NCBI GenBank assembly: GCA_026770025.1 | Contig: JAMXDE010000020.1 | Coordinates: 496,001 to 560,000 of the forward strand | Source of the DNA: Craspedostauros australis | Taxonomy: Eukaryota > Bacillariophyta > Bacillariophyceae > Mastogloiales > Achnanthaceae | Direction of reading: 5' to 3' | Length of the DNA: 64,000 nucleotides | Made by a program: the position numbers and the translations under genes | In this document: positions 1-64,000 of the stretch, piece after piece | How positions within the stretch are numbered: the stretch's first letter is position 1 | Layout: each line of letters begins with the position of its first letter | Notes under the pieces: generated by a model | Databases searched by the model: none | Seen by the model: the letters and a program-made list of their open reading frames with translations, nothing else | What the model was told of the DNA's origin: nothing

Positions 1-466
1 TTGATGACTGCTGCTTCTTGTGCTGCTTCTGGTGGTTGTTGTCCCCCTCCTTTTGATCATCAGAGCCGTTGGTCGATGACTTCACCACGCCGGACAACGT
101 GCCCGTAGCGATGGTGGTGCCTCGTTGAGACTGCGATGTCTGCGACGTACCCGCTTTAGCATCAATCTGGACCTGATTCTGGTTTTGCGTGTGATTATTT
201 GTGTCACCGTTGGTGCGATGTGCCATAGGCTGCGCAGTGGGGGACGCCATGTCCATGTCCAGGTCTACCAAGGAGGCCGGTGATTGCGACATGCTATCTG
301 ACCGTCGTAGGTCGATGCCGAGATCTTCCTCAATGTGATCTACCCCTGTGGCGCTGGTGTCTGTGGTTGGCGTGATTGGTGTGCCTGCCGAGTTCTTGGA
401 GGTCGATCCAAGCGCGTCACCGTAGTCCGATGGAGTCTGTGAAACAACGACCTGAAGTGGTGACAT
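1..466 (-). CDS. 5' part of an unidentified gene running off the left edge
   Basis: Reading the minus strand from an ATG at 466-464 gives an open frame of 155 codons with no stop before the edge. The protein starts MSPLQVVVSQTPSDYGDALG and is rich in Ser, Thr, Gln, Asn and Asp. It includes an acidic stretch (VDHIEEDLGIDLRR), a DLDMDM run, and a Gln/His/Lys-rich end. It looks disordered, as in the N-terminus of a regulatory or scaffold protein; no family is recognised. I found no in-frame upstream ATG in the roughly 100 bases checked, so 466 is the first candidate start, but the frame stays open above it and an upstream exon is possible. The function cannot be told without the missing 3' part. 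Confidence 0.5.
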   Translation of the reverse strand, partial: MSPLQVVVSQTPSDYGDALGSTSKNSAGTPITPTTDTSATGVDHIEEDLGIDLRRSDSMSQSPASLVDLDMDMASPTAQPMAHRTNGDTNNHTQNQNQVQIDAKAGTSQTSQSQRGTTIATGTLSGVVKSSTNGSDDQKEGDNNHQKQHKKQQSS

Positions 467-3040
467 TGGGCAAGTCCTGTTGCGCCGGAAAGCGACGTGC
501 GGTTGTGTGCTGATCTCGCTGTCGCTGTTGAAGCGTGTGATGCGTGTGGTGCCTGAGATGCGTGTGCTTTCCAGCGGAGCTGTCACACGCAATTCGCAGG
601 GGCCTGCTGTTCTTCGCTGTTTCGCTGGAGTCGATGGCGCTGTGTCTGTCTCTCTGTCCTTGGTGGTGTGTGTGTGGGATAAATCGCGCTGTGGACAATT
701 TCGAGTTCACTGCTGACTGGCGTTAATTGCCGCTGTGCCCCGCTGCTCTTCTCTCTGCGTGATGGCGGCGAGTATTCCTACTTGTGCACGCAAGTACCTG
801 TGAATCTTGTCACCGCGGTCTTTTGTCCTTCTCCGACACCAGTTCCGTTTTCGCTGGAACAACCAGACAAGGGTGACTGAGTGTGCTCTTGGGTGCGAAG
901 GGTACCTTTTCGCCAGTATGGGAATTCCTCCTCTGCGAAGCGTCCCTGTTCGTGTACAACAAGCGATGATTCCACAATCCACGATGGTGTTGTGTGGTAT
1001 TATTATTGACCGTACCAACCAGTCAGCTGTGGCTGCAAGGGCGAGCCTCAAGCACAACGTAACTCGATGCAGCAGCTTTGCGCGATGCGTTGTTTGTTGA
1101 TGACGATCCACTTGTCGAAAGGGCTCCGTCAATCCAGCGATGCTACGTGTAGAAACGTGTCAACACTTCGACTCTCAACACTCAGCACTCAACTCTCGGG
1201 AACCAAAGTTCGATATTCGATGTTCCACGGTGATGAGATGATGCTGATAGCTATGCGCCGTTCTTCTGATGGCCACGTCGATGTTGTGTGGTCTTGGCGC
1301 TGACAATGAAGTGGTGCCTTCCTCACAATGCTCCCTTCTTGACTTGACTTGACTTGTCGCTGTCTCTGGTCTTGGTGGCTCACTTGAACTGATGCTTGCG
1401 GGTCGCACTTGAGCTGCTTTTCACGGTTGCTGTGTTCTGTCTTGACGGATTGGACGGATTGAGGCTCTTCCTTGTTGCCGCTGCCGCTGCTTCTACTGCT
1501 CTTCTTTGTTGTTGTTGTTGTGTTGTTGGTTGTCAAGATTCCCACCAGAAGAAAGCAACTTCCCACCCAAAGACGCACAATGGCAACAAGGAGACAAGAG
1601 GGCGAAGGAGAGCGACCACCAGTCAGCAGTCAGCAATCAATCGTCGACAGGAACGGATTTCGTTCTCTGGTTGATGTCCACCAAAGCAGAGGAAGGGACG
1701 GCCCACCAGTCAACAAACCAACAAATCAAACAACCAAGAAAGCAACGCTGGAAGTTGCGTGCGCAGTTTGCAAATCTGGAGTGTTGCGTTGCTCTCGCGT
1801 GGTTCCTCCTGCGTGTCATCGCGTGTCGAGCCACGCACGCCGCATCGTGCCGCGCTGCTTGGCACCACCATCTGCTCCGCACGCGACAACAACAACGATT
1901 CCCTTCTCGCGGGGAGGAAAAACCGTCGGCTGTCGTAACCGCCAAGCACACAAAAAGCACGCTCACTTATATGCAACTTCACCGTTGTACAGGTTGGCTG
2001 GCGGAGTCGGCTTCCCCTGAAGAAATTTCAACGCTCTGCTCGCGTACTACTCTTAAATCGGTATCGAAATTCAAATGAATATTACTAAATTCACGCATTA
2101 ATATATTGAAATGATACAATGTCACAATGCGACATTGCAAGCCATGACGCGCCAACACGATCCGAATCGTGCTGCCAATTTTGTGGACGCCACAAAATGA
2201 GAAACCAACACGTGCACCTGTTCCACAAATCTGCACAGCGTTTTCGTCAACGAGATGCCGCCACAATTCTCGCCTCGCAGAAGTCCGTAGGACTCATGTG
2301 CAAAGCCAACGCATCTCCGCTCGTTCGATCGTCACATTTTGTGAAGGCATCTGAGCATTCGAAGACAAAGAGCGCGAGTATGGATGTGGAAGAATCGTAG
2401 CATACGATACTTTATGTTGAGAGGAAGAGGAGCAACGATATGTCCTGTCTTCACCACGTCATGTGCTGCTGCATGAGTGGATGCGACGGATGGTTGTGGA
2501 GTTGCTATGAGCATCGCGCTCGGAGAAATGGGGATGGCCTTTCCAACTTAAGACGACTCCCACCAACTCAAGAGAAACCAGGTCATCATGTGTATTGTAC
2601 TCATACCATTCACGTAACCTGGGGCCAATGCGCAATCATGTGTAGTATAATCAGTGCCTACTATCTGCATGTATGTGCGAGTGTGTTGACCATGTTGTCC
2701 ACACTTTTGGATGTGCTTCCATGTTTCACTCATATTCTACATACGTCCTCCTTGGTGAAGCGGTGGAGTGATTGATCCCCTTGTCGACCCCATTCATGAC
2801 TGTGGCCACAACAGCTCATTGAAACGGAAGGAAGAATGAGAATTGGGCAACGACAATGTCATGCTACCAGCTGAGCATGGTCTGATATGCTCCATTACTC
2901 TATTCTATGCGACTCTACATTTGCTCCATGTATGGTATAGTACTCTATGACAATCAATCGTGTAGATGATAGCGACACTGTCTCTCTGTATCATGTTCCT
3001 GTCTACGAGTCCACTTTGCCCTCTCTCTCTCTCTCTCTCT
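467..3040. other. Intergenic region, no supported gene
   Basis: This 2.6-kb stretch holds the upstream region of the left-edge gene and the 3' flank of the giant gene. Many overlapping ORFs of 60-190 codons occur on both strands, but none has a recognisable domain or consistent coding character. Visible structure is limited to short simple repeats, such as a run of ACTTG near 1340 and a CT tract at about 3020-3042 that abuts the stop codon of the giant gene, plus a TATATG at about 1969. Confidence 0.6.
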
Positions 3041-6000
3041 CTAGATCGCCACTGACAGTTCCGATGATGACTGTCTGTGCGGACCCACAAGTCTGGTGCT
3101 ACTTGTCCGTCTTTCCAACCTTCCGTTGCGGAGGGTGCTGCTTCTGTCGGATGCGTTGCGTTTCCGTGGTGAAATGAAATGGTGAGATCGCTGCTTGTCC
3201 TCCCAACGCTTTCGACGCATAGGCGTGAGCACGTCCCTCCAATCGAGCGGGGTGGGATCGATTGCTTCATCGTACAGCGTTCCGGGGTGGCCGGCTGATC
3301 TGCCATCGTTCGAACCATCGGAGCCGGAAACACCAGCGAAGTTGGCCTCCAGAACATCCAACGGCTCGTACAGAGAGCGCGCTTCGTCCTGGATGCGCTT
3401 GTAGAGAAGCTGCAGCTTGCGCCTATTATCTCCGATGCTGGGCTGGCCGGTTGCGTCGCCATCATGCCCATCTGGAGATTGGAGTTGGTGCATTGCTTGC
3501 TTGACAGCCGTTGATGCTCCATGGAGCAAACTCAAAGCACGGATACGGCCTCTTTCATCAGGACAGTCCTCCACTGAAAGAACCGCCATCATCCACAGGC
3601 ACAAGGCTGTGACTTCTTCGTTCCCGCTTGGCATCAGCGCGGCGGTTCCATGAACTCCATGGGCTCCATGCATTCCATGCACACCGATGATTTGAGGCTG
3701 CGCGTGCCTGCCTTCTTTGGAACCATCAGGATTGACAGAAGAATGATCACATCCGCGACGAAGTTCACGGCCGCCATCGTTGCGGTCTCTGTGTCCTCGT
3801 TTGCCAACATGACTCGCCGAGCCAGCCGATGTTTCCAACTTGCTCACCACCATGTTCAAGAGATGAATGGCCTCCTTCCGCTTATCCAGCTCTCTGAGGC
3901 AACGCGCGACGTTGTATGCAAACACTGCTGCCTGGCTTGTCATCGTGCCACGCTCATACACAAGGTAGCTCCGGAAAGCGCTTTGATACAGCTCGTACGC
4001 CTTGTTCCAGTACACTCCCGCCTCACGTGACGACGCGGAAGCTGACTCCCTCCTACGCAAGGTCGGGTGTCCCGTATTCTGTCTTGCCGTGTTGAGGCCA
4101 TGGATCAGCTCGACAGGCGATCTCTCACCGGCTGCGACACAATTCGCAACGACCATCCAGCAGTTGCCCACCATCGCCTTGTTGATGATTGCTGCTGGGT
4201 TCGTGTCTCCCACAGTCAACAAAAAGCCGCGCCCGAGGTGCGCCTCCATCAGCGCAGCGAAGCTCTTGAGCTCGGCGATGCGATCCGTCAGGGTCTCCAG
4301 GAAGCACCCGCTTGCGAATGCTTTGCGGAAGGCGACGTACTTTCGCAGCAGGTCGAAATGCGATGACTCCTTCTGTGACAGATAGGCAGAGATGTCGCGG
4401 TTGACCTGGTTGATAAGTTTCTGACCGACGATTGTATCTCCTGCTTGCGCAGCGCAAATGGACAGATCGATTGTGATGCTGACTGCGATTGGATGCACGA
4501 CAGGGAACCTCAAACCACAATGCGTGCGAAGCCCTGACAGGATGTCAAGGGCGGTGCGATGCTGCCCGGCGCTGGCAAAGTTCGCTGCCAGCTTGTGCGC
4601 GATTTGGAGACCAAGCTCAGGATTTCTCTCCAATGAGTTGCTGCTGCCATACTCGAGCCAACCAAGCATGCCATTGGAGGATGCTTGGTTGGAAATATCG
4701 AGACACTGCTGCAATAAAAGGTTGGCGAAGTTCAACGGCTGCCCGTCGCTCTTGCTTTCGTCGTCGCCTTCCTTGCTATGCGCTTGTTTCGTGCTCTCAC
4801 TTGATGGCGAGCTCTGGTTGCTGTTGGTCTGGCATTCGACGAGTGACGCAAGGCACAAGAACGACGAAACATCACGCGGGTTCTCAATGCAGTGGCCGAT
4901 GGCAATGTTGATCATCGATTCGAATAGTTCATTCGCAGTAAAGTCAGAGTTTCCACGAGACCCACCTTGGGTTTCACTATCTTTGGCCATCGCGATTGTC
5001 GTCGTTTTGACGTTTGATGTGCTGGCGCCTGTTTGGGCTTGCTTGTTGGAAGCAGCCATGGCTGCAGCTGCGGCAATCCCACCTCCAGCAAGAGGATTAA
5101 ACGCTTGTTTGCTTCCATTTTGTCTCACTTCCGCCGAGGGGGCCTTCTTCGCTGCGGCCATGGCAGCGGCCGCTGCAATCCCACCACCTGCAAATGGACT
5201 TCCACCAGGCCTCCTATCGGTTGATGATTCCCCCAATGGCTTACCTTTCTTGGCTGCCGCCATGGCTGCTGCTGCTGCGATGCCACCTCCTGCAAATGGG
5301 CTTGGTGCCGGTTTTGCGTCACTGGATGGTTTACCTGATGCCTTGCTCTTCTTGGCTGCTGCCATGGCTGCCGCAGCGGCAATTCCGCCACCTGCGAACG
5401 GGCTAGCTTTTGGCTTATCCTCTCCGGGAGACTTGGCTGTTCCTTTGCTCTTCTTGGCTGCCGCCATGGCTGCGGCTGCTGCGATACCTCCGCCTGCAAA
5501 CGGATTTGCCTTTGGTTTGTCAGCCTCTGATGGAGGCTTGCTCTTCTTGGCTGCTGCCATCGCCGCTGCCGCGGCAATCCCTCCTCCCGCAAAAGGACTC
5601 GCCTTTGGCTGACTCACTGCGTTTGGCGCATCAGATTTTGATTTCTTCGCTGCAGCCATCGCCGCCGCCGCGGCAATTCCTCCTCCCGCGAACGGATTCA
5701 CCTTTGGTCTCTTGTCTCCACCAGATGTCTTTGGCTTTGACTTCTTGGCTGCGGCCATTGCGGCAGCAGCTGCAATACCACCACCAGCAAAAGGGTTCGC
5801 CTTTGGCTTTTCAGGCTCTGGTAGGGGCTTGTTTTTCTTCGCTGCCGCCATTGCAGCCGCTGCTGCGATCCCACCGCCGGCAAATGGACTCACTTTTGGC
5901 TTCTCATCTGCGTTTGGAGTATCAGACTTCGACTTCTTTGCTGCAGCCATTGCCGCTGCTGCTGCGATCCCACCGCCGGCGAACGGATTCGCCTTTGCTT

Positions 6001-9000
6001 TCTCGTCTCCACCAGATGTCTTGGGCTTTGACTTTTTGGCTGCAGCCATTGCGGCAGCAGCTGCAATACCACCACCAGCAAAAGGGCTCGGCTTTGGTTT
6101 GCTTTTCTCTGATTCCGGTTTGGCTTTCTTTGCTGCGGCCATTGCCGCTGCTGCTGCGATCCCACCGCCAGCGAACGGACTCGCCTTTGGCTTAGTCTCT
6201 GCGGTTGGCATCTCAGACTTCGACTTCTTCGCCGCGGCCATTGCCGCAGCAGCTGCGATACCTCCACCAGCGAACGGACTCACCTTTGGCTTGTTACCAC
6301 CATCAGAAGAGTCTCCATTGTTCGACTTTTTGGCTGCCGCCATTGCAGCCGCTGCTGCGATCCCACCGCCAGCGAACGGACTCGCCTTGGGTTTGCTGCT
6401 CCCCTTTGAATCTGGCGGACCCTTCTTTGCTGCTGCCATTGCTGCAGCTGCTGCGATGCCACCACCGGCGAACGGACTCACGGCAGGCTTGCAGTTCTCT
6501 TGCGTGGATGCAGCCATACCTGCCCCACTCCCTTCCTGCTGTCTTCGTGTGGATTGCTCTTCGCGATTCGTGCTGTCGTCGTTTGGAAGGAAGGATTGGA
6601 TCAAAGTCTTTGCATCCAGCGAGAACAGCTGTTGGGACGAGGGGTTGGGCTTGTCACCTTTTCTGATTTCGACGCCTTCTATCTTCCGGTGCAAAGCATA
6701 CCCCTCTTCGCCAAGAACTTCATACAGCGCACGCAGTTGGCACTGGATTTCTGCCAACAGGCCACCCTCCAGCCGTACCGTTAGCAGCACGTGCCGATAC
6801 CCAGTTGCCAGCGCACCGTGCAACGCTCTATTCTCATCTACTGATTGGTCGCTGAAAAGATTCTTCATGCGTACAATCTCGATGGGAGCAACTTGCTTTT
6901 CGCTGTGCTTGCCATCCGTCATTCCATCTGACTTCATCTTTCCACTTCCACTTGCACTTGCCGAGGACTTTGATCGCTTCATCTTCCGTGCTCTTGTGCG
7001 ACGCCTGAGGTAGACAAGCGCACATATCATGGATAGTTGATCGGGGAAAACTATCTGACCTCGCAGAATATCCTTCACCTGCTTGGCATCACCACCATAC
7101 TTGCGGTCAGCCTTGCTTCGGATGGATGCTTCACTCTTTAGTCCAACTGTGCAAGACGTCGCGGTTTGCTCGAAATAGGTCTTCGATGATTCGTTCTGCG
7201 ATGAAAAACGAACAATGCTTCGGAGCAATGACTCAAAGTCTGGCAATTGCTGCTTGGCCCGCTCCAATAACTGCGTGACCTCATGTTTGGCGTCGCCCTT
7301 TCCATCCTCGTCTCCGTGAATTTCGTGCGACAAAAGCTCTGGTGAAGATTCTGATGACGAAGGGGCGATGGATGGCATTCCCAAGGGACCAATATCTGTC
7401 AAGGTCCTCAGAGGCAAGTACTGTTCCATCGATTCAATCGGTCGGAACATACTCGGCTGAGGCACAGATCTCGGCAGTGATGCCGTTGCTTGTAGCACCT
7501 GTGAAGGACCTGCTTTCGTCGTCGACAAAAGCAGGTTGCACTGCTCGTTTATCACTGTTTGCACTGTGGACACGGTGGAAGAATTGCTTGACGAAGCGTT
7601 CTCGCCTTCGGCTGGATCTCCATCTCCTTGTTGCTCGCTCCCAGCCTTGCCATCTGCAGAGACTGCATTGATCGCCTTCCATGTTTCGGCATGCATCCAA
7701 TTGGCAACGAGCTGGTCCCATCTGATGCGAGCCAAGCCGGTCAGATCTTTGCGCAACGCAGCACTGGAGGGGCGCTTCTTATTCAGGAAGTCCACGTCGT
7801 CCAGCGAAGTCAGTGCGAGCAAGGATGTGTCCAAAACATTGCCAGCGAACACGTCTGTCATCTCCTCAGTCTCTGGGATGTTGGGGTGCTTGGCTTCTGC
7901 ATCCTTGTCCCAACCGACAGTTGTTTCAACGGCTGGTGTCGTTGGCTCCGACAAGGACTTGTCTTGTGGGATTGCACTCGTCTTTCCATTTTGCACCTTT
8001 GGTGCATCATCACTTCCAGTCGGACTGCCGTCGGTATCTTTCTTTTCAATCGAGTTGTCGCCGGAATCAGCGTTTTGGTTCTCGTGATTCATACTGTCAG
8101 CTTCTTTGCCTTCATCGGCGTCACCACATGCAGCTTTCGCACCGTCCCTGCGCTCACCATTTGGCTTTGCTGGAGCGCGATTGGCGGATTCGTCCGTGGC
8201 TTGAGCTTCGGCTTGACCTTCAATGTCGCCATCTTCCTTCTTCTCGTTACTGTCGTCCTTGTCGCCTGTGGATTGAGCAACTCCGGTGTCCTCGTGGCCG
8301 TCTTCGGGAGACTCTTCGTTGGCAGACGGTTTGCCTTCCTTACTGACAGCACTGCTGGTTTCGCTCACCCGAATCACGTCGCTGATCTCGCAAGAGCTTG
8401 ATTGAGACGCCTCAGCCTGCTGAGCTGCACCCTTCACGGTGATCTTCAATTCCACATCAACGAGGTCTTCTGCAGCGAGATGATGGCGTTCGGGCACCAT
8501 GTCCCATGACATGCTTGAAACGGAGTCGTCTGTCTCGAGTGCAGTTGATGTCGTCATCTGGTCATGTTTGGCGGCTGTATTCGTCGAAGGATCAAGAGCG
8601 AGATCGGTCACCGGCACTTCTGGAGATGTCTTGATTGAATCATCGCTGGATCCCATGGACAGGACTGTTTCTGCGTCAAACACGTCAGGGGGCGAGGCAA
8701 ACACATCATCTTCACCAACCGCATTTCCTTCGCGATCATCCTGTTTGATTGCTTCGCTGAAACGATTCCACTGTGCCGCAATACTCTGCGCGATTGAGCT
8801 TGATGCTTCCAAGAGATCATTTCCCAGCACGGCACGCGATCTGGACAGCAACGATCCTTCCTGGTGCTGCTTCTCTTGCTGGGATTGACCTTGTCGCGTG
8901 GGAGTGCCAGGATCGGAGTAAGCTGCATCAGTGGATGAAGATCTCATGAGCTTTTGATGAGATCTCAAGGCGCGAAGGGAATGGCGCATTTGAAACTCCA

Positions 9001-12000
9001 ACGATGCCTGCAGATCATCGAATCCCTCAACGAGATCCTCGGGATCGGCCTCGAACAGTTTCCCAACTGAGGGCAACTGCGACCATCGCACCACGGAGTC
9101 CCTTCGCTTGGTCCTGATAGTTGATGGCATTGGAGTTTCGAGGACACTGGGGCTGAAGCGCAAATGTTGCGGTGTGGCATCAGTCACACGTGTGGGCCTC
9201 GGTGCTGAGAATGCGAGCATGTCGAAGTCCGACTCCAGTGTGTTGGCGTTGGAGAGGATGGACACTCGACGGAAGTTTGGAGTTCGAAGACCATCGTTGG
9301 TATCGAGGAATATGAAATCTGATGAATCCGTAAAGTCGGCGTTGCTACTCACCGATCCTTGGTTGGATGGTTTCTGACCATGTCCGTTGCCATGGCCATT
9401 CTGGGATGCCAAGTGGTTGTTTGAGACCTTTGCTTCTCCATGCAGAGATTCTGTTTCTGAATCTGATCCCGATTGTGAGTCTTCTTCTTGACCGGAGTCG
9501 GAGTGGGACTGGGTGTCTGCGTTTGCCGTTGCTGCTCTGGTTTTGTGTTCATTCTCGTCAGAGACGGGCCCAGTCCCCTCCTCCGCCTTTGCCTGAGGTT
9601 CTGCAGCTGCATTTGCGTTTGCAATTGAATCCACTTTGGAGTCTGCCTCTACTGCTGTGTGTGTGTCTGCGTCGTCCCTCGCTTTTCCTTGCGACTGTGG
9701 TTTTCCATCTTCATCACCCAGTGACGTGGATTTTGCATCCTCTTCAGATCCTATGCTTGTGGCTGCAGCTATCTCCGAATCTGTGTTGGCATCGACAGTT
9801 TCCTTTGCCTCTTCGCCTGCGGCGGCGTCGTTGTCGGCGTTTGCGCCTGCACTTGCATCAACATGAGCATCAGAACCGCGTTCAAGCTTTGCTCCGTCCT
9901 TGGATCGTGCATCTTCGTCAGATCCGGGCTTGGTGTTTGCACCTTCCTCACGACTTGTATCTTGCATGGATTTGGACGCAATTTCAGCCTCGTGCTCTGC
10001 GTCCAGCCGATCTTTTGCATCATCATCTTCTATTGCATCTGAGTTCGGTGCAGTTGTGCTTCTGCTTTCCGATTCTGCCGTTGAGCCCGAGGCGAGCGCG
10101 GACGTCTCTTCTGTGACCGCCTGAGTGTGTGCGTTCGCATCTGAACTGAGCTCGGCTTTAGCTCCTTTCTCGTACGCATCGTCGCCATCTTTATCTCCTT
10201 CCACAGATGGACCTGATACTGCCTCATCTACTGTCTCTTTGTTTGGCTCTGTTTGCGCATCTCCATCGACCACTGCAGCTTCCTCTGCACCTTGGTCGGA
10301 ACAGGCCCCTGCCCGTTTCGCCGCCTCGGTTTCTGCGTTCGCATCTGGATCAGGTTTGGATGCCACATCAACCTCGGATTTGGCAGGCGCACCCGAAGTA
10401 GCATCCGCAGTTGTTTCTGCGTCTGCTGGTGGCTCTTCGTTTGTCCCCGCATCTATATTTGCGGTTTCGTCGGGCATGGATGATTGCTCGTCATGAAGCC
10501 CTCCGCTTTCGTCAGAAGTGGTTTTGGCATCTTCCTCTTTCTCCACCTGCGTAGTCGAACTCGGATGCGTTTCCATCATCACATCCGATCCAGCTTTAGT
10601 CTCCGCATCATCCTGAGAGTTTGCATCTGCATCGGACTTCATGGCATCTGTCGTTGGCTCCTTCATTGCACCTGCATCTGAAGCAACTGCCGTCGTTCCA
10701 TCTTTATATTCGCCATTCATGACTACGGCGTTCGTTGCTGCGTTCTTTACAACTACATCCGCATCCGCATCCTCGTCTGGGCGAGGCTCATGCTTCGCAT
10801 CGTCCTGATAGTCTGCATCTGCATCTGGATGCGATTCCAGCTCATCATCTGTCTCTGTTGCTGATGACGCGTCCTCATCTGAATCAGATTTGGCCTCCGT
10901 CTGAGTATCCTCACCTGAATCAACAGTTGCATCTGGGCTCGACTTGGCGTCAACCTCGATCTCCGGTGGCGATGTGGCATCTACGCTCTTGTCTATCTCC
11001 TTCTCTGGACCAGAGACACCGGCACCTGCACCTGCACCTGCACCTCCATCAATATCAGAATCGGGTTTTGTCTTGGAATCCTCATCTGATGCAACCCTTG
11101 CATCACAAACCGACTTGGAGTCTTCTTCCGCTTTTATTTCTCCGTCTGCTGCTGCGCCTACCTTTGCACTGCAGATGGACTTCGTCTCAGAAACCTCGCC
11201 TGGATCAGTGTCTGAATCCGAGTTGTGTTCGGATTCGGTCTCTGTGTCGGCCTCTTGTTCGACATCGATCTCTGCGGTGCCTTGAGTCTCGGTACCTGCA
11301 TCCCCGTCTGCGTCAGATTTAGTGTTGGCCCGATCCTTGGCCACGGTTTCGTCTTGTGGTTCGATCTGAGCGTCGGCTTCGATATTAGCTAATGTTGCTT
11401 TATCCGTGGTCACGTCCACGTCTTCATCTTGGGCAAAGCTGGATTTGGCCTCAGACTCCTCATCTGGCTTCAGCTTCGAGCCAGAATCGGAATTGGAGTG
11501 TTCTTCTTCGGCCGCTACTTCTTGGCTGTTGTCTGCACCTGCCCCTGTATCTTCGTCTGGTGGAGAGCTGAGCTTCGGCTCGGAGGATTCACCTTGATGA
11601 GTGTTTGTATCTGTATCGGGTGCGGTTTCGGCCTCTGCTTCGGCATTTGTATCCGTATCTGAGGTCGCAGCCGCAGCCGCAGCTGCATCCTCGCCGTCAT
11701 CTGAAACAGAGCTGGGCGTGACCTCGGAGGCTTCACCGGTAGCGGTGTCCACATCTGCATCCGAGGTAGTCTTGATTTCTGCCTCAGCGCCTATGTTCGT
11801 CTGCGCGTCTACCTCAGGGTGTTCACTTGGATCAGCATCTGCATCTGAATCAGACGTGGTGTTCACCTTAGTGTCTGATTGGATATCTGCGTCAATAGTT
11901 GCATCCTTGCCTTGGTCAGCGCTGGGCTGTGTGTCAGGATCTTTGACTGGATCGATGGTTGCGCTCGATGTGTCCTCTGTTGTTGTCACTGTCATTGTCA

Positions 12001-15000
12001 TCGCGTCTACGTCTGTATTTAGACTGCCCGCTTCCTGGGCGCTTGTGTCGATGGCTGTGTCCGCATCTCCGTGTTCGTGCGGGACAGAGTTGGACTTGGT
12101 CTTGACATCCCCACCTGGAGGAGTTTGTATATTTGAGTCAGATTCGATACTGGTTTCAGCGATTGCCTCAGGTCCGATGTCTACGCCAGAGCTTGGATGT
12201 GTCTCGGAGAGCTCAACCGGATCTTCGTCCGCCTTGGCACCGGATGTCGATTTGTCTTCTGCCTCGACTTCTGCAGTGGTCCGTCTCTCGATGCCTGTAT
12301 CTCCGCCCAGTATTGGTTCAGAGCCTTCATCTGATTCAGCATTTGTATCCGCATCAGACTTTGTGTCACCGTCAGCTTCTGGTCGGGAATTCCCGTCTGC
12401 TGCTGCATCTACACCAGTATCTGGCCCAGACCTCGATGTTCCAACAGAGTCATTGGCCGGTTCGATGTTTGCACCGGTACCTTCCTCCGTCGTCTCTGCA
12501 TTTGCATCTACACCTGCCTCTAGCTCAAAGATGGCCCTTTTCCCTGCGGCTTCAGCTTCGTCTGCTGCTGCATCCGGGCGAGATTGCGTCTCTGGGCCTT
12601 CGTCTGGTGCAGGTTTTGTGTCAGCATCAGATTTGGAGTCTGCTTCTGCTCGTACCTCCTTGTCTGGTTCTATGTCGGAGTCTGGGCCGCTGCTTGGCTT
12701 TGCCTCGGAAGTTTCGCCTGGATCAGTGCTTGCGTCTGTATCCGGCTTTGAGTCAGATTTGGCCTCGTCATTTGCCTCGACCTGCGGACTACCTGTTGCC
12801 TCAGCAAGTTCGCTGGCATCTGCATCCAAGGCCAATTCGTTCTTGACTTCGGTCTTCGCGTCCTGGTCCGGTTCGGCGTCGGACCCGAGAGTGGGCTCCG
12901 GCTTTGCGTCGGCGGTCTCTTCTTGGTTGGCACTCACATCTGAAGTTGAAGCAGACTTCGCCTCGTCCTCTGCCTCATCATCTGCTTCCCCCTCTGCCTC
13001 GGTCCGTGGACTCTCCGGTGCCGTAGCATCTGTATTGGCACCTACATCATCGTCTGTTTTTGAGCTGGAGTTGTTGTCGGCTGCGGTCTTCGCTACCTGA
13101 TCTGTGCCGGCGTCTCCATCTACTCCAGATCTGGGCTTCGTATCCAAGCCTCCCTCCGGATCGGAATCCGCATCTGCATTTGGAACGGATTTGGTGTTGG
13201 TCTCCGTTTCGTCTCCTGTGTCCGCACCCGCATTTTCGTCAAGGATGGGACTGTCGTTTGGCTCGGGGCTCTCGTCTGAATCATCGATTGCTCCTGAAAT
13301 GGTTTCCGCCGTTCCCTTTGCTTCTGCTTCTGCTTCTGCACCCGTATCCGCGCCCGAAGCGGTGTGGGCCTTGCTGGCAGAGGCTTTCTCCGGATTCAGA
13401 ACTGAGGTTGTATCGGAATCTGGTTTGGGGGCTGCCTCAATTCCTGCCTCATCCGAATTGACCTGCGGTTTTGCAGTCACATCGGCATCTGGCTTCGAAG
13501 CCACTTCCTCAGTTGCAGTTGCTATAGCATCGGGTTGAAGATCAGGTTCGTCTGATGCGTGCACGTTGACTTCAGCTTGGCCACCCGCAGCATCGATGTT
13601 GCTGTCACGCGTGTCTTCGCCACGCTTGGCGGTCTGCGGTTCCTCACCGGTGCCAACCGTATCATTCTCAGACTCGTCAGTCTTGTCACTGTTTGCGTTG
13701 TTGTTCGGTTGGTTCTCATCGTCTGCAACGAGTTGGTTGACTGCGTTTTCATGCTTTGGTGTGACACTGGTATGTCCATCCTCTTCATCTTCATCTTCAT
13801 CCTCACCGGCATTGCCATCGTCGACTTTGTCGTCTTTGCTCTTGGCATTACTGTCATCGGTACTGACATCGCCATCAGCTTCGACCGGATCTTCATTCTC
13901 ACCGGTCTTACTGCCGTCGGTCTCATCGTCGGACACCTGAGCGGGAGGAGCTAGCTGGGTCTGCGACAAGGTATCAGTTGCTGTTGTGACATGCAGCCGC
14001 CGATTGAGCACCGGTGTTGGCAGTGGCTGGGTTCTGGGCTGGAGCTTGATGTCGCTGGACTCGCTCTGCAATGATGGTAGCTGGAATTCGCTTTCGTTGC
14101 GAAGCAATACATTGTGGGGCTGGACGGTGGATGCGTCCGGAGACAAGGACTGTTGGATACCATCTGAACGTGAGGGCGTGCGAGCGAATGCCGGGCTGTA
14201 CGGGTACAAGACCAAGGTTTCATCGTCGGCAAAGCTGTCTGACAGCATTTTGGAATCATCATCACCAGCGCGCCTTGGAATGGCAGCAGCTGGCAAGCTG
14301 ACACTGCCTCGGGTATCCGCGGCTCCACGTGGCCCGCCTGGTTCAGCCTTGCTCTTGTTTCCATTCATGTTCCTTGCATTGGAGCTGACCGTTGAACTGT
14401 GGTAGGTTTCACCAATGTCTTTCGCGGACTGCGCCAAAATACTGCCAGCGTCTACCAACACAGGTGCTGCAATGTGCGAGAAGGTCTTGGCCGTTGATGC
14501 GGTCGTCGACGCCAGACGATGCAACGAGGCCTTCCATTCATTGTCGATGCTGCGCTGCTGAGCCTGCATGGCCCTGGTGTCGGTTGCCGGTGCGTGCTGC
14601 GCTCTGCGTGCTTTCTGTTTCTGGCGTTTGGTCTGCCTGGCATTCTGTGCTCTCGCGGCTGCTCGGAACAAAGGATCTAGCCTTTCCTCCGTGGAATGGT
14701 GCCTGCCTCCGTTATCATTGAATTGATGAACATTCTCTATCCTCTCCAATGAGTTGACCAGGCTTCTTCTGCGTGGTTGTCTGCCACCAGCACGACGTGG
14801 TTCTTCGTTTTCTGGAGCCCAATCCACCTCCGCGTCGTCATCTGTTGCATCGTACCCATAATCGTATGCCATCGATTCATCTCTATAGGATGATGATGAT
14901 CGAGTTTGGGGAATTCTGGAATCAACTCGCTGTGGTTGATGCATCTGCATCTGCGACTGCTGATGTGACCGTTGCTGTGACTGCTGATGATGCCCATGAC

Positions 15001-15100
15001 CTTCACGACCTCCATGGACGCCGGCAGAAGAATATGCAGCACCGTCACCGGCATTTCCGCCCCACTGATCTCGTACGGGAGTGGATGGTTCATTGCCCAT
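3041..15100 (-). CDS. Giant 4019-residue protein: acidic repeats, RelA/SpoT-like segment, 15 Ala/Gly motifs, helical C-terminus
   Basis: A single uninterrupted frame of 12 kb. The start MGNEPSTPV fits an N-myristoylation signal (Gly2, Ser6), suggesting membrane association. In order: a basic, Gln/Arg-rich N-terminus to about residue 200; an acidic, Asp/Glu/Ala/Ser/Thr-rich region at about 390-1890, with a degenerate recurring motif of the form GExSExKPSSxxDxD; a Ser/Asp-rich linker; a segment at about 2640-2815 (DILRGQIVFPD, then GYRHVLLTVRLEGGLLAEIQ) that resembles the RelA/SpoT-like nucleotidyltransferase-fold region known in other algal proteins; fifteen copies of a PFAGGGIAAAAAMAAAKK motif at about 2869-3356; and an alpha-helical, TPR-like C-terminus (about 3390-3800). 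The resemblances are judged by eye. Whether the RelA-like part is catalytic is unknown; the usual (p)ppGpp synthetase setting is absent. No function is assigned. It shares an upstream region with the divergent bromodomain gene. Confidence 0.85.
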   Translation of the reverse strand: MGNEPSTPVRDQWGGNAGDGAAYSSAGVHGGREGHGHHQQSQQRSHQQSQMQMHQPQRVDSRIPQTRSSSSYRDESMAYDYGYDATDDDAEVDWAPENEEPRRAGGRQPRRRSLVNSLERIENVHQFNDNGGRHHSTEERLDPLFRAAARAQNARQTKRQKQKARRAQHAPATDTRAMQAQQRSIDNEWKASLHRLASTTASTAKTFSHIAAPVLVDAGSILAQSAKDIGETYHSSTVSSNARNMNGNKSKAEPGGPRGAADTRGSVSLPAAAIPRRAGDDDSKMLSDSFADDETLVLYPYSPAFARTPSRSDGIQQSLSPDASTVQPHNVLLRNESEFQLPSLQSESSDIKLQPRTQPLPTPVLNRRLHVTTATDTLSQTQLAPPAQVSDDETDGSKTGENEDPVEADGDVSTDDSNAKSKDDKVDDGNAGEDEDEDEEDGHTSVTPKHENAVNQLVADDENQPNNNANSDKTDESENDTVGTGEEPQTAKRGEDTRDSNIDAAGGQAEVNVHASDEPDLQPDAIATATEEVASKPDADVTAKPQVNSDEAGIEAAPKPDSDTTSVLNPEKASASKAHTASGADTGAEAEAEAKGTAETISGAIDDSDESPEPNDSPILDENAGADTGDETETNTKSVPNADADSDPEGGLDTKPRSGVDGDAGTDQVAKTAADNNSSSKTDDDVGANTDATAPESPRTEAEGEADDEAEDEAKSASTSDVSANQEETADAKPEPTLGSDAEPDQDAKTEVKNELALDADASELAEATGSPQVEANDEAKSDSKPDTDASTDPGETSEAKPSSGPDSDIEPDKEVRAEADSKSDADTKPAPDEGPETQSRPDAAADEAEAAGKRAIFELEAGVDANAETTEEGTGANIEPANDSVGTSRSGPDTGVDAAADGNSRPEADGDTKSDADTNAESDEGSEPILGGDTGIERRTTAEVEAEDKSTSGAKADEDPVELSETHPSSGVDIGPEAIAETSIESDSNIQTPPGGDVKTKSNSVPHEHGDADTAIDTSAQEAGSLNTDVDAMTMTVTTTEDTSSATIDPVKDPDTQPSADQGKDATIDADIQSDTKVNTTSDSDADADPSEHPEVDAQTNIGAEAEIKTTSDADVDTATGEASEVTPSSVSDDGEDAAAAAAATSDTDTNAEAEAETAPDTDTNTHQGESSEPKLSSPPDEDTGAGADNSQEVAAEEEHSNSDSGSKLKPDEESEAKSSFAQDEDVDVTTDKATLANIEADAQIEPQDETVAKDRANTKSDADGDAGTETQGTAEIDVEQEADTETESEHNSDSDTDPGEVSETKSICSAKVGAAADGEIKAEEDSKSVCDARVASDEDSKTKPDSDIDGGAGAGAGAGVSGPEKEIDKSVDATSPPEIEVDAKSSPDATVDSGEDTQTEAKSDSDEDASSATETDDELESHPDADADYQDDAKHEPRPDEDADADVVVKNAATNAVVMNGEYKDGTTAVASDAGAMKEPTTDAMKSDADANSQDDAETKAGSDVMMETHPSSTTQVEKEEDAKTTSDESGGLHDEQSSMPDETANIDAGTNEEPPADAETTADATSGAPAKSEVDVASKPDPDANAETEAAKRAGACSDQGAEEAAVVDGDAQTEPNKETVDEAVSGPSVEGDKDGDDAYEKGAKAELSSDANAHTQAVTEETSALASGSTAESESRSTTAPNSDAIEDDDAKDRLDAEHEAEIASKSMQDTSREEGANTKPGSDEDARSKDGAKLERGSDAHVDASAGANADNDAAAGEEAKETVDANTDSEIAAATSIGSEEDAKSTSLGDEDGKPQSQGKARDDADTHTAVEADSKVDSIANANAAAEPQAKAEEGTGPVSDENEHKTRAATANADTQSHSDSGQEEDSQSGSDSETESLHGEAKVSNNHLASQNGHGNGHGQKPSNQGSVSSNADFTDSSDFIFLDTNDGLRTPNFRRVSILSNANTLESDFDMLAFSAPRPTRVTDATPQHLRFSPSVLETPMPSTIRTKRRDSVVRWSQLPSVGKLFEADPEDLVEGFDDLQASLEFQMRHSLRALRSHQKLMRSSSTDAAYSDPGTPTRQGQSQQEKQHQEGSLLSRSRAVLGNDLLEASSSIAQSIAAQWNRFSEAIKQDDREGNAVGEDDVFASPPDVFDAETVLSMGSSDDSIKTSPEVPVTDLALDPSTNTAAKHDQMTTSTALETDDSVSSMSWDMVPERHHLAAEDLVDVELKITVKGAAQQAEASQSSSCEISDVIRVSETSSAVSKEGKPSANEESPEDGHEDTGVAQSTGDKDDSNEKKEDGDIEGQAEAQATDESANRAPAKPNGERRDGAKAACGDADEGKEADSMNHENQNADSGDNSIEKKDTDGSPTGSDDAPKVQNGKTSAIPQDKSLSEPTTPAVETTVGWDKDAEAKHPNIPETEEMTDVFAGNVLDTSLLALTSLDDVDFLNKKRPSSAALRKDLTGLARIRWDQLVANWMHAETWKAINAVSADGKAGSEQQGDGDPAEGENASSSNSSTVSTVQTVINEQCNLLLSTTKAGPSQVLQATASLPRSVPQPSMFRPIESMEQYLPLRTLTDIGPLGMPSIAPSSSESSPELLSHEIHGDEDGKGDAKHEVTQLLERAKQQLPDFESLLRSIVRFSSQNESSKTYFEQTATSCTVGLKSEASIRSKADRKYGGDAKQVKDILRGQIVFPDQLSMICALVYLRRRTRARKMKRSKSSASASGSGKMKSDGMTDGKHSEKQVAPIEIVRMKNLFSDQSVDENRALHGALATGYRHVLLTVRLEGGLLAEIQCQLRALYEVLGEEGYALHRKIEGVEIRKGDKPNPSSQQLFSLDAKTLIQSFLPNDDSTNREEQSTRRQQEGSGAGMAASTQENCKPAVSPFAGGGIAAAAAMAAAKKGPPDSKGSSKPKASPFAGGGIAAAAAMAAAKKSNNGDSSDGGNKPKVSPFAGGGIAAAAAMAAAKKSKSEMPTAETKPKASPFAGGGIAAAAAMAAAKKAKPESEKSKPKPSPFAGGGIAAAAAMAAAKKSKPKTSGGDEKAKANPFAGGGIAAAAAMAAAKKSKSDTPNADEKPKVSPFAGGGIAAAAAMAAAKKNKPLPEPEKPKANPFAGGGIAAAAAMAAAKKSKPKTSGGDKRPKVNPFAGGGIAAAAAMAAAKKSKSDAPNAVSQPKASPFAGGGIAAAAAMAAAKKSKPPSEADKPKANPFAGGGIAAAAAMAAAKKSKGTAKSPGEDKPKASPFAGGGIAAAAAMAAAKKSKASGKPSSDAKPAPSPFAGGGIAAAAAMAAAKKGKPLGESSTDRRPGGSPFAGGGIAAAAAMAAAKKAPSAEVRQNGSKQAFNPLAGGGIAAAAAMAASNKQAQTGASTSNVKTTTIAMAKDSETQGGSRGNSDFTANELFESMINIAIGHCIENPRDVSSFLCLASLVECQTNSNQSSPSSESTKQAHSKEGDDESKSDGQPLNFANLLLQQCLDISNQASSNGMLGWLEYGSSNSLERNPELGLQIAHKLAANFASAGQHRTALDILSGLRTHCGLRFPVVHPIAVSITIDLSICAAQAGDTIVGQKLINQVNRDISAYLSQKESSHFDLLRKYVAFRKAFASGCFLETLTDRIAELKSFAALMEAHLGRGFLLTVGDTNPAAIINKAMVGNCWMVVANCVAAGERSPVELIHGLNTARQNTGHPTLRRRESASASSREAGVYWNKAYELYQSAFRSYLVYERGTMTSQAAVFAYNVARCLRELDKRKEAIHLLNMVVSKLETSAGSASHVGKRGHRDRNDGGRELRRGCDHSSVNPDGSKEGRHAQPQIIGVHGMHGAHGVHGTAALMPSGNEEVTALCLWMMAVLSVEDCPDERGRIRALSLLHGASTAVKQAMHQLQSPDGHDGDATGQPSIGDNRRKLQLLYKRIQDEARSLYEPLDVLEANFAGVSGSDGSNDGRSAGHPGTLYDEAIDPTPLDWRDVLTPMRRKRWEDKQRSHHFISPRKRNASDRSSTLRNGRLERRTSSTRLVGPHRQSSSELSVAI
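5035..6494 (-). repeat. Fifteen tandem coding repeats with core PFAGGGIAAAAAMAAAKK
   Basis: Inside the giant gene, 15 units of 31-34 codons each carry the same 18-residue core, followed by a Lys/Pro/Ser-rich linker of variable sequence. Only the last unit departs from the core (PLAGGG...MAASNK). The DNA of the cores differs at many third codon positions while the protein stays fixed. Some neighbouring units are similar in linker as well (KPKTSGGD and SKSD-PNA occur in two successive blocks), which points to block duplication. The shape, a short hydrophobic helix ending in a Lys pair, recalls actin-binding WH2 motifs, but that is only a resemblance. Confidence 0.9.
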
Positions 15101-16241
15101 GGCTGCAGCGGCACCGGGAGAATAGATTTCGTGTCGATTGCTCCTTTCCTTCTTCGCTTCTCTCTACTTCTGTGTATGCTTCTCCTCCCCAAATGGTGCT
15201 GTTGACGCGATGGACCCAACGTGGAGACGACCAGACACTTGTCCACACCACCAACAATCTTCTTCCGAGTGCTCTTCGGCGGCAGGTGAAGCAGTCGCAG
15301 TGAGGACCTTGGCCAGATTGATCGATCAACAACGCAACACAGCGCAACACAATGCAATGCGACGCGATGCGATGCGACAGATCCTCTCGCAAGCGTTCCT
15401 GTTCGTGTTCCTTGTTTGTGATGCCGATCGTGTTTGCGCTGCCTCGATGGAATGACGTGAGCTGAATTGTTGCGTACTCGCAGAACAGAGCCGGACCGAG
15501 CGAGCAAGCGAATGAGTGAGTGAGGGAGTGCGTTGGGTGCAGTCCTCCATCCCACGGTTGGATGTGTCGAAGTGTGGAGGGCATTGCGCCAAACCCTCAA
15601 TTTGCCGTTGGAACCAACCACAAAAACAGTTCGCAGCCTAGAACAGAAAAAACCACGGCGGTAGAAGCGAATGGGCCTTTTTCGCAGTTTTCACAAACAG
15701 AAGTCTAACGCAAGCAGCCTAGTCGCCAACAATGCCACAACGGCTCCCAACATGAGTCATTGGGATTTCTTTCCCGCACGATCGATTCGACTGACGAGGA
15801 CAGACGATTTCAAGACCCAACGACTACTTCGATCGTTTGCGACAAACGCGACACAAACACTGCGAGAGAAGGAAGAAGGAAGGAAAATCGAGCCGACCAT
15901 GGCGCTCGACCGTCGCTTGTTGCCGTTGCGAACCTCCCGTTCAGCAAGGAACGACCGGAAGATCAAAATGAAGCGTGGTGGCGTTCGATGCCTCCTGCTA
16001 CTGCCGACATCTCCATCGTGCGACACAATCATGTAACAACAAACAAAGGCACCGCACTCTGCTCGCATTCACAACACAGAGCAAAAACTTCAAGTACGAG
16101 CAAAGCACACGCTTGAACCAGCCCAGAGGAATAGCACAGCAAAGAACCGAAACCACCCAAGCATATATTACATTGCAATACTCCAACAGCACTGTGCTCT
16201 CTCTCTCTCTCGGCTACAAATAAAAGCACTCGTCCACAAAG
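15101..16241. promoter_or_regulatory. Divergent upstream region of the giant gene and the bromodomain gene
   Basis: About 1.14 kb separates two divergent starts, so it should hold both promoters. I see no ORF with gene character. Towards the bromodomain gene lie an AT-rich CATATATTA at about 16162, a CT tract at about 16196-16211 and ATAAAAG about 20 bases before the ATG. No protein-binding site can be named with confidence. Confidence 0.5.
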
Positions 16242-17279
16242 ATGGGGCCGATTCCAGGACAAGAGCAACCAATGAAGAAAATCACGAAGATCGTGGATTG
16301 GCTGTTGTCGCATGAGGACACGGAGCCATTCCGCGAACCCGTCGACTGGAAGGGTTTGGAGCTCTTGGATTATCCTCAGATCATCAGCAAGATGATGGAC
16401 CTTGGGACCGTCAAGCGCAAGCTGGATCGCGGGCAGTACCCGACCACGCATCTCGTTGCGAACGACATCCGGCTAGTTTGGTCCAACTGCATGACGTACA
16501 ACGCGGAGGGTTCGGACTTTTGGTTGCTTGCCAAGAGCTTTCTGCGTCGGTTCGAGGATCGGTATCGCAAGATCCGCAAGGAATGTACGTGAGAGCGTTG
16601 TCGCGAATGGAAGTGCGATGCAATCACCCCGGCCATTGCGTGCTGCGCTGTCATTGCGCTGCTATTGATGAACTTACCACGAATTCATTCACCATCATTT
16701 GCTGTACTTGTATTAGTATGTGCCATGCTCGTCTCGATGCGAATCGTAATTGTGCTCACAACATCATTCTCTGCATCCCTCCCAACGCACTTCCTCTCGC
16801 GCTCTCTCTCTCTCTCTCTTTGTTTAATACTCACTGCCTCACCCACGGCGGTCATTCTTCATTGCATATCCATTCTCACAGATGACGTCGGCGAAAGCTA
16901 CAACCCGGATCCGCCGAGCAAAACCAGCAAATCCAAGGCAGCCAGCAAAGACGGCGGGTCAAAGACGACCTACGTTGTCCCATCCTGCACACAATCACAC
17001 AACCTCGATGCACGAGCGCAGTTCGGCTCGAACCTCTTCCTGCTTAGCGGCAACGAACTGGGGCACATCATGACAAGGATAGAAGTCGAATGCCCGGAAG
17101 CGTTGGAGAGCTGGGGTGGGGACAAAGTCGAGATCAACGTGGACGCAATCCCACCCGAAGTATTCCTGTCGCTGCAAGATTTTGTGGATGATCGGGTCGG
17201 CATGTCCACGAAGAAAACGCACGGCAGCAGCGGCGGATCTTCGAACAGCAGACCGAAGAAGAAGAAGCGCTCCAACTAG
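16242..17279 (+). CDS. Small bromodomain plus ET-domain protein (BET/GTE-like), two exons
   Basis: Exon 1 is 16242-16584, the intron 16585-16881 (GTACGT donor, pyrimidine tract, CACAG acceptor) and exon 2 16882-17279. The junction is phase 1 and restores a Tyr codon, giving 246 residues. Exon 1 encodes one bromodomain (about residues 10-114) with DYPQIISKMMDLGTVKRKL and the acetyl-lysine-binding Asn in NCMTYN (residue 87). Exon 2 encodes a Lys/Ser linker and a segment resembling the extra-terminal (NET) domain (LSGNELGHIMTRIEVECPE through EINVDAIPPEVFLSLQDFV), then a basic tail KKKKR likely to act as nuclear localisation signal. BET-family proteins read acetylated histones and recruit transcription factors. 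One bromodomain with one ET region is the plant GTE/protist BDF layout. Unspliced reading would stop just after exon 1. Confidence 0.88.
16585..16881 (+). other. Intron of the bromodomain/ET gene
   Basis: 297 bases with donor GTACGT and acceptor CACAG. A CT-rich tract lies at about 16799-16821. Its removal joins the bromodomain exon in frame to the ET-domain exon. It contains in-frame stops, so splicing is required for the full protein. Confidence 0.85.
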
Positions 17280-17559
17280 ACGCCAACGAGATGAATGGTG
17301 ATGTTGAGTTGAAACATATCCCGATGGGGGTCAGTCAGCGATTAGATTACTAGAGTACTCCAGAATATCCATACTCTGCTCTACTCTACATATGAATCCT
17401 CTGCTCTACAAGCATGAGAGCCATCATGCTGCACCCACCCGAGCATACATCATTCTCGCAGTACACGTAGCGCTTCGACACCACTCTTACATGGAATAGT
17501 GTTTTCGTCCTCCATCAATGCGTTGTAACGCATTGCTTTGTACTCGTACCACTGCGCAA

Positions 17560-18930
17560 TTACGATCTGTCAAGTTGTTCTTGACAATCAAAGATGATCT
17601 TGCGACGGATGTTTGCATCGACACCATTCCCATCGCCGCTGTCGCCACCACTACCATCTTCATCGTGACCGTTGCTATCCATTCGTCTCAGAGCTTGCTC
17701 AAACTCTGCCAATGGTACGCATTCATGCGGCGGACACTGGACGCCACTGTCCAACACCGCGTTTGTGATCTCGTCCACCATCGTCTGCCGTTGATCCAAG
17801 CTGTTTTGAAGCAGCCAACGCCCATGCCAGTATCCACGCAACCGTTGATCCTGAAAGATGAATTGAGATGTCGCCACCGAAACGGGTTGCATGGACATAC
17901 CTCCGTACGTCACCATGGTACCATGAGGATCGAGCAAACGAAGTAAGTTCTTCGCGCTTGGACCTCCGATGCAATTCAATGCCAGTGGAACGTTGGTCGA
18001 CGGCGATGTTGATGACGACAATTGGGACATCTGTTCTCGGAGCTTGTGAATTCCTTCGCGATCTGTGAGATCCTCTTCAGCCACAACGATTGCGGCCTTG
18101 GCATGCGTGCACAGGTATGCTTGCAACGACTTGAATTGCTGCGCGTTGCGTTCGCCGCGCCGTACAATGCTGATGACCTGTGCACCAAACAGCGATGAGG
18201 CCAGCTGCGATACCATGACGCCCACACCCGAGGTTCCGCCATTTTGCACGATGATATCGCCAGCTTGAATGGGAACGAAGTCCGTGAGCATTCGCAATGC
18301 CGTCCCACCAAGTTGGTACAGGCAACCTGCTCCAGCGCCGTGCCGTTGCAGCAGTTCTTCGCCGCGCGGGATGCAGATGAGACGATCCTTTGGAACGGAA
18401 AGCGTGGAACGAAAGGTGCCTTGACCAGGATAGCATATTGCAACCAGCGTATCCAGGGGATAGTCATCCGGCGATGATGTCTCAACGACGCGACCGATTC
18501 CTTCGGAACCTGCCACACGATGACCAGGATCCAAAGAGCTCGTCGCGGTGGTATCCTTGCCCAAGGAAGCATGAGGCAACGGATACCTTCCTTGTATCGT
18601 GTTGATATCGGCTGGATTAAGCGGTGCATACTTCATATCGACGACGACTGTGTCGTTAGCGCGCCTGTCGCGATCAGAAAATGACCGTGCATCGGCTGAA
18701 TATGGATCGGAACGAAAGCGCAACACATCTCTTGGTTCACCGTTTTGGGCGTACGACAGTTCGTGGTACGATCGCTGGCGGATCTGAAGTGCTCGTTGCG
18801 TTCCAACAAATGCAGCCACCAACCTGCGACGTGCAAAAGATGACGAAGGCTTGAGATGAGGATGAAGCAGCATGCTTGTTTGTTTGCGCAAGTGTGGCAC
18901 CTGAATGACTTTTGTTGTCGCGAGGGCCAT
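17560..18930 (-). CDS. MECR: Mitochondrial enoyl-[ACP] reductase (trans-2-enoyl-CoA reductase, ETR1/MECR type)
   Basis: 456 residues of the medium-chain dehydrogenase/reductase superfamily. The family catalyses the last, NADPH-dependent step of mitochondrial type II fatty-acid synthesis, which feeds lipoic acid production. The first 50 or so residues lack acidic residues and are rich in Arg, Lys and Ser, as expected of a mitochondrial presequence. APLNPADINTIQGRYP (about 103-118) matches the family's substrate-site block including the catalytic Tyr. QNGGTSGVG (about 230) is the nucleotide-binding glycine motif. LNCIGG and GTMVTYGGMSMQPV (about 320-353) are strong MECR signatures, followed by LRGYWHGRW. 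A Gly/Asp/Asn-rich insert (NGHDEDGSGGDSGDGNG) lies near the C-terminus and is unusual. The 3' end faces the bromodomain gene across about 280 bases. Confidence 0.92.
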   Translation of the reverse strand: MALATTKVIQVPHLRKQTSMLLHPHLKPSSSFARRRLVAAFVGTQRALQIRQRSYHELSYAQNGEPRDVLRFRSDPYSADARSFSDRDRRANDTVVVDMKYAPLNPADINTIQGRYPLPHASLGKDTTATSSLDPGHRVAGSEGIGRVVETSSPDDYPLDTLVAICYPGQGTFRSTLSVPKDRLICIPRGEELLQRHGAGAGCLYQLGGTALRMLTDFVPIQAGDIIVQNGGTSGVGVMVSQLASSLFGAQVISIVRRGERNAQQFKSLQAYLCTHAKAAIVVAEEDLTDREGIHKLREQMSQLSSSTSPSTNVPLALNCIGGPSAKNLLRLLDPHGTMVTYGGMSMQPVSVATSQFIFQDQRLRGYWHGRWLLQNSLDQRQTMVDEITNAVLDSGVQCPPHECVPLAEFEQALRRMDSNGHDEDGSGGDSGDGNGVDANIRRKIIFDCQEQLDRS

Positions 18931-19266
18931 GTACTCTCTGTTCGTAGTTTGCGTTGCGTTGTGTGCGTATCAGGTGGTTGGTTGGTTGGGGTGCCTCGTG
19001 ACGGAGAGTGTTCTCTTTCTACGTCTGAGAGGGTTCGGGAATGGTGGAACACAAAAAAGATTCGTTTCCCCCACTTGATTGGTTTGAGGCGGGCAACCCT
19101 TCGGATGCCTCATCGAACTTTGCGGCGCTGACTTTATGTGAACTGTCCGCATTCTTCAAGATCTGCTTTGCTATGCATGCGGTAGAAAACAACAAAAAGT
19201 GGAGCATTGGAGTGGTTGACGCAATATAATATAATAGTTGGTGGCGACACCAGCGCAGTACCACTT
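18931..19266. other. Short intergenic region between two minus-strand genes
   Basis: 336 bases upstream of MECR and downstream of the TPR gene. It holds a short GGTT run near 18971 and nothing else I can identify. Confidence 0.5.
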
Positions 19267-22263
19267 TCAGCATTCAAAATGGCGACCTTCGCCCATGGCA
19301 AGAGCGGCGTCAATGTCGGCCGCATCACGGTAAGCATCCACGATCCATTCGTGGTCGTCGCCGAGCTTGTTGAGTCTGTAGATCAGGACGGATCGTGAGA
19401 TGAAGGACTCGGCCATGTGAAATTCCTTGCGGACGATGGAAAGCTTGCCGAGCTTGTGCAGAATTCGCGCGACTTCCAGGGAATGCCGACCAACCGCCGC
19501 GGATTTGATGCGCACGGCCTCCTCGTAGATCTCGATTGCATTCTTGAGCTCGCCGAGGCGTTCGTACACGTCTCCCATGCAGGCAGCCGTGATGGAGACG
19601 GAGATGTGATCTTCACCGAACAGCTTCTTCTGCAGCCCCAGAACCTTGCGATACAGCGTCAGGGCGTGGTCGTAGTTGCCCTTGGCGGCGTCGATCGTGG
19701 CGATGTTGTGCAGCGTGATGGCAACGTCGGGATGGCTGAGTCCCAGGCAGTAGGATTCGATGCCGAGCACTTCCTGGTAGGTCTTGTAGGCGGCGTCCAT
19801 GTTGCCCATCTCCTTCTGCAAGTTGCCGATGTTGCCCAGAACCGCGGCCACATTCGGATGGTACTTGCCGGATGCGTACTTCATGCCTCGCAGTGCGATT
19901 TCGTAGGCATCCAAGGCTTCGGAGAACTTGCCTTGGCAGCGGTGCAACTGGGCGATGCGGTGGATGGTGAGCGCCAGGTCCATGTCAGCGAAGGAATCGT
20001 TTGCCGTCGCGCTTGGCGTCGTCTTCTCGATCTCGCCCTCTAACCGAAGCGGGAAGAAGGATTCGTACATGTTGGATTTGGCCGATGCGCTGACTGCCTC
20101 TGGCGACAGGTAGAGCTCCATCTCGCCGACCTCGGCTTCGTTTCCGTCCTCATTCTTGCTGGAGCTGCAGGGTGCGAGTTGAACGCCGTTGATGGGACTC
20201 TCCATGCCGCCATTCTCTTTATCGCTGCTGTCGTTTGTGCTGAGAATGTCGTTGTTGAGGATTCCGCTGCTGTTGAGGATGCTGCTGGAATCGGGGTTGG
20301 TGTTGTAGCTATGACTGGCATGATGGGCACTGGGCGCACGTATGGTCGTGCCGTCCATGGCACTTGCATCCGAATGGCTGTGCCCTGAGAAGCTGCGACC
20401 GCTGCCGTGACGTCCGTGAAACGATGGGAACTCGTCGCCACACACGGCCTCCTTCCACTCCGCAACGCATTCCAGACTCTTGTGGTACGATTTGAGGGCA
20501 TCATCGTTGTTGCCAATGCGTTCGTAGATGACCCCCATCTCGCGGTAGGTGACGCTCTTGGCGAGGAGGTTTGCCGTGGGCGGCTTGATCTCCTGATGAT
20601 CCTCCTCCTCCTTGCTGAAGATGACCGGCGCATCCTTCAGTGCCAGCTCGTATATCTGCATCGCCTCCTTGAGCTCGTTACGCTTGATCTGCACGCTTCC
20701 GAGCATGTTGAGGAGGACGACGAGACTCGGGTGGTTGCGATTGAGGTTGTCGCGTCGGATGCGGTAGGCGATGGTGTACATCTTGAGGGCGCGCACAAGC
20801 TCGCCGGCATCCTCGTACTTGATGCCCATCTTGACGATGCTGGCGCTGTTGTTGTATGAGCTGAGCACGTGGTGTGCGGTGTTGAGGAGGCTGACCGTCA
20901 TGGCGACGGTCGGGTGATCCTGCGGGTACTTAGCCTTCTTGAGTATGTCTAGCGCCTTGACGTAGCACTTGACTGCGTATTCGTAGCGGAAGTGTATGTG
21001 CTCCGCCCTGCGGGCCTTGCTGAGGAGCTTTGTGACGGTGGCGCGCGCCTTTGGATCCTCCGTGAAGCTGACAACGAAGCCGTTGTTCGATTTGCTGGGC
21101 GACGTCCTCTGGGTGTGCACGACCTCCGGTCCTGACGGAGTGTCCGCGCTGGCCCAGACGATGGAGTCTCCCCCAGCCGCAGCCACCTCGCGCTTCATCT
21201 CCTCATTGAGGCGCCTCGAGGATTTGTTGCCGCCGAACAGCGCGCGCGACATGAACTGCTTGACGTTGTTGCCGGATGAGCGCTCCGACGACGATCCAGA
21301 CTTGGCAGCCTTGCCGCGTGGCTTCGAAGGTGCGCTGGCCTCCACATCGAAGGAGAAGCGAACCCTCTGCGTGTTTCTGGATTCGAAGATCTTCATAACA
21401 GGATCCTCCTCCACTGCCGCAACAGCAGAGTCGGGCTCTTCGTGGGCGACGACATCCTCCGTGCTGCTCGTTGAGGAATCGAGCTTGGCCTTGTCCTGAC
21501 CGCGGTTCTTCGAAAAGCGAAGGCCCAGGTTGCTGAACAGCCGCCTCGGAGATGGCTGGTTCTGTTTCTGCTGCTTGTTCTTGCGCGAGTTGGTCGATCG
21601 GGAGGCCGCGGCGGGGGCCGCAGCCTTCGCCGCCGTTTTGTTGTACTTTGGGTTGGAGCTCATGCTGCTCTTTGGGGCAACAGTGTTGGCGGTGTTGGTG
21701 CTGTTGCTGCTGTTGTTGTTGTTGTTGCTGTTGCTATTGCTGTTGTCGCCATTCCTGCGAGTGCGACTCTGACTGCGACTGCGACTGCGCGAATGAGCGG
21801 TGTCCCTGGCTTGGCTGGTGCCGCGGCTGCTGTGGCTCCTGCTGGCGCTGCGACTTCGGCTCCTGCCGGTGCTTCTGCTCCCGACGGATCTCGATCTCGA
21901 CCGTCCCAATCCATTGCTCCGCCTGCCTCTGCTCATGCGGCGGAAGGCGCCACCTCCGCCGACGACGCTGCGGCCTGGACTCTTGGCTGCCTTGCCGGGT
22001 GCTGGTGGCGCGGAAGCTGTGGAGGATGATCGTGTGATCTTGGATGGCGCGAACTTGGCCTTTGGCGACTTGGATCCTGGGGACGAAGCAGCCGCAGCCG
22101 GGGTGGCGGCAGGGAAGTCTCTGACATTGGTGGGAGAGAGGGGGCCGTCCATCTGCTTCTCTTCGTACCGGTCGTCGTCAAACCCGTCGTCTCGGAGACT
22201 TGAGAACTTGACGCTCGGAGAGCCGCGCTTGGACAATCGGAAGGATGATCTTGACTTCATCAT
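19267..22263 (-). CDS. Kinesin-light-chain-like TPR protein with an RS-rich, disordered N-terminus
   Basis: 998 residues, no intron seen. The N-terminal 300 or so residues are basic and low-complexity: an Arg-Ser region (SRSRSRSQSRTRR), an Asn/Ser run, and Ala/Lys patches. The C-terminal part has two blocks of about 42-residue TPRs of the kinesin light chain type, at about 410-560 and 755-970. Examples are HPNVAAVLGNIGNLQKEMGN, then HPDVAITLHNIATIDAAKGN, then ISVSITAACMGDVYERLGEL. Such repeats form a protein-binding groove. KLC-type TPR proteins are very numerous in diatoms and most are not proven kinesin partners, so cargo or signalling scaffold is only inference. The two successive ATG codons at the start (MMKSRSS) do not change the reading. 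Confidence 0.85.
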   Translation of the reverse strand: MMKSRSSFRLSKRGSPSVKFSSLRDDGFDDDRYEEKQMDGPLSPTNVRDFPAATPAAAASSPGSKSPKAKFAPSKITRSSSTASAPPAPGKAAKSPGRSVVGGGGAFRRMSRGRRSNGLGRSRSRSVGSRSTGRSRSRSASRSHSSRGTSQARDTAHSRSRSRSQSRTRRNGDNSNSNSNNNNNSSNSTNTANTVAPKSSMSSNPKYNKTAAKAAAPAAASRSTNSRKNKQQKQNQPSPRRLFSNLGLRFSKNRGQDKAKLDSSTSSTEDVVAHEEPDSAVAAVEEDPVMKIFESRNTQRVRFSFDVEASAPSKPRGKAAKSGSSSERSSGNNVKQFMSRALFGGNKSSRRLNEEMKREVAAAGGDSIVWASADTPSGPEVVHTQRTSPSKSNNGFVVSFTEDPKARATVTKLLSKARRAEHIHFRYEYAVKCYVKALDILKKAKYPQDHPTVAMTVSLLNTAHHVLSSYNNSASIVKMGIKYEDAGELVRALKMYTIAYRIRRDNLNRNHPSLVVLLNMLGSVQIKRNELKEAMQIYELALKDAPVIFSKEEEDHQEIKPPTANLLAKSVTYREMGVIYERIGNNDDALKSYHKSLECVAEWKEAVCGDEFPSFHGRHGSGRSFSGHSHSDASAMDGTTIRAPSAHHASHSYNTNPDSSSILNSSGILNNDILSTNDSSDKENGGMESPINGVQLAPCSSSKNEDGNEAEVGEMELYLSPEAVSASAKSNMYESFFPLRLEGEIEKTTPSATANDSFADMDLALTIHRIAQLHRCQGKFSEALDAYEIALRGMKYASGKYHPNVAAVLGNIGNLQKEMGNMDAAYKTYQEVLGIESYCLGLSHPDVAITLHNIATIDAAKGNYDHALTLYRKVLGLQKKLFGEDHISVSITAACMGDVYERLGELKNAIEIYEEAVRIKSAAVGRHSLEVARILHKLGKLSIVRKEFHMAESFISRSVLIYRLNKLGDDHEWIVDAYRDAADIDAALAMGEGRHFEC

Positions 22264-25103
22264 TCTCAGTGCTTGTCTGATGGCCTGGTCGAGTGATTGG
22301 TCGAGTGGTTCCTTGGCAAGAGTGTTGGTATGGTACGAGCTACTACAGGATACTGCTCTGCTCTATTCTGCGTGTTTGAGAATGGTATTGCTGTGCATCC
22401 GGAAGCTTGCTTGGTGGGATGGTTGGAGGAGCCCTTCTCAACGTACGACTGACTATTGGTGCCAATGCGAGGAATGACACACACACACACACACACACTG
22501 CTTAACTTTGGAGATGGGACGAGATTGCGTGCCTTGTCGGAGTGCAAGAGAAGTCGTTGCGTTGGTGACCGTTGCGTCTGTTGTGTCTGTTGTGATCTAT
22601 GCTGCCGTTGATCTCTGAAGCAGTGCTGGTGATTGCGATGTTTACGGCGATGCTTACGAGAATAATACTCGGACGTTGGACCCCGCCAGTATTGGTACTC
22701 GCACGATGGCGATGGAGATGGCGATGGAGATGGCGATCAAGAGAGATGACACCCTCGTGGTGGATGACAAAGGTGTGACGATGGATTCGCGGAATAGCTG
22801 AACGCGCACTGAGGTTGCGAAACAGGGGAGGATGGCGCTCTCTGCTCCTTCTTCGCGAGGCAGCCAGGCGCAGCTACCGCAACTACTGGAACCACACAGA
22901 GAGCCAAACGCGCCATGTCATGCGTTTCTTGCCCTTCCTGGTCGCGTCCTGCCCTGTTCGGGCTTCGCCTCATCGTTTTCTCTGTGTTCCTCGTTGTCGT
23001 TCTTTTACCGTGCAGCCACATTTGGAGGGTGGCGCGGGTTGTTGGACGCGACGGTGTCGAGTTTCATGGACACAATTGCCGACATTTCAACACAATTAAG
23101 CGCACCCCCTCCAAAATTTGGTGGAAATGTGGCGAGTAAGCGCGTCGATGCGCCGACAGAGACACAACTGACCCTGACACAACAAGACCTAATTTATTCA
23201 CGCAAGGCCAATGCTGTGAGATGTGTTGAATGTGTGAGACATGCTACGTGCACCAACGAGCAGGGCGACCACCCGCCACCTCGCTCCACTATTTTAAAAT
23301 TCCCACTGCCAAAAATTAGTGGCGACTTCGTCCATTCTCAAACGAAAGAACTCCACGACTGCACGATGGTGACCATTGCATCCTTCCTGGTTGCAATGGT
23401 GGATTACATTGTTCGTGCCATACCACCTAGTACTCGGACTGCGCCGAATTCACGGATGCTCCACTGCACTCCAGCGTATTTTACCTGTTCGTCATCTCCG
23501 AGCAGAGGGAGAGAGGTCATCCCAACTCCAGGAGTGCTCAATGGCTTGCACAAACGCGAATCCATTGTCATTCATTGTTCATGTTGGTTGTCACCAAGAT
23601 GATGGCGCTTCTCTTCTCTTCTCTTCTCTACTCCACTCCACTCCACTCTGTTCTACTCTCCATCTCTCACACTGTTAGACAGAGACAGAGAGAGCGGCAG
23701 GTTTGAATTTGAGAAATGCGGAGAGTTTGCGCATGAGTACAAGCGACGAGATTCAATCCATTGCCCGCTTGAAATGGAGCTGCAAGCGACATCATCAACA
23801 GGCATGTTAGTGCTCGTCACTTGTATACCTAGTAGGGCACCACGGATATCATTCAAAGGTACATGTCCTACACTGTGCCCCTCCTTCAAGTGCTGTCCGA
23901 TTGCTCTCAAGATAGCCAATGCGTTTGCGTCCCATGATGTGGGAGAAGGATCCTCGCAAAGTGGAGAACAAACCGGCCACATGCTCAATTGCTGCGGCGA
24001 AGTCTTGCGGCCAACTTCCCTTTTGCCCCGATGTCGTCTCTTGCGAAGTGCAGTGCAGTCAAAGTTCAATTCAGGTCTCCTCCTCCGACTACTCTCTCTC
24101 TCTCTCTCCTCCGTTCCCTCTCTTGCATGTGCACATGCTGGAGTTTTGAACCATCCAAAACTTCGACACGATGAATCACTATCCTGTCAGCAGTTGCAGA
24201 GGAATGACCTGTGAGCGCGTTCCTGTAAGTTTGCTCTCCGACTGCGACACAATATCCAGTCAATCTTTCCTTCAATCATCACTGACCACAACAGTCGCGG
24301 AATGGCGCACCCGTGCGAGTGTTGGGAAAGGGCATTCGTGCTTGTGCGGGACATCCAATCCTTGACACCAAACCAGATGGCCACACGCGAAACAACAACA
24401 CCCCCAATCATGGAAACACATGGAGACTTGAGTCACAGGGAAGATTCGTTGCGAGGACGCCAACTCTCCAACATCCAACCGAGCGACACGATTTTTCTGT
24501 TGTGTGTCGTACAAGCACAATCCCGACACGACACTGTTCCCTTCTGCCCCCGAAACAGAACCGAGAGCGGAAGCGCGAGAGGCTGGCGGTGACACGAAAG
24601 ATACTTCACAGGCCACAACAACAACAACAACATCGAGAACCCAAGAGAATTGTTGGTACACATCACATCATACTCACAATGCACCTCCCCACCAGGGGGG
24701 GGGGGGAAAGACGGTAATTTTTCATTTCCCATGATAAGGCAACAACAGTTTCTTCCATAATCTACAGTCCAAAAGTCAAGAACCAAACTGAAAATTTGCC
24801 ATCTTTCAGCCTTCTTCCTGTCAGTTGTTTGCACAATCATCCTGATTTATGCAAAACCCAGATTCGTGGCTCCATTTTTGACTTTTACACCCTGTCGCCT
24901 GATCGTGTGTGTTGTCCGGACATTCCTCATTGTCATGGCCAACTTGTGCTTCCTTCTACTCTCCCACTACCCACACAATGTCATTCTTCTTGTGGTACAA
25001 ATCAACCATTCAGTACTTCCTCGTTTGTTCCGACTATCATGAGCACACTACATCCACAATAGATTCTTCAAAGGTGTGTATCTATTTCTCACGTTGTTGC
25101 TGC
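22264..25103. other. Intergenic region with simple repeats, no supported gene
   Basis: 2.84 kb between the TPR gene and the accessory island. It contains an AC dinucleotide run at 22477-22498 close upstream of the TPR gene, a 12-bp GATGGAGATGGC minisatellite at 22705-22737, and CTTCT/CCACT tracts at about 23605-23655. A run of twelve G lies at 24695-24706 and might mark the edge of the outer mobile element. Several ORFs of 100-250 codons exist but have no recognisable domain. Confidence 0.5.
22705..22737. repeat. Short 12-bp minisatellite
   Basis: Nearly three copies of the unit GATGGCGATGGA in tandem, upstream of the TPR gene. No role evident. Confidence 0.7.
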
Positions 25104-27671
25104 TTAGTTTGTTGTGTCATGCTCGTTTCCGTCACTGCCCCCATTGTCACCCTGCCTCTCTCCATCTCCGGTCATGTCCATTGCCTCGTCAACATTCAAT
25201 GGTGCTTCTGCAGCATTCCATGGTGCTTCTGCAGCATTCAATGGTACTGTTGGGTCCTGCACTATCTCAACATCTTCGACCAACGAGTTGTTGGTTGTTG
25301 GCCCATCCCCTCCGCCTTCAGGTTGGTTTGGCGCCTCCTGACTGGTCATCTGAGCTCCTGCACTGCCTGCGGATTGCCTCACATTCTCTCCTTCCGGATT
25401 CTGATTCGTATTTACAGCTGTGGACCCCGCTGTGATGGTGGTTGTTGCAGTTGCAAGGTTGGTTGCTTCTGCTGCTGCTGCTCCTGCTGCTGCTCCCACC
25501 GCTGCTGCCTCTGTCAGTTTGTTGGCTTGGTCCGCAAGGACCAGCATTCCTTCACATGGATCAACATCTCGTGGTAGTGGAGGAGACATCTGAGGTGTTG
25601 TTGTTGCTGATATTCCTTCCTCCTGTCCGTGCGGAAGGATCTGCCCTGTGCTGAGTTGCTGCGGATTCGTCGACTGCATGTTGCCCGTCCCAGTCTGACC
25701 ATTCTGCATCATTGCCGGGTGCTGGACTGATCCTGGGCCCTTTACGAAATACGGTCTGGTGAGGTCGTCCATTTTGTTGAAGACACCATCAGGAAGGTTG
25801 CTGGCAGCCTCATCAGAAGCTGTACCACCAGTCACCACCATTCCCGGACGGCTCTCGTTGAGCTGTCCTTGCCGTCTCAGCTCTGCCCTTTCTCTGGCAG
25901 CCTGCTTTCGCAGTGCCACCCTCAGCTCAAGTTCGGCCACCCTCTCAACCTGGCATTCGAGTTGGGCTTCCAACACCTGAGTCACCTGCGTCGTGACTGA
26001 TTGATCGTCTCCATGAAGCATGTTGCGTGCTCCAAAGGTGCGGAGATTCTTTGTCGTTCTTGCCGATCGGAAGCGTGGTTGAATGCGGCTGCCCATTGGG
26101 CTCCTGGGTTGTAAGGGTTGTGGCCATGGGGTCACCTTCTGGGCATTGCTGGCAGATGGCGGGTTGCTGGAGTTGCTGTTGTTGTCCGTGTATTGGGGGA
26201 TTCTGTGTGACTGTGAAGGTAGCATTTGTGACTTGGCCCCTTTGTCGATGGCATTGGTTCCGCCTGAGTTGAAACCAAGCGCGTGCATTTTTGAAAACTT
26301 GCACGTCATTCCCACAGTCGTTGTCTTCTCCTTCACCCTCGTCGACAAGATGAGGACTTTACGTGGTTGCCCATTGTTGTCTGGCATCACATGATTGAGC
26401 CAGACAACGCCCCCCAGCGTGCCGCAAGCGGATGGGCAGAACATGGTGTCGATAGCAAAGGGCATCGGCACAAGCATTTCGCACCAGTGCCCCTTTGCAA
26501 AACCGGCCTTCTGCATTTGCAGGTCGTGTGCTTGTGCCTTCTATGCTGCGTCGACGAAGTGGGTCGCCTGAAGGTTGCAAATGGCCTTTGCAATACCCCC
26601 CTTTGCCCCAATGGCCACTGGAGGCCGATACTTCAGCACCACAAAGGGCCGAGGCACCCCACCCACTTCGCGATATTGAATGGTCAGCTGTGTATCCTGC
26701 TGGATGGTGGCTGCAGGCATGTAGAAGTCGATGCTGATCATCCGGAATGCCTCTCCCTTCGGCCTCCACAATTGTGTAGTGTAGAAGACGTCCACATGTG
26801 TTGGGACGGAAGAGAACTGGGCGACGCGAGAGTTCTCGGCCATGTCAAAGAAATGACCATATCTTGCTGTCAGTGAGTTGTATGGTGGAGGGCCTGTCAT
26901 GCCCACAACTTCAATGTCATCATCGAAGTCCATTTCTCGACCAAACACTGATGAAATTTCCTCGCCAAAGTCGCCCATGGCCCAGTCATCATTGAGGAAG
27001 GCAACATTTGGGACCGACCCATTGGTGCTTGATGCCATTTGCGAAGATGGGTTTTGATCCCCTTCTCCATGGCAGCTCTTGTCTGTGTTGGTGGCAGCGT
27101 TTTCGGAGAGTGCCGTCATTGTGGGTGTTGTTGTGGTTTCTGCGACGGCCTTTGCAGGAGGAGATTTCGAGGGCTTTGTGTTGTCGAAGCCCTCTGGCTC
27201 ATCGATGGGGCGAAGATGCATGGCCAAGTTACCTGATGCGTCTGGATTGAAGCGTCCATTTGCTGCCAAAACCCTCACAAAAGCAAACAGATGAAGAGAT
27301 CGAGTGGTTGCTTGTGAGTTGTGATGTGTTTGTGCAGCATGATCAAAGCAAAGTTTGAGGACAAGAAATGCAACAGGGCAATCGCCACCACCCCAAACGA
27401 ATGTGTCCACCGAGTGGTCGGGCCCACACGTTGCCTGCATTGGAGTTGACTTACCAAAGAAGATCTTGTTCTTCACGAGCGTTTTCTTCAGCATCACATA
27501 CCCTTTGATGAAGTTCTTTGCTGGATACTTTGCGAGGGTCGGATACTTGTCTCGGATGTGGCGAGGCTCCCACATCCACAAGTTGGGATCAGCTGCAAGC
27601 TCACGGATGAGGAGCTTGGCGTCAACTCCCTTTTTCAAGAAGCGAGGGGCTCGTTTCCTTGGTGGTGTCAT
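25104..27671 (-). CDS. Unidentified island gene, one frame interrupted by an in-frame TAG
   Basis: The start ATG at 27671 (MTPPRKRAPRFLKKGVDAKL) is preferred over an upstream in-frame ATG at 27911 because the upstream extension looks non-coding. A strong donor (TTTG|GTAAGT) and acceptor (TTGGCAG) define an intron at 27263-27454. It is 192 bases, a multiple of three and stop-free, so both forms stay in frame. The spliced frame reaches a TAG at 26543-26541 (codon 313) and then continues open in the same frame to a TAA at 25104-25106 (791 codons in all). The N-terminus is basic (PNLWMWEPRHIRDKYPTLAK) and could be DNA-binding. Then come an acidic block (MDFDDDIEVVG), a probable coiled coil (about 25850-25990) and an acidic tail. 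No family is recognised. It points away from the Harbinger-like transposase gene and may be that element's second gene. The TAG may be a disabling mutation, readthrough, or removed by an unseen intron. Confidence 0.55.
27263..27454 (-). other. Probable in-frame intron of the island gene
   Basis: Donor GTAAGT and acceptor TTGGCAG flank 192 bases without a stop in the gene's frame. Removal joins KNKIFF to NGRFNPDASG through one Ala codon. Because the length is a multiple of three, retention would add 64 residues rather than truncate. Confidence 0.7.
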
Positions 27672-28264
27672 GATCGGAGGTTGGTTGTGTTTCTGATTTG
27701 TGTGACAAAGGGCACCTCTGCTCAACTCAAGGCTCCATTGAAGTGCACTTGCGAGAGAGCAGCAGTGTTTGGCGCAATGGATGTGTGTACGTTGGCGTGA
27801 TGCGGTTTGTGTCGTCCTCATTTGCAGAGTTGGCCATGGGGTGCTGCTGTGTGGTTGCCAAGGACATGGAAGATGCTGTGCTTTGCAACGAGCAAACAAC
27901 CATCGCAGCAATTTCTTGCCGACGACGCATTACATGCGCTGGTGACGCGTGTTGGTGTCTTGCACACACACGTACAACGATTGTAGTTCGCGGCCATCTG
28001 AACATCAGAAAAGAAATGTCAAGAGATGCTTGCATTGGCTTGAAGTGTTTTTTGTGTTCCTGTCCGTGGCGAAAGACACCGGTGCCCAAGAATGGTGTAC
28101 TGTTCCCCGTACAAACTGTAACAATGGCCGATGTCAAAGGGGCGTAACCAAGTTGCTGCAAGCGCGAAAAGTCATTCGCGGGATGGCGACAACGCGAAGG
28201 AGGGCCAATGTTCGTCTTTGGAACCACAATGTGTAGGTACAGCATCGGTCCTTCATTCACAAGG
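27672..28264. other. Upstream region of the island gene
   Basis: About 590 bases between the start of the minus-strand island gene and the 48-bp repeat array. No convincing ORF. It probably carries that gene's promoter. Confidence 0.4.
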
Positions 28265-28554
28265 CACTTTTTACGCTTGCGTTGAAAGCGTACTTGGTCC
28301 TACGGTGACAACGCACTTTTTGCGCTTCTGTTAAAGGCATAATCGGTCCCACGATCACAACACACTTTTGCGCTTCTGGTAAAGGCATAATCGGTCCTAC
28401 GATCACAACGCACTTTTGCGCTTCTGTTAAAGGCATAATCGGTCCTACGATCATAACGCACTTTTGCGCTTCTGTTAAAGGCATACTTGGTCCTACGATC
28501 ATAACGCACTTTTGCGCTTCTGTTAAAGGCATACTTGGTCCTACGATCATAACG
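28265..28554. repeat. Six tandem 48-bp repeats
   Basis: Six head-to-tail copies of a 48-bp unit that begins CACTTTTGCGCTTCTGTTAA and ends with GGTCCTACGATCATAACG. The first two copies have an extra T and more substitutions, while the last two are the same. Each unit holds CATAA motifs. The array sits about 600 bases upstream of the island gene, on the left side of the inserted 6-kb transposon. Confidence 0.95.
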
Positions 28555-28677
28555 CAATATTTGAGTGTATGGAGCGCGGGAAAGGATGAATTAACGTCTA
28601 TGCCGGGTTCACAAGGGCTAATTTGGCCTTATGAATCACTTTTTGAGGGTGAAAATTGCGTTATGACCACTCCATAA

Positions 28678-28830
28678 GAGCCGCCTTAGTGAGTCGACCT
28701 GCACTTTGTTACGGGACTCAATAACATTTTTTCAGTAGATCCAAACCAAGCATATAATCGTATTCTCCCACCTCTCCTTATAAATAATTAACCATTACAT
28801 TTTTGAGATAGATCCTATTTTAAGTTTTAT
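28678..28830 (+). repeat. Left terminal inverted repeat, copy 1
   Basis: It begins GAGCCGCCTTAGTGAGTCGA. The outer 42 bases match the right end with three mismatches, all within the first eight bases. The middle is more diverged, and the inner edge TTTTAAGTTTTATG is shared again. Confidence 0.9.
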
Positions 28831-29321
28831 GCATATTCAAAGGTTTTCTGAAGTCGTATGGGTCGATCCCCATGAAATTCCTAGTTGTTTCGCAGAAAGT
28901 TCGATCATGTTCTCATGCATTTATCGTATGGTATCCAGTCACGGAATAGACGCCGGGATTGTCGTTCGTTTGGTACGCGTTAAATACACGTTAGCATCTG
29001 CGACATGATCTCACATTTTGCTCGTCACAAAACACATCACACAAAACACATCACACATCATCGGCATCTGTTCACAAATTCAGGCATCATCGCCACACTT
29101 TCGCTCCATTTCGCAACTTTCTTTGCCAATGTCATGTGTACTCTTTGTTGTGTTCCATGCTTGTGCTCGCCCTAGTAGTGTAGTAGTAGTAATAGTTGCT
29201 GTGGCTGTCAATGAATGGTGGCCTTTCATCCCATGCTCTCCTCTCCTCACTTCGTCTCAGACCTGTGCAGATCATCACATCCGACCAAATAGCAACTACA
29301 CTCTCCACCAACAATTCCACC

Positions 29322-32300
29322 ATGTTTCCCTCTGCTGCTGCCAAGGCCCTCTCCAAGGATGGCAACCCCTCCCCCAGTAAGAAACCACGTTCTCTTTACC
29401 CTGTATCTCCTCCCTTCGATTCGAAGGGGTTCCTGCTGCCAACTGCGGAGCAACTGTTGCCTGACAAGCCCTCTGCTACGTTGAGGAAGCCGAGCATCAT
29501 CACACAAGTGATTGATGTGAAGCCGATGCTCGCAGCAGAGGGCAGCCTCGTCCCGAACAGTACGCATGCGCACGCTCGCGAGCTGCATGTGTACGTTCAC
29601 ATCCTCGACAACAACGGAGGCGTCTTCGACGACTCCAATGTCAGGGTGCGTTCGGAGGGACGAGGTGTCGGCGATTGTACGTCGGTGAGCGTTATCGTGA
29701 ACGCGCCACCCCCGCCTGCTGCAGCTGATGTTGCACCACCTGTCGAGCCTGCCCCACCGGCGAGGCTCCCTCGTCGCTGCAATGCTGTTGTTGCTGGTGT
29801 CTACGCAGACACCTCCAACGACAGCGACACCACCTACGACGACAACGACAGGGGTGAACGAACGCGCGCCAGCAGGAACAGGAGAGGAGGTCAGTTCGGG
29901 TTTGATCCGGAAGAGGCGGGAAACTGGAGGCGCGATGCCATTGTTCGTGTCATGGCAGTGCTTGGATCTAACCTAGATCCTGAACTGTTGTACCACATGC
30001 CCAAAACAGGATTCGTTCTTGACAGCAACGGTGATAGGACAACATGGTGGAACTTGACACGCGTGTGGGTCACTGTGGCTACTGCACTCTGGGGTGTCTT
30101 GCTCCCTCAGGAGGAGTTGCCAACTCGTCAGATGAAACAGGTGGTGGGGTTTGTCCGCGCTCGCGTGGACCTGCCGCCGCCTGCACTCGGTTCAAATCTG
30201 TACACCCTGTGTGTGAGGGGGGAAAAGACAATTGCTAACGTGGCGAGAGCCGTTCTCGCTGCATCTACTTCATGCAACAACGTCACTGCAATCCTGTCTC
30301 GTCATGTGGAAATCATGCCAGAGGAACAACGTGTTCGTGTCACACCCGCACGCGCCACTAACACTAGGAGTCAACTAACAACGTTGCGACGCGCCTTCGA
30401 CATATTCAGCTGTGGCGGGATCATTCCGCCCAAGGTTCTACAGTATCGTGTGCGTGCTTGCAATCTGTCTGGTGTGACGTCGTTTCTCATGACCACCACT
30501 ACGTACAAGGCAGGGTTGAGTCACACGGTACAGTTTGGAGGTGTCAAATTTGAAAATGTCCCCGTGTTCGATCGCGGAAGCACGACCATCGAACAACTAT
30601 TCGGCATGTACTCATCCACGACCAACAACCCAGTGGGAATGCCCGCTTTCACCCTCATCACTAACCTACTCACACGCAAAAGCAAGATCAAGACGGGCCT
30701 CTCTTCCTTCGAAAGCTACTTCTGGATGGCGACGGAGAAACTCAAACAGGCGATTTCGCGCCTAGTAGACCTACTGAAGGCTAAGTATGAAACAGACGGG
30801 GAGGAACAAAACGATGCCAATGACGAGAGCGACAACCACAACGACGAGCCAGATGACGTCATCGCGCCACATGTGCGCACAGCCGATTCCCTCTTGCATG
30901 CACTCGAACTGCTTGTTGTGTTCCTCAAATGGGAATTCACCGCCTCCCACATGCAGCTTCAGTGTGACGATCCCATGCATTCGGCTGCGTTCGCACTCAT
31001 CACAGGAAAGGAGAAGAAGGCAACAACCACATCAACCAATCAACGCAAACCACGCACCAACAAGCACAAGCGCAAGAAGACCACCTCTGTCACAAACAAC
31101 ACTCCAAACATCACAAATGACAATTCTCCCACCACTACAAATGACCAACCCTGTAAAGTATGCAACCGTTGTGGATCAGCAATGCGATTTGTGAATGATC
31201 GTTTCGTTCCTTTTGTCACAATGCTTAAGGACAACGAACTCGCAGAACACAAGGACGAATTGCAATCAATGCTCGCGGCGGCACCGGGATTCGCCAACGA
31301 AATTGTTAACTACATGGCTCACAAAGTGCGTGCCAAAGTGCAATTCCGACAAATCGCTTTTTATCAATCTGAGCTCAATGATAAGCCTGAAACAGCCTAT
31401 GTGGTACTCGACCATAAGCAAAAAAGTCTACCAACAGGCCAAGGCGAAGCCCAACAAGAATATTGGGGAAAAAAGGGAATGTCACTGCTTGGGGCAATGG
31501 TCATCACGTGTCGCAACGACATTTTTACTTATCGGTTCATTGACATTGTGGTCGATGGAAGACCGACACAAGACACACTTCAAGTTGGTGGACTGCTGGA
31601 GATCGTGCAAAAAAAGGTCAAAGACATTCATCCATCCGTGACTGAAATCATCCTACAGAGCGATAACGCGTGTTGCTTCCCCAGTCACGAGCACATCGCG
31701 CTCATCACGTCCAAACTCAACAAGAACCTTGCGACACGAAACGCGGCCAAAATCATCCTGTGGATCTACACGGAGGCCCAAACCGGTAAGAGCATGCTGG
31801 ACACCCACTTCGCGTACATCACCCGTGTACTGCGAAAATACGTGCAAAGTGGCAAGGACATCAAGACCCCTTTCCAAGTCTTCCTCGCGCTCCAAGCCGG
31901 CAGCATCGCAGGGACGACCACGGTACTTGCCAACGCGTCGTCCCTCCAAGGCAACATCACGACGCTTCCTGGCGCACCAAAAAGACGATTCCGCGCGAAT
32001 GGGCAACAGGTACGTCAAACTCACGAGGTGAAGTATGATGATGACCAGGCGCGGTTGGTGGCTGCATCTGGTATCACGGAAGAAGTCGTGGTCAAGAGCA
32101 CCGAATGGGAAGGCTGGAGCATCAACAAGTTGGGTGTCGTCCCTGCCGATTCGCACACGTCCGACAAGCTGCCGATCACGTCCGAATCGTCCAGGAAAAC
32201 GGACAAGACGCGCAAAATGGGGCGCACAGCAACAGAGAGCAAGGCGTTCGCGATTGGCAAAGCCCTCCAAGACGGACAACAACATCTACCATCCGATCAC

Positions 32301-32876
32301 ACCACAGCACTACAAGACCAGACCGCGGAAACCGAACACCCACCACTCGCAGTGCCAGGTTGGGCAAGCAAAACAACACGGACCAACGCCAAACTACCAG
32401 ACTACATCGCGGACAAGTTGAAGGACATCTGTGAAGCGTCCGCGAAGGACCCAAAAAACAGGCCATCGGAGCACGAAGCACACGAGAAACTGATGAACAA
32501 CGCAAGAACCAAAACTGACTGGTACGTGCAACTGCACGCAAATCCCATGCGTGTCAAATCGTCGCTGTTTGCGGCGTACAGTGCCAAACAACGCAAAGAA
32601 AAGAAGGAGGCTGCCCTCATCAAGACAGAAACCACCACAACACCGACCACCACCACCAACACAACAAGCACAGCAACAGCATCTGTAATCGTGGCGGCCC
32701 CCAATGCGCCAGCTGCAACAGAGGAGGAACGAATCGAAGAGGAGTTGCAGAGAGAGGAAGAGGAATTGGAGAATCAGAGGTGGTGTGATGCTCACACAGT
32801 GAAGGCGAATGCAGAAAGTGAGGCTGTGTTGGATGATGGGACGGAAAATTGTGATGGGCACGTACTGCCGCGATAA
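29322..32876 (+). CDS. Intact DDE/D-type transposase, copy 1
   Basis: 1184 residues from the ATG at 29322, chosen because it lies in a Kozak-like TTCCACCATG and because the second copy starts at the same aligned Met; an in-frame ATG at 29196 gives a 42-residue leader not conserved between copies. Candidate catalytic acids: Asp697 (VVLDHKQK), Asp781 (LQSDNACCF), then Glu818 or Asp827 (TEAQTGKSMLDTHF). A CNRCG motif about 80 residues before the first Asp may be part of a zinc site. Residues 1-200 are rich in Pro, Ala, Asp and charged residues; about 200-390 form an N-terminal segment probably used for DNA recognition; the C-terminus ends in a Glu-rich helix. The product would cut and paste the 6-kb element. 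Superfamily placement is tentative. No stop or frameshift is seen, so the copy may be active. Confidence 0.85.
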   Translation: MFPSAAAKALSKDGNPSPSKKPRSLYPVSPPFDSKGFLLPTAEQLLPDKPSATLRKPSIITQVIDVKPMLAAEGSLVPNSTHAHARELHVYVHILDNNGGVFDDSNVRVRSEGRGVGDCTSVSVIVNAPPPPAAADVAPPVEPAPPARLPRRCNAVVAGVYADTSNDSDTTYDDNDRGERTRASRNRRGGQFGFDPEEAGNWRRDAIVRVMAVLGSNLDPELLYHMPKTGFVLDSNGDRTTWWNLTRVWVTVATALWGVLLPQEELPTRQMKQVVGFVRARVDLPPPALGSNLYTLCVRGEKTIANVARAVLAASTSCNNVTAILSRHVEIMPEEQRVRVTPARATNTRSQLTTLRRAFDIFSCGGIIPPKVLQYRVRACNLSGVTSFLMTTTTYKAGLSHTVQFGGVKFENVPVFDRGSTTIEQLFGMYSSTTNNPVGMPAFTLITNLLTRKSKIKTGLSSFESYFWMATEKLKQAISRLVDLLKAKYETDGEEQNDANDESDNHNDEPDDVIAPHVRTADSLLHALELLVVFLKWEFTASHMQLQCDDPMHSAAFALITGKEKKATTTSTNQRKPRTNKHKRKKTTSVTNNTPNITNDNSPTTTNDQPCKVCNRCGSAMRFVNDRFVPFVTMLKDNELAEHKDELQSMLAAAPGFANEIVNYMAHKVRAKVQFRQIAFYQSELNDKPETAYVVLDHKQKSLPTGQGEAQQEYWGKKGMSLLGAMVITCRNDIFTYRFIDIVVDGRPTQDTLQVGGLLEIVQKKVKDIHPSVTEIILQSDNACCFPSHEHIALITSKLNKNLATRNAAKIILWIYTEAQTGKSMLDTHFAYITRVLRKYVQSGKDIKTPFQVFLALQAGSIAGTTTVLANASSLQGNITTLPGAPKRRFRANGQQVRQTHEVKYDDDQARLVAASGITEEVVVKSTEWEGWSINKLGVVPADSHTSDKLPITSESSRKTDKTRKMGRTATESKAFAIGKALQDGQQHLPSDHTTALQDQTAETEHPPLAVPGWASKTTRTNAKLPDYIADKLKDICEASAKDPKNRPSEHEAHEKLMNNARTKTDWYVQLHANPMRVKSSLFAAYSAKQRKEKKEAALIKTETTTTPTTTTNTTSTATASVIVAAPNAPAATEEERIEEELQREEEELENQRWCDAHTVKANAESEAVLDDGTENCDGHVLPR

Positions 32877-33187
32877 CACTAGTTGTGGAGTTTTGTGGGT
32901 GCCCGGCCAGGCTACTAAGACGAGTCTAGAGACCACCCAAAAACACATCCAAATATCGGCTTGTCATGCTATATCTCAACAACAAACTGCTTAAAATTAA
33001 AACTAAGCATTGCATTCGTACACATGACTATCGGTTTATCAGAATATTGAAGTTAAATGAGTATAGAAAATATTTTGGAAGTCATGTTGGTTTGCGGTGT
33101 TTTGTGTGGTGGATTCGGAAAAAATTGTTGATGCCACAATGTTGCCCTCCAATGAGCACACATGATCATCATCATCATCCTTGTATT

Positions 33188-34435
33188 TCAGCAAACTGTG
33201 CATACCATTCGCTCTGCATACCTCTCAGCTATCCGCTCCATGAAGCATGGACACAGATATCGGCTCTGCATGCAGCAATGCATCCACACACCGAAACAGA
33301 TCGTTTTCGAAAAATCAGTTTCAATGTGGATGCAGTTCAGATATGGATCCGTATCTCGTCCATACGATCCTTTAACCCCCTCCAAGCGCTCCTCGTGCAT
33401 TCCCACACTCCATGGCGACACGCGGCTGCATCCAGAATGGGCTGGGAGTGCATGGCCGACGTAATGCACCTCCACAAGATGATGTGGTGGTGCATTTGTT
33501 GCTCCCACCAACAACGACCATTCTGCAGATATGGTCAGCTGCAGTCTCTTCCAGACAACTTGAGCAGAGCATACTTCACGACGTGCATCTTCAATGGATG
33601 CCGCACGCATCTTGTATGGGTGGCTTGGTGATTGAGGGGTGTCTTCCCATCGCCCCTCACAGCCAAAGCCACGCGACTGGTGCCAGGCGAGCCCCAACCA
33701 AAACTCTTGAAAACCACCTTTGCCTCTGCACGGACACCTTCCCGGTGCTCCGCGACCCTCAAACTTCGAGGGTGCCTTCATCTTGGCCTCCTTGAGGCAT
33801 CTTACCCATCCGTAGGCGCTGATATGGCCTGTGTGTGCCACACATCGGCCAAAACCAACCAGCCGATTTGGGGCCAAATTGTGATCGTATTTCTGGGGCC
33901 TACGACGGCCCCAAATCAACCCCTCTTCCCGCCTCCGTTCGTCCACCCACCAAACGTTGCGTGGAGGTGACGGCGATGTGCTTGGATCTTGAATTGGCCG
34001 GCTGGTTGTTGCGGCGCCAAGCATACCGTTCGACGGCCATTGTGGTATTTTTTTGGTGTTGCTCCACTTCCATGTCGGTGTGTCGAGTTTGCCACTCTCA
34101 ACCAGCCTCACATGTTGGGGGAAGTGGAGATTTACCTCCAATGGTACCGACTGTCCAAAAAGACCACGACACAAAACACTCGAGGAGTACCAACCCCGCT
34201 CAACCACTTCACCACGACGAAGCAGACCTGCTGATTTTCCGCATCGTGATATCATTGGTGTTTCATGACGAAACATCCAGTTTCGTGACGTCGATGACGG
34301 ATTGGACAAGCACAATGTGCAATTCACGTAAACACGCGTTCGCCGCTTCCCCCAACATTCTACAACTAGTGCTATCGTGGAGGGACTGTTGGATGGCCTC
34401 ATCCGAACACCTGAAAAAGAGACTAAACAATTCAA
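33188..34435 (-). CDS. Possible second ORF of the transposon, antisense to the transposase
   Basis: A 415-codon open frame on the minus strand in the 3' third of copy 1, ending tail-to-tail with the transposase gene. The protein is rich in Arg, Trp and Gly (VDERRREEGLIWGRRRP, GAPGRCPCRGKGGFQEF). Parts of the same frame recur in copy 2 (58249-58838) but there the frame is broken into pieces. The plus strand of this block is also partly open in both copies, so conservation may reflect DNA kinship rather than coding. No family is recognised. Confidence 0.25.
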   Translation of the reverse strand: MNCLVSFSGVRMRPSNSPSTIALVVECWGKRRTRVYVNCTLCLSNPSSTSRNWMFRHETPMISRCGKSAGLLRRGEVVERGWYSSSVLCRGLFGQSVPLEVNLHFPQHVRLVESGKLDTPTWKWSNTKKIPQWPSNGMLGAATTSRPIQDPSTSPSPPRNVWWVDERRREEGLIWGRRRPQKYDHNLAPNRLVGFGRCVAHTGHISAYGWVRCLKEAKMKAPSKFEGRGAPGRCPCRGKGGFQEFWLGLAWHQSRGFGCEGRWEDTPQSPSHPYKMRAASIEDARREVCSAQVVWKRLQLTISAEWSLLVGATNAPPHHLVEVHYVGHALPAHSGCSRVSPWSVGMHEERLEGVKGSYGRDTDPYLNCIHIETDFSKTICFGVWMHCCMQSRYLCPCFMERIAERYAERMVCTVC

Positions 34436-34550
34436 AATCGGAACAAAGTTGCTGAAACAAAGAACAGCAAAGGGTTAAATTGGATCGATGTAGTCGGTAG
34501 AAGACGGCCGAGTCCCTAAAGCAGTCTAAAAATGCGCACATTGTCGGGTC

Positions 34551-34704
34551 CATAAAACTTAAAATAGGATCTATCTCAAAAATGTAATGGTTAATTATTT
34601 ATAAAGAGAGGTAGGAGAATACGAATATGTACGTTGTTTGGATATCTGAGACAAAAGTTCTGGAGTCCCGTAACAAAGTGCAGGTCGACTCACTAAGTGG
34701 GGTC
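34551..34704 (-). repeat. Right terminal inverted repeat, copy 1
   Basis: Read on the minus strand it begins GACCCCACTTAGTGAGTCGA and follows the left repeat to its inner edge. It is immediately followed by the target duplication ATAA. Confidence 0.9.
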
Positions 34705-34708
34705 ATAA

Positions 34709-35174
34709 GGGCAATATTCACCGTTTGGATTGGTGTCATGAAGCACTTAAAATGATGCCTGTGTGATAAGGAATATATTGGACTTACGAATACGGCGTGT
34801 TGGTCACATTGGATAGGCATAGCGCTTCATATTGAGTCGAAGTAGTCGTAGCATCCAATTAAGTCTTATGATGACTCTATAGTGTCAAAAACACCTCTAT
34901 GGATAGAATTATAAGCGCTGTGTTGGCCTTATGGACGGCTTCAAAAGCACTATTTGCGTCTTATGCATAACTGCTGTGAGGACGAAACAAAATTGAGTCT
35001 ATGTTGTAAGACTCATCGCGTCCTTATGGCTAGCGCATAAGGGTCAGAAATGCATCTGATTCTGGCCCATAGCCGCCAATATTGCTTTAACGCGGGCTTA
35101 TAAGGGCAGATTTGCACCTATGTTTATGTGATAGGCGCAGTTTTATCCATATGAATAGCACCATAAGAACAAAT
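34709..35174. other. CATAAG/CTTATG-rich spacer
   Basis: About 470 bases to the right of the inserted transposon. The motif CATAAG or its complement CTTATG, or close variants, appears about ten times in both orientations. No ORF is evident. The left flank just outside the transposon (28600-28677) has the same motif, so the two sides were one continuous region before insertion. Confidence 0.6.
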
Positions 35175-35442
35175 CTTATCCGGTAGAGAATGCTCTATGA
35201 ACATAAGCAGATGGCTTATGCGGATAAGAAATAATCTTATCCGGTAGTGAATGCTCTATGAACATAAGCAGATGGCTTATGCGGATAAGAAATAATCTTA
35301 TCCGGTAGTGAATGCTCTATGAACATAAGCAGATGGCTTATGCGGATAAGAAATAGTCTTATCCGGTAGTGAATGCTCTATGAACTAAGCAGATGGCTTA
35401 TACGGATAAGAAATAATCTTATCCGGTAGTGAATGCTCTATG
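35175..35442. repeat. Tandem 61-bp repeats with inverted CTTAT/ATAAG motifs
   Basis: Four full copies of a 61-bp unit starting CTTATCCGGTAGTGAATGCT, plus a fifth that passes into the next array. Each contains GCTTATGCGGATAAG, an imperfect dyad of CTTAT and ATAAG around a CG-containing centre, which could serve as a protein-binding site. Copies are almost the same, so the array is recent or homogenised. It lies upstream of the Harbinger-like transposase gene. Confidence 0.95.
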
Positions 35443-35790
35443 AACCAAATGGAGGGCTTGTATGGATAAGAACTGATCTGTGCTATTGATAGATCTGTGC
35501 CATTGATAAACGCTCTTTCCACCCAATGGAGGGCTTGTATGGATAAGAACTAATCTGTGCTGTTGATAAACGCTTTTTGAACCAAATGGAGGGCTTGTAT
35601 GAATCGGAACGCTCCTGTGTCATTGATAAACGCTCTTTCCACTAAATGGAGGGCTTGTACGGACAAGAACGAATCTGTCCCTGTCATGAACAACGTTGGA
35701 ACCAAATGGAGGGCTTGTATGGATTGGAACACTCCTGTGTCATTGATAAACTATGTTTCAACCAAATGGATGGCTTGCGCGGAAAGGGAC
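35443..35790. repeat. Tandem 60-bp repeats, diverged relatives of the 61-bp array
   Basis: Units start ACCAAATGGAGGGCTTGTAT at 35443, 35521, 35581, 35641, 35701 and 35761, a 60-bp period except for one unit with an 18-bp internal duplication. The units share GGCTT, GGATAAGAA and AATCT blocks with the 61-bp array next to it, so both arose from one ancestral unit. They are more diverged and thus probably older. Confidence 0.9.
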
Positions 35791-36307
35791 TGAATATGTA
35801 TCCATGTCATAAGCCTCGATTTATCTTACGGACACCTTGCATGGATGTTCGTGAATGATGTCGATCCCAGTGAGTGTTCTGTGGAATGTCTGAGGAAGCC
35901 GAGGAACATGACCCAAGACCAACTCGCGTTGAGAGAACAGCGCGCGAATACTCCCACCAGCCAACAGATCGTGGAGACAAACACGGAAATCTTTGTGTTC
36001 TGCATCACCATGTATTGCAAGTGATTGCTGTGCAATGCAGCAAATGGCGGACTCTGCTTCTCGAGATGTCAGCATCAATGTGCGATGGCCATCGGCTGCA
36101 CCTCGACAGCAACTCACATGCCGCCTGATGCCAACAAAGTATTGGCGTCAACAACAACTACGGCCAACAATCACACGCAAGCAACCGAATCAACTACTTC
36201 TCACAATACCTGCCCACGACAGTATCCGATCCACCATCAAGCCAACATCCAATCCACTACATTGCGCATCAACTTGCTCTACCTCGCAATGACTCATTCA
36301 GAAGACG

Positions 36308-37517
36308 ATGGAGGTTGAGATTGCCCACTCTGGTATGCAAATTGTGGGTCGCAACGTGGACATGCTCACTTGCATGGAGCAACCCCCATGGCTCACCATC
36401 CTTTTCCGCAGGACGTATGGGACCAGCATCGCAGTGGCTTCTGCAGTATGGACAGCACTGACACAAGACGGGCTGCTACCAGGCAACACCACAATCAACC
36501 ACATGCTTGGTGCACTCGTGTTCCTGAAGCAATACGTTCCATGGGAGATTCTTTCAGTGATGCTGAATAGGGATCGCAGAACATTAATGAAGTGGACATG
36601 GATTGTTTTGGAAGGCATTGCACGACTGAGCAGAACAAAGGTGAGTGAACTTGGTGCTGTGTGCGGAGATGACTTGAATGCGTGTGCTTGCCTGACATGA
36701 CTCACATCCCTTGCACATGCTCAAGTTCCTTTTTGTATCACTGCAGATCAGAATAGAGGAACGAAAGAATGGCAGTGTTGGTCACAACACTGTTTTCATG
36801 TCCGTGGATGGCACCGACTTTTGGATTGTGGAGCCCAATCCTTTCGACACAGATTGGTACTCTCACAAATTCAATGGGGCAGGCCTCAGATACGAGACTG
36901 GTGTGTGCATTCAGACTGGCCATCTTGTTTGGGTCGAGGGTCCATTTCCATGTGGGGAGTGGAATGATGTAACCATTTTTCGACGCAAGCTGAGGCAGGA
37001 ACTGGACGAAGGGGAGCAGGTGATTGCGGATCAAGGCTACAGGGGTGAGCCTTCGTGTTGCATTGAGAGGACCAGATACAATGGAGTGATACGTGCAAGG
37101 CACGAAACAGTTCACAAACGCTTCAAAAACTGGAAGTGCTTGCGGGTGGAGTGGCGGCACCAACTTTGCAAACACCAATTGGCAATGTATGCCATCGCAG
37201 CTATCACACAATTCGAACTGCAGGATGAAAATCCTTTGTTTGACCTGCAGGAGACCATGGCGGATATCAGGGAAATGGAGAATTGGGTGGCATCACTGGC
37301 GCCCCCCTCAGGAGCAGCCGCCTCACGGGAGGTGGATATGGAGGAAATGGTGGAGGAAGCAGCCAGAAGCGACAAGAGCAAAAGCACAACGAGCGAGGGC
37401 ATGGACGACAGCACAACAAGCGAGGGCATGAGTGGCAGCACAACAAGTGGGAGCGTCAGCAGCAGCCCGACGAGTGACAGTGCAAGCAGCGATGACAGCA
37501 GCTCTGGACGGGAGTGA
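36308..37517 (+). CDS. PIF/Harbinger-like DDE transposase (DDE_Tnp_4 / HARBI1 type), two exons
   Basis: Exon 1 is 36308-36640, the intron 36641-36746 (AAAG|GTGAGT donor, CACTGCAG acceptor) and exon 2 36747-37517. The junction is phase 0, giving 367 residues, close to the usual length of this family. The N-terminal exon has a helical, HTH-like segment (LKQYVPWEILSVMLNRDRRT). Exon 2 has the three catalytic acids: Asp132 in SVDGTDFWI, Asp206 in IADQGYRG and Glu231 in ARHETVHKRFKNW, with FNGAGLRYETGVC and PFPCGEWNDVTIF between them, as typical of Harbinger nucleases. The tail is a Ser/Thr/Gly/Asp repeat (TTSEGMDDS-like). All three acids and the frame are intact, so the enzyme may be functional. 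An additional upstream exon cannot be excluded. Confidence 0.88.
36641..36746 (+). other. Intron of the Harbinger-like transposase gene
   Basis: 106 bases between GTGAGT and CACTGCAG, with a T-rich tract (CCTTTTTGTATCA) before the acceptor. Removal joins the HTH exon to the DDE exon without a frame change. Confidence 0.85.
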
Positions 37518-38028
37518 GCCGTCTGGTGCATAATATAATTTTCTCACATAGTCCCTACCTCAATGTCGTATCGTTCATCTGGTGTTGCACAAGTAGCTGC
37601 GTTGTTGTTTGTCATTTGCGTTGGTGCTACCCGCAATGGAGTTTGTTGTGGCTGTCAGTGAATTGCGGAAGAGCGTGCATGCATGTGCGAGCACCCATGC
37701 TGTGAGAAGGAAAACGGAAAACAACACTGGCACCTCCAAAGAAAAGACTACAACAACCATGTAGCACGAATGGCCAACACAACACTGTTATGGTTTCACA
37801 ACACAATGCATGTTTAGCTGTTCACTGCAATGCACCTTGCTTGAGGGTGGCATGTAGATAATGCGGATGTACGAAAAGGAGCATGGCATCCCCACCAGCT
37901 TCGGAGTGTTTTGCGTTGCCTAGAAGGTCGACACTAAAATGCCCCACTGTATGTTGATGATCTCAACAGAACTGACAATACGAGCATGCACATGAACCTC
38001 ATTCCCAACAACAAGGATAGTCATTGAC
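37518..38028. other. Spacer 3' of the Harbinger-like gene, nothing identified
   Basis: About 510 bases without a convincing ORF or repeat. Confidence 0.4.
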
Positions 38029-38457
38029 ATGTCAACGAAGGAACGAACGGCTGTACCAACACACCTGACAACAACAAAAGAAGGACACCAAAATCCAGAG
38101 AAAAGGTGTGGAGAAAATCACCTCGGTTGCGATCCTACCATGGCGGTCCTGGTCATCCGGAAACCAGGACAAGGAGTGCAAGCAAATGGACAGTTTTGTG
38201 CATGGAGGGAATGCAGCCACCCACAGGAAGCCCCTTGTTTGATCTGCATGATGGGCGAACACAACGTGTATCGAACACAAATTGAGGCATACAACGAACT
38301 ACAGCCAAGCATTCCATTGTTGCTGTGGCACAGTGGCAACCAAGCAACTAATTCACCGGACATCATTGCTGGTGCAGGAAGAACTGTTCGAAGAGATGAA
38401 TTCCAGTTGCATCGCATACAGGAGCCACCCATGGACGAAACACTGTTGCAGTGGTGA
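38029..38457 (+). CDS. Small Cys-containing ORF, possible third gene of the outer element
   Basis: 142 codons. The middle part reads AVLVIRKPGQGVQANGQF and is followed by CAWREC and CLIC, a possible Cys4 zinc site. A Leu/Ile-rich segment (PSIPLLLWHSGNQ) follows. It lies on the same strand as the Harbinger-like gene, 500 bases downstream. No family is recognised, and a chance ORF is quite possible. Confidence 0.3.
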   Translation: MSTKERTAVPTHLTTTKEGHQNPEKRCGENHLGCDPTMAVLVIRKPGQGVQANGQFCAWRECSHPQEAPCLICMMGEHNVYRTQIEAYNELQPSIPLLLWHSGNQATNSPDIIAGAGRTVRRDEFQLHRIQEPPMDETLLQW

Positions 38458-39867
38458 TGTTGGTGTACCTGTTGTTGTTGTTATTGTTGTGGTTGTGGTT
38501 GTGATTGTGATTGTAACAGGAACGAAGTGCTCTGTGGAGCAATGATCTCTGTGGAGAGTGTTGGGGTTGTGAGTTTTGTGTGCTCTGCGCTGGCCCAAGA
38601 CAGCAGCCTTGTTTTGCGCGGACCGGAGACGAAAACACGCTCAGCAAACACCGACACAGTGTAAAGTGGGGAAATGGAGCAATGACGAAGAGCGAAAGCA
38701 ACTCGGGCGAATTTTGGGGGGAAAGCACCAATTATCCAAAAAAGAACGAAAATGCCATATTATTCCGTCGAGGATAAGAACTAGGCGGAAACAAGCGATT
38801 TATGACTTAAACGCTATGAAATAGAGCCAATTATTGCATTTTGAACTGCCCCCCCAGGGAGTCGGCAACACAAGATCTGGCAAAGCCACAGATTATTGAG
38901 ATTTGTGTAGCTCGTGCATGCGCGCACAGAGTATGCACGGAGTTTGTTCTGGCAATTCGCTGACACAAAAAAGCGACGATCGTTTCCTACAGTCCCCATC
39001 ATACTCAATGAGCCTCAAGACTACCCCAAGAATGGCGCGGCAGGGCATCTCCGTCGGTGCGCTTTGATACCCTTCTCCAGAAATCGCATCTTCGACACGG
39101 CCAGCGCAATCCTACAGACCGACCAATACTGATGACATTCCTCGCGCCCAACCCCATCGCAATACCCGAACAGCGCAGCGCAACTAAAGGCAATGCGATG
39201 CAATGCATCATTGGGTATGAGACGACCGCCAAATTACAAAAAGAGCCACACGAACGGAGGCCGACAACATCAACATCAACATCACCACTGCTGCTCCTCC
39301 TCCTCCTTTCATCGTCGTCTTCATCGACAATGACAACGGCAATAACAACAGCAACAGCAATAGCAGCAACACATCTCTCCTTCCTCGACTCATTCATTCA
39401 TTCCTGCATTCATTCTTTCATCATAAAATTTCAAGCGGTCCAGTCTCGTTCTCATTTTCAAAAAGGCCAAAAGCAAACCCACGAAGCACACAACCCAGCA
39501 ACAGCAATCCAAGCACAAGGCACAAGCGCAATCTCCCCCAGTATAACACGATACGATTGCACCCACCAGAACAAAGTCACGCAGCCGCAATAAGACCACA
39601 ACAAAGCAAAGCGCAAGCGCAAACACAAACGCAGTCCAAAGTGAAGCCATTTCAACCTCGTTCAATTGCATTCATTTTCGGCAACACCCAACCCAAACCA
39701 ATCCGGCCTCCTCCATCATTCAAACTCTGATCACAAAACCAGGTTGGACCCACCCAGTCATCCCATCAATTGAGCGTTCCTTCAATCGTCATTGTTCCTT
39801 TCAACTGCTATCCATCCAATCATTCGATCATTCCATCATTCAATAGCAATCTCTTCGCTCATTCAAG
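38458..39867. other. Intergenic region upstream of the DUF6824 gene
   Basis: 1.4 kb. It begins with a GTT/GTG run at 38473-38515 and contains a C tract at 38849-38855 that may mark the edge of the outer element. Near the following gene it is rich in CATT and CAA/CA-type simple sequence, probably its 5' untranslated region and promoter. No gene is supported. Confidence 0.5.
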
Positions 39868-40998
39868 ATGACAGCCAACAATACCTCAGGAGCTTCTCAG
39901 ATGCAAGACCCCAACATCATCTCCGCAGCCGAGGTCGGTCAGCATGACATTATGCTTGGCCGCGGCACCGGTCCCAACGAAAATCCAGGTAACCGATTCT
40001 TCCGCGATATCGTCACCAGCAACTGCGCCGAGCACGCGAAGGCCACTGCCAGGAAGGAGAAGGAGGTGGTCATCCAGCGCATCATCCACGCCATCGAACG
40101 CCGGGGAGGACGATACATCAGGGAGCTGACCAAGCCAGCGTCGGTGCCCAACTCGAACCTCGACAACAAGCAGTACCTAGTCGTCAAGGACGAAAAGGCC
40201 ATCCGCACGAAGGTGCTGCTGGCAGTGAGGTACGCGAAGACCGCCAAGATCACCTCGAAGGATGGCGAAGCAAGCTGCAACGCCCAAGGTCCAAACAAGA
40301 ACTTCCAGGAGAGCGGCAGCGCTGCCCGAAGAATTGGCCGCGATGGCAGCCATTTCAAGAAAGCAGTCCGTTCCACAAACAACAAGAAGAAGAGCGCCAT
40401 CAAGAAGAACAGCAGCGGCCGTCGCCCAATGCTGGATCTCACCAATGCTGCGCCGCCCCAACAGCGCAACCCGCACGTTGCGAGCAAGGCAGCAGCGAGA
40501 CCGACGAAGGTGATGCTACCGAGGAGCAACTTTCCCTTGCCTTCGTCGGCGTCTACTTGCTTCACTCCCGTATCCAAGAACCGTCCTCAACCACGCCTGG
40601 ATGCAGACTCGGTCAGCGCAACCACGCCAATGACAATCCCAGCACCAACATCCGCAAGACTAAGCTCGCTGGACGTTCTCGCGGCTGCAAGTGCCGCCAT
40701 GGCATCACAAGAGCGCCTCCACGCACAGAGCCCATCGGACGTCACGCGGATCGACCGCATCCAGCAAGCAGAAGCCCGGGATGGCTACATGCGCAAATCC
40801 GATCGGCAGCAGAGAACCGAAATGGGCGGCTCGCTCACACAGGATCGGTTCTATCGCTGGGAATCTCCAACGATTTCCAAATTCCAACAAGCGCCAATGT
40901 ACCATCATTCGTTTGTCCCTGCCAAGCACAGCACCTTCGAGACGAGATTCCCGCAGGCAGCGACAATGCAACGCTTCCACGGAGTCAACTGGGAGTAG
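39868..40998 (+). CDS. DUF6824-domain protein
   Basis: 376 residues, single exon. The N-terminal domain (about residues 20-133) has the family hallmark HDIMLGRGTGPNENPGNRFF, then RIIHAIERRGGRYI and a Lys-rich end YLVVKDEKAIRTKVLLAVRY. This domain is abundant in diatom genomes and usually begins with D-V/I-L-x-G-R-G. Its role is unknown; a DNA-binding role has been suggested from its basic surface, which is inference. The rest is basic and low complexity (KKKSAIKKNSSGRRP), suggesting nuclear location. This gene is the best lineage marker in the window. It converges with ALG6. Confidence 0.88.
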   Translation: MTANNTSGASQMQDPNIISAAEVGQHDIMLGRGTGPNENPGNRFFRDIVTSNCAEHAKATARKEKEVVIQRIIHAIERRGGRYIRELTKPASVPNSNLDNKQYLVVKDEKAIRTKVLLAVRYAKTAKITSKDGEASCNAQGPNKNFQESGSAARRIGRDGSHFKKAVRSTNNKKKSAIKKNSSGRRPMLDLTNAAPPQQRNPHVASKAAARPTKVMLPRSNFPLPSSASTCFTPVSKNRPQPRLDADSVSATTPMTIPAPTSARLSSLDVLAAASAAMASQERLHAQSPSDVTRIDRIQQAEARDGYMRKSDRQQRTEMGGSLTQDRFYRWESPTISKFQQAPMYHHSFVPAKHSTFETRFPQAATMQRFHGVNWE

Positions 40999-41600
40999 AT
41001 TGCACGGAATGCGCATCGAGGGCGATGTGCTGAAAGCAGGGGATCAGTCCTGACCACTCGGATACTCTCGCACTACGCTTTATCCTACTGGTAGGAGTAC
41101 GCCCGCACAATTCTCTGATACAATACTCGACTCTTTTCCACATGATACATTGGGCGACTCAGTGATACCATACACACGAAATTCGCTCCGGGTGCAGATC
41201 CCATGGGGGGAAACTCGCCCGGACACATACCGACAAACTCATACACATGCATTTGCATGCACATCTCCATCTACATGTTCACACAACACATGATCCTTTT
41301 CAATTGGATGATCCAAATCAAGCAATCAACATCAAATTCAATCCATTCAATCAATCCTACATGTAATTTTAGAAGTTCTCATCGAATTCGATGCTCAAAT
41401 ATTGTTCAAACAAGTGCAATACTTCGTCTTCAACCATCATCTACTTGGCCTGCCTGTACTCATCCGCTCACAGTACGGTTGGCACGATTGGATTAGAGAA
41501 GAATGCTACGCTGTCTCTCTGCCTTGGTCTCTCGTCAGAGAAGGCAGCACAGCGCTCTTCCCTGTCACTGTACCATTCTGTCGATCGAGTCACAACCACA
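40999..41600. other. Convergent intergenic region
   Basis: About 600 bases between the stops of the DUF6824 gene and ALG6, presumably both 3' untranslated regions. Nothing further is seen. Confidence 0.5.
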
Positions 41601-43310
41601 TCATGATACTTTTTGTTTTGCCGCCGCTTGCTTGGTGAAGAGATGCCACAGCGTGCAGAGCCATGCCACCAGAAACAACCCGCATCCCGCAATGCTCCAA
41701 AGAACGGGATACAAATCCGGCAATCCCTGCGGTGCTTCCACGCAAAGTTGCATCGCGTGCAAACCCAGCATTCCGATGTACGCAAGTATCGGAATCGACC
41801 GAAAGAACGACGAGAAGAAGGATCGCTGCATCTCGCTCGCCGCGCCGTCCTGCTGCTGATGGTACATCCACACAACGCAAATGTAAATAAGGACGGTGCA
41901 AACGTACGCGACTTCCAACCGATCCACCTGAAGCAACGGCCACAGGGACCATGCGCAGGCGACGGAGAGGAACTGCACAAAAGAGGCATCCAGATCCATC
42001 AGTAATGATGCCGGCGCCAACGCCATCAGGATGCTCTTCTCGTGAACCTGAAAGCTGGCCAGGAAGAATGCCAAGGAACAGGACGTTGCGCCCCACAGCA
42101 ACGACGTGGCGTCCTTGCGCTGGCGTTGAAGATCGCTTGTCGTTTTGGCCGCACCCATCCGAAAAAGCGCAACGCAGCTCGGGAGCATGAGCACCGTCGT
42201 CAACCCCAACGCAAGCAGAGGCTGCATTTCCGCTGCAATGCGCTCGCGGATGGAAAATGGCTTGGTGGACAGCGCGCACCACAGATTGGCGACCTTGGAT
42301 TCGAACAGTCCGCGTTGGAAGGGGAATATTCTGGTTAGGATCTGTACCGCCCGTTCCGGCACCGATGTCTGCACATGCGACGGCCCGTTGATCAAGAACG
42401 GCAACCACATGACAAGGAACGTGGTTATGACTGTGATCCCCAGCGACGCAAAACGCACGGTGAATCTGGTGGTGTCAGCAAAGCACCGTCCGAGCAGGTA
42501 CGCAAAGACTACAGGCGCGTAGTACAACGTCATTTGCTTGAAGTTGAGCGCGAGGCAGAAGAAGAAGGCTCCCACAACGCACTGTCGGAAATTTCCCTTG
42601 GTCATGAAATGGAAGGCCATGAGCGACCATCCCAACGCCACAGTGTTGTACTGGAAGTGACCATGATCGATGAGCACGATCGCCGGTTGCACGAGCGCCA
42701 GCAACAGCAGCCACATCGAGGTGGATGTCAATCGCGTCTGCCACCGCTCTTGATTTTCCTTCTGCTGCTGCTGTGCATGGTGCCGTGGATGGTGCTTTTG
42801 ATGCTGCTGCTCTCCGTATTCTCCCCGATATCCGTGCCGATGCCGATCCAGCGATATCCAAAGAGCGTAGCCATAAATGATGAGATCCAGGACCAGCACC
42901 GTGGCTCTCATGTACGCTTTGTGTTTGCGATCTTCAATACCTCGCGACGTTTCCAACGCCACAGTCTCCGGACCGACCAAGTGATGCGATCCCAGGCCGC
43001 AAAGGTAGGAGATGTAGGCCGTGATGGGCGGATAATCCAGCCCCCAGTACTCCAGGTCGTAGTAGTACCAATCACCGATGGGCAGGTGCAGCGTCAGCTC
43101 CATCCAATGCCGCTGCGCTTCAAAGTCGCCACCGTACGCCGCCCTGGCACCGTGGTGGTCATCCTGACCGGAATGTGGCTGCAACCCCACAAGCGCTCGC
43201 AGGCACACCGCCATGCTGAACACCAGCCACGGAATTCCTCGATGGGCGTCATGCTCTGCCATCGTTGGCGGTCTTGATTCTGGTGTGGGCGCCATCGTGC
43301 TGTCAGTCAT
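41601..43310 (-). CDS. ALG6: ALG6: dolichyl-P-Glc:Man9GlcNAc2-PP-dolichol alpha-1,3-glucosyltransferase
   Basis: An ER membrane enzyme that adds the first glucose to the lipid-linked oligosaccharide used in N-glycosylation. The ATG at 43310 (MTDSTMAPT) gives 569 residues, near the family's 500-550; the frame is open up to 43583 but the extra 91 residues are hydrophilic and follow a GA-rich tract, so they are probably leader. Family blocks: GDFEAQRHWMELTLHLP (about 60-77), WYYYDLEYWGLDYPPITAY (about 80-98, with the conserved acidic residues of the first luminal loop), SRGIEDRKHKAYMRATV, and VLIDHGHFQYNTVALG. About ten hydrophobic segments follow. A His/Gln-rich insert (HHPRHHAQQQQKENQ) in one loop is unusual. 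The C-terminus KQKVS fits a KxKxx ER-retrieval signal. ALG8 is the closest alternative, but the motifs favour ALG6. Confidence 0.9.
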   Translation of the reverse strand: MTDSTMAPTPESRPPTMAEHDAHRGIPWLVFSMAVCLRALVGLQPHSGQDDHHGARAAYGGDFEAQRHWMELTLHLPIGDWYYYDLEYWGLDYPPITAYISYLCGLGSHHLVGPETVALETSRGIEDRKHKAYMRATVLVLDLIIYGYALWISLDRHRHGYRGEYGEQQHQKHHPRHHAQQQQKENQERWQTRLTSTSMWLLLLALVQPAIVLIDHGHFQYNTVALGWSLMAFHFMTKGNFRQCVVGAFFFCLALNFKQMTLYYAPVVFAYLLGRCFADTTRFTVRFASLGITVITTFLVMWLPFLINGPSHVQTSVPERAVQILTRIFPFQRGLFESKVANLWCALSTKPFSIRERIAAEMQPLLALGLTTVLMLPSCVALFRMGAAKTTSDLQRQRKDATSLLWGATSCSLAFFLASFQVHEKSILMALAPASLLMDLDASFVQFLSVACAWSLWPLLQVDRLEVAYVCTVLIYICVVWMYHQQQDGAASEMQRSFFSSFFRSIPILAYIGMLGLHAMQLCVEAPQGLPDLYPVLWSIAGCGLFLVAWLCTLWHLFTKQAAAKQKVS

Positions 43311-43913
43311 CTCTCTCTCTCTCTCTCTGTCTCTTCCGCTCTGTCTGTAAGGAATGACGTTGTTTCTCCAATCTATCTCACGCTGGTAGAGCATGAGCTT
43401 TGGATGCAGCCGTGAAGTATGTACATGCATTCGGCGGTCCCGTTCATGGTCGTCATTGTGGAACTTGTCGTCAACGATTGTTGTCGTCGTGGGGGTCATT
43501 TTCCTTTTCTCATGTTTTCGCTTTTGGCTTTTCTCGTTCGTGTCTTGTTGTGATGGGAACGGAATTTGGAATTCTTCTTTCACACATCGCAGACTTCATT
43601 GAAAACGAGGTAAAAAGCCCAATCACGTCGTACGACCCACTCGACCAAACACAATCTCAACCACCACCGAAAATGGGCACGATCGCGGAAAACGCTAAAA
43701 AAACGGTGCTTTGCTGTTGGTGGGTGACATCAACACAGCAACCAAGCGCACAGCCATGTCCTCGTGCTCTTCCAACACCCATCCATCATCCATCAATTGA
43801 TCCATTGATCCATTCATCACATCCTCGCTGTACCATACGCGCACGCATTGCATGCTCTATCTCCAAGCCAGAGTTCTCCGCTATAAACATATTCTCAACA
43901 TCAAGCGAACATC
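43311..43913. promoter_or_regulatory. Divergent promoter region of ALG6 and EFG1
   Basis: About 600 bases between divergent starts. A CT/GA tract touches the ALG6 start (43309-43330). On the EFG1 side, TATAAA at 43882-43887 lies only about 27 bases before the EFG1 ATG. If it is a real TATA box, the EFG1 leader would be almost absent. Confidence 0.45.
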
Positions 43914-45332
43914 ATGGCCCGAGCACCGACCAGACACGGTCTGGAGCGCAAGTTCAAACCGTGGCGGAAGGGCAAGTCGGAGCACTCCAACAAACGGTCC
44001 TCGCTGAAGCAGCAGCTGCGGGGACACGAGCGGTTGCTCAAGAAGCTGGAGGACAATGAAGAGAACAGGGAACGTCGCGAGGACCTCCAGCAAAAGATTC
44101 AGGATCTCAATGACGAGATCAACCAGAAGCAGCGGAACACCCAGGAGCGCAAGCTGGCGCAGGCATCGCACGGACGTCGCTTCCTGGAGCGGCAGAAGCT
44201 GACCAAGATGGAGAAGAGGTTGGCCAACTCGGAGGAGAGCAGCGAGGAGCTGTACAAGATTGCGCTGGATCAGGCCTACGTCGCGCATCATCCGAACGAT
44301 GTCAAGTACATGCCGCTGTTCGCGCAGGGCAAGCGCTTGGTCGACCAGAGCCGGAAGCTCTACAAACGGGCGATCACGCGCAAGCGGGTCTTGAGGGATG
44401 TTGCCAACGGCAGGGTCAATCGCGTCGGCTGGATCTCGTCGGCTCAGTACAAGCGATTGCCCGCAGAGTGGTCCATCCAGGATGAGGAAAAGACCTTCGG
44501 CGGTTCCGTCAACCGGACGGCACGTGCAGCAACCACCGCCGATGAAAAGAAGGCCATGAAGACTGCCCCAGATTCCCGTTTTGCGCCATCCAATCACCAT
44601 GATGCTGTTCTGCAGGCGGCGGTTCAGGTGGAGGCTGCATTGGACAAAGAAGAGGCCGAGGCAGATGATAAAGACGGCGGTGACGACGACAGCAGCAGCA
44701 GCAGCAGTGATAGTAGTAGCAGTGGTGATGGCGATGACAGCGATAGCAGCGAGAACAACGGAACTGAGACCAAAACGAAGACAGATACCAAAGCAAAGAA
44801 CAAAGAGAGTACCGTTATGGCAACCAAGAAGAAGTCGACCAATCCAACGGCGAAAGCAGATAGCGGTGACAACGATGATTCGTCGTCGTCGTCGTCATCA
44901 TCTTCGAGTTCGAGTTCGGATGACGATGACACTTCGGATAGCTCCAGTGACGAAGATGATGCCGATCCTGAGAAGAGAAGCGCGCCAGTGAAAACGCTGA
45001 AAAGGGAGGATGCTGATGTCAGTAGCAACAGCAGCAGCTCCGACAGCAGTGATAGTTCTGACAGCAGCGACAATTCGGACAGCAGCGATGATGAAGATGG
45101 AGATGATGCCAAACAGGCCAATGGAAAGGATGACAAGAAGGTTGAAAACGACGACAGTGGCGACGAAGAAGTGGACGACTTCTTGATGGATGCCGAAGCG
45201 GATCCAAACGTCTTTGATAAGACCAAGGAACAGGCTCCGGCTTGGAATCCAGGACGTGGAGACAAGAGCAGAGGTTGGGAGTCGCAGCGGCAGCGACCAG
45301 GGCAGTACAAGAAGCGCAGGATACGCTCGTGA
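43914..45332 (+). CDS. EFG1: EFG1-like pre-rRNA processing protein with a long Ser/Asp tail
   Basis: 472 residues. The first 190 or so match the EFG1 family (18S rRNA maturation, nucleolus): a basic N-terminus (RHGLERKFKPWRKGK), a long charged helix (LKQQLRGHERLLKKLEDNEE), the block HGRRFLERQKLTKMEKRLAN, and the signature AYVAHHPNDVKYMPLF. The rest, about 235-450, is an acidic Ser/Asp/Glu region (SSSDSSSSGDGDDSDSS) with Lys-rich linkers, like casein-kinase-target tails in nucleolar Nopp140/SRP40 proteins. It ends with a basic QYKKRRIRS tail. Yeast and animal EFG1 are much shorter, so the tail is an added feature. The ATG has A at -3 and G at +4. Confidence 0.8.
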   Translation: MARAPTRHGLERKFKPWRKGKSEHSNKRSSLKQQLRGHERLLKKLEDNEENRERREDLQQKIQDLNDEINQKQRNTQERKLAQASHGRRFLERQKLTKMEKRLANSEESSEELYKIALDQAYVAHHPNDVKYMPLFAQGKRLVDQSRKLYKRAITRKRVLRDVANGRVNRVGWISSAQYKRLPAEWSIQDEEKTFGGSVNRTARAATTADEKKAMKTAPDSRFAPSNHHDAVLQAAVQVEAALDKEEAEADDKDGGDDDSSSSSSDSSSSGDGDDSDSSENNGTETKTKTDTKAKNKESTVMATKKKSTNPTAKADSGDNDDSSSSSSSSSSSSSDDDDTSDSSSDEDDADPEKRSAPVKTLKREDADVSSNSSSSDSSDSSDSSDNSDSSDDEDGDDAKQANGKDDKKVENDDSGDEEVDDFLMDAEADPNVFDKTKEQAPAWNPGRGDKSRGWESQRQRPGQYKKRRIRS

Positions 45333-45653
45333 TGGATCGATGGGCATATGGAATAGAAATGGAATAGAGCAAGACAGTTCTCTATGTACGTGCAAAACGA
45401 CATGCAAGGATTATACGTACGAAAAGGACTCATTGGATGGGTCAAACATCACAAGCCACCGACTCATTGAAAAAGCACAATACACCAGAGTAGAGGATCT
45501 CTCTCTCTCTCTTCTATCAAATTGATCGCCTTACTCTACAATCATCCAACCATCTCGTTGCTTAGTATTAGTCCAACACTTCTACCTGTGCTGTCCATGC
45601 CATGACACAAGAGGCTACTCATAGAATAGCATTTTGTGCCAAGGCCTCGCCTC
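45333..45653. other. Convergent intergenic region
   Basis: 320 bases between the stops of EFG1 and the DNAJC11-like gene. A short CT run lies at about 45500. Nothing else is seen. Confidence 0.5.
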
Positions 45654-47237
45654 TCATGGCAACTGCAGAGCCTCGTTGTCCTGGACTCGAACGTGCATCG
45701 GCTTTCCTTTGTAAGTGTAGTCGATCAGCAATTCGGGCATACTTGATGGCTTCTTTGTCTGCTCCATGCTGTCATCAGGATCAGCAGTGTCATCATTATC
45801 TTCCCAAAGACTTTGCCACGCAAGTTGCCACCACAAGGAATCGGCTGTAGCATCGCCTCGATGTGGGGGTGCCGCTGCGTCCACCTTCCGCGCCTCTTCG
45901 TCGACGCTGTCGTCCTCTGCTGCCGTGATGTCGTAGAATCCCAACAAATCTTTCTTGGAGCTTGCCGACAGCGTGAGCGTTGACTTGTTGACCCAGAATT
46001 GCAACTGAACAGTCACATCCAACGACTTTGGGTTGCCGCCATTCCCACCAGCGGGCACTGCGTAGGTCGCCTTTTGAACTATTAGACCGTTCGATTTGAT
46101 TTCCTGCTTCATCTTGCGTTCTGCCTGACGGACCATGAGTTCCCTTTGCAGCTCCGCATCCTTGCGAGACTTTATGGCGTTCTTGACTTCTTCGGCCTTG
46201 CGAATCGCCCGTTGCGCAGCCTCTGTGCTTTGTCGCTGATTCCATTCCCAAAGTTCGGCGATGATGTCTTGAAACAGGTAGGAGAAGAAGGACATGTACA
46301 CTGCATGGCCAATGCTGGTGGCATGCAGCGTCCTTGAAATGAAGACCGGAATGCGGACGCACGCATCGCCGCGATTCCACGATAGGACCCATTCCAAGCC
46401 ACGGTTGGACTTGATCCGGATGCCCATGCCGACCGTCGCGGCGCTGGAGTGCAAGGATTGGACGATGGAACCGCCCATGCTCCACAGGCCGATGCGCCAT
46501 TGCGCAAACGTGTGCAAGCTCTTGCATTGGGAGATGCGAGGTTTAAGGTCTAGTCGGAACGTAACGTACTTCGGTCGTCTCAAATTCCATCGAGCGATGG
46601 CTTCGATGGCATTCGATCTCTTTGCAGACAATACCAGGATCTTGGTCCTCGTCAGCTGCGACTGGAACGCCCAGCTGGAGTCGTTTGGTCTGTGATTGAG
46701 CTGGATAGCAAAACCAAGGTGGCTGCTGCGATTGCGGTTGCGCCGACTGGAGGCATTCATCCGAAGCGTGTCCATCGGCTGGCTCCTCGTCAAGGTGAGT
46801 CCCATCGTGGTAGATCGTTGCAGTTGGATCTTCCCGCCCATGGAGAGCAACGGATGCATGGATTGCTGGCCGTGAATCATCCCCAGCGACAGCGTCGACG
46901 TCTTGCTGGACTTGTAGTCGAGCGTGAGCGATCCGATGGATCTCCCCATCGAGGACGATCTCCCTTCGATGATCCCGCTCCACTTCCCATTGACCTTCGA
47001 AGGTTGCATGGAGTATCGGGCGGAGACTTCGGGATCCCCAAGCTTCATGGAGGACAGGCTGCCATCCTCGCCGAACACGACAGGGATCTCGAACATCGCG
47101 CGCCTGTGGAACTCATCGTCCCTGCTGATATCCGCCCCACCATCGCTGCCGTTGCTCTTGGTGGTCCTGGTTGTGCGATCCGATGTTGCGTTGCCCTGGT
47201 GTTCAGGAATGAGGCTTTCCGACCAACGCTCATCCAT
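45654..47237 (-). CDS. DNAJC11-like protein without a J domain
   Basis: 527 residues from the ATG at 47237 (MDERWSESL, Kozak-like context). The frame is open further up to 47513, but the upstream part encodes only His/Pro/Thr low complexity from tetranucleotide repeats. The C-terminal half matches the DUF3395 region of DNAJC11: a charged helix (RKDAELQRELMVRQAERKMK), SLDVTVQLQFWVNKSTLTL, SSKKDLLGFYDI and the very end LLIDYTYKGKPMHVRVQDNE. The N-terminal half is made of short alternating hydrophobic strands, like the beta-barrel-like part of DNAJC11. DNAJC11 is a mitochondrial outer-membrane protein linked to the MICOS complex. No HPD motif or J domain is present in the frame or in the nearby upstream DNA. 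J-domain loss, or a distant upstream exon, are the options. Confidence 0.78.
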   Translation of the reverse strand: MDERWSESLIPEHQGNATSDRTTRTTKSNGSDGGADISRDDEFHRRAMFEIPVVFGEDGSLSSMKLGDPEVSARYSMQPSKVNGKWSGIIEGRSSSMGRSIGSLTLDYKSSKTSTLSLGMIHGQQSMHPLLSMGGKIQLQRSTTMGLTLTRSQPMDTLRMNASSRRNRNRSSHLGFAIQLNHRPNDSSWAFQSQLTRTKILVLSAKRSNAIEAIARWNLRRPKYVTFRLDLKPRISQCKSLHTFAQWRIGLWSMGGSIVQSLHSSAATVGMGIRIKSNRGLEWVLSWNRGDACVRIPVFISRTLHATSIGHAVYMSFFSYLFQDIIAELWEWNQRQSTEAAQRAIRKAEEVKNAIKSRKDAELQRELMVRQAERKMKQEIKSNGLIVQKATYAVPAGGNGGNPKSLDVTVQLQFWVNKSTLTLSASSKKDLLGFYDITAAEDDSVDEEARKVDAAAPPHRGDATADSLWWQLAWQSLWEDNDDTADPDDSMEQTKKPSSMPELLIDYTYKGKPMHVRVQDNEALQLP

Positions 47238-47832
47238 GGTTTGATGCTGCACCAACTCTTGACTGTTCACGCTGGCGTGGAACGCAGGTTGTTCGGTTGG
47301 TTGGTTGGTTGGATGGATGGATGGATGGATGAATGGATGGATGATATGATTGGTTGTGTGATGGTGTAGGAGAGAGAGGTGCTTTGCGTTGCTGTGACCT
47401 CTGTTGATGGGTTGGTGATTGATGTGTGGTTTGGAGACGCACCTACCTGGATCTTTTGTGTTCGAAACGTGTCGTGTTTCAATGGGATATGCGGCAAAAT
47501 GGTATGTTTTCATATATTTGATACAAGAACTGGTTCAATCATTGAAGGCCGGATCAATCGTGTTTCATCCGAACTGTCCTACGTGTCGTAGCGACAATAA
47601 AACGACACAATACTCGTGACTCACGACTGCAATGAATGACTAGATGGAATCGAACAACACTTCGTCGATCTCTAGTTTACACGTACGCTGCGCCACCTTC
47701 AAGAACCAGTACGCATGATAGACACGTACCAGTATTCTCAGAGTAAAGAATGGTAGTGCTCGGCATGCATCACTCTACTAATCTAATGGTGATAGAACGT
47801 TTCAAAACCATGTTCGTGTTCAAGGCGCTGTC
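47238..47832. other. Leader/intergenic region between DNAJC11-like gene and PEX11
   Basis: About 600 bases with a GGTT/GGAT tetranucleotide tract at 47295-47340 next to the DNAJC11-like start. No J-domain coding sequence was found on either strand. Confidence 0.5.
47295..47340. repeat. GGTT then GGAT tetranucleotide repeats
   Basis: Four to five GGTT units are followed by about seven GGAT or GAAT units, in the probable 5' leader of the DNAJC11-like gene. Translated on the minus strand it gives the HPSIHPTNQP stretch that should not be taken for protein. Confidence 0.85.
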
Positions 47833-49316
47833 TCAAACGCGTTTTGGAAAGCTCTTGTACAGCACGGTCGACGCAGAGATCACGCCGCAGATGCTGTGGA
47901 TTGCTTCATGGTTCTTCCTCCCGCGGAGCTTTTGGTGCAGGTCGACGCCTGGGTTGTTACTGAACACGATCACATCGCAGGCACTCTTTAGATGTGCGCA
48001 CCAGAAAGCATGCAGGCGAGATTTAGTGTGGGCGATATGAGTGGACGAGTGAGATAGCGCGTGCATGCGAGATGGACGGACGGATGGCAGAGACTGGCAT
48101 GGCTTACACATGGCAACATACAGAATGGACCGAGGTGGCGACTGGCAAGAAGGATTGAAAAACTACTTTCCGCGCAGTCTCTCTCTCTCTCTGTCCCTGT
48201 CGTTGTTGAGAAGGGAGGCGCCTTTCGACACAAGTTCGATCGATCAGGGCACACGCACGCACGTACCTTGACCAAATTGAGGATCAATGACATTCGCTTT
48301 TCTTGCCGCTTCGCTGCAGCAGTACCAGCATCACCATGACATTGCTTTCTACCTTCTTCATCTGCGTCGGCGACAAAACTAGCTGCCTGCAACGTCTCCA
48401 TTTGGTGTCTCCGATACAGCCGCCAGTTGAGAATCAACCCCATCAAGCAGCTGTAAAAGTAGGCTTGGTTGGCCTTGCATCCAACCATCTGTTGCCAATA
48501 GCTTCGTCGTTGTTGCTGGTACTTGGGCGCAAGGCGGAAGTTGTCAAACAGGCTGCTGCTGTACAAGAAGTTGAGATTGTCGCCCGTCAAAAACATGATC
48601 ATTCCAATTGCCTTCAGTGTGGAGAGGACCGTTCCCACGACGTCCATGTCATCTCGCGGTACCGGCTGAATCGGGGTGTGCTGCTTGCTCGTCGCGGCGT
48701 CGGATGTGTCCTTCGGGTTGAAGCGCAGCATCGTCTTGCCAGCGCAGAGCTTTTCCAGCTCGACGAAACCCAAGCCAAGCCGAAATGCCTTGCGCGAGGT
48801 GGAGAGGGACTTGTAGAGCAGCATCAGCCGTTTGGATCGATGCTGATGGTCCATGGCGGCAAACCACCACGCCAGCAACCTGGAGCCGTATTGCAGCACC
48901 TTCGTGGCCTTATCCCTGCCTTGCAACGTCAAGACGAGCTTGATCCACGGTTTCCACAGCTGTGCCCTCTGGCTCGTCGTGGCATCGTTCGCATCACTCT
49001 TGATTTGGGAGGTGCTCGTGGTGGGGCAATGCGCATTCGGCTTCGATATTGCTTGCGTTTTTCCCTTCGGCGACAGCGAAGACGAAGCCAGAGATCTTTG
49101 TGGCGAATTGGTGTTGTGTGCGTACGCAGCAGCATCCACGAACACCTCGCTGCCGCTGCTGATGGACACGTGGGTCCCGCTGTCCATGCCTTCGGAGCTT
49201 CCAGGGGTGGCATCGATGGAACCGGTGGTGTCGACGACCATTTGTTCGTGCCCTGCTTCTGTCTTGCATGACGAAGAGTCGTCTGGTCCCGTCGTTTCTG
49301 CGGTGGTAGATGCCAT
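47833..49316 (-). CDS. PEX11: PEX11-family peroxisomal membrane protein, two exons
   Basis: Exon 1 is 49316-48267, the intron 48266-47986 (AAG|GTACGT donor, CTAAAG acceptor) and exon 2 47985-47833. The junction is phase 0, giving 400 residues. The PEX11 domain starts at about residue 120: LTLQGRDKATKVLQYGSRLL, the typical first amphipathic block, then SRKAFRLGLGFVELEKL, a membrane-associated segment (GTVLSTLKAIGMIMFLTGDN), and exon 2's SACDVIVFSNNPG and CGVISASTVLYKSF, which match the family's C-terminal membrane segment. PEX11 bends the peroxisomal membrane and drives elongation before division. The first 119 residues are an extra Ser/Thr/Asp-rich tail, absent from most PEX11 proteins; it may be regulatory. 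Without splicing the frame runs into an unrelated Cys-rich tail, so splicing is needed. Confidence 0.87.
47986..48266 (-). other. Intron of PEX11
   Basis: 281 bases, donor GTACGT, acceptor CATCTAAAG. A CT/GA tract lies at about 48178-48194. Removal restores the PEX11 C-terminal membrane segment in frame. Confidence 0.82.
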
Positions 49317-49930
49317 GATATCGTTGCCGCAGTGACTGCGCTTGCTGCTACGACTTGTTGCTTTGCGAGAGCCGTCAGTACGACTCGTAGCAGGTATGGG
49401 CGCAAATCAGAGAGTAGTGGCAGTGTCTTCCTCTTCTCAGTTGCTGTTTTCACGTGCTTGCTACCATAGTCGTACGAGCTACGGCAGGATCTCTGGAACT
49501 GGTGTGGGGAGGTGTTGCGAAGTTGTGTCCGATGTGATGTGATGTGATGGTCCCAATCGCGAGGATCGGCTGCGAGATGATGTGTTTGGGGTCGTCACTG
49601 GCACCGTGTCACGCAAACACGACTGAAGTGTCCATGACGAAACGCTTCAGGGGCGATAGACGCATCCGTCGCAACTAGACCAAAAAAGGAAAAGCAAACA
49701 TCTTCATATAGTAGTACACGCGAGTGAGGGCACTCTTATGATCTAAAACAAATATGATTTCGACTGAATCTTCCCCTTTTCGCTGAATGTTTGCCTCGCG
49801 AAGCGTCAGTCGTCGCCGATCTACGCTATCTTCGTTACATGCACAACACATGCAGGCACCACATCCTCACTTTTAACCTGATTCAAGTCCACACCCTCGA
49901 ATAGTCTGCCGTCGCACGGATGCCCGTACC
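49317..49930. other. Intergenic region upstream of PEX11
   Basis: About 610 bases between the PEX11 start and the 3' end of the next minus-strand gene. No gene supported. Confidence 0.5.
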
Positions 49931-52900
49931 TCACTTGCGTCGCTTCTTGTACATTTTCCGCTTCACGACTGTAGGAGCTGTGTTGGCGCTCTCTGCGTTT
50001 GCATCGGTAGAGTCTGCAGATGCGTCCGATCCCCTGCTCCTCTTCTTCTTCTCCTTCTTCCGCTTCATCATGGCCTTCGCGATCATCGCCTCCAAATTGG
50101 CCTTGATCGATTCGATATCCGTTTCATCAAGATCGTCCTCATATAGCTCAGCCATCTTGTCCAGCGTTGGCATTAACGATGCGCGCACACCTGGCGTGGC
50201 TGTAGAATTGTATTTCATGAAGTTCCATGATGAGAGTCAATAGTGCAGTTGGGAGAATATGGAGCATAGGAGGAAGAAGTGAGTACATGCTGCATACGTA
50301 TGGCGAAGACCACAAGAGTGCCGTGTCGTTGTTGATTGTTCTATCATGTCACGCCACGATGCGTATGTCGCACGTGCCATGCCATCGTGCATGTATATGT
50401 ACGTGCATGAGAGAGCCAGAACCTTGGTTCTGTGCGTACCTGTTTTCTGCTTGCGGGGGACCCGTTGCGACTCGTCGTCGCTGTCATCCTCGGTGGAATC
50501 ACCGCCTTCTGCCATCGCTAGGTTCATTCCGCCAACGTCGTTATCATCATTATCATCATCGTCGTCGCTGTCATGATCATTGTTGGCGGGTGTATTGCCC
50601 CTGCGGCCACGACTCCTCTGCGCTTTGGGTGCGACGCGTGATACTCGTGCTCGTGTGGAGACAGAAGGTTTCGGAGCAGCTCCTTGATTTGCTTTTGTGG
50701 CACGCACCACGCTTGCCCTGACGATCGGCGTGGTAGGTGTGGCGGTAACTGTCACTGGCGTTGCTGCTGCGGTCACCTGAACTGTCGGCGCGATCGCTCT
50801 TACAACCGGCGTTGCAGTCGCTGCCGCAGTTGCCACGGGTGCACAGATTGTTGGCACGGCAGCCGCGACAACTGGTCGTGCGATAGATCCAGCTGGAGGC
50901 GTTGCGAGTGTCGACTTCCTTGGCCTTCCGACGGGTCTTCGCGGGCCAGGTGCATCGGCTGGGAGCAGGTGCGTGTAGATGCGCTCACTCTCTGAGGTTT
51001 CGCGCACTTGGGGATGATACGTGTGTGTGCACGTACCGCTCGCGCATCTCATGTAGCAGCCGTACTGGTCCAGGCTGATGGCAAAATGCATTTTGCAAGT
51101 TTCTTGCTTCGACAGCGGTCTCTTCGTCATGGAACGCCGCGGACGCTTCCGTCCGTCCTGCTTGGCCAACGTTTCAGCATCGGCTGCCCCCAGCTTGCCT
51201 GCAAAGTACAATTTCCGTTTGGCCTGGTTGTCGCTCTTTCTGTAGCATCGGTATCTGGCGCAGTACAGCCGATAGCCGGGATCTCCGCTGTGCGAGAAGC
51301 CGTTGGAAATGAGCTGGAAGCCATTTTCCAATGCCTTCAGTTTGAGCGCCTTCGACAGTGCTTCGAGGCCTTCGTTGGTGGGTGGGAACTTGTCTTTCTG
51401 GAAGTAGGCCCTGTTTCGAGAATAATACTGCTGCTTGTCCAGGAATTCCATGATGTCTCGCACCCTGAACGTACTGTCTATCTTTGTCATATCATGGTAC
51501 TTGGCCGTGAACGCGTCCGAAATCATGAAGAAGAGGGAGGCGTTCCACACCAACCCTTCGCCTGCATCACGCAATTGCATCGGGGGTGCCACGAGCGTTG
51601 GCGCCGCGATGACCGGTGCGACTGCCGGCGTGGTGGGGGTGGTCACAGCTGGTCTTGCAGTTGCAGTCGCAGCTATGTGCGGTGGGGTCGCTACAGCCAC
51701 GGGTGTTAGTGGAGTCGCGTCCACTGTCCGGGCAGCAGCTGTGAGTGCCGCCACGGTTCCTCCTGTGCCTCTTGGTGCTGTCGCGAACGAGACAGCTGCG
51801 GTCCTTCCAGCAGTACGAGTTTGTGTTGGTGGTGTTGCGGCCACGACTACGACTGGCGCCGTTCCTGTAGTCGGTGTTGTGGCTGGTGCTGTAGCTGCAC
51901 GCGCAGCAGGTGTCGTCGGGACAGTCTTGCTCGTCACTAGGTTGGCTGCCGTCGCTCTTGTTGCTGTTGCCGTCGCAGTAGCTTGCGCCGCTTCCTTCAA
52001 TGCCTTGGTGACCCTTTTGGTTGGCGGGAGTGTCGGTGTGGTTGCTTGTGGTGACGGTACGGCTGTCGTCTTGCGAGGAGTTGTGATCGTAGCCGAGGTC
52101 TTTGCAGCAGGTGTTGCGGTGGATGGCGACAGCGCAGTTGCGGCATCTTTGACGGTCGGTGCTGTGGTCGGTGTTGTGGCTGGTGACTTTCTCACAGTGG
52201 CCGTACGAGTGGGTGTGGACTTTCGGGAAGCCGTTTCCTTTGCGACTGGCTTCGTGATTGCCTTGGACGCCGTTGTGTTGATGGTGACGACATCTGTCAC
52301 AACATCCGTGGCAGGAGTTGGCGTTGACTTGGCGGTCGGTTTCTCTGTTGCCTTGGCCTTTGCTGCATGTGCGGCTGCAGCGTCGGCCGCAGTTTTCCTG
52401 GCAACAGTCGTTGTCGGTGCTGGCTTTGCGTTCGACGCTTCATTGGGCTTCTGCTTTGATGTGTTGGTGATTTCAGAACGTGCTGTAACTCTTGTGGATG
52501 CTTTCGGCGTTGGTTTCGTTGCTGGCTTCGCTGCCGTTGCTTTTGGCAACTCGGCTGACACCTTCGATGCCCCACCCGCAGTTGCTGTCGGTTCTTTGCT
52601 TGTTGCAGCATCAGTGGAAGGTGTCGCTGTTTCTTCGGCTTTGACTTGGACTTCATCAACTTGGACTTCATCTTCTACTTGGACTTCCACCTCGACTTCG
52701 GCTTCCTCTGCGTCCTCGACATCTTCCACTTCTTCAGCTTCGACGACGGCTTCATCCGCATCGTCAGCATCTGTTTCGGCAGTCTTGATTGTGGCGGGCA
52801 CTGAGGCGGCATGAGAAGCCTTTGCGTCAGCTTCGGGCTGCGCCACCTTGCTTGGAGCCTCGCTGGAGGTGTCGCTGGCGTCATCCGCCGAAGCCTCGAG

Positions 52901-53104
52901 TGCCCTGCTTGGTGGGTCTGCTGGTGCGGAGGTCGAGGCTTCGCTTCCATCGTCCTTTGCAGGTTCCTTCCTTGTCTCAGAAGCTGGGACGGCGCTGTCT
53001 GCAGCATCAGTGCCGTCGCTCGAGTTGCCCTCTTCCATCATTTGAGACGGCGCGGTTGTTGCTGGCGATGGCATGGTCGTGAGGGTCTGTGATGAGAAAT
53101 TCAT
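49931..53104 (-). CDS. Ala/Thr/Pro-rich nuclear protein with FAR1-like Cys/His region and AT-hook, two exons
   Basis: Exon 1 is 53104-50440, the intron 50439-50200 (ACAG|GTACGC donor, TCTACAG acceptor) and exon 2 50199-49931. The phase 1 junction makes an Ala codon, giving 977 residues. Residues 1-160 are acidic (EEVEDVEDAEEAEVEVEVQV); 160-510 are a Thr/Ala/Pro/Lys low-complexity stretch. A folded region follows: AFTAKYHDMTKIDSTFRVRD (about 530), then ENGFQLISNGFSHSG (about 600), YRLYCARYRCYRK, KQETCKMHFAISLDQYG and CTHTYHPQ (to about 697). The Cys/His spacing is like FAR1/WRKY-GCM1-type zinc DNA-binding domains; this is a resemblance only. Directly after comes PRRPVGRPRKS, an AT-hook. The end is basic (RKKEKKKRSR, KRKMYKKRRK). 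It is likely a chromatin or transcription protein. Confidence 0.75.
50200..50439 (-). other. Intron of the AT-hook gene
   Basis: 240 bases, GTACGC donor and CAATTCTACAG acceptor. Without removal the large exon would end in a non-coding-looking tail, and the Lys/Arg-rich final exon would be left alone as a 95-codon ORF. Confidence 0.82.
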
Positions 53105-53540
53105 AATTTCCTTTGTTGTGATGAATTATTACACAAGAGCGGAAGGAATCACAGTAAATCTACTGCTTGTTTGCGCAAATTGACAGCACAATCACCCAAC
53201 GGATGCCTCACAATCACGATCTCGCTGCGGTGTGTTTGCCACCAACACACGGGCGGGAGTGTGGTTGTGTTTCGCCATCTCATCTGTAGCGCACTTCGCT
53301 TCCTCCAGACGCGCCCATTTTCGCCAACAACTTCGTCTGACCTTCACTCGAGCTTCTTGGAAACAGGATGGCTTCGTTTTGTTTCGGTGGACGCTTCTCA
53401 TCTCTCTTTCTGTGTTGGTTGTGTCATTCGTGTGGGATACTTTCCACGTGTCATCTTGGGTCCACACCAACCGAGATGGATTGTCGGAAAAGCAGTCCTA
53501 TTGTGATGAGACTAGAGATAGCGAGGGGACCATCTTACTA
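53105..53540. other. Upstream region of the AT-hook gene
   Basis: About 435 bases between the AT-hook gene start and the second transposon, presumably its promoter. No other feature is seen. Confidence 0.5.
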
Positions 53541-53544
53541 TTAT

Positions 53545-53698
53545 GAGCCCCCCGAGTGAGTCGATCAAGACCTTGAAATGAAAAGTCTAATCGGATTTCT
53601 GGAATTTTCAAACTAAGCACATATTCGCAATCCTTGTAGTCTCTTTATGTATAATGGAACCTTTCAGATTGTAGTTAGTTTCATTTTAAGTTTTATGG
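53545..53698 (+). repeat. Left terminal inverted repeat, copy 2
   Basis: It starts GAGCCCCCCGAGTGAGTCGA. It shares only AGTGAGTCGAYC and the inner TTTTAAGTTTTATG edge with copy 1, but matches the other end of its own element closely. Confidence 0.9.
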
Positions 53699-54038
53699 AT
53701 CAATCAATGTGTTTAGTCTAGTCGCGTGAATCCAACAGCACAAAATTCGTTTGTTTCTGCCGAAGGTTCGATGATGTTCTCATGTATTTATCGTCTGGTG
53801 ATCAGTCACGAACTTGCTTCCGAAGGTCTCAGTCGTTTGGTACACGTTAATTACACGTTAGCATGTGGCGCATGATTCCACATTCTGCTCGTCACAAAAC
53901 ACGTGACACAAAACACATCACACAAAACACATCATCCCCATCATTTTGCAAAATCGCGCCACACTTTCGCTCCGTTTCACAACTTTCCTCGCCAATGGCA
54001 TGCACACTCGCTCTTTCGCTCAATGCCCGTTCTTGTCA

Positions 54039-54040
<2 letters not shown>

Positions 54041-54086
<46 letters not shown>

Positions 54087-54120
54087 CAGCAGTAGTAGTA
54101 GTAGTTGTTGTTGTTGTTGC
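54041..54120. repeat. GTA/GTT triplet run in the leader of copy 2
   Basis: About 80 bases of GTA with a few GCA units, ending in GTT, 105 bases before the transposase start. Copy 1 has only a short version at about 29175-29190, so the run has grown in copy 2. Confidence 0.9.
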
Positions 54121-54225
54121 TGAATGATCGGCCTTCATCCCGTGCTCTCCTTACCTCACTTCCTCTCAGACCAGTTCATCACATCCAACAAGCAAACAGC
54201 ACTACTCTCCAGCAACAACTCCACC

Positions 54226-57200
54226 ATGCCTACCTCTGCTGCTGACAAAGCCCTCCCCAAGGATGGCAACCCCTCTCCTCGTAAGAAGCTGTGTTCTGCT
54301 CACCCCATGCCTGCTCACCCATTCGACTCCAAGGGAGCCCTGCTGCCAGCCTCTGAGCAACTGTTGCCTGACAAGCCATTCGCTGTATTGGGGAGGCAGA
54401 GCACCATCACGCGAGTGATCGATGTGAAACCGATGCATGCAGCGGATGGCAACCTCGTCCCGAACGGTACGCATGCGCACGCTCGCGAGCTGCATGTGTT
54501 CGTCCACATCCTCAACGACAACGGAGGCGTCTTCGACGACTCCCATGTCGAGGTGCGTTCGGAGGGACGAGGTGTCGGCGATGGGACTTTGGTGAGCGTT
54601 ATCGTGAACGCGCCACCCTCGCCTACTGCAGCCGACGTTGCACCACCTGTCGAGCCTACCCCGCCAGGGAGGGTTCCCCGGCGTTGCAACACTGTTGTTG
54701 CCGGGGGGTACGCAGATCCGTCTATTGACAGCGACAGTACGTACGTTGACGAGGACGAAAAACAGGCGCGCGCTGGCTGGGACAGGAGAGGAGGCGAGTT
54801 CGGGCATGATCAGGAAGAGGAGGGGGGAAACTGGAGGCGCCATGCCATTGTTCGTGTGATGGCAGCGCTTAGATCTAACCTAGATCCAAAACTGTTGCAG
54901 CTCATGCCAAAAAAAGGATTTGTCCTCGCGGGCCGACACGAACGGACCATCTGGAGCTACATCAAACTGATGTGGAGTGTCACATCATCTGCACTTTGGA
55001 CTGTCCTGCTTCCAGAAGAGAACGTGCCAACTTGTCAGATGGAACAGGTGATTGCATACGTGCGCGGGAACGTGGAGCTTCCTCCCACGATGTTGGCATC
55101 TAACCTCTACACCCTCTGCTTGCTCGGAGAATCTTCTTCTTCCCGCACGGCAAGAGTTGCTTTGGCCATGTCTGCACCGTCTGCACTGTGTACTGCTATT
55201 CTGGGTAGGCACACACATGCACTGTCGGAGGAACAGAAGGCTCGCATGCTTGCCAAACGCGACATCATCACACCCAGCCAGACATACACCTTGCGTCGTT
55301 ACTACGACATGTTAAGCCATGGCAAAAGCATTCCACAGCGAGTTCTCCAGTACCGTGTGTGTGCTTGCGACCTGTCTGGCGTGGTGTCCTTCCTCATGAC
55401 AACTACTACATATAAGGCAGGGTTGAGTCACACGGTACAGTATGGTGGAGTTGTATTTGAAAATGTTCCGGTGTTCGATCGAGGAAGCACGACTATCGAA
55501 CAACTATTCGACATGTACTCGTCTACGACCAACCGCCCAGTGGGAATGCCTGCTTTCACCACCATGACCAACCTACTAACACGCAAAAGCAAGATCAAGA
55601 CGGGCCTCTCTTCCTTCGAGAGTTACTTCTGGATGGCGACGGAGAAACTCAAACAGGCAATTTCGCGCCTAGTAGACCTACTGAAGGCTAAGTATGAAAC
55701 TGATGGGGAGGAACAAAACGATGCCAATGACAGGAGCCACAACGATACCGATGAGCCAGATGACGTCATCGCACATCATGTACGCAAAGCCGATTCCCTC
55801 TTGCATGCACTCGAACTGCTTGTTGTGTTCCTCAAATGGGAATTCACCGCCTCCCACATGCAGCTTCACTGCGACGACCCCATGCATTCGGCCGCGTTCG
55901 CTCTCACCACCAAAAAGGAGAAGAAGAAGGCACCAACCACATCCTCCAATCAACGCAAACCACGCACCAACAAGCACAAGAGCAAGAAGAACACCGCGCG
56001 TAAAGTATGCAACCGTTGTGGATCAGCAATGCGATTTGTGAACGATCGTTTTGTCCCTTTTGTCAAAATGCTTAAGGACAACGAACTCGCAGAACACAAG
56101 GACGAATTGCAATCAATGCTTGCGGCGGCGCCGGGATTCGCCAACGAAATTGTTAACTACATGGCTCACAAAGTGCGTGCAAAAGTTCAATTCCGACAAA
56201 TCGCCTTTTATCAATCCGAACTCAATGATAAGCCTGAAAGAGCCTATGTGGTGCTTGACCATAAGCAAAAAATTCTACCGACAGGCCAAAGCGAAGCCCA
56301 ACAAGAATATTGGGGGAAGAAGGGAATGTCACTGCTTGGGGCGATGGTCATCACGTGTCGCAATGACATTTTTACTTATCGGTTCATCGACATTGTGGTC
56401 GGTGGACGACCGACACAAGACACACTTCAAGTTGGTGCACTGCTTGACATCGTGCAAAAAAAGGTCAAAGACATTCACCCATCCGTGACTGAGATCATCC
56501 TACAGAGCGATAACGCGTGTTGCTTTGCCAGTCACGAGCACATCCCACTGATCACATCGGTACTCAACAAGAACCTTGTGACACGAAAAGCAGCCAAAAT
56601 CATCGCGTGGATCTACACAGAGGCCCAAACTGGTAAGAGCATGCTGGACACCCACTTCGCGTACATCACCCGTGTACTGCGAAAATACGTGCAAAGTGGC
56701 AAGGACATCAAGACCCCGTTCCAACTCTTCCTTGCACTGAAAGCCGGTAACATCGCGGGTACCACCACGGTACTGGTCAACGCAAAGACCCTCCAAGGCA
56801 ACATCACGTCGCTTCCTGGAGCACCAAAACGACGATTCCGCGCGAACGGGCAACAGGTACGTCAGACTCACGAGGTGAAGTATGATGATGACCAGGCGCG
56901 GTTGGTGGCTGCATCTGGCATCACGGAAGACGTCCTTGTGAAGAGCGCTGAATGGGACGGCTGGATCATCAACCAACTGGGCGTTGCCGATGTTCACACA
57001 CACAAGTCCGACAAGCTGCCGATAACGTCCGAATCGTTCAGGAAGACGGACAAGACGCGAAAACTCGGGCGCACAGCGGCAGAGAGCAAGGGGCTGGCGT
57101 TCGGCAAAGCCATTGCAGACGGACAACAACATCTACCATCCGATCACACCACAGCGCTACAAGACCAGACCGCCGAAACCGAACACCCTCCACTCGCAGT

Positions 57201-57696
57201 GCCAGGCTGGGCGAGCAAAACAACGCGCAAACCAGCGGAACTACCAGACTACATCGCGGACAAGTTGAAGGACATCAGTGAAGCGTCCGCGAAGGACCCA
57301 AAAAACAGGCCATCCGAACACGAAGCACACGAACAATTGATGGCCAACAAAAGAACCAAAACTGACTGGTACGTACAACTGCACGCAAATCCCATGCGCG
57401 TGAAAGCGTCGCTGTCTGCAGCGTACAACGCCAAACAACGCAAGGGCAAGAAGGAGGCCGCTCTCATCAAGGCGGAAGCCAACACCAACACCAACACCAA
57501 CCCAACAAGCAAAGCAACAGCATCTGCAATCGTGGCGACCCACTATGCGCCAGCTGAAACACAGGAGGAACGAACAGAGAAGGAGTTGCAGAGAGAGGAG
57601 GAGGAGCTGGATCATCAGATGTGGTGTGATGCTGACACACTGAAGGCCAACACAGAAAGTGAGGCTGTGTTGGATGATGGGACGGAAATTTTGTGA
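54226..57696 (+). CDS. Intact DDE/D-type transposase, copy 2
   Basis: 1156 residues from the ATG at 54226 (CTCCACCATG context), aligned with the start of copy 1. Catalytic candidates are all present: Asp678 (VVLDHKQK), Asp762 (LQSDNACCF), Glu799 and Asp808 (TEAQTGKSMLDTHF). CNRCG is kept, but a Thr/Asn-rich linker of about two dozen residues just before it in copy 1 is missing here. From about residue 400 onward the two proteins are almost the same, while the segment at about 200-395 has drifted to roughly half identity by eye. No stop or frameshift. Superfamily placement is tentative, as for copy 1. Confidence 0.85.
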   Translation: MPTSAADKALPKDGNPSPRKKLCSAHPMPAHPFDSKGALLPASEQLLPDKPFAVLGRQSTITRVIDVKPMHAADGNLVPNGTHAHARELHVFVHILNDNGGVFDDSHVEVRSEGRGVGDGTLVSVIVNAPPSPTAADVAPPVEPTPPGRVPRRCNTVVAGGYADPSIDSDSTYVDEDEKQARAGWDRRGGEFGHDQEEEGGNWRRHAIVRVMAALRSNLDPKLLQLMPKKGFVLAGRHERTIWSYIKLMWSVTSSALWTVLLPEENVPTCQMEQVIAYVRGNVELPPTMLASNLYTLCLLGESSSSRTARVALAMSAPSALCTAILGRHTHALSEEQKARMLAKRDIITPSQTYTLRRYYDMLSHGKSIPQRVLQYRVCACDLSGVVSFLMTTTTYKAGLSHTVQYGGVVFENVPVFDRGSTTIEQLFDMYSSTTNRPVGMPAFTTMTNLLTRKSKIKTGLSSFESYFWMATEKLKQAISRLVDLLKAKYETDGEEQNDANDRSHNDTDEPDDVIAHHVRKADSLLHALELLVVFLKWEFTASHMQLHCDDPMHSAAFALTTKKEKKKAPTTSSNQRKPRTNKHKSKKNTARKVCNRCGSAMRFVNDRFVPFVKMLKDNELAEHKDELQSMLAAAPGFANEIVNYMAHKVRAKVQFRQIAFYQSELNDKPERAYVVLDHKQKILPTGQSEAQQEYWGKKGMSLLGAMVITCRNDIFTYRFIDIVVGGRPTQDTLQVGALLDIVQKKVKDIHPSVTEIILQSDNACCFASHEHIPLITSVLNKNLVTRKAAKIIAWIYTEAQTGKSMLDTHFAYITRVLRKYVQSGKDIKTPFQLFLALKAGNIAGTTTVLVNAKTLQGNITSLPGAPKRRFRANGQQVRQTHEVKYDDDQARLVAASGITEDVLVKSAEWDGWIINQLGVADVHTHKSDKLPITSESFRKTDKTRKLGRTAAESKGLAFGKAIADGQQHLPSDHTTALQDQTAETEHPPLAVPGWASKTTRKPAELPDYIADKLKDISEASAKDPKNRPSEHEAHEQLMANKRTKTDWYVQLHANPMRVKASLSAAYNAKQRKGKKEAALIKAEANTNTNTNPTSKATASAIVATHYAPAETQEERTEKELQREEEELDHQMWCDADTLKANTESEAVLDDGTEIL

Positions 57697-59392
57697 TGGA
57701 TGTGCATCGCCGCGATAACACGAGTTGTGGAGTTTTGTGGGTGGCAGACCATGCTAATACAACGAGTCTAGAGGCCATCCAAAAAACACATCCAATATCT
57801 GCTTGTCATGCTATATCTCAACAACACATCGTTTGCAATTAAATCTAAACATTGCATTCAGACGCCTGACTATAGGTTATACAGAATATCGAAGTTAAAT
57901 TGACATAGAAATTGTTTTTATTGTCATGTTTGACCACCACACAGTTGTGTGGTGAATTCGAAAAATTCTGGATGGCACAATGTTGCCCTCCCCTCAGCAC
58001 CCATGATCATCATCATCATCGTTGTATTTCTTCAAACTGCGCACCACAATGGCTCTGTATGCTCCCCAGCTATCCACTCCATGAAGGACAGAACATTTCT
58101 GCCACATTGCACACCCCAAAGTGTCGATACACTGAAAAAGACCGATTTCAAAAAACGAAGTGCAAGCTGGATGCAGTATGGATACAGATCCATATCTCAT
58201 CCACAGGACCCTTTCAGCCCCTCCACGTGACCCTCGTGCATTCCCACACTATCTGGCGACATGTTGATGCATCCAGACTGGGCTGGGTGTGGATGGTCCC
58301 GATAGCACACCTCCATTTGGTGATGGCCCTGTTGGTTTTGGGTGCCCCACCAAAAATGACAGGTATGCACTCATTCGATGCCGCAGCCTCTTCCAGACCG
58401 TTGCAGCAGCTCGAACTTCGCGACGTGCATCTTCAGGCGATGACGCACGGGTCTTGTATGGGTGACTTGGAGATTGGGCAGCTTGATGATGCTGCCCCCT
58501 CACTGCCAAAGTCACATGGCAGGTTCGCCACGATCCGCCCAACAAAACTCTTGCCCTCCACCTTTTCCTCCGCGCGGACACCTTCCCGGTCCTTCCCGAG
58601 CCTCAAACTTCGTGGGGACCTTGATGGTGACCTCCTGGATGCGTCTTGCCCATTCGCAGGTGTTGGTGTGGCCTGTGCATGGAATACACAGGCTACATCC
58701 AACGAGCCAATCTGCCGCAATTTTGAGACGTTTGCGCGGAGGCCTGCGGCGGCCCCAAATCAACCGCTCTCGCAGCCTCCGCTCGTCCACCCACCAAGGG
58801 TTGCATGGCGGTGACGTCGATGTGCTTGGATTTGTCATTGGGCCGCTGGTTGGTGCGGCGCTGACGATGCCGTTGGGTGTCCATTGTGATGTTTTTTTGG
58901 TGTTCCGCCATTGTCATCTTCTTGTGTCGAGTTTGGCGCTCTCGGCCAGTCGGGCATCCTGGGGGCTGAGGTAAATGTCAAACATTGCAACGAACGTACG
59001 AAAAATGCATGACACAAAACACTTCGGGAGTACCAACGCAACTCGACCATTCCGTCACGACGAAACGCAGTTGATGATGATTCACATCGTGCTGTGATTG
59101 GTGGTTCATGACGCAGCAGCCAGTTTGGTGACGTAGATCACGGATCATGCAAACACTGGATAGAGTGGATGTAAACGCGCACTCACCGCTTCTCCCCAAA
59201 CTCTACAACTAGCGCTATCGTGGAGGAGGTGTGGAATGGTCTCATCGGAACGCCTGAAAAAGAGACTAAACAATTCAAAATGGGAACAACCTTGCTGAAC
59301 CGAAGAACAGCAAAGGGTTAAGTTGGATCGATGTAGTCGTAGCCAAACAGCTGAAACCCGAAAGAGATCGAAAAATGCGCACATCCATCGGT
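57697..59392. other. 3' block of copy 2, homologous to the 3' block of copy 1
   Basis: About 1.7 kb downstream of the transposase. It has clear DNA similarity to 32877-34550, for example around the CATGATCATCATCATCATC run. On the minus strand the frame that is open in copy 1 is broken here; on the plus strand a 300-codon frame is open (57912-58814). Neither is strongly coding-like. Confidence 0.5.
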
Positions 59393-59547
59393 CCATAAAA
59401 CTTAAAATACGGCCAACCTCAGATCTGGAATGGATTGGTATATGTTTTAGATCTACGAGGATTGGGAATATGTACTTAGTTTTGAAATCGCACGAAAAAA
59501 GTTGCGAGGTCTATTTCAAAGTCTTGATCGACTCACTCGGGGGGCTC
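59393..59547 (-). repeat. Right terminal inverted repeat, copy 2
   Basis: Read on the minus strand it matches the left repeat for the first 27 bases and again at intervals to the inner edge. It is followed by the target duplication TTAT. Confidence 0.9.
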
Positions 59548-59551
59548 TTAT

Positions 59552-60636
59552 ATAATATTATACAATACACAAGCGTGATTCATCTTGTGACTGCAAAGCA
59601 AGTATTCTATTCTAAAATGGAGCCACGCACTCCACTCTAAAGCATTGCAGAGCAGATTACTCTCTCTCTCTGGAGAGTCGAGTCCGCTACGGGTAGAATA
59701 CAAGAGGGCAGAGTATCCACGCCCATCAGTATGACCCCATTCAGGATAGAAACGTACGTTTTTGCGGATTTTTAAGATAAGCACTTAGATCATCCTATTA
59801 TGTTGTAGAGAGTATATGAGTGAAGTTACAAGATCCTGGGCCTTTTAGTTAAAAAGTTTATATTTTTCGCATTAGTCTACGACTAGACACGTTGAGCATG
59901 CGGACGTTGAGAGGCACGTGGGGTCCGGAATCGCCAGTCGTGCTTCGGCTCGCTGTCCAGTCGTGTCCATCATGGGCGCTCTCGCATTTTGCACGGGTCA
60001 GGTGCTTGGGTGGGAAGAAATGATCAGGATTGCGCAGTGGCGGCAGGCTTGCTGAGGCCGATGCTTCGTCTGGGCTGCCGATCAGGCATCGCAATCCAGA
60101 GTTGTGGGTTGGTGGGTAATCCAGATCTTGATGCCCAGCTTGACTTCCACACTGCTTTGTTCTCTGTTCTGCTGCTATTCACGGCCATCGTTGGCTTCTG
60201 GCCGTTGTTCATCTGCTTTGCTCTTGGCTTCTTGTTTCAGTGTCAATCACTTGATTCTTCCGAATTGAACGCAGTTTTGTGTATTTTCCCGTTTCCGGAG
60301 ACGCATGATTTTCTTGTTCTCAACGTATTTCACGTTTTGGACGAGAGCAAAGGCCTGACGTCATCAAATATTGATTCCAAATTTCTGATTTCTGATCATG
60401 TGTTGGCGAGAGGTGTTCTCCATGAAACTATTTGAATTTTCAGTGACCAATCATTTCTTCTCGATGTCGCACAATATCTTCACGAAAGAGGGACAGACCT
60501 TGTATTTGGCAGTGAATACCAGCGGCAGTTGGGATCTTGGTGGGAGAGAGTGCAACTCGTGATCCTGTTGTGTTGGGTGCAATCTCTCCAAGTTCGCCAA
60601 CCTCTATCGCACCCACACACCACAAGCTACGATTCC
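59552..60636. other. Region between copy 2 and the AAC array
   Basis: About 1.1 kb. Short frames are open on both strands (for example 60024-60212 and 59858-60094 minus), but none is supported by a domain. Nothing else identified. Confidence 0.4.
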
Positions 60637-61355
<719 letters not shown>

Positions 61356-64000
61356 TCTAACCACAAAAGCAGCTCCTGAAGAATCTGCGTTGTGACCGCC
61401 AGTTGTCATGATCAGAGATTGTTCCATGGAAGCAATTGAAAGTACAACTGGCATTCATTACTGAATTCATTGTTGGGGGCAACACGCATCTTGCACACTC
61501 AACATTTGTCACTCTGCCTGGGAAACCATTGACCGCGCGAGATGTTTGTGCTCCCCGCACGCGCAACACTTGTGATGTTGACATCTGTCGAAGGACCACT
61601 TTCAATTTGCATTGTCCACGTCGCGTGCAATGATTGGTGCAAAAACAAGTCCATCCGGTCGAGGGTCGTGACATGTTGGTGAATCCTTCAGTCTCTCTTG
61701 GGTTATTCATCCAAGGACTGTCGGATGAAGGATCAGGCGCGTGCCGCCAGGATTGATCAGTGTTTGCAGATTGAAATGGTGGCGCTCAAGTATCAGATCG
61801 GTGTTGCCCCTGGCATCTGGCCTAGCACGAGTATCCATTTGGTTTTCATTCTTTCCATGCTTTGTGACCGATGGCAAAGGTATGAGCTTGACGCTCGACT
61901 CGATTGCAGCGGACAATGATGATGGCGATAGTAGTATTTAATGACATGAAAGTCACTGGATGATCCAAGTGTTGAGGGTTCACACACAGCAGTATAGCAT
62001 GATGCATGCCTTGCAACAGAGATGAAGAACAACTCCAATGCAATACGCACCACGTGGTGTCAGAGTCTGAGCCACGAATGCAATGTTCCCATACACGCAC
62101 AATGCCATCACCAATGCACTTACCTGGTGCAGGGCACCCCATCTTCTGCATGCTTTTCGCAATCCTCCCATCGACCCTCTTCTGGTGTCGCCTTGCCCAT
62201 GTGAACAACTGGCCCGAAGAAGCGGCGTCTGCACGAGGCAACCGATCTTGGGACCAGCGTACTCCAACAACAATTGACCCCACATGACAGGGTATGTGAT
62301 TAGTCATCTTCCCTCTTCCAATATCTTCTCTTCTATTCTTCCCATCGTCAGGCGTACCCCAACACGAAGCCTGCATTGGCCACAATCTTGGCATATGCCA
62401 TCTGGGATCTGTGCGCATGGCCGGAGTAGGAAGGCATAATATGGCCAAGGCCCAAGCTCCAACTACGTGGCAACTGACTTGTGTACGTCGCTGCTGCGTA
62501 TTCTGGTGCATGCAGAGCCTGACAGGACACCTTCCATGACTGTACCAAATGCTGATCGCTGGATGCACTAAAACACTGCCATCGGCGCGTGTGTAGAGGC
62601 AGAATCTTTGCCCAGTCGCCAACAGCCAAGCTCTCGCAACCTGGGCACATTCCATGCAGACATATAGATGCGGCACATTGCTAGTCCCATGCATTGGTGC
62701 CTCCTCCTCATGCTCGTAGCCTGCATCACAACACATCTCACCTATTCTAGTTGTTCAATGCTGCCAACACGGATACCCTGGGCAGCCAACGCGCTCTCGT
62801 GGTATGATCGTTGCTCGTTGCATGTGACCGTCGCCGAGTTTCTGCCAAGTATTTGAACGGATTGACTGATGACAATCATGAGCCAAAAGAATCGATTCTG
62901 ATGGTGCAGAGGCCATCAGCAATGAACCGCGACTGTGCTCATGGCATACCATTTCACTGTTGCCATTGCCCTCGTCATGGCACATTCGACGTGTTCCATT
63001 CTCCAATGATGCAGGTTGGGCATAAAGCCCGACGCACAGACTCGCATCAGCAATCTGACCACCACACATATGCGAATGAGCTCGGTTGTGATGTGTTTTC
63101 CTCAACTCTCGTGTCGGTTGTACTGCATCTTCTTTTGGCTGTCTATCACTGTGGCGAACTCCTCGCACAATGGACACCACAGCTGGTGCTTGAGCTTTGT
63201 TCTCCTGATGAGGTGGGGTCAGAGTTTAATAGAGATGGAGGGATTCACGATGACTGCTGCGAGGATAGACTTGAACGGCAGTTGCAAATCTTGCCGTATT
63301 CGCTTGTAGGATGGCCAGTCAATCATGAGAGCCTTCATTTCCGTTTGGTGCGCTTACATCAACTACCTTGGCCCCATGTGTTCATCCGCATCCTTGGGGG
63401 CATCGTCTGTGCTTTCTTTGTGGGCTACTGCCTGTACTTTTCTTGTCCCCACTTCCGCTTCCACGTTCTTCATGATCTTTGCTTTCAGCTTATTAGCACA
63501 ATGCTTTATTCACCTGATACATTTTCTGATTAGTCCGTCCTGGTATGTGCTGAAACGTCTTTTCCTCCAGACACATGATTATTGGCATAAGGGACACACT
63601 AGAGAACATCAGAGATTCGGTCTGGCCACCACCTGGCAATCATGTGACGCCAAGTTTAACTTGATCTACTTCCCAACTAAACCTGAAGTGACACCACCTT
63701 CAATGACCTCAAGATTCATCAATGGAATGTGGAATCGACAGAGCCATGGAATGGTGATGAGTGACATGGACACAGGAGACGTCATCGCCACATCATGGGT
63801 CATCTCCACATCAGAACAAGATTGCAGAGGTGCAATGACCAAGAGCTGTCCTTGAACGCAGCAACATGAGATACAACTCAATGAAGATAACATAGATTCA
63901 GAAGTCACTCTACCCAATCAGTGCCTTTGTTACACCAGCTCATTGCCATCTTCCTGAAAGACTTGATCTCTCTTGACGGATTCGTGTGATTTCGCTGTGT
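61356..64000. other. Unresolved region with exon-like signals
   Basis: 2.6 kb without a long clean ORF. The minus strand has the better signals: protein-like stretches in several frames and good splice donors (CACCAG|GTAAGT at 62123; CCAAG|GTAGTT near 63375). The plus strand also has a protein-like stretch at 63570-63855 (FINGMWNRQSHGMVMSDMD). It may be a multi-exon gene or a decayed one. No domain is recognised, so no product is named. Confidence 0.35.
61707..62684 (-). CDS. Speculative multi-exon minus-strand gene fragment
   Basis: Candidate exons: about 62684-62365 (CLHGMCPGCESLAVGDWAK through SQMAYAKIVANAGFVLG), about 62260-62124 (RRRFFGPVVHMGKATPEEGR, ending at the strong donor GTAAGT) and 61893-61707 (VKLIPLPSVTKHGKNENQMD to a stop). 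With donors at about 62366 and 62123 and acceptors GGAG and TCGAG, the frame stays open across both joins. The acceptors are weak, the 5' end is not found and no family is recognised. The antisense strand of the last exon is also open. Confidence 0.2.

Follow-up and report, generated by a model that had tools for sequence, protein, structure and literature searches.

Two Transposon Copies in the Window

The window, a 64,000-nucleotide stretch of the Craspedostauros australis genome (contig JAMXDE010000020.1, positions 496,001 to 560,000), harbors two related elements, which lie on the forward strand together with their left-end and coding features given below. Element A covers positions 28678..34704 (6,027 bp) and is flanked by the target site duplication (TSD) ATAA at 28674-28677 and 34705-34708, while element B covers positions 53545..59547 (6,003 bp) between copies of TTAT at 53541-53544 and 59548-59551. 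The start of A and the end of B had been placed exactly by an earlier sequence-only reading, and both elements carry perfect 4-bp duplications. The pair described there is real; each element runs beyond its open reading frame and includes a right arm of about 1.5 kb. A and B represent a family of DNA transposons of about 6 kb, present in more than 100 copies in a genome of about 75 Mb. Both ends were present in 18 of the 22 long copies of the family, and all of these 18 except L028 are flanked by identical 4-bp TSDs of the form NTAN, including ATAC, CTAA, CTAT, TTAT, ATAT and CTAG. The termini are GA...TC. Short non-autonomous derivatives of the family are nearly absent.

The transposase ORF of A extends from its first ATG over positions 29211..32876 (1,221 amino acids), and that of B over 54124..57696 (1,190 amino acids, P0002); residues are numbered here by counting from position 29196 (protein P0001). 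Judged by motif alone, D739, D823 and either E860 or D869 (31410..31802 in A) are candidate catalytic acids. D739, E860 and D869 are kept in all 16 aligned copies and D823 in 15 of them, and 12 of 18 copies contain all three DDE/D motifs in an ORF of 1,174 amino acids or more. A and B are probably subfamilies of a single cut-and-paste transposon family with a DDE/D-type enzyme. The transposase yielded no Pfam match above the cut-off and nothing significant in a PDB sequence search, and a scan of viral contigs with P0002, which is sensitive to close relatives only, returned no relatives. Structures predicted from an alignment of A and B only were unusable (mean pLDDT 37.3 and 34.6), and the helix starts at residue 391 and just before residue 482 in the first of these models carry no weight as evidence.

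The right arm of A (32877..34427) occurs in two types of its own, which are independent of the segment types described below, and no conserved reading frame was found in it. A candidate second gene on the minus strand (ORF 33188-34435) was dropped because it showed neither a clear third-position pattern nor a shared frame, contained one-base indels between copies and had no Pfam match.

Regarding classification, the family resembles Kolobok elements, as characterized in passages of PMC9587614, in its 4-bp TSD, its 5'-RR ... YY-3' termini and its probable DDD/E enzyme. However, its TSD is NTAN rather than the TTAA given there for both Kolobok and piggyBac, and the C/DxxH motif described between the second D and the last acid of Kolobok was absent by eye from residues 823-869 of P0001. 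Compared to the 4-bp AT-rich TSD reported for Sola2 in the parts of PMC3627910 considered here, the TSD of the family is also 4 bp long but centered on TA, often with C or G at the outer positions.

A Divergent Island in the Transposase

In 100-column blocks, the identity between A and B is 57% and 65% in the first two blocks of the left end, 44-66% over positions 30013-30412, 87-97% from 30513 to about 32110, and then 80-90% until the end of the ORF. The claim of roughly half identity in one transposase segment holds well, with 51% protein identity over residues 249-407 versus 90% over residues 428-1000, whereas the core described as nearly identical is about 10% diverged (dS about 0.26-0.33). 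The divergent part, a putative recognition segment, covers 29938..30417 in A (element positions 1261-1740, residues ~248-408) and, as placed by block identity and the label scan, 54845..55324 in B. Among 15 representatives of end types, which served as the basis for the association scans of segment type, leader and codon 482, residues ~248-408 fall into two deep types, which are 47-71% identical in blocks 1351-1800.

As foreseen by the same reading, dS is not uniform along the ORF: between types, it reaches about 1.9 in the segment (8 of 28 pairs were saturated) and 0.26-0.49 outside it, in the N-terminal 720 bp and the catalytic core. Sliding pS values are 0.47-0.71 in the segment, 0.17-0.43 upstream and 0.10-0.33 downstream, and dN/dS ranged from 0.09 to 0.41 among the 13 pairs listed, one value not being computable. 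Sharing is not confined to the core as had been proposed, but also covers the first ~245 residues (dS 0.41), which makes the divergent segment an island. The corresponding N-terminal part of A (29218..29937, element positions 541-1260) has no association with segment type.

Ends and Leader Follow the Segment Type

The same two-way split recurs in left-end positions ~26-50, in right-end positions 31-40 and in the 5' leader (28833..29217 in A, element positions 156-540). The segment label ranked first of 3003 label sets for positions 26-50 and 156-540 and first of 330 for right-end positions 31-40, although such label shuffles exaggerate independence, because the copies are related to one another, in the case of some representatives closely so (L029/L042 and L018/L028). 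It took the top rank among the 3003 sets in no window of positions 541-1260 or beyond 1800, and right-end positions 41-50 did not follow it (rank 190 of 330). The tied positions are 28709..28722 in A and 53576..53589 in B (32-45 of the left end), with only positions 31-40 tied in the right-end counterparts at 34665-34674 and 59508-59517. The association of the leader may represent hitchhiking with the left end.

End bases 32, 42 and 44 agree with the segment type in all 39 aligned copies (42 minus L022 and L033, in which no left end was found, and L027, which carries a large insertion), and the free mixing of ends and segment types that would have contradicted the earlier proposal was therefore not observed for these bases. 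Members of the same subfamily are almost identical to each other, and a few subfamilies account for many of the matches. In 11 elements, the two ends of one element agree better with each other than with those of other subfamilies (0.91 vs. 0.46 for positions 6-10, 0.99 vs. 0.65 for 23-31 and 0.75 vs. 0.48 for 32-45), in line with the sequence-only reading, except that the tips of A differ slightly from each other.

Two Further Residue-to-End Associations

The ends do not form the single module that had been suggested: the inner positions go with the segment, but positions 23-27 track residues 391/394/395 and positions 7-10 track residue 482. Positions 23-27 read TGCAC in A (28700..28704; right-end copy 34678-34682) and AAGAC in B (53567..53571; right-end copy 59521-59525), and residues 391-395 read RSQLT in A (30366..30380) and PSQTY at the aligned residues of B (55273..55287). 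Sorted by residues 391/394/395, the pentamers are TGCAC with R, AACAC or AACTG with H, AATCG or ACTCG with Q, and AAGAC with P. These three residues took ranks 1-3 for the pentamer; the top score was reached in none of 400 pentamer shuffles, and the best three fell within five residues in 2 of 400. Taken one at a time, positions 25-27 gave scores for 391/394 that did not leave the range spanned by the maxima of 60 shuffles; the best scores of positions 23-24 were those with residues 404, 388 and 283. In copies of the L026 type, the segment belongs to the B type and comes with TGCAC and Arg391. On C1-C9, 25 of 30 helix sites have a listed tip at the right distance and 5 do not. The stretch beginning at residue 391 is probably a recognition helix.

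At the tips, positions 6-10 are GCCTT in A (28683..28687), with CACTT as the right-end counterpart (34695-34699), and CCCCG in B (53550..53554; right-end copy 59538-59542); left and right tips are unlike in A, L011 and L018. Both elements encode Met (ATG) at residue 482 (30639..30641 in A, aligned codon 55546..55548 in B). Across all 39 aligned copies, Arg482 is paired with a GATC tip and Met482 with other tips, and pattern searches were concordant. Codon 482 contains the sole column, among 3264, that perfectly separates GATC tips in the 15 representatives (gapped columns were unscored), while any perfectly separating column exists for 137 of the 6435 possible 7/8 label sets. Tip positions 7-10 are freely combined with the segment types. 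Among the matches listed, 100 of the 145 residue-482 sites of the family are included; 38 of the 46 sites on C1-C9 have a listed tip at the right distance and 8 lack one. Nine further copies were fetched piecewise, which partly overlap with the pattern sets; C4:3091038 and C1:268570 failed to align where expected, and all seven alignable copies fit the residue-to-end pairing. The tip code is not a simple one, because CGGAT tips occur with Met482 despite the G at position 7.

Exchange Between Copies

In the tree of the left ends, the A-types form a clade with a support of 100/100, which is rejected by the trees of the N-terminal part N1 (p-AU 0.0096) and of the core (p-AU 0.0006). This supports the proposed mosaic origin by recombination or gene conversion and shows that the first ~245 residues belong, with the catalytic core, to one pool shared among the copies. 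The segment label changes five times on the core tree, and tips, positions 23-27 and segment types are found in differing combinations. The covarying bases of the right end are about 4 kb distant, on the far side of a core in which the segment type is not followed. Among the results listed, the independent pairs numbered at most three on starred branches and at most five on all branches, too few for a sign test.

Discussion

We consider it highly probable that a putative multi-contact DNA-binding region is selected to match the element's own ends, while ectopic exchange homogenizes the remainder. Copies would swap sequence through ectopic recombination or gene conversion, which would turn the N-terminal part and the core into common property, while the DNA-binding region (~248-482) would stay in register with its own ends; this association is observed, and selection for mobility is our reading of it. 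At least three separately exchangeable contacts may exist, as far as covariation can stand for physical contact: the whole segment with end positions ~26-50, the probable helix from residue 391 with positions 23-27, and residue 482 with tip positions 7-10. Mismatched recombinants would presumably arise without multiplying. One point against this explanation is that matching within a copy stays unexplained if the transposases act in trans.

Plain descent, in which ends and segment are co-inherited within each subfamily without any functional coupling, would fit the near identity of copies within subfamilies, the concentration of matches in few of them and the kinship of several representatives. 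Nevertheless, it appears very unlikely, because the 720 bp that separate the leader from the segment reject the A-type grouping as does the core, on whose tree the label changes repeatedly, because tips, positions 23-27 and segment types are variously combined, and because the right-end bases follow from beyond a non-following core. Two separate invasions, after which conversion homogenized the coding body only and left the coupled parts too diverged to recombine, with no selection involved, would be slightly easier to accept but still improbable: the low identity between segment types would indeed impede homologous exchange, and the association begins and ends near the segment borders, but tracking by single residues is not predicted, tip and 23-27 differences of a few bases match residues 482 and 391/394, and the L026-type copies pair a B segment with Arg391 and TGCAC. 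The coupled segment might also be a regulatory or anti-silencing part with target motifs close to the ends and also within the leader, which splits along with the segment; a precedent is provided by the VANC proteins of Arabidopsis Hiun elements, which recognize motifs specific to their element. We regard this as a poor prospect, since bases that covary are found at the very ends on both sides, the tip next to where cleavage is presumed among them, and since most elements show them mirrored between left and right.

Extending the preferred explanation of selected matching, we tentatively propose, at somewhat less than even chances, a natural combinatorial recognition system, in which at least three contacts and their end bases would recombine as paired cassettes on a panmictic body, with a readable code and a cis-preference of the enzyme. 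If each copy were mainly moved by its own product, this would explain the exact matching as well as the scarcity of short non-autonomous derivatives.

Single residues or exchangeable segments setting the DNA sequence read are familiar from the end specificity of Tn5 transposase and from the target-recognition domains of type I restriction HsdS proteins. Those cases concern bench mutants or restriction enzymes, while the covariation described here is natural and occurs within one eukaryotic family.

Subfamilies of the DNA transposon Galileo (P superfamily) of Drosophila mojavensis likewise exchange parts: according to the passages of PMC3573991 considered, they swap ends and interiors, for which ectopic recombination and conversion were proposed. 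There, the two ends belong to different subfamilies in 12 of 170 copies, of which all except one are two-TIR copies; these 12 lack matching TSDs and their combinations do not depart from random, and a second kind of chimera carries a foreign interior. In the family studied here, by contrast, the subfamilies themselves are mosaic, possess TSDs and have ends matched to transposase residues. Sola2 elements and Sola2-Fanzor chimeras, compared by their description in parts of PMC3627910, likewise have 4-bp TSDs, which are AT-rich there, and form families with one part in common and another wholly different. In their case, the 5' part is the common one and the 3' part the different one, and the passages considered report no link of ends to a transposase segment. 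We found no residue-to-end-base covariation of this kind in a eukaryotic transposon among the titles and abstract starts of the open-license papers listed; passages of PMC3627910, PMC10294476, PMC3573991 and PMC9587614 were also covered.

The family bears on the old question of how a transposase and its ends can change specificity jointly without a dead intermediate. It presents about 15 end types in one genome on a recombining body, which allows contacts to be mapped statistically ahead of any structure, and its pattern hints, for individual residues, at the DNA letters that they may read. Since enzymes acting in trans would not be expected to keep every copy internally matched, the family also raises the question of whether a eukaryotic transposase may act in cis.

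Elements A and B and their transposon family

Elements A (28678-34704) and B (53545-59547) are flanked by perfect 4-bp TSDs (ATAA and TTAT, respectively), and both carry a long ORF of 1,221 aa in A, counted from the first ATG, and 1,190 aa in B. DNA searches of the host assembly (90 contigs, 74.8 Mb) with end, segment and core sequences yielded at least 113 family loci after grouping, a lower bound because the best 40 matches per search were scored; 145 places match the pattern around transposase residue 482 (numbered as in A, from 29196). We analyzed 42 copies, namely A, B, 20 copies in fragments of about 9.9 kb and, for another 20, left parts spanning 3.1 kb. Both ends were present in 18 of the 22 long copies, 17 of which showed identical TSDs of the form NTAN (exception: L028). 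In 12 of the 18, an ORF of 1,174 aa or more includes each of the three candidate catalytic motifs. Fifteen representatives were chosen, one per end type (L022, L033 and L027 were left out), some of them closely related (L029/L042, L018/L028). Because the transposase gave no significant match in Pfam or PDB, no superfamily was assigned; the TSD does not fit Kolobok or piggyBac.

A tandem array of ~48-bp units (28244-28561) lies directly left of element A, and palindromic ~23-bp units (CGGATAAGAAATAATCTTATCCG and variants), spaced about 60 bp, lie just to its right (35163-35425). Nearby host genes code for a DUF6824 protein (39868-40998), a kind common in diatoms, an ALG6/ALG8 glycosyltransferase (41601-43583), a DnaJ C11-like protein (45654-47513) and PEX11 (47988-49316). 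The right arms (32877-34427 in A, about 57697-59270 in B, also L009-L028) form two types of their own with ~74% identity, separating L011, L014, L015, B and part of L018 from the rest of 11 representatives independently of segment type; a search of this arm revealed no conserved reading frame.

An old divergent segment within an exchanging transposase

The mosaic of diverged ends and recognition segment versus a conserved core, proposed in the sequence-only reading, was confirmed by A/B identities in 100-column blocks: the two outermost left-end blocks reach 57% and 65%, those over 30013-30412 44-66%, those between 30513 and about 32110 87-97%, and the rest of the ORF 80-90%. Calling the core "nearly identical" was an overstatement, since its DNA diverges by about 10% (dS 0.26-0.33). 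The divergent segment is an island, because the N-terminal ~245 residues are also common to A and B (72% protein identity over residues 41-245, dS 0.41).

Two segment types were distinguished at residues ~248-408, the A-type in A, L012, L019, L017 and L031 and the B-type in the remaining ten representatives, with identities in alignment blocks 1351-1800 of 47-71% between and 75-100% within types. The breakpoints vary: in block 1251-1350, among the rows listed, identity to B-type copies is 75-85% for A and 47-63% for the other four A-types. As predicted, dS along the ORF was not uniform. For 28 between-type pairs from 11 representatives, it averaged 1.90 in the segment where computable (8 pairs saturated), versus 0.38 in the N-terminal part and 0.49, 0.26 and 0.33 in three core blocks; in these four regions, values were similar between and within types. 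Across modules, dN/dS was 0.09-0.41 in the 13 pairs listed, with one value not computable. The two segment types are thus old and maintained by purifying selection, and the remaining transposase behaves as a single exchanging pool.

Coupling of ends and segment types

In the 39 copies with an aligned left end, this end consists of GAGCC and five variable bases, followed by AG(T/C)GAGTCGA(C/T)C (one change in one copy) and further variable bases. Tips (positions 6-10) including CGATC, CCCCG, CCTCG and GCCTT pair with differing pentamers at positions 23-27 (TGCAC, AACAC, AATCG, ACTCG, AACTG, AAGAC). The expected resemblance of each element's two ends was found in 11 elements, with an agreement of 0.91 at positions 6-10 and 0.99 at 23-31, versus 0.46 and 0.65 for ends from different subfamilies, and the pentamers are identical in 33 of the 37 adjacent tip pairs on contigs C1-C9. 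The two ends change together, with exceptions: left and right tips differ in A (GCCTT/CACTT), L011 (ACCCG/CCTCG) and L018 (TGATC/CGATC). Another end type, with an ATGTG tip and AACCG or TACCG, occurs at C5:2491371-2496005 (a shorter element) and C7:2374175.

We ranked the segment split in each alignment interval against all 3003 five-of-fifteen labellings. Its first rank in the segment follows from how the types were defined; independently of this, it came first in left-end positions 26-50 and 156-540, and in no interval of 541-1260 or beyond 1800. Among 11 full-length representatives, it was first of 330 at right-end positions 31-40, without association at 41-50 (rank 190), and first in no block of the core and right arm. 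The A-types form one group in the left-end tree (1-540; support 100/100), and this group is rejected by the trees of 560-1240 (p-AU 0.0096) and 1820-2880 (p-AU 0.0006), which agrees with the proposed coupling of diverged segment and ends over a shared core. That two islands stay coupled across 720 bp which do not follow the split calls for more than physical linkage. Ends and segment types are not freely mixed here, since end bases 32, 42 and 44 match the segment type in all 39 copies. The idea that ends and segment evolve as one module therefore holds for positions 26-50 and right-end positions 31-40; the tip is not tied to segment type (rank 2007 of 3003 at positions 1-10), and the pentamer is separable from it, because L026 has a B-type segment yet combines TGCAC with Arg391.

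Single residues associated with the variable end bases

Among 3264 columns beyond position 12 in the 15 representatives (gapped columns unscored), only the middle base of codon 482 separated tips with GATC at positions 7-10 from all others, with Arg (AGG) in the former and Met (ATG) in the latter; a perfectly separating column exists for just 137 of the 6435 possible 7/8 label sets. By mutual information, residue 482 came first for each of positions 7, 8, 9 and 10, exceeding the largest of 60 shuffle maxima at 7, 8 and 10 and equalling it at 9, and was not among the best scorers for position 6. The rule fits 39 of 39 aligned copies. Pattern sites were drawn from the first 100 of the 145 and overlap with the fetched copies. 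On C1-C9, 38 of 46 sites were pairable with a listed tip, 37 scored by script as agreeing and one (C9:1603276) as conflicting; judged by hand, the conflict reflects nested elements, and the tip closest to the site (CGATC, 2,050 bp away) fits the rule. At C9:1593309-1605479, a member with CGATC tips is apparently nested in one with CCCCG tips. On C10-C25, a CGATC or TGATC tip lies 1.85-2.1 kb upstream of 25 Arg482 sites and of none of 28 Met482 sites; one Arg482 site without such a tip sits in L022, whose left end was not found. The tip label requires five changes on the tree of its own neighbouring sequence, four on the N-terminal tree and two on the core tree containing residue 482. Tip positions 7-10 follow this one residue.

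Residues 391, 394 and 395 had the highest normalised mutual information with the pentamer (0.81, 0.66, 0.57) among 364 variable residues scored; 0.81 was reached in 0 of 400 shuffles, and the best three fell within five residues in 2 of 400. For single positions 25-27, residue 391 or 394 came first, yet with scores within the range of 60 shuffle maxima, and positions 23-24 scored highest with residues 404, 388 and 283. At residue 391, TGCAC (TGCAT in one copy) is accompanied by Arg, AACAC and AACTG by His, AATCG and ACTCG by Gln, and AAGAC by Pro. This holds for all 39 copies and for all 25 pairable sites on C1-C9 (30 sites there, 99 in all). Residues 391-395 probably lie on a recognition helix. 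The local sequence TRSQLTTLRR may correspond to helix 2 of a helix-turn-helix.

Nine extra copies were obtained as short pieces, two of which did not align where expected. The rules fit all seven others; only part of this evidence is new, since four of them are already among the C1-C9 sites for residue 482 and five among those for the helix. An ACCCG/TGCAC copy has an A-type segment, Arg391, Met482 and a previously unseen Gln394; a CGATC/AACTG copy has His391 and Arg482. B-type segments occur together with Arg391 and Arg482 in a CGATC/TGCAC copy on C3, and with Arg391 and Met482 in two CGGAT/TGCAC copies. The CGGAT tip was not foreseen and has G at position 7 despite Met482, so a simple reading of G7 by Arg482 fails; A8 or C10 would fit better.

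Exchange and matching in the family

Single-residue end specificity is known from Tn5. Copies of this family exchange sequence, and their ends match particular residues; from the sequences, we infer DNA contact and selection for mobility. The exchange probably proceeds via ectopic repair or gene conversion and would create ever-new combinations, of which only those with DNA-binding contacts fitting both ends would continue to multiply. Galileo likewise has chimeric copies, but its combinations are reported to be random (PMC3573991); Sola2-Fanzor chimeras have one part in common (PMC3627910).

The remaining puzzle is that transposases usually act in trans, so that others could mobilise a mismatched copy. 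On C1-C9, hardly any short derivative with intact tips is seen: of the 37 adjacent tip pairs lying within 16 kb, 30 span 5.99-6.11 kb and only one is shorter (4.6 kb); the six longer ones may carry inserts. This scarcity would fit a cis-preference of the transposase or simply a recent spread of the family.
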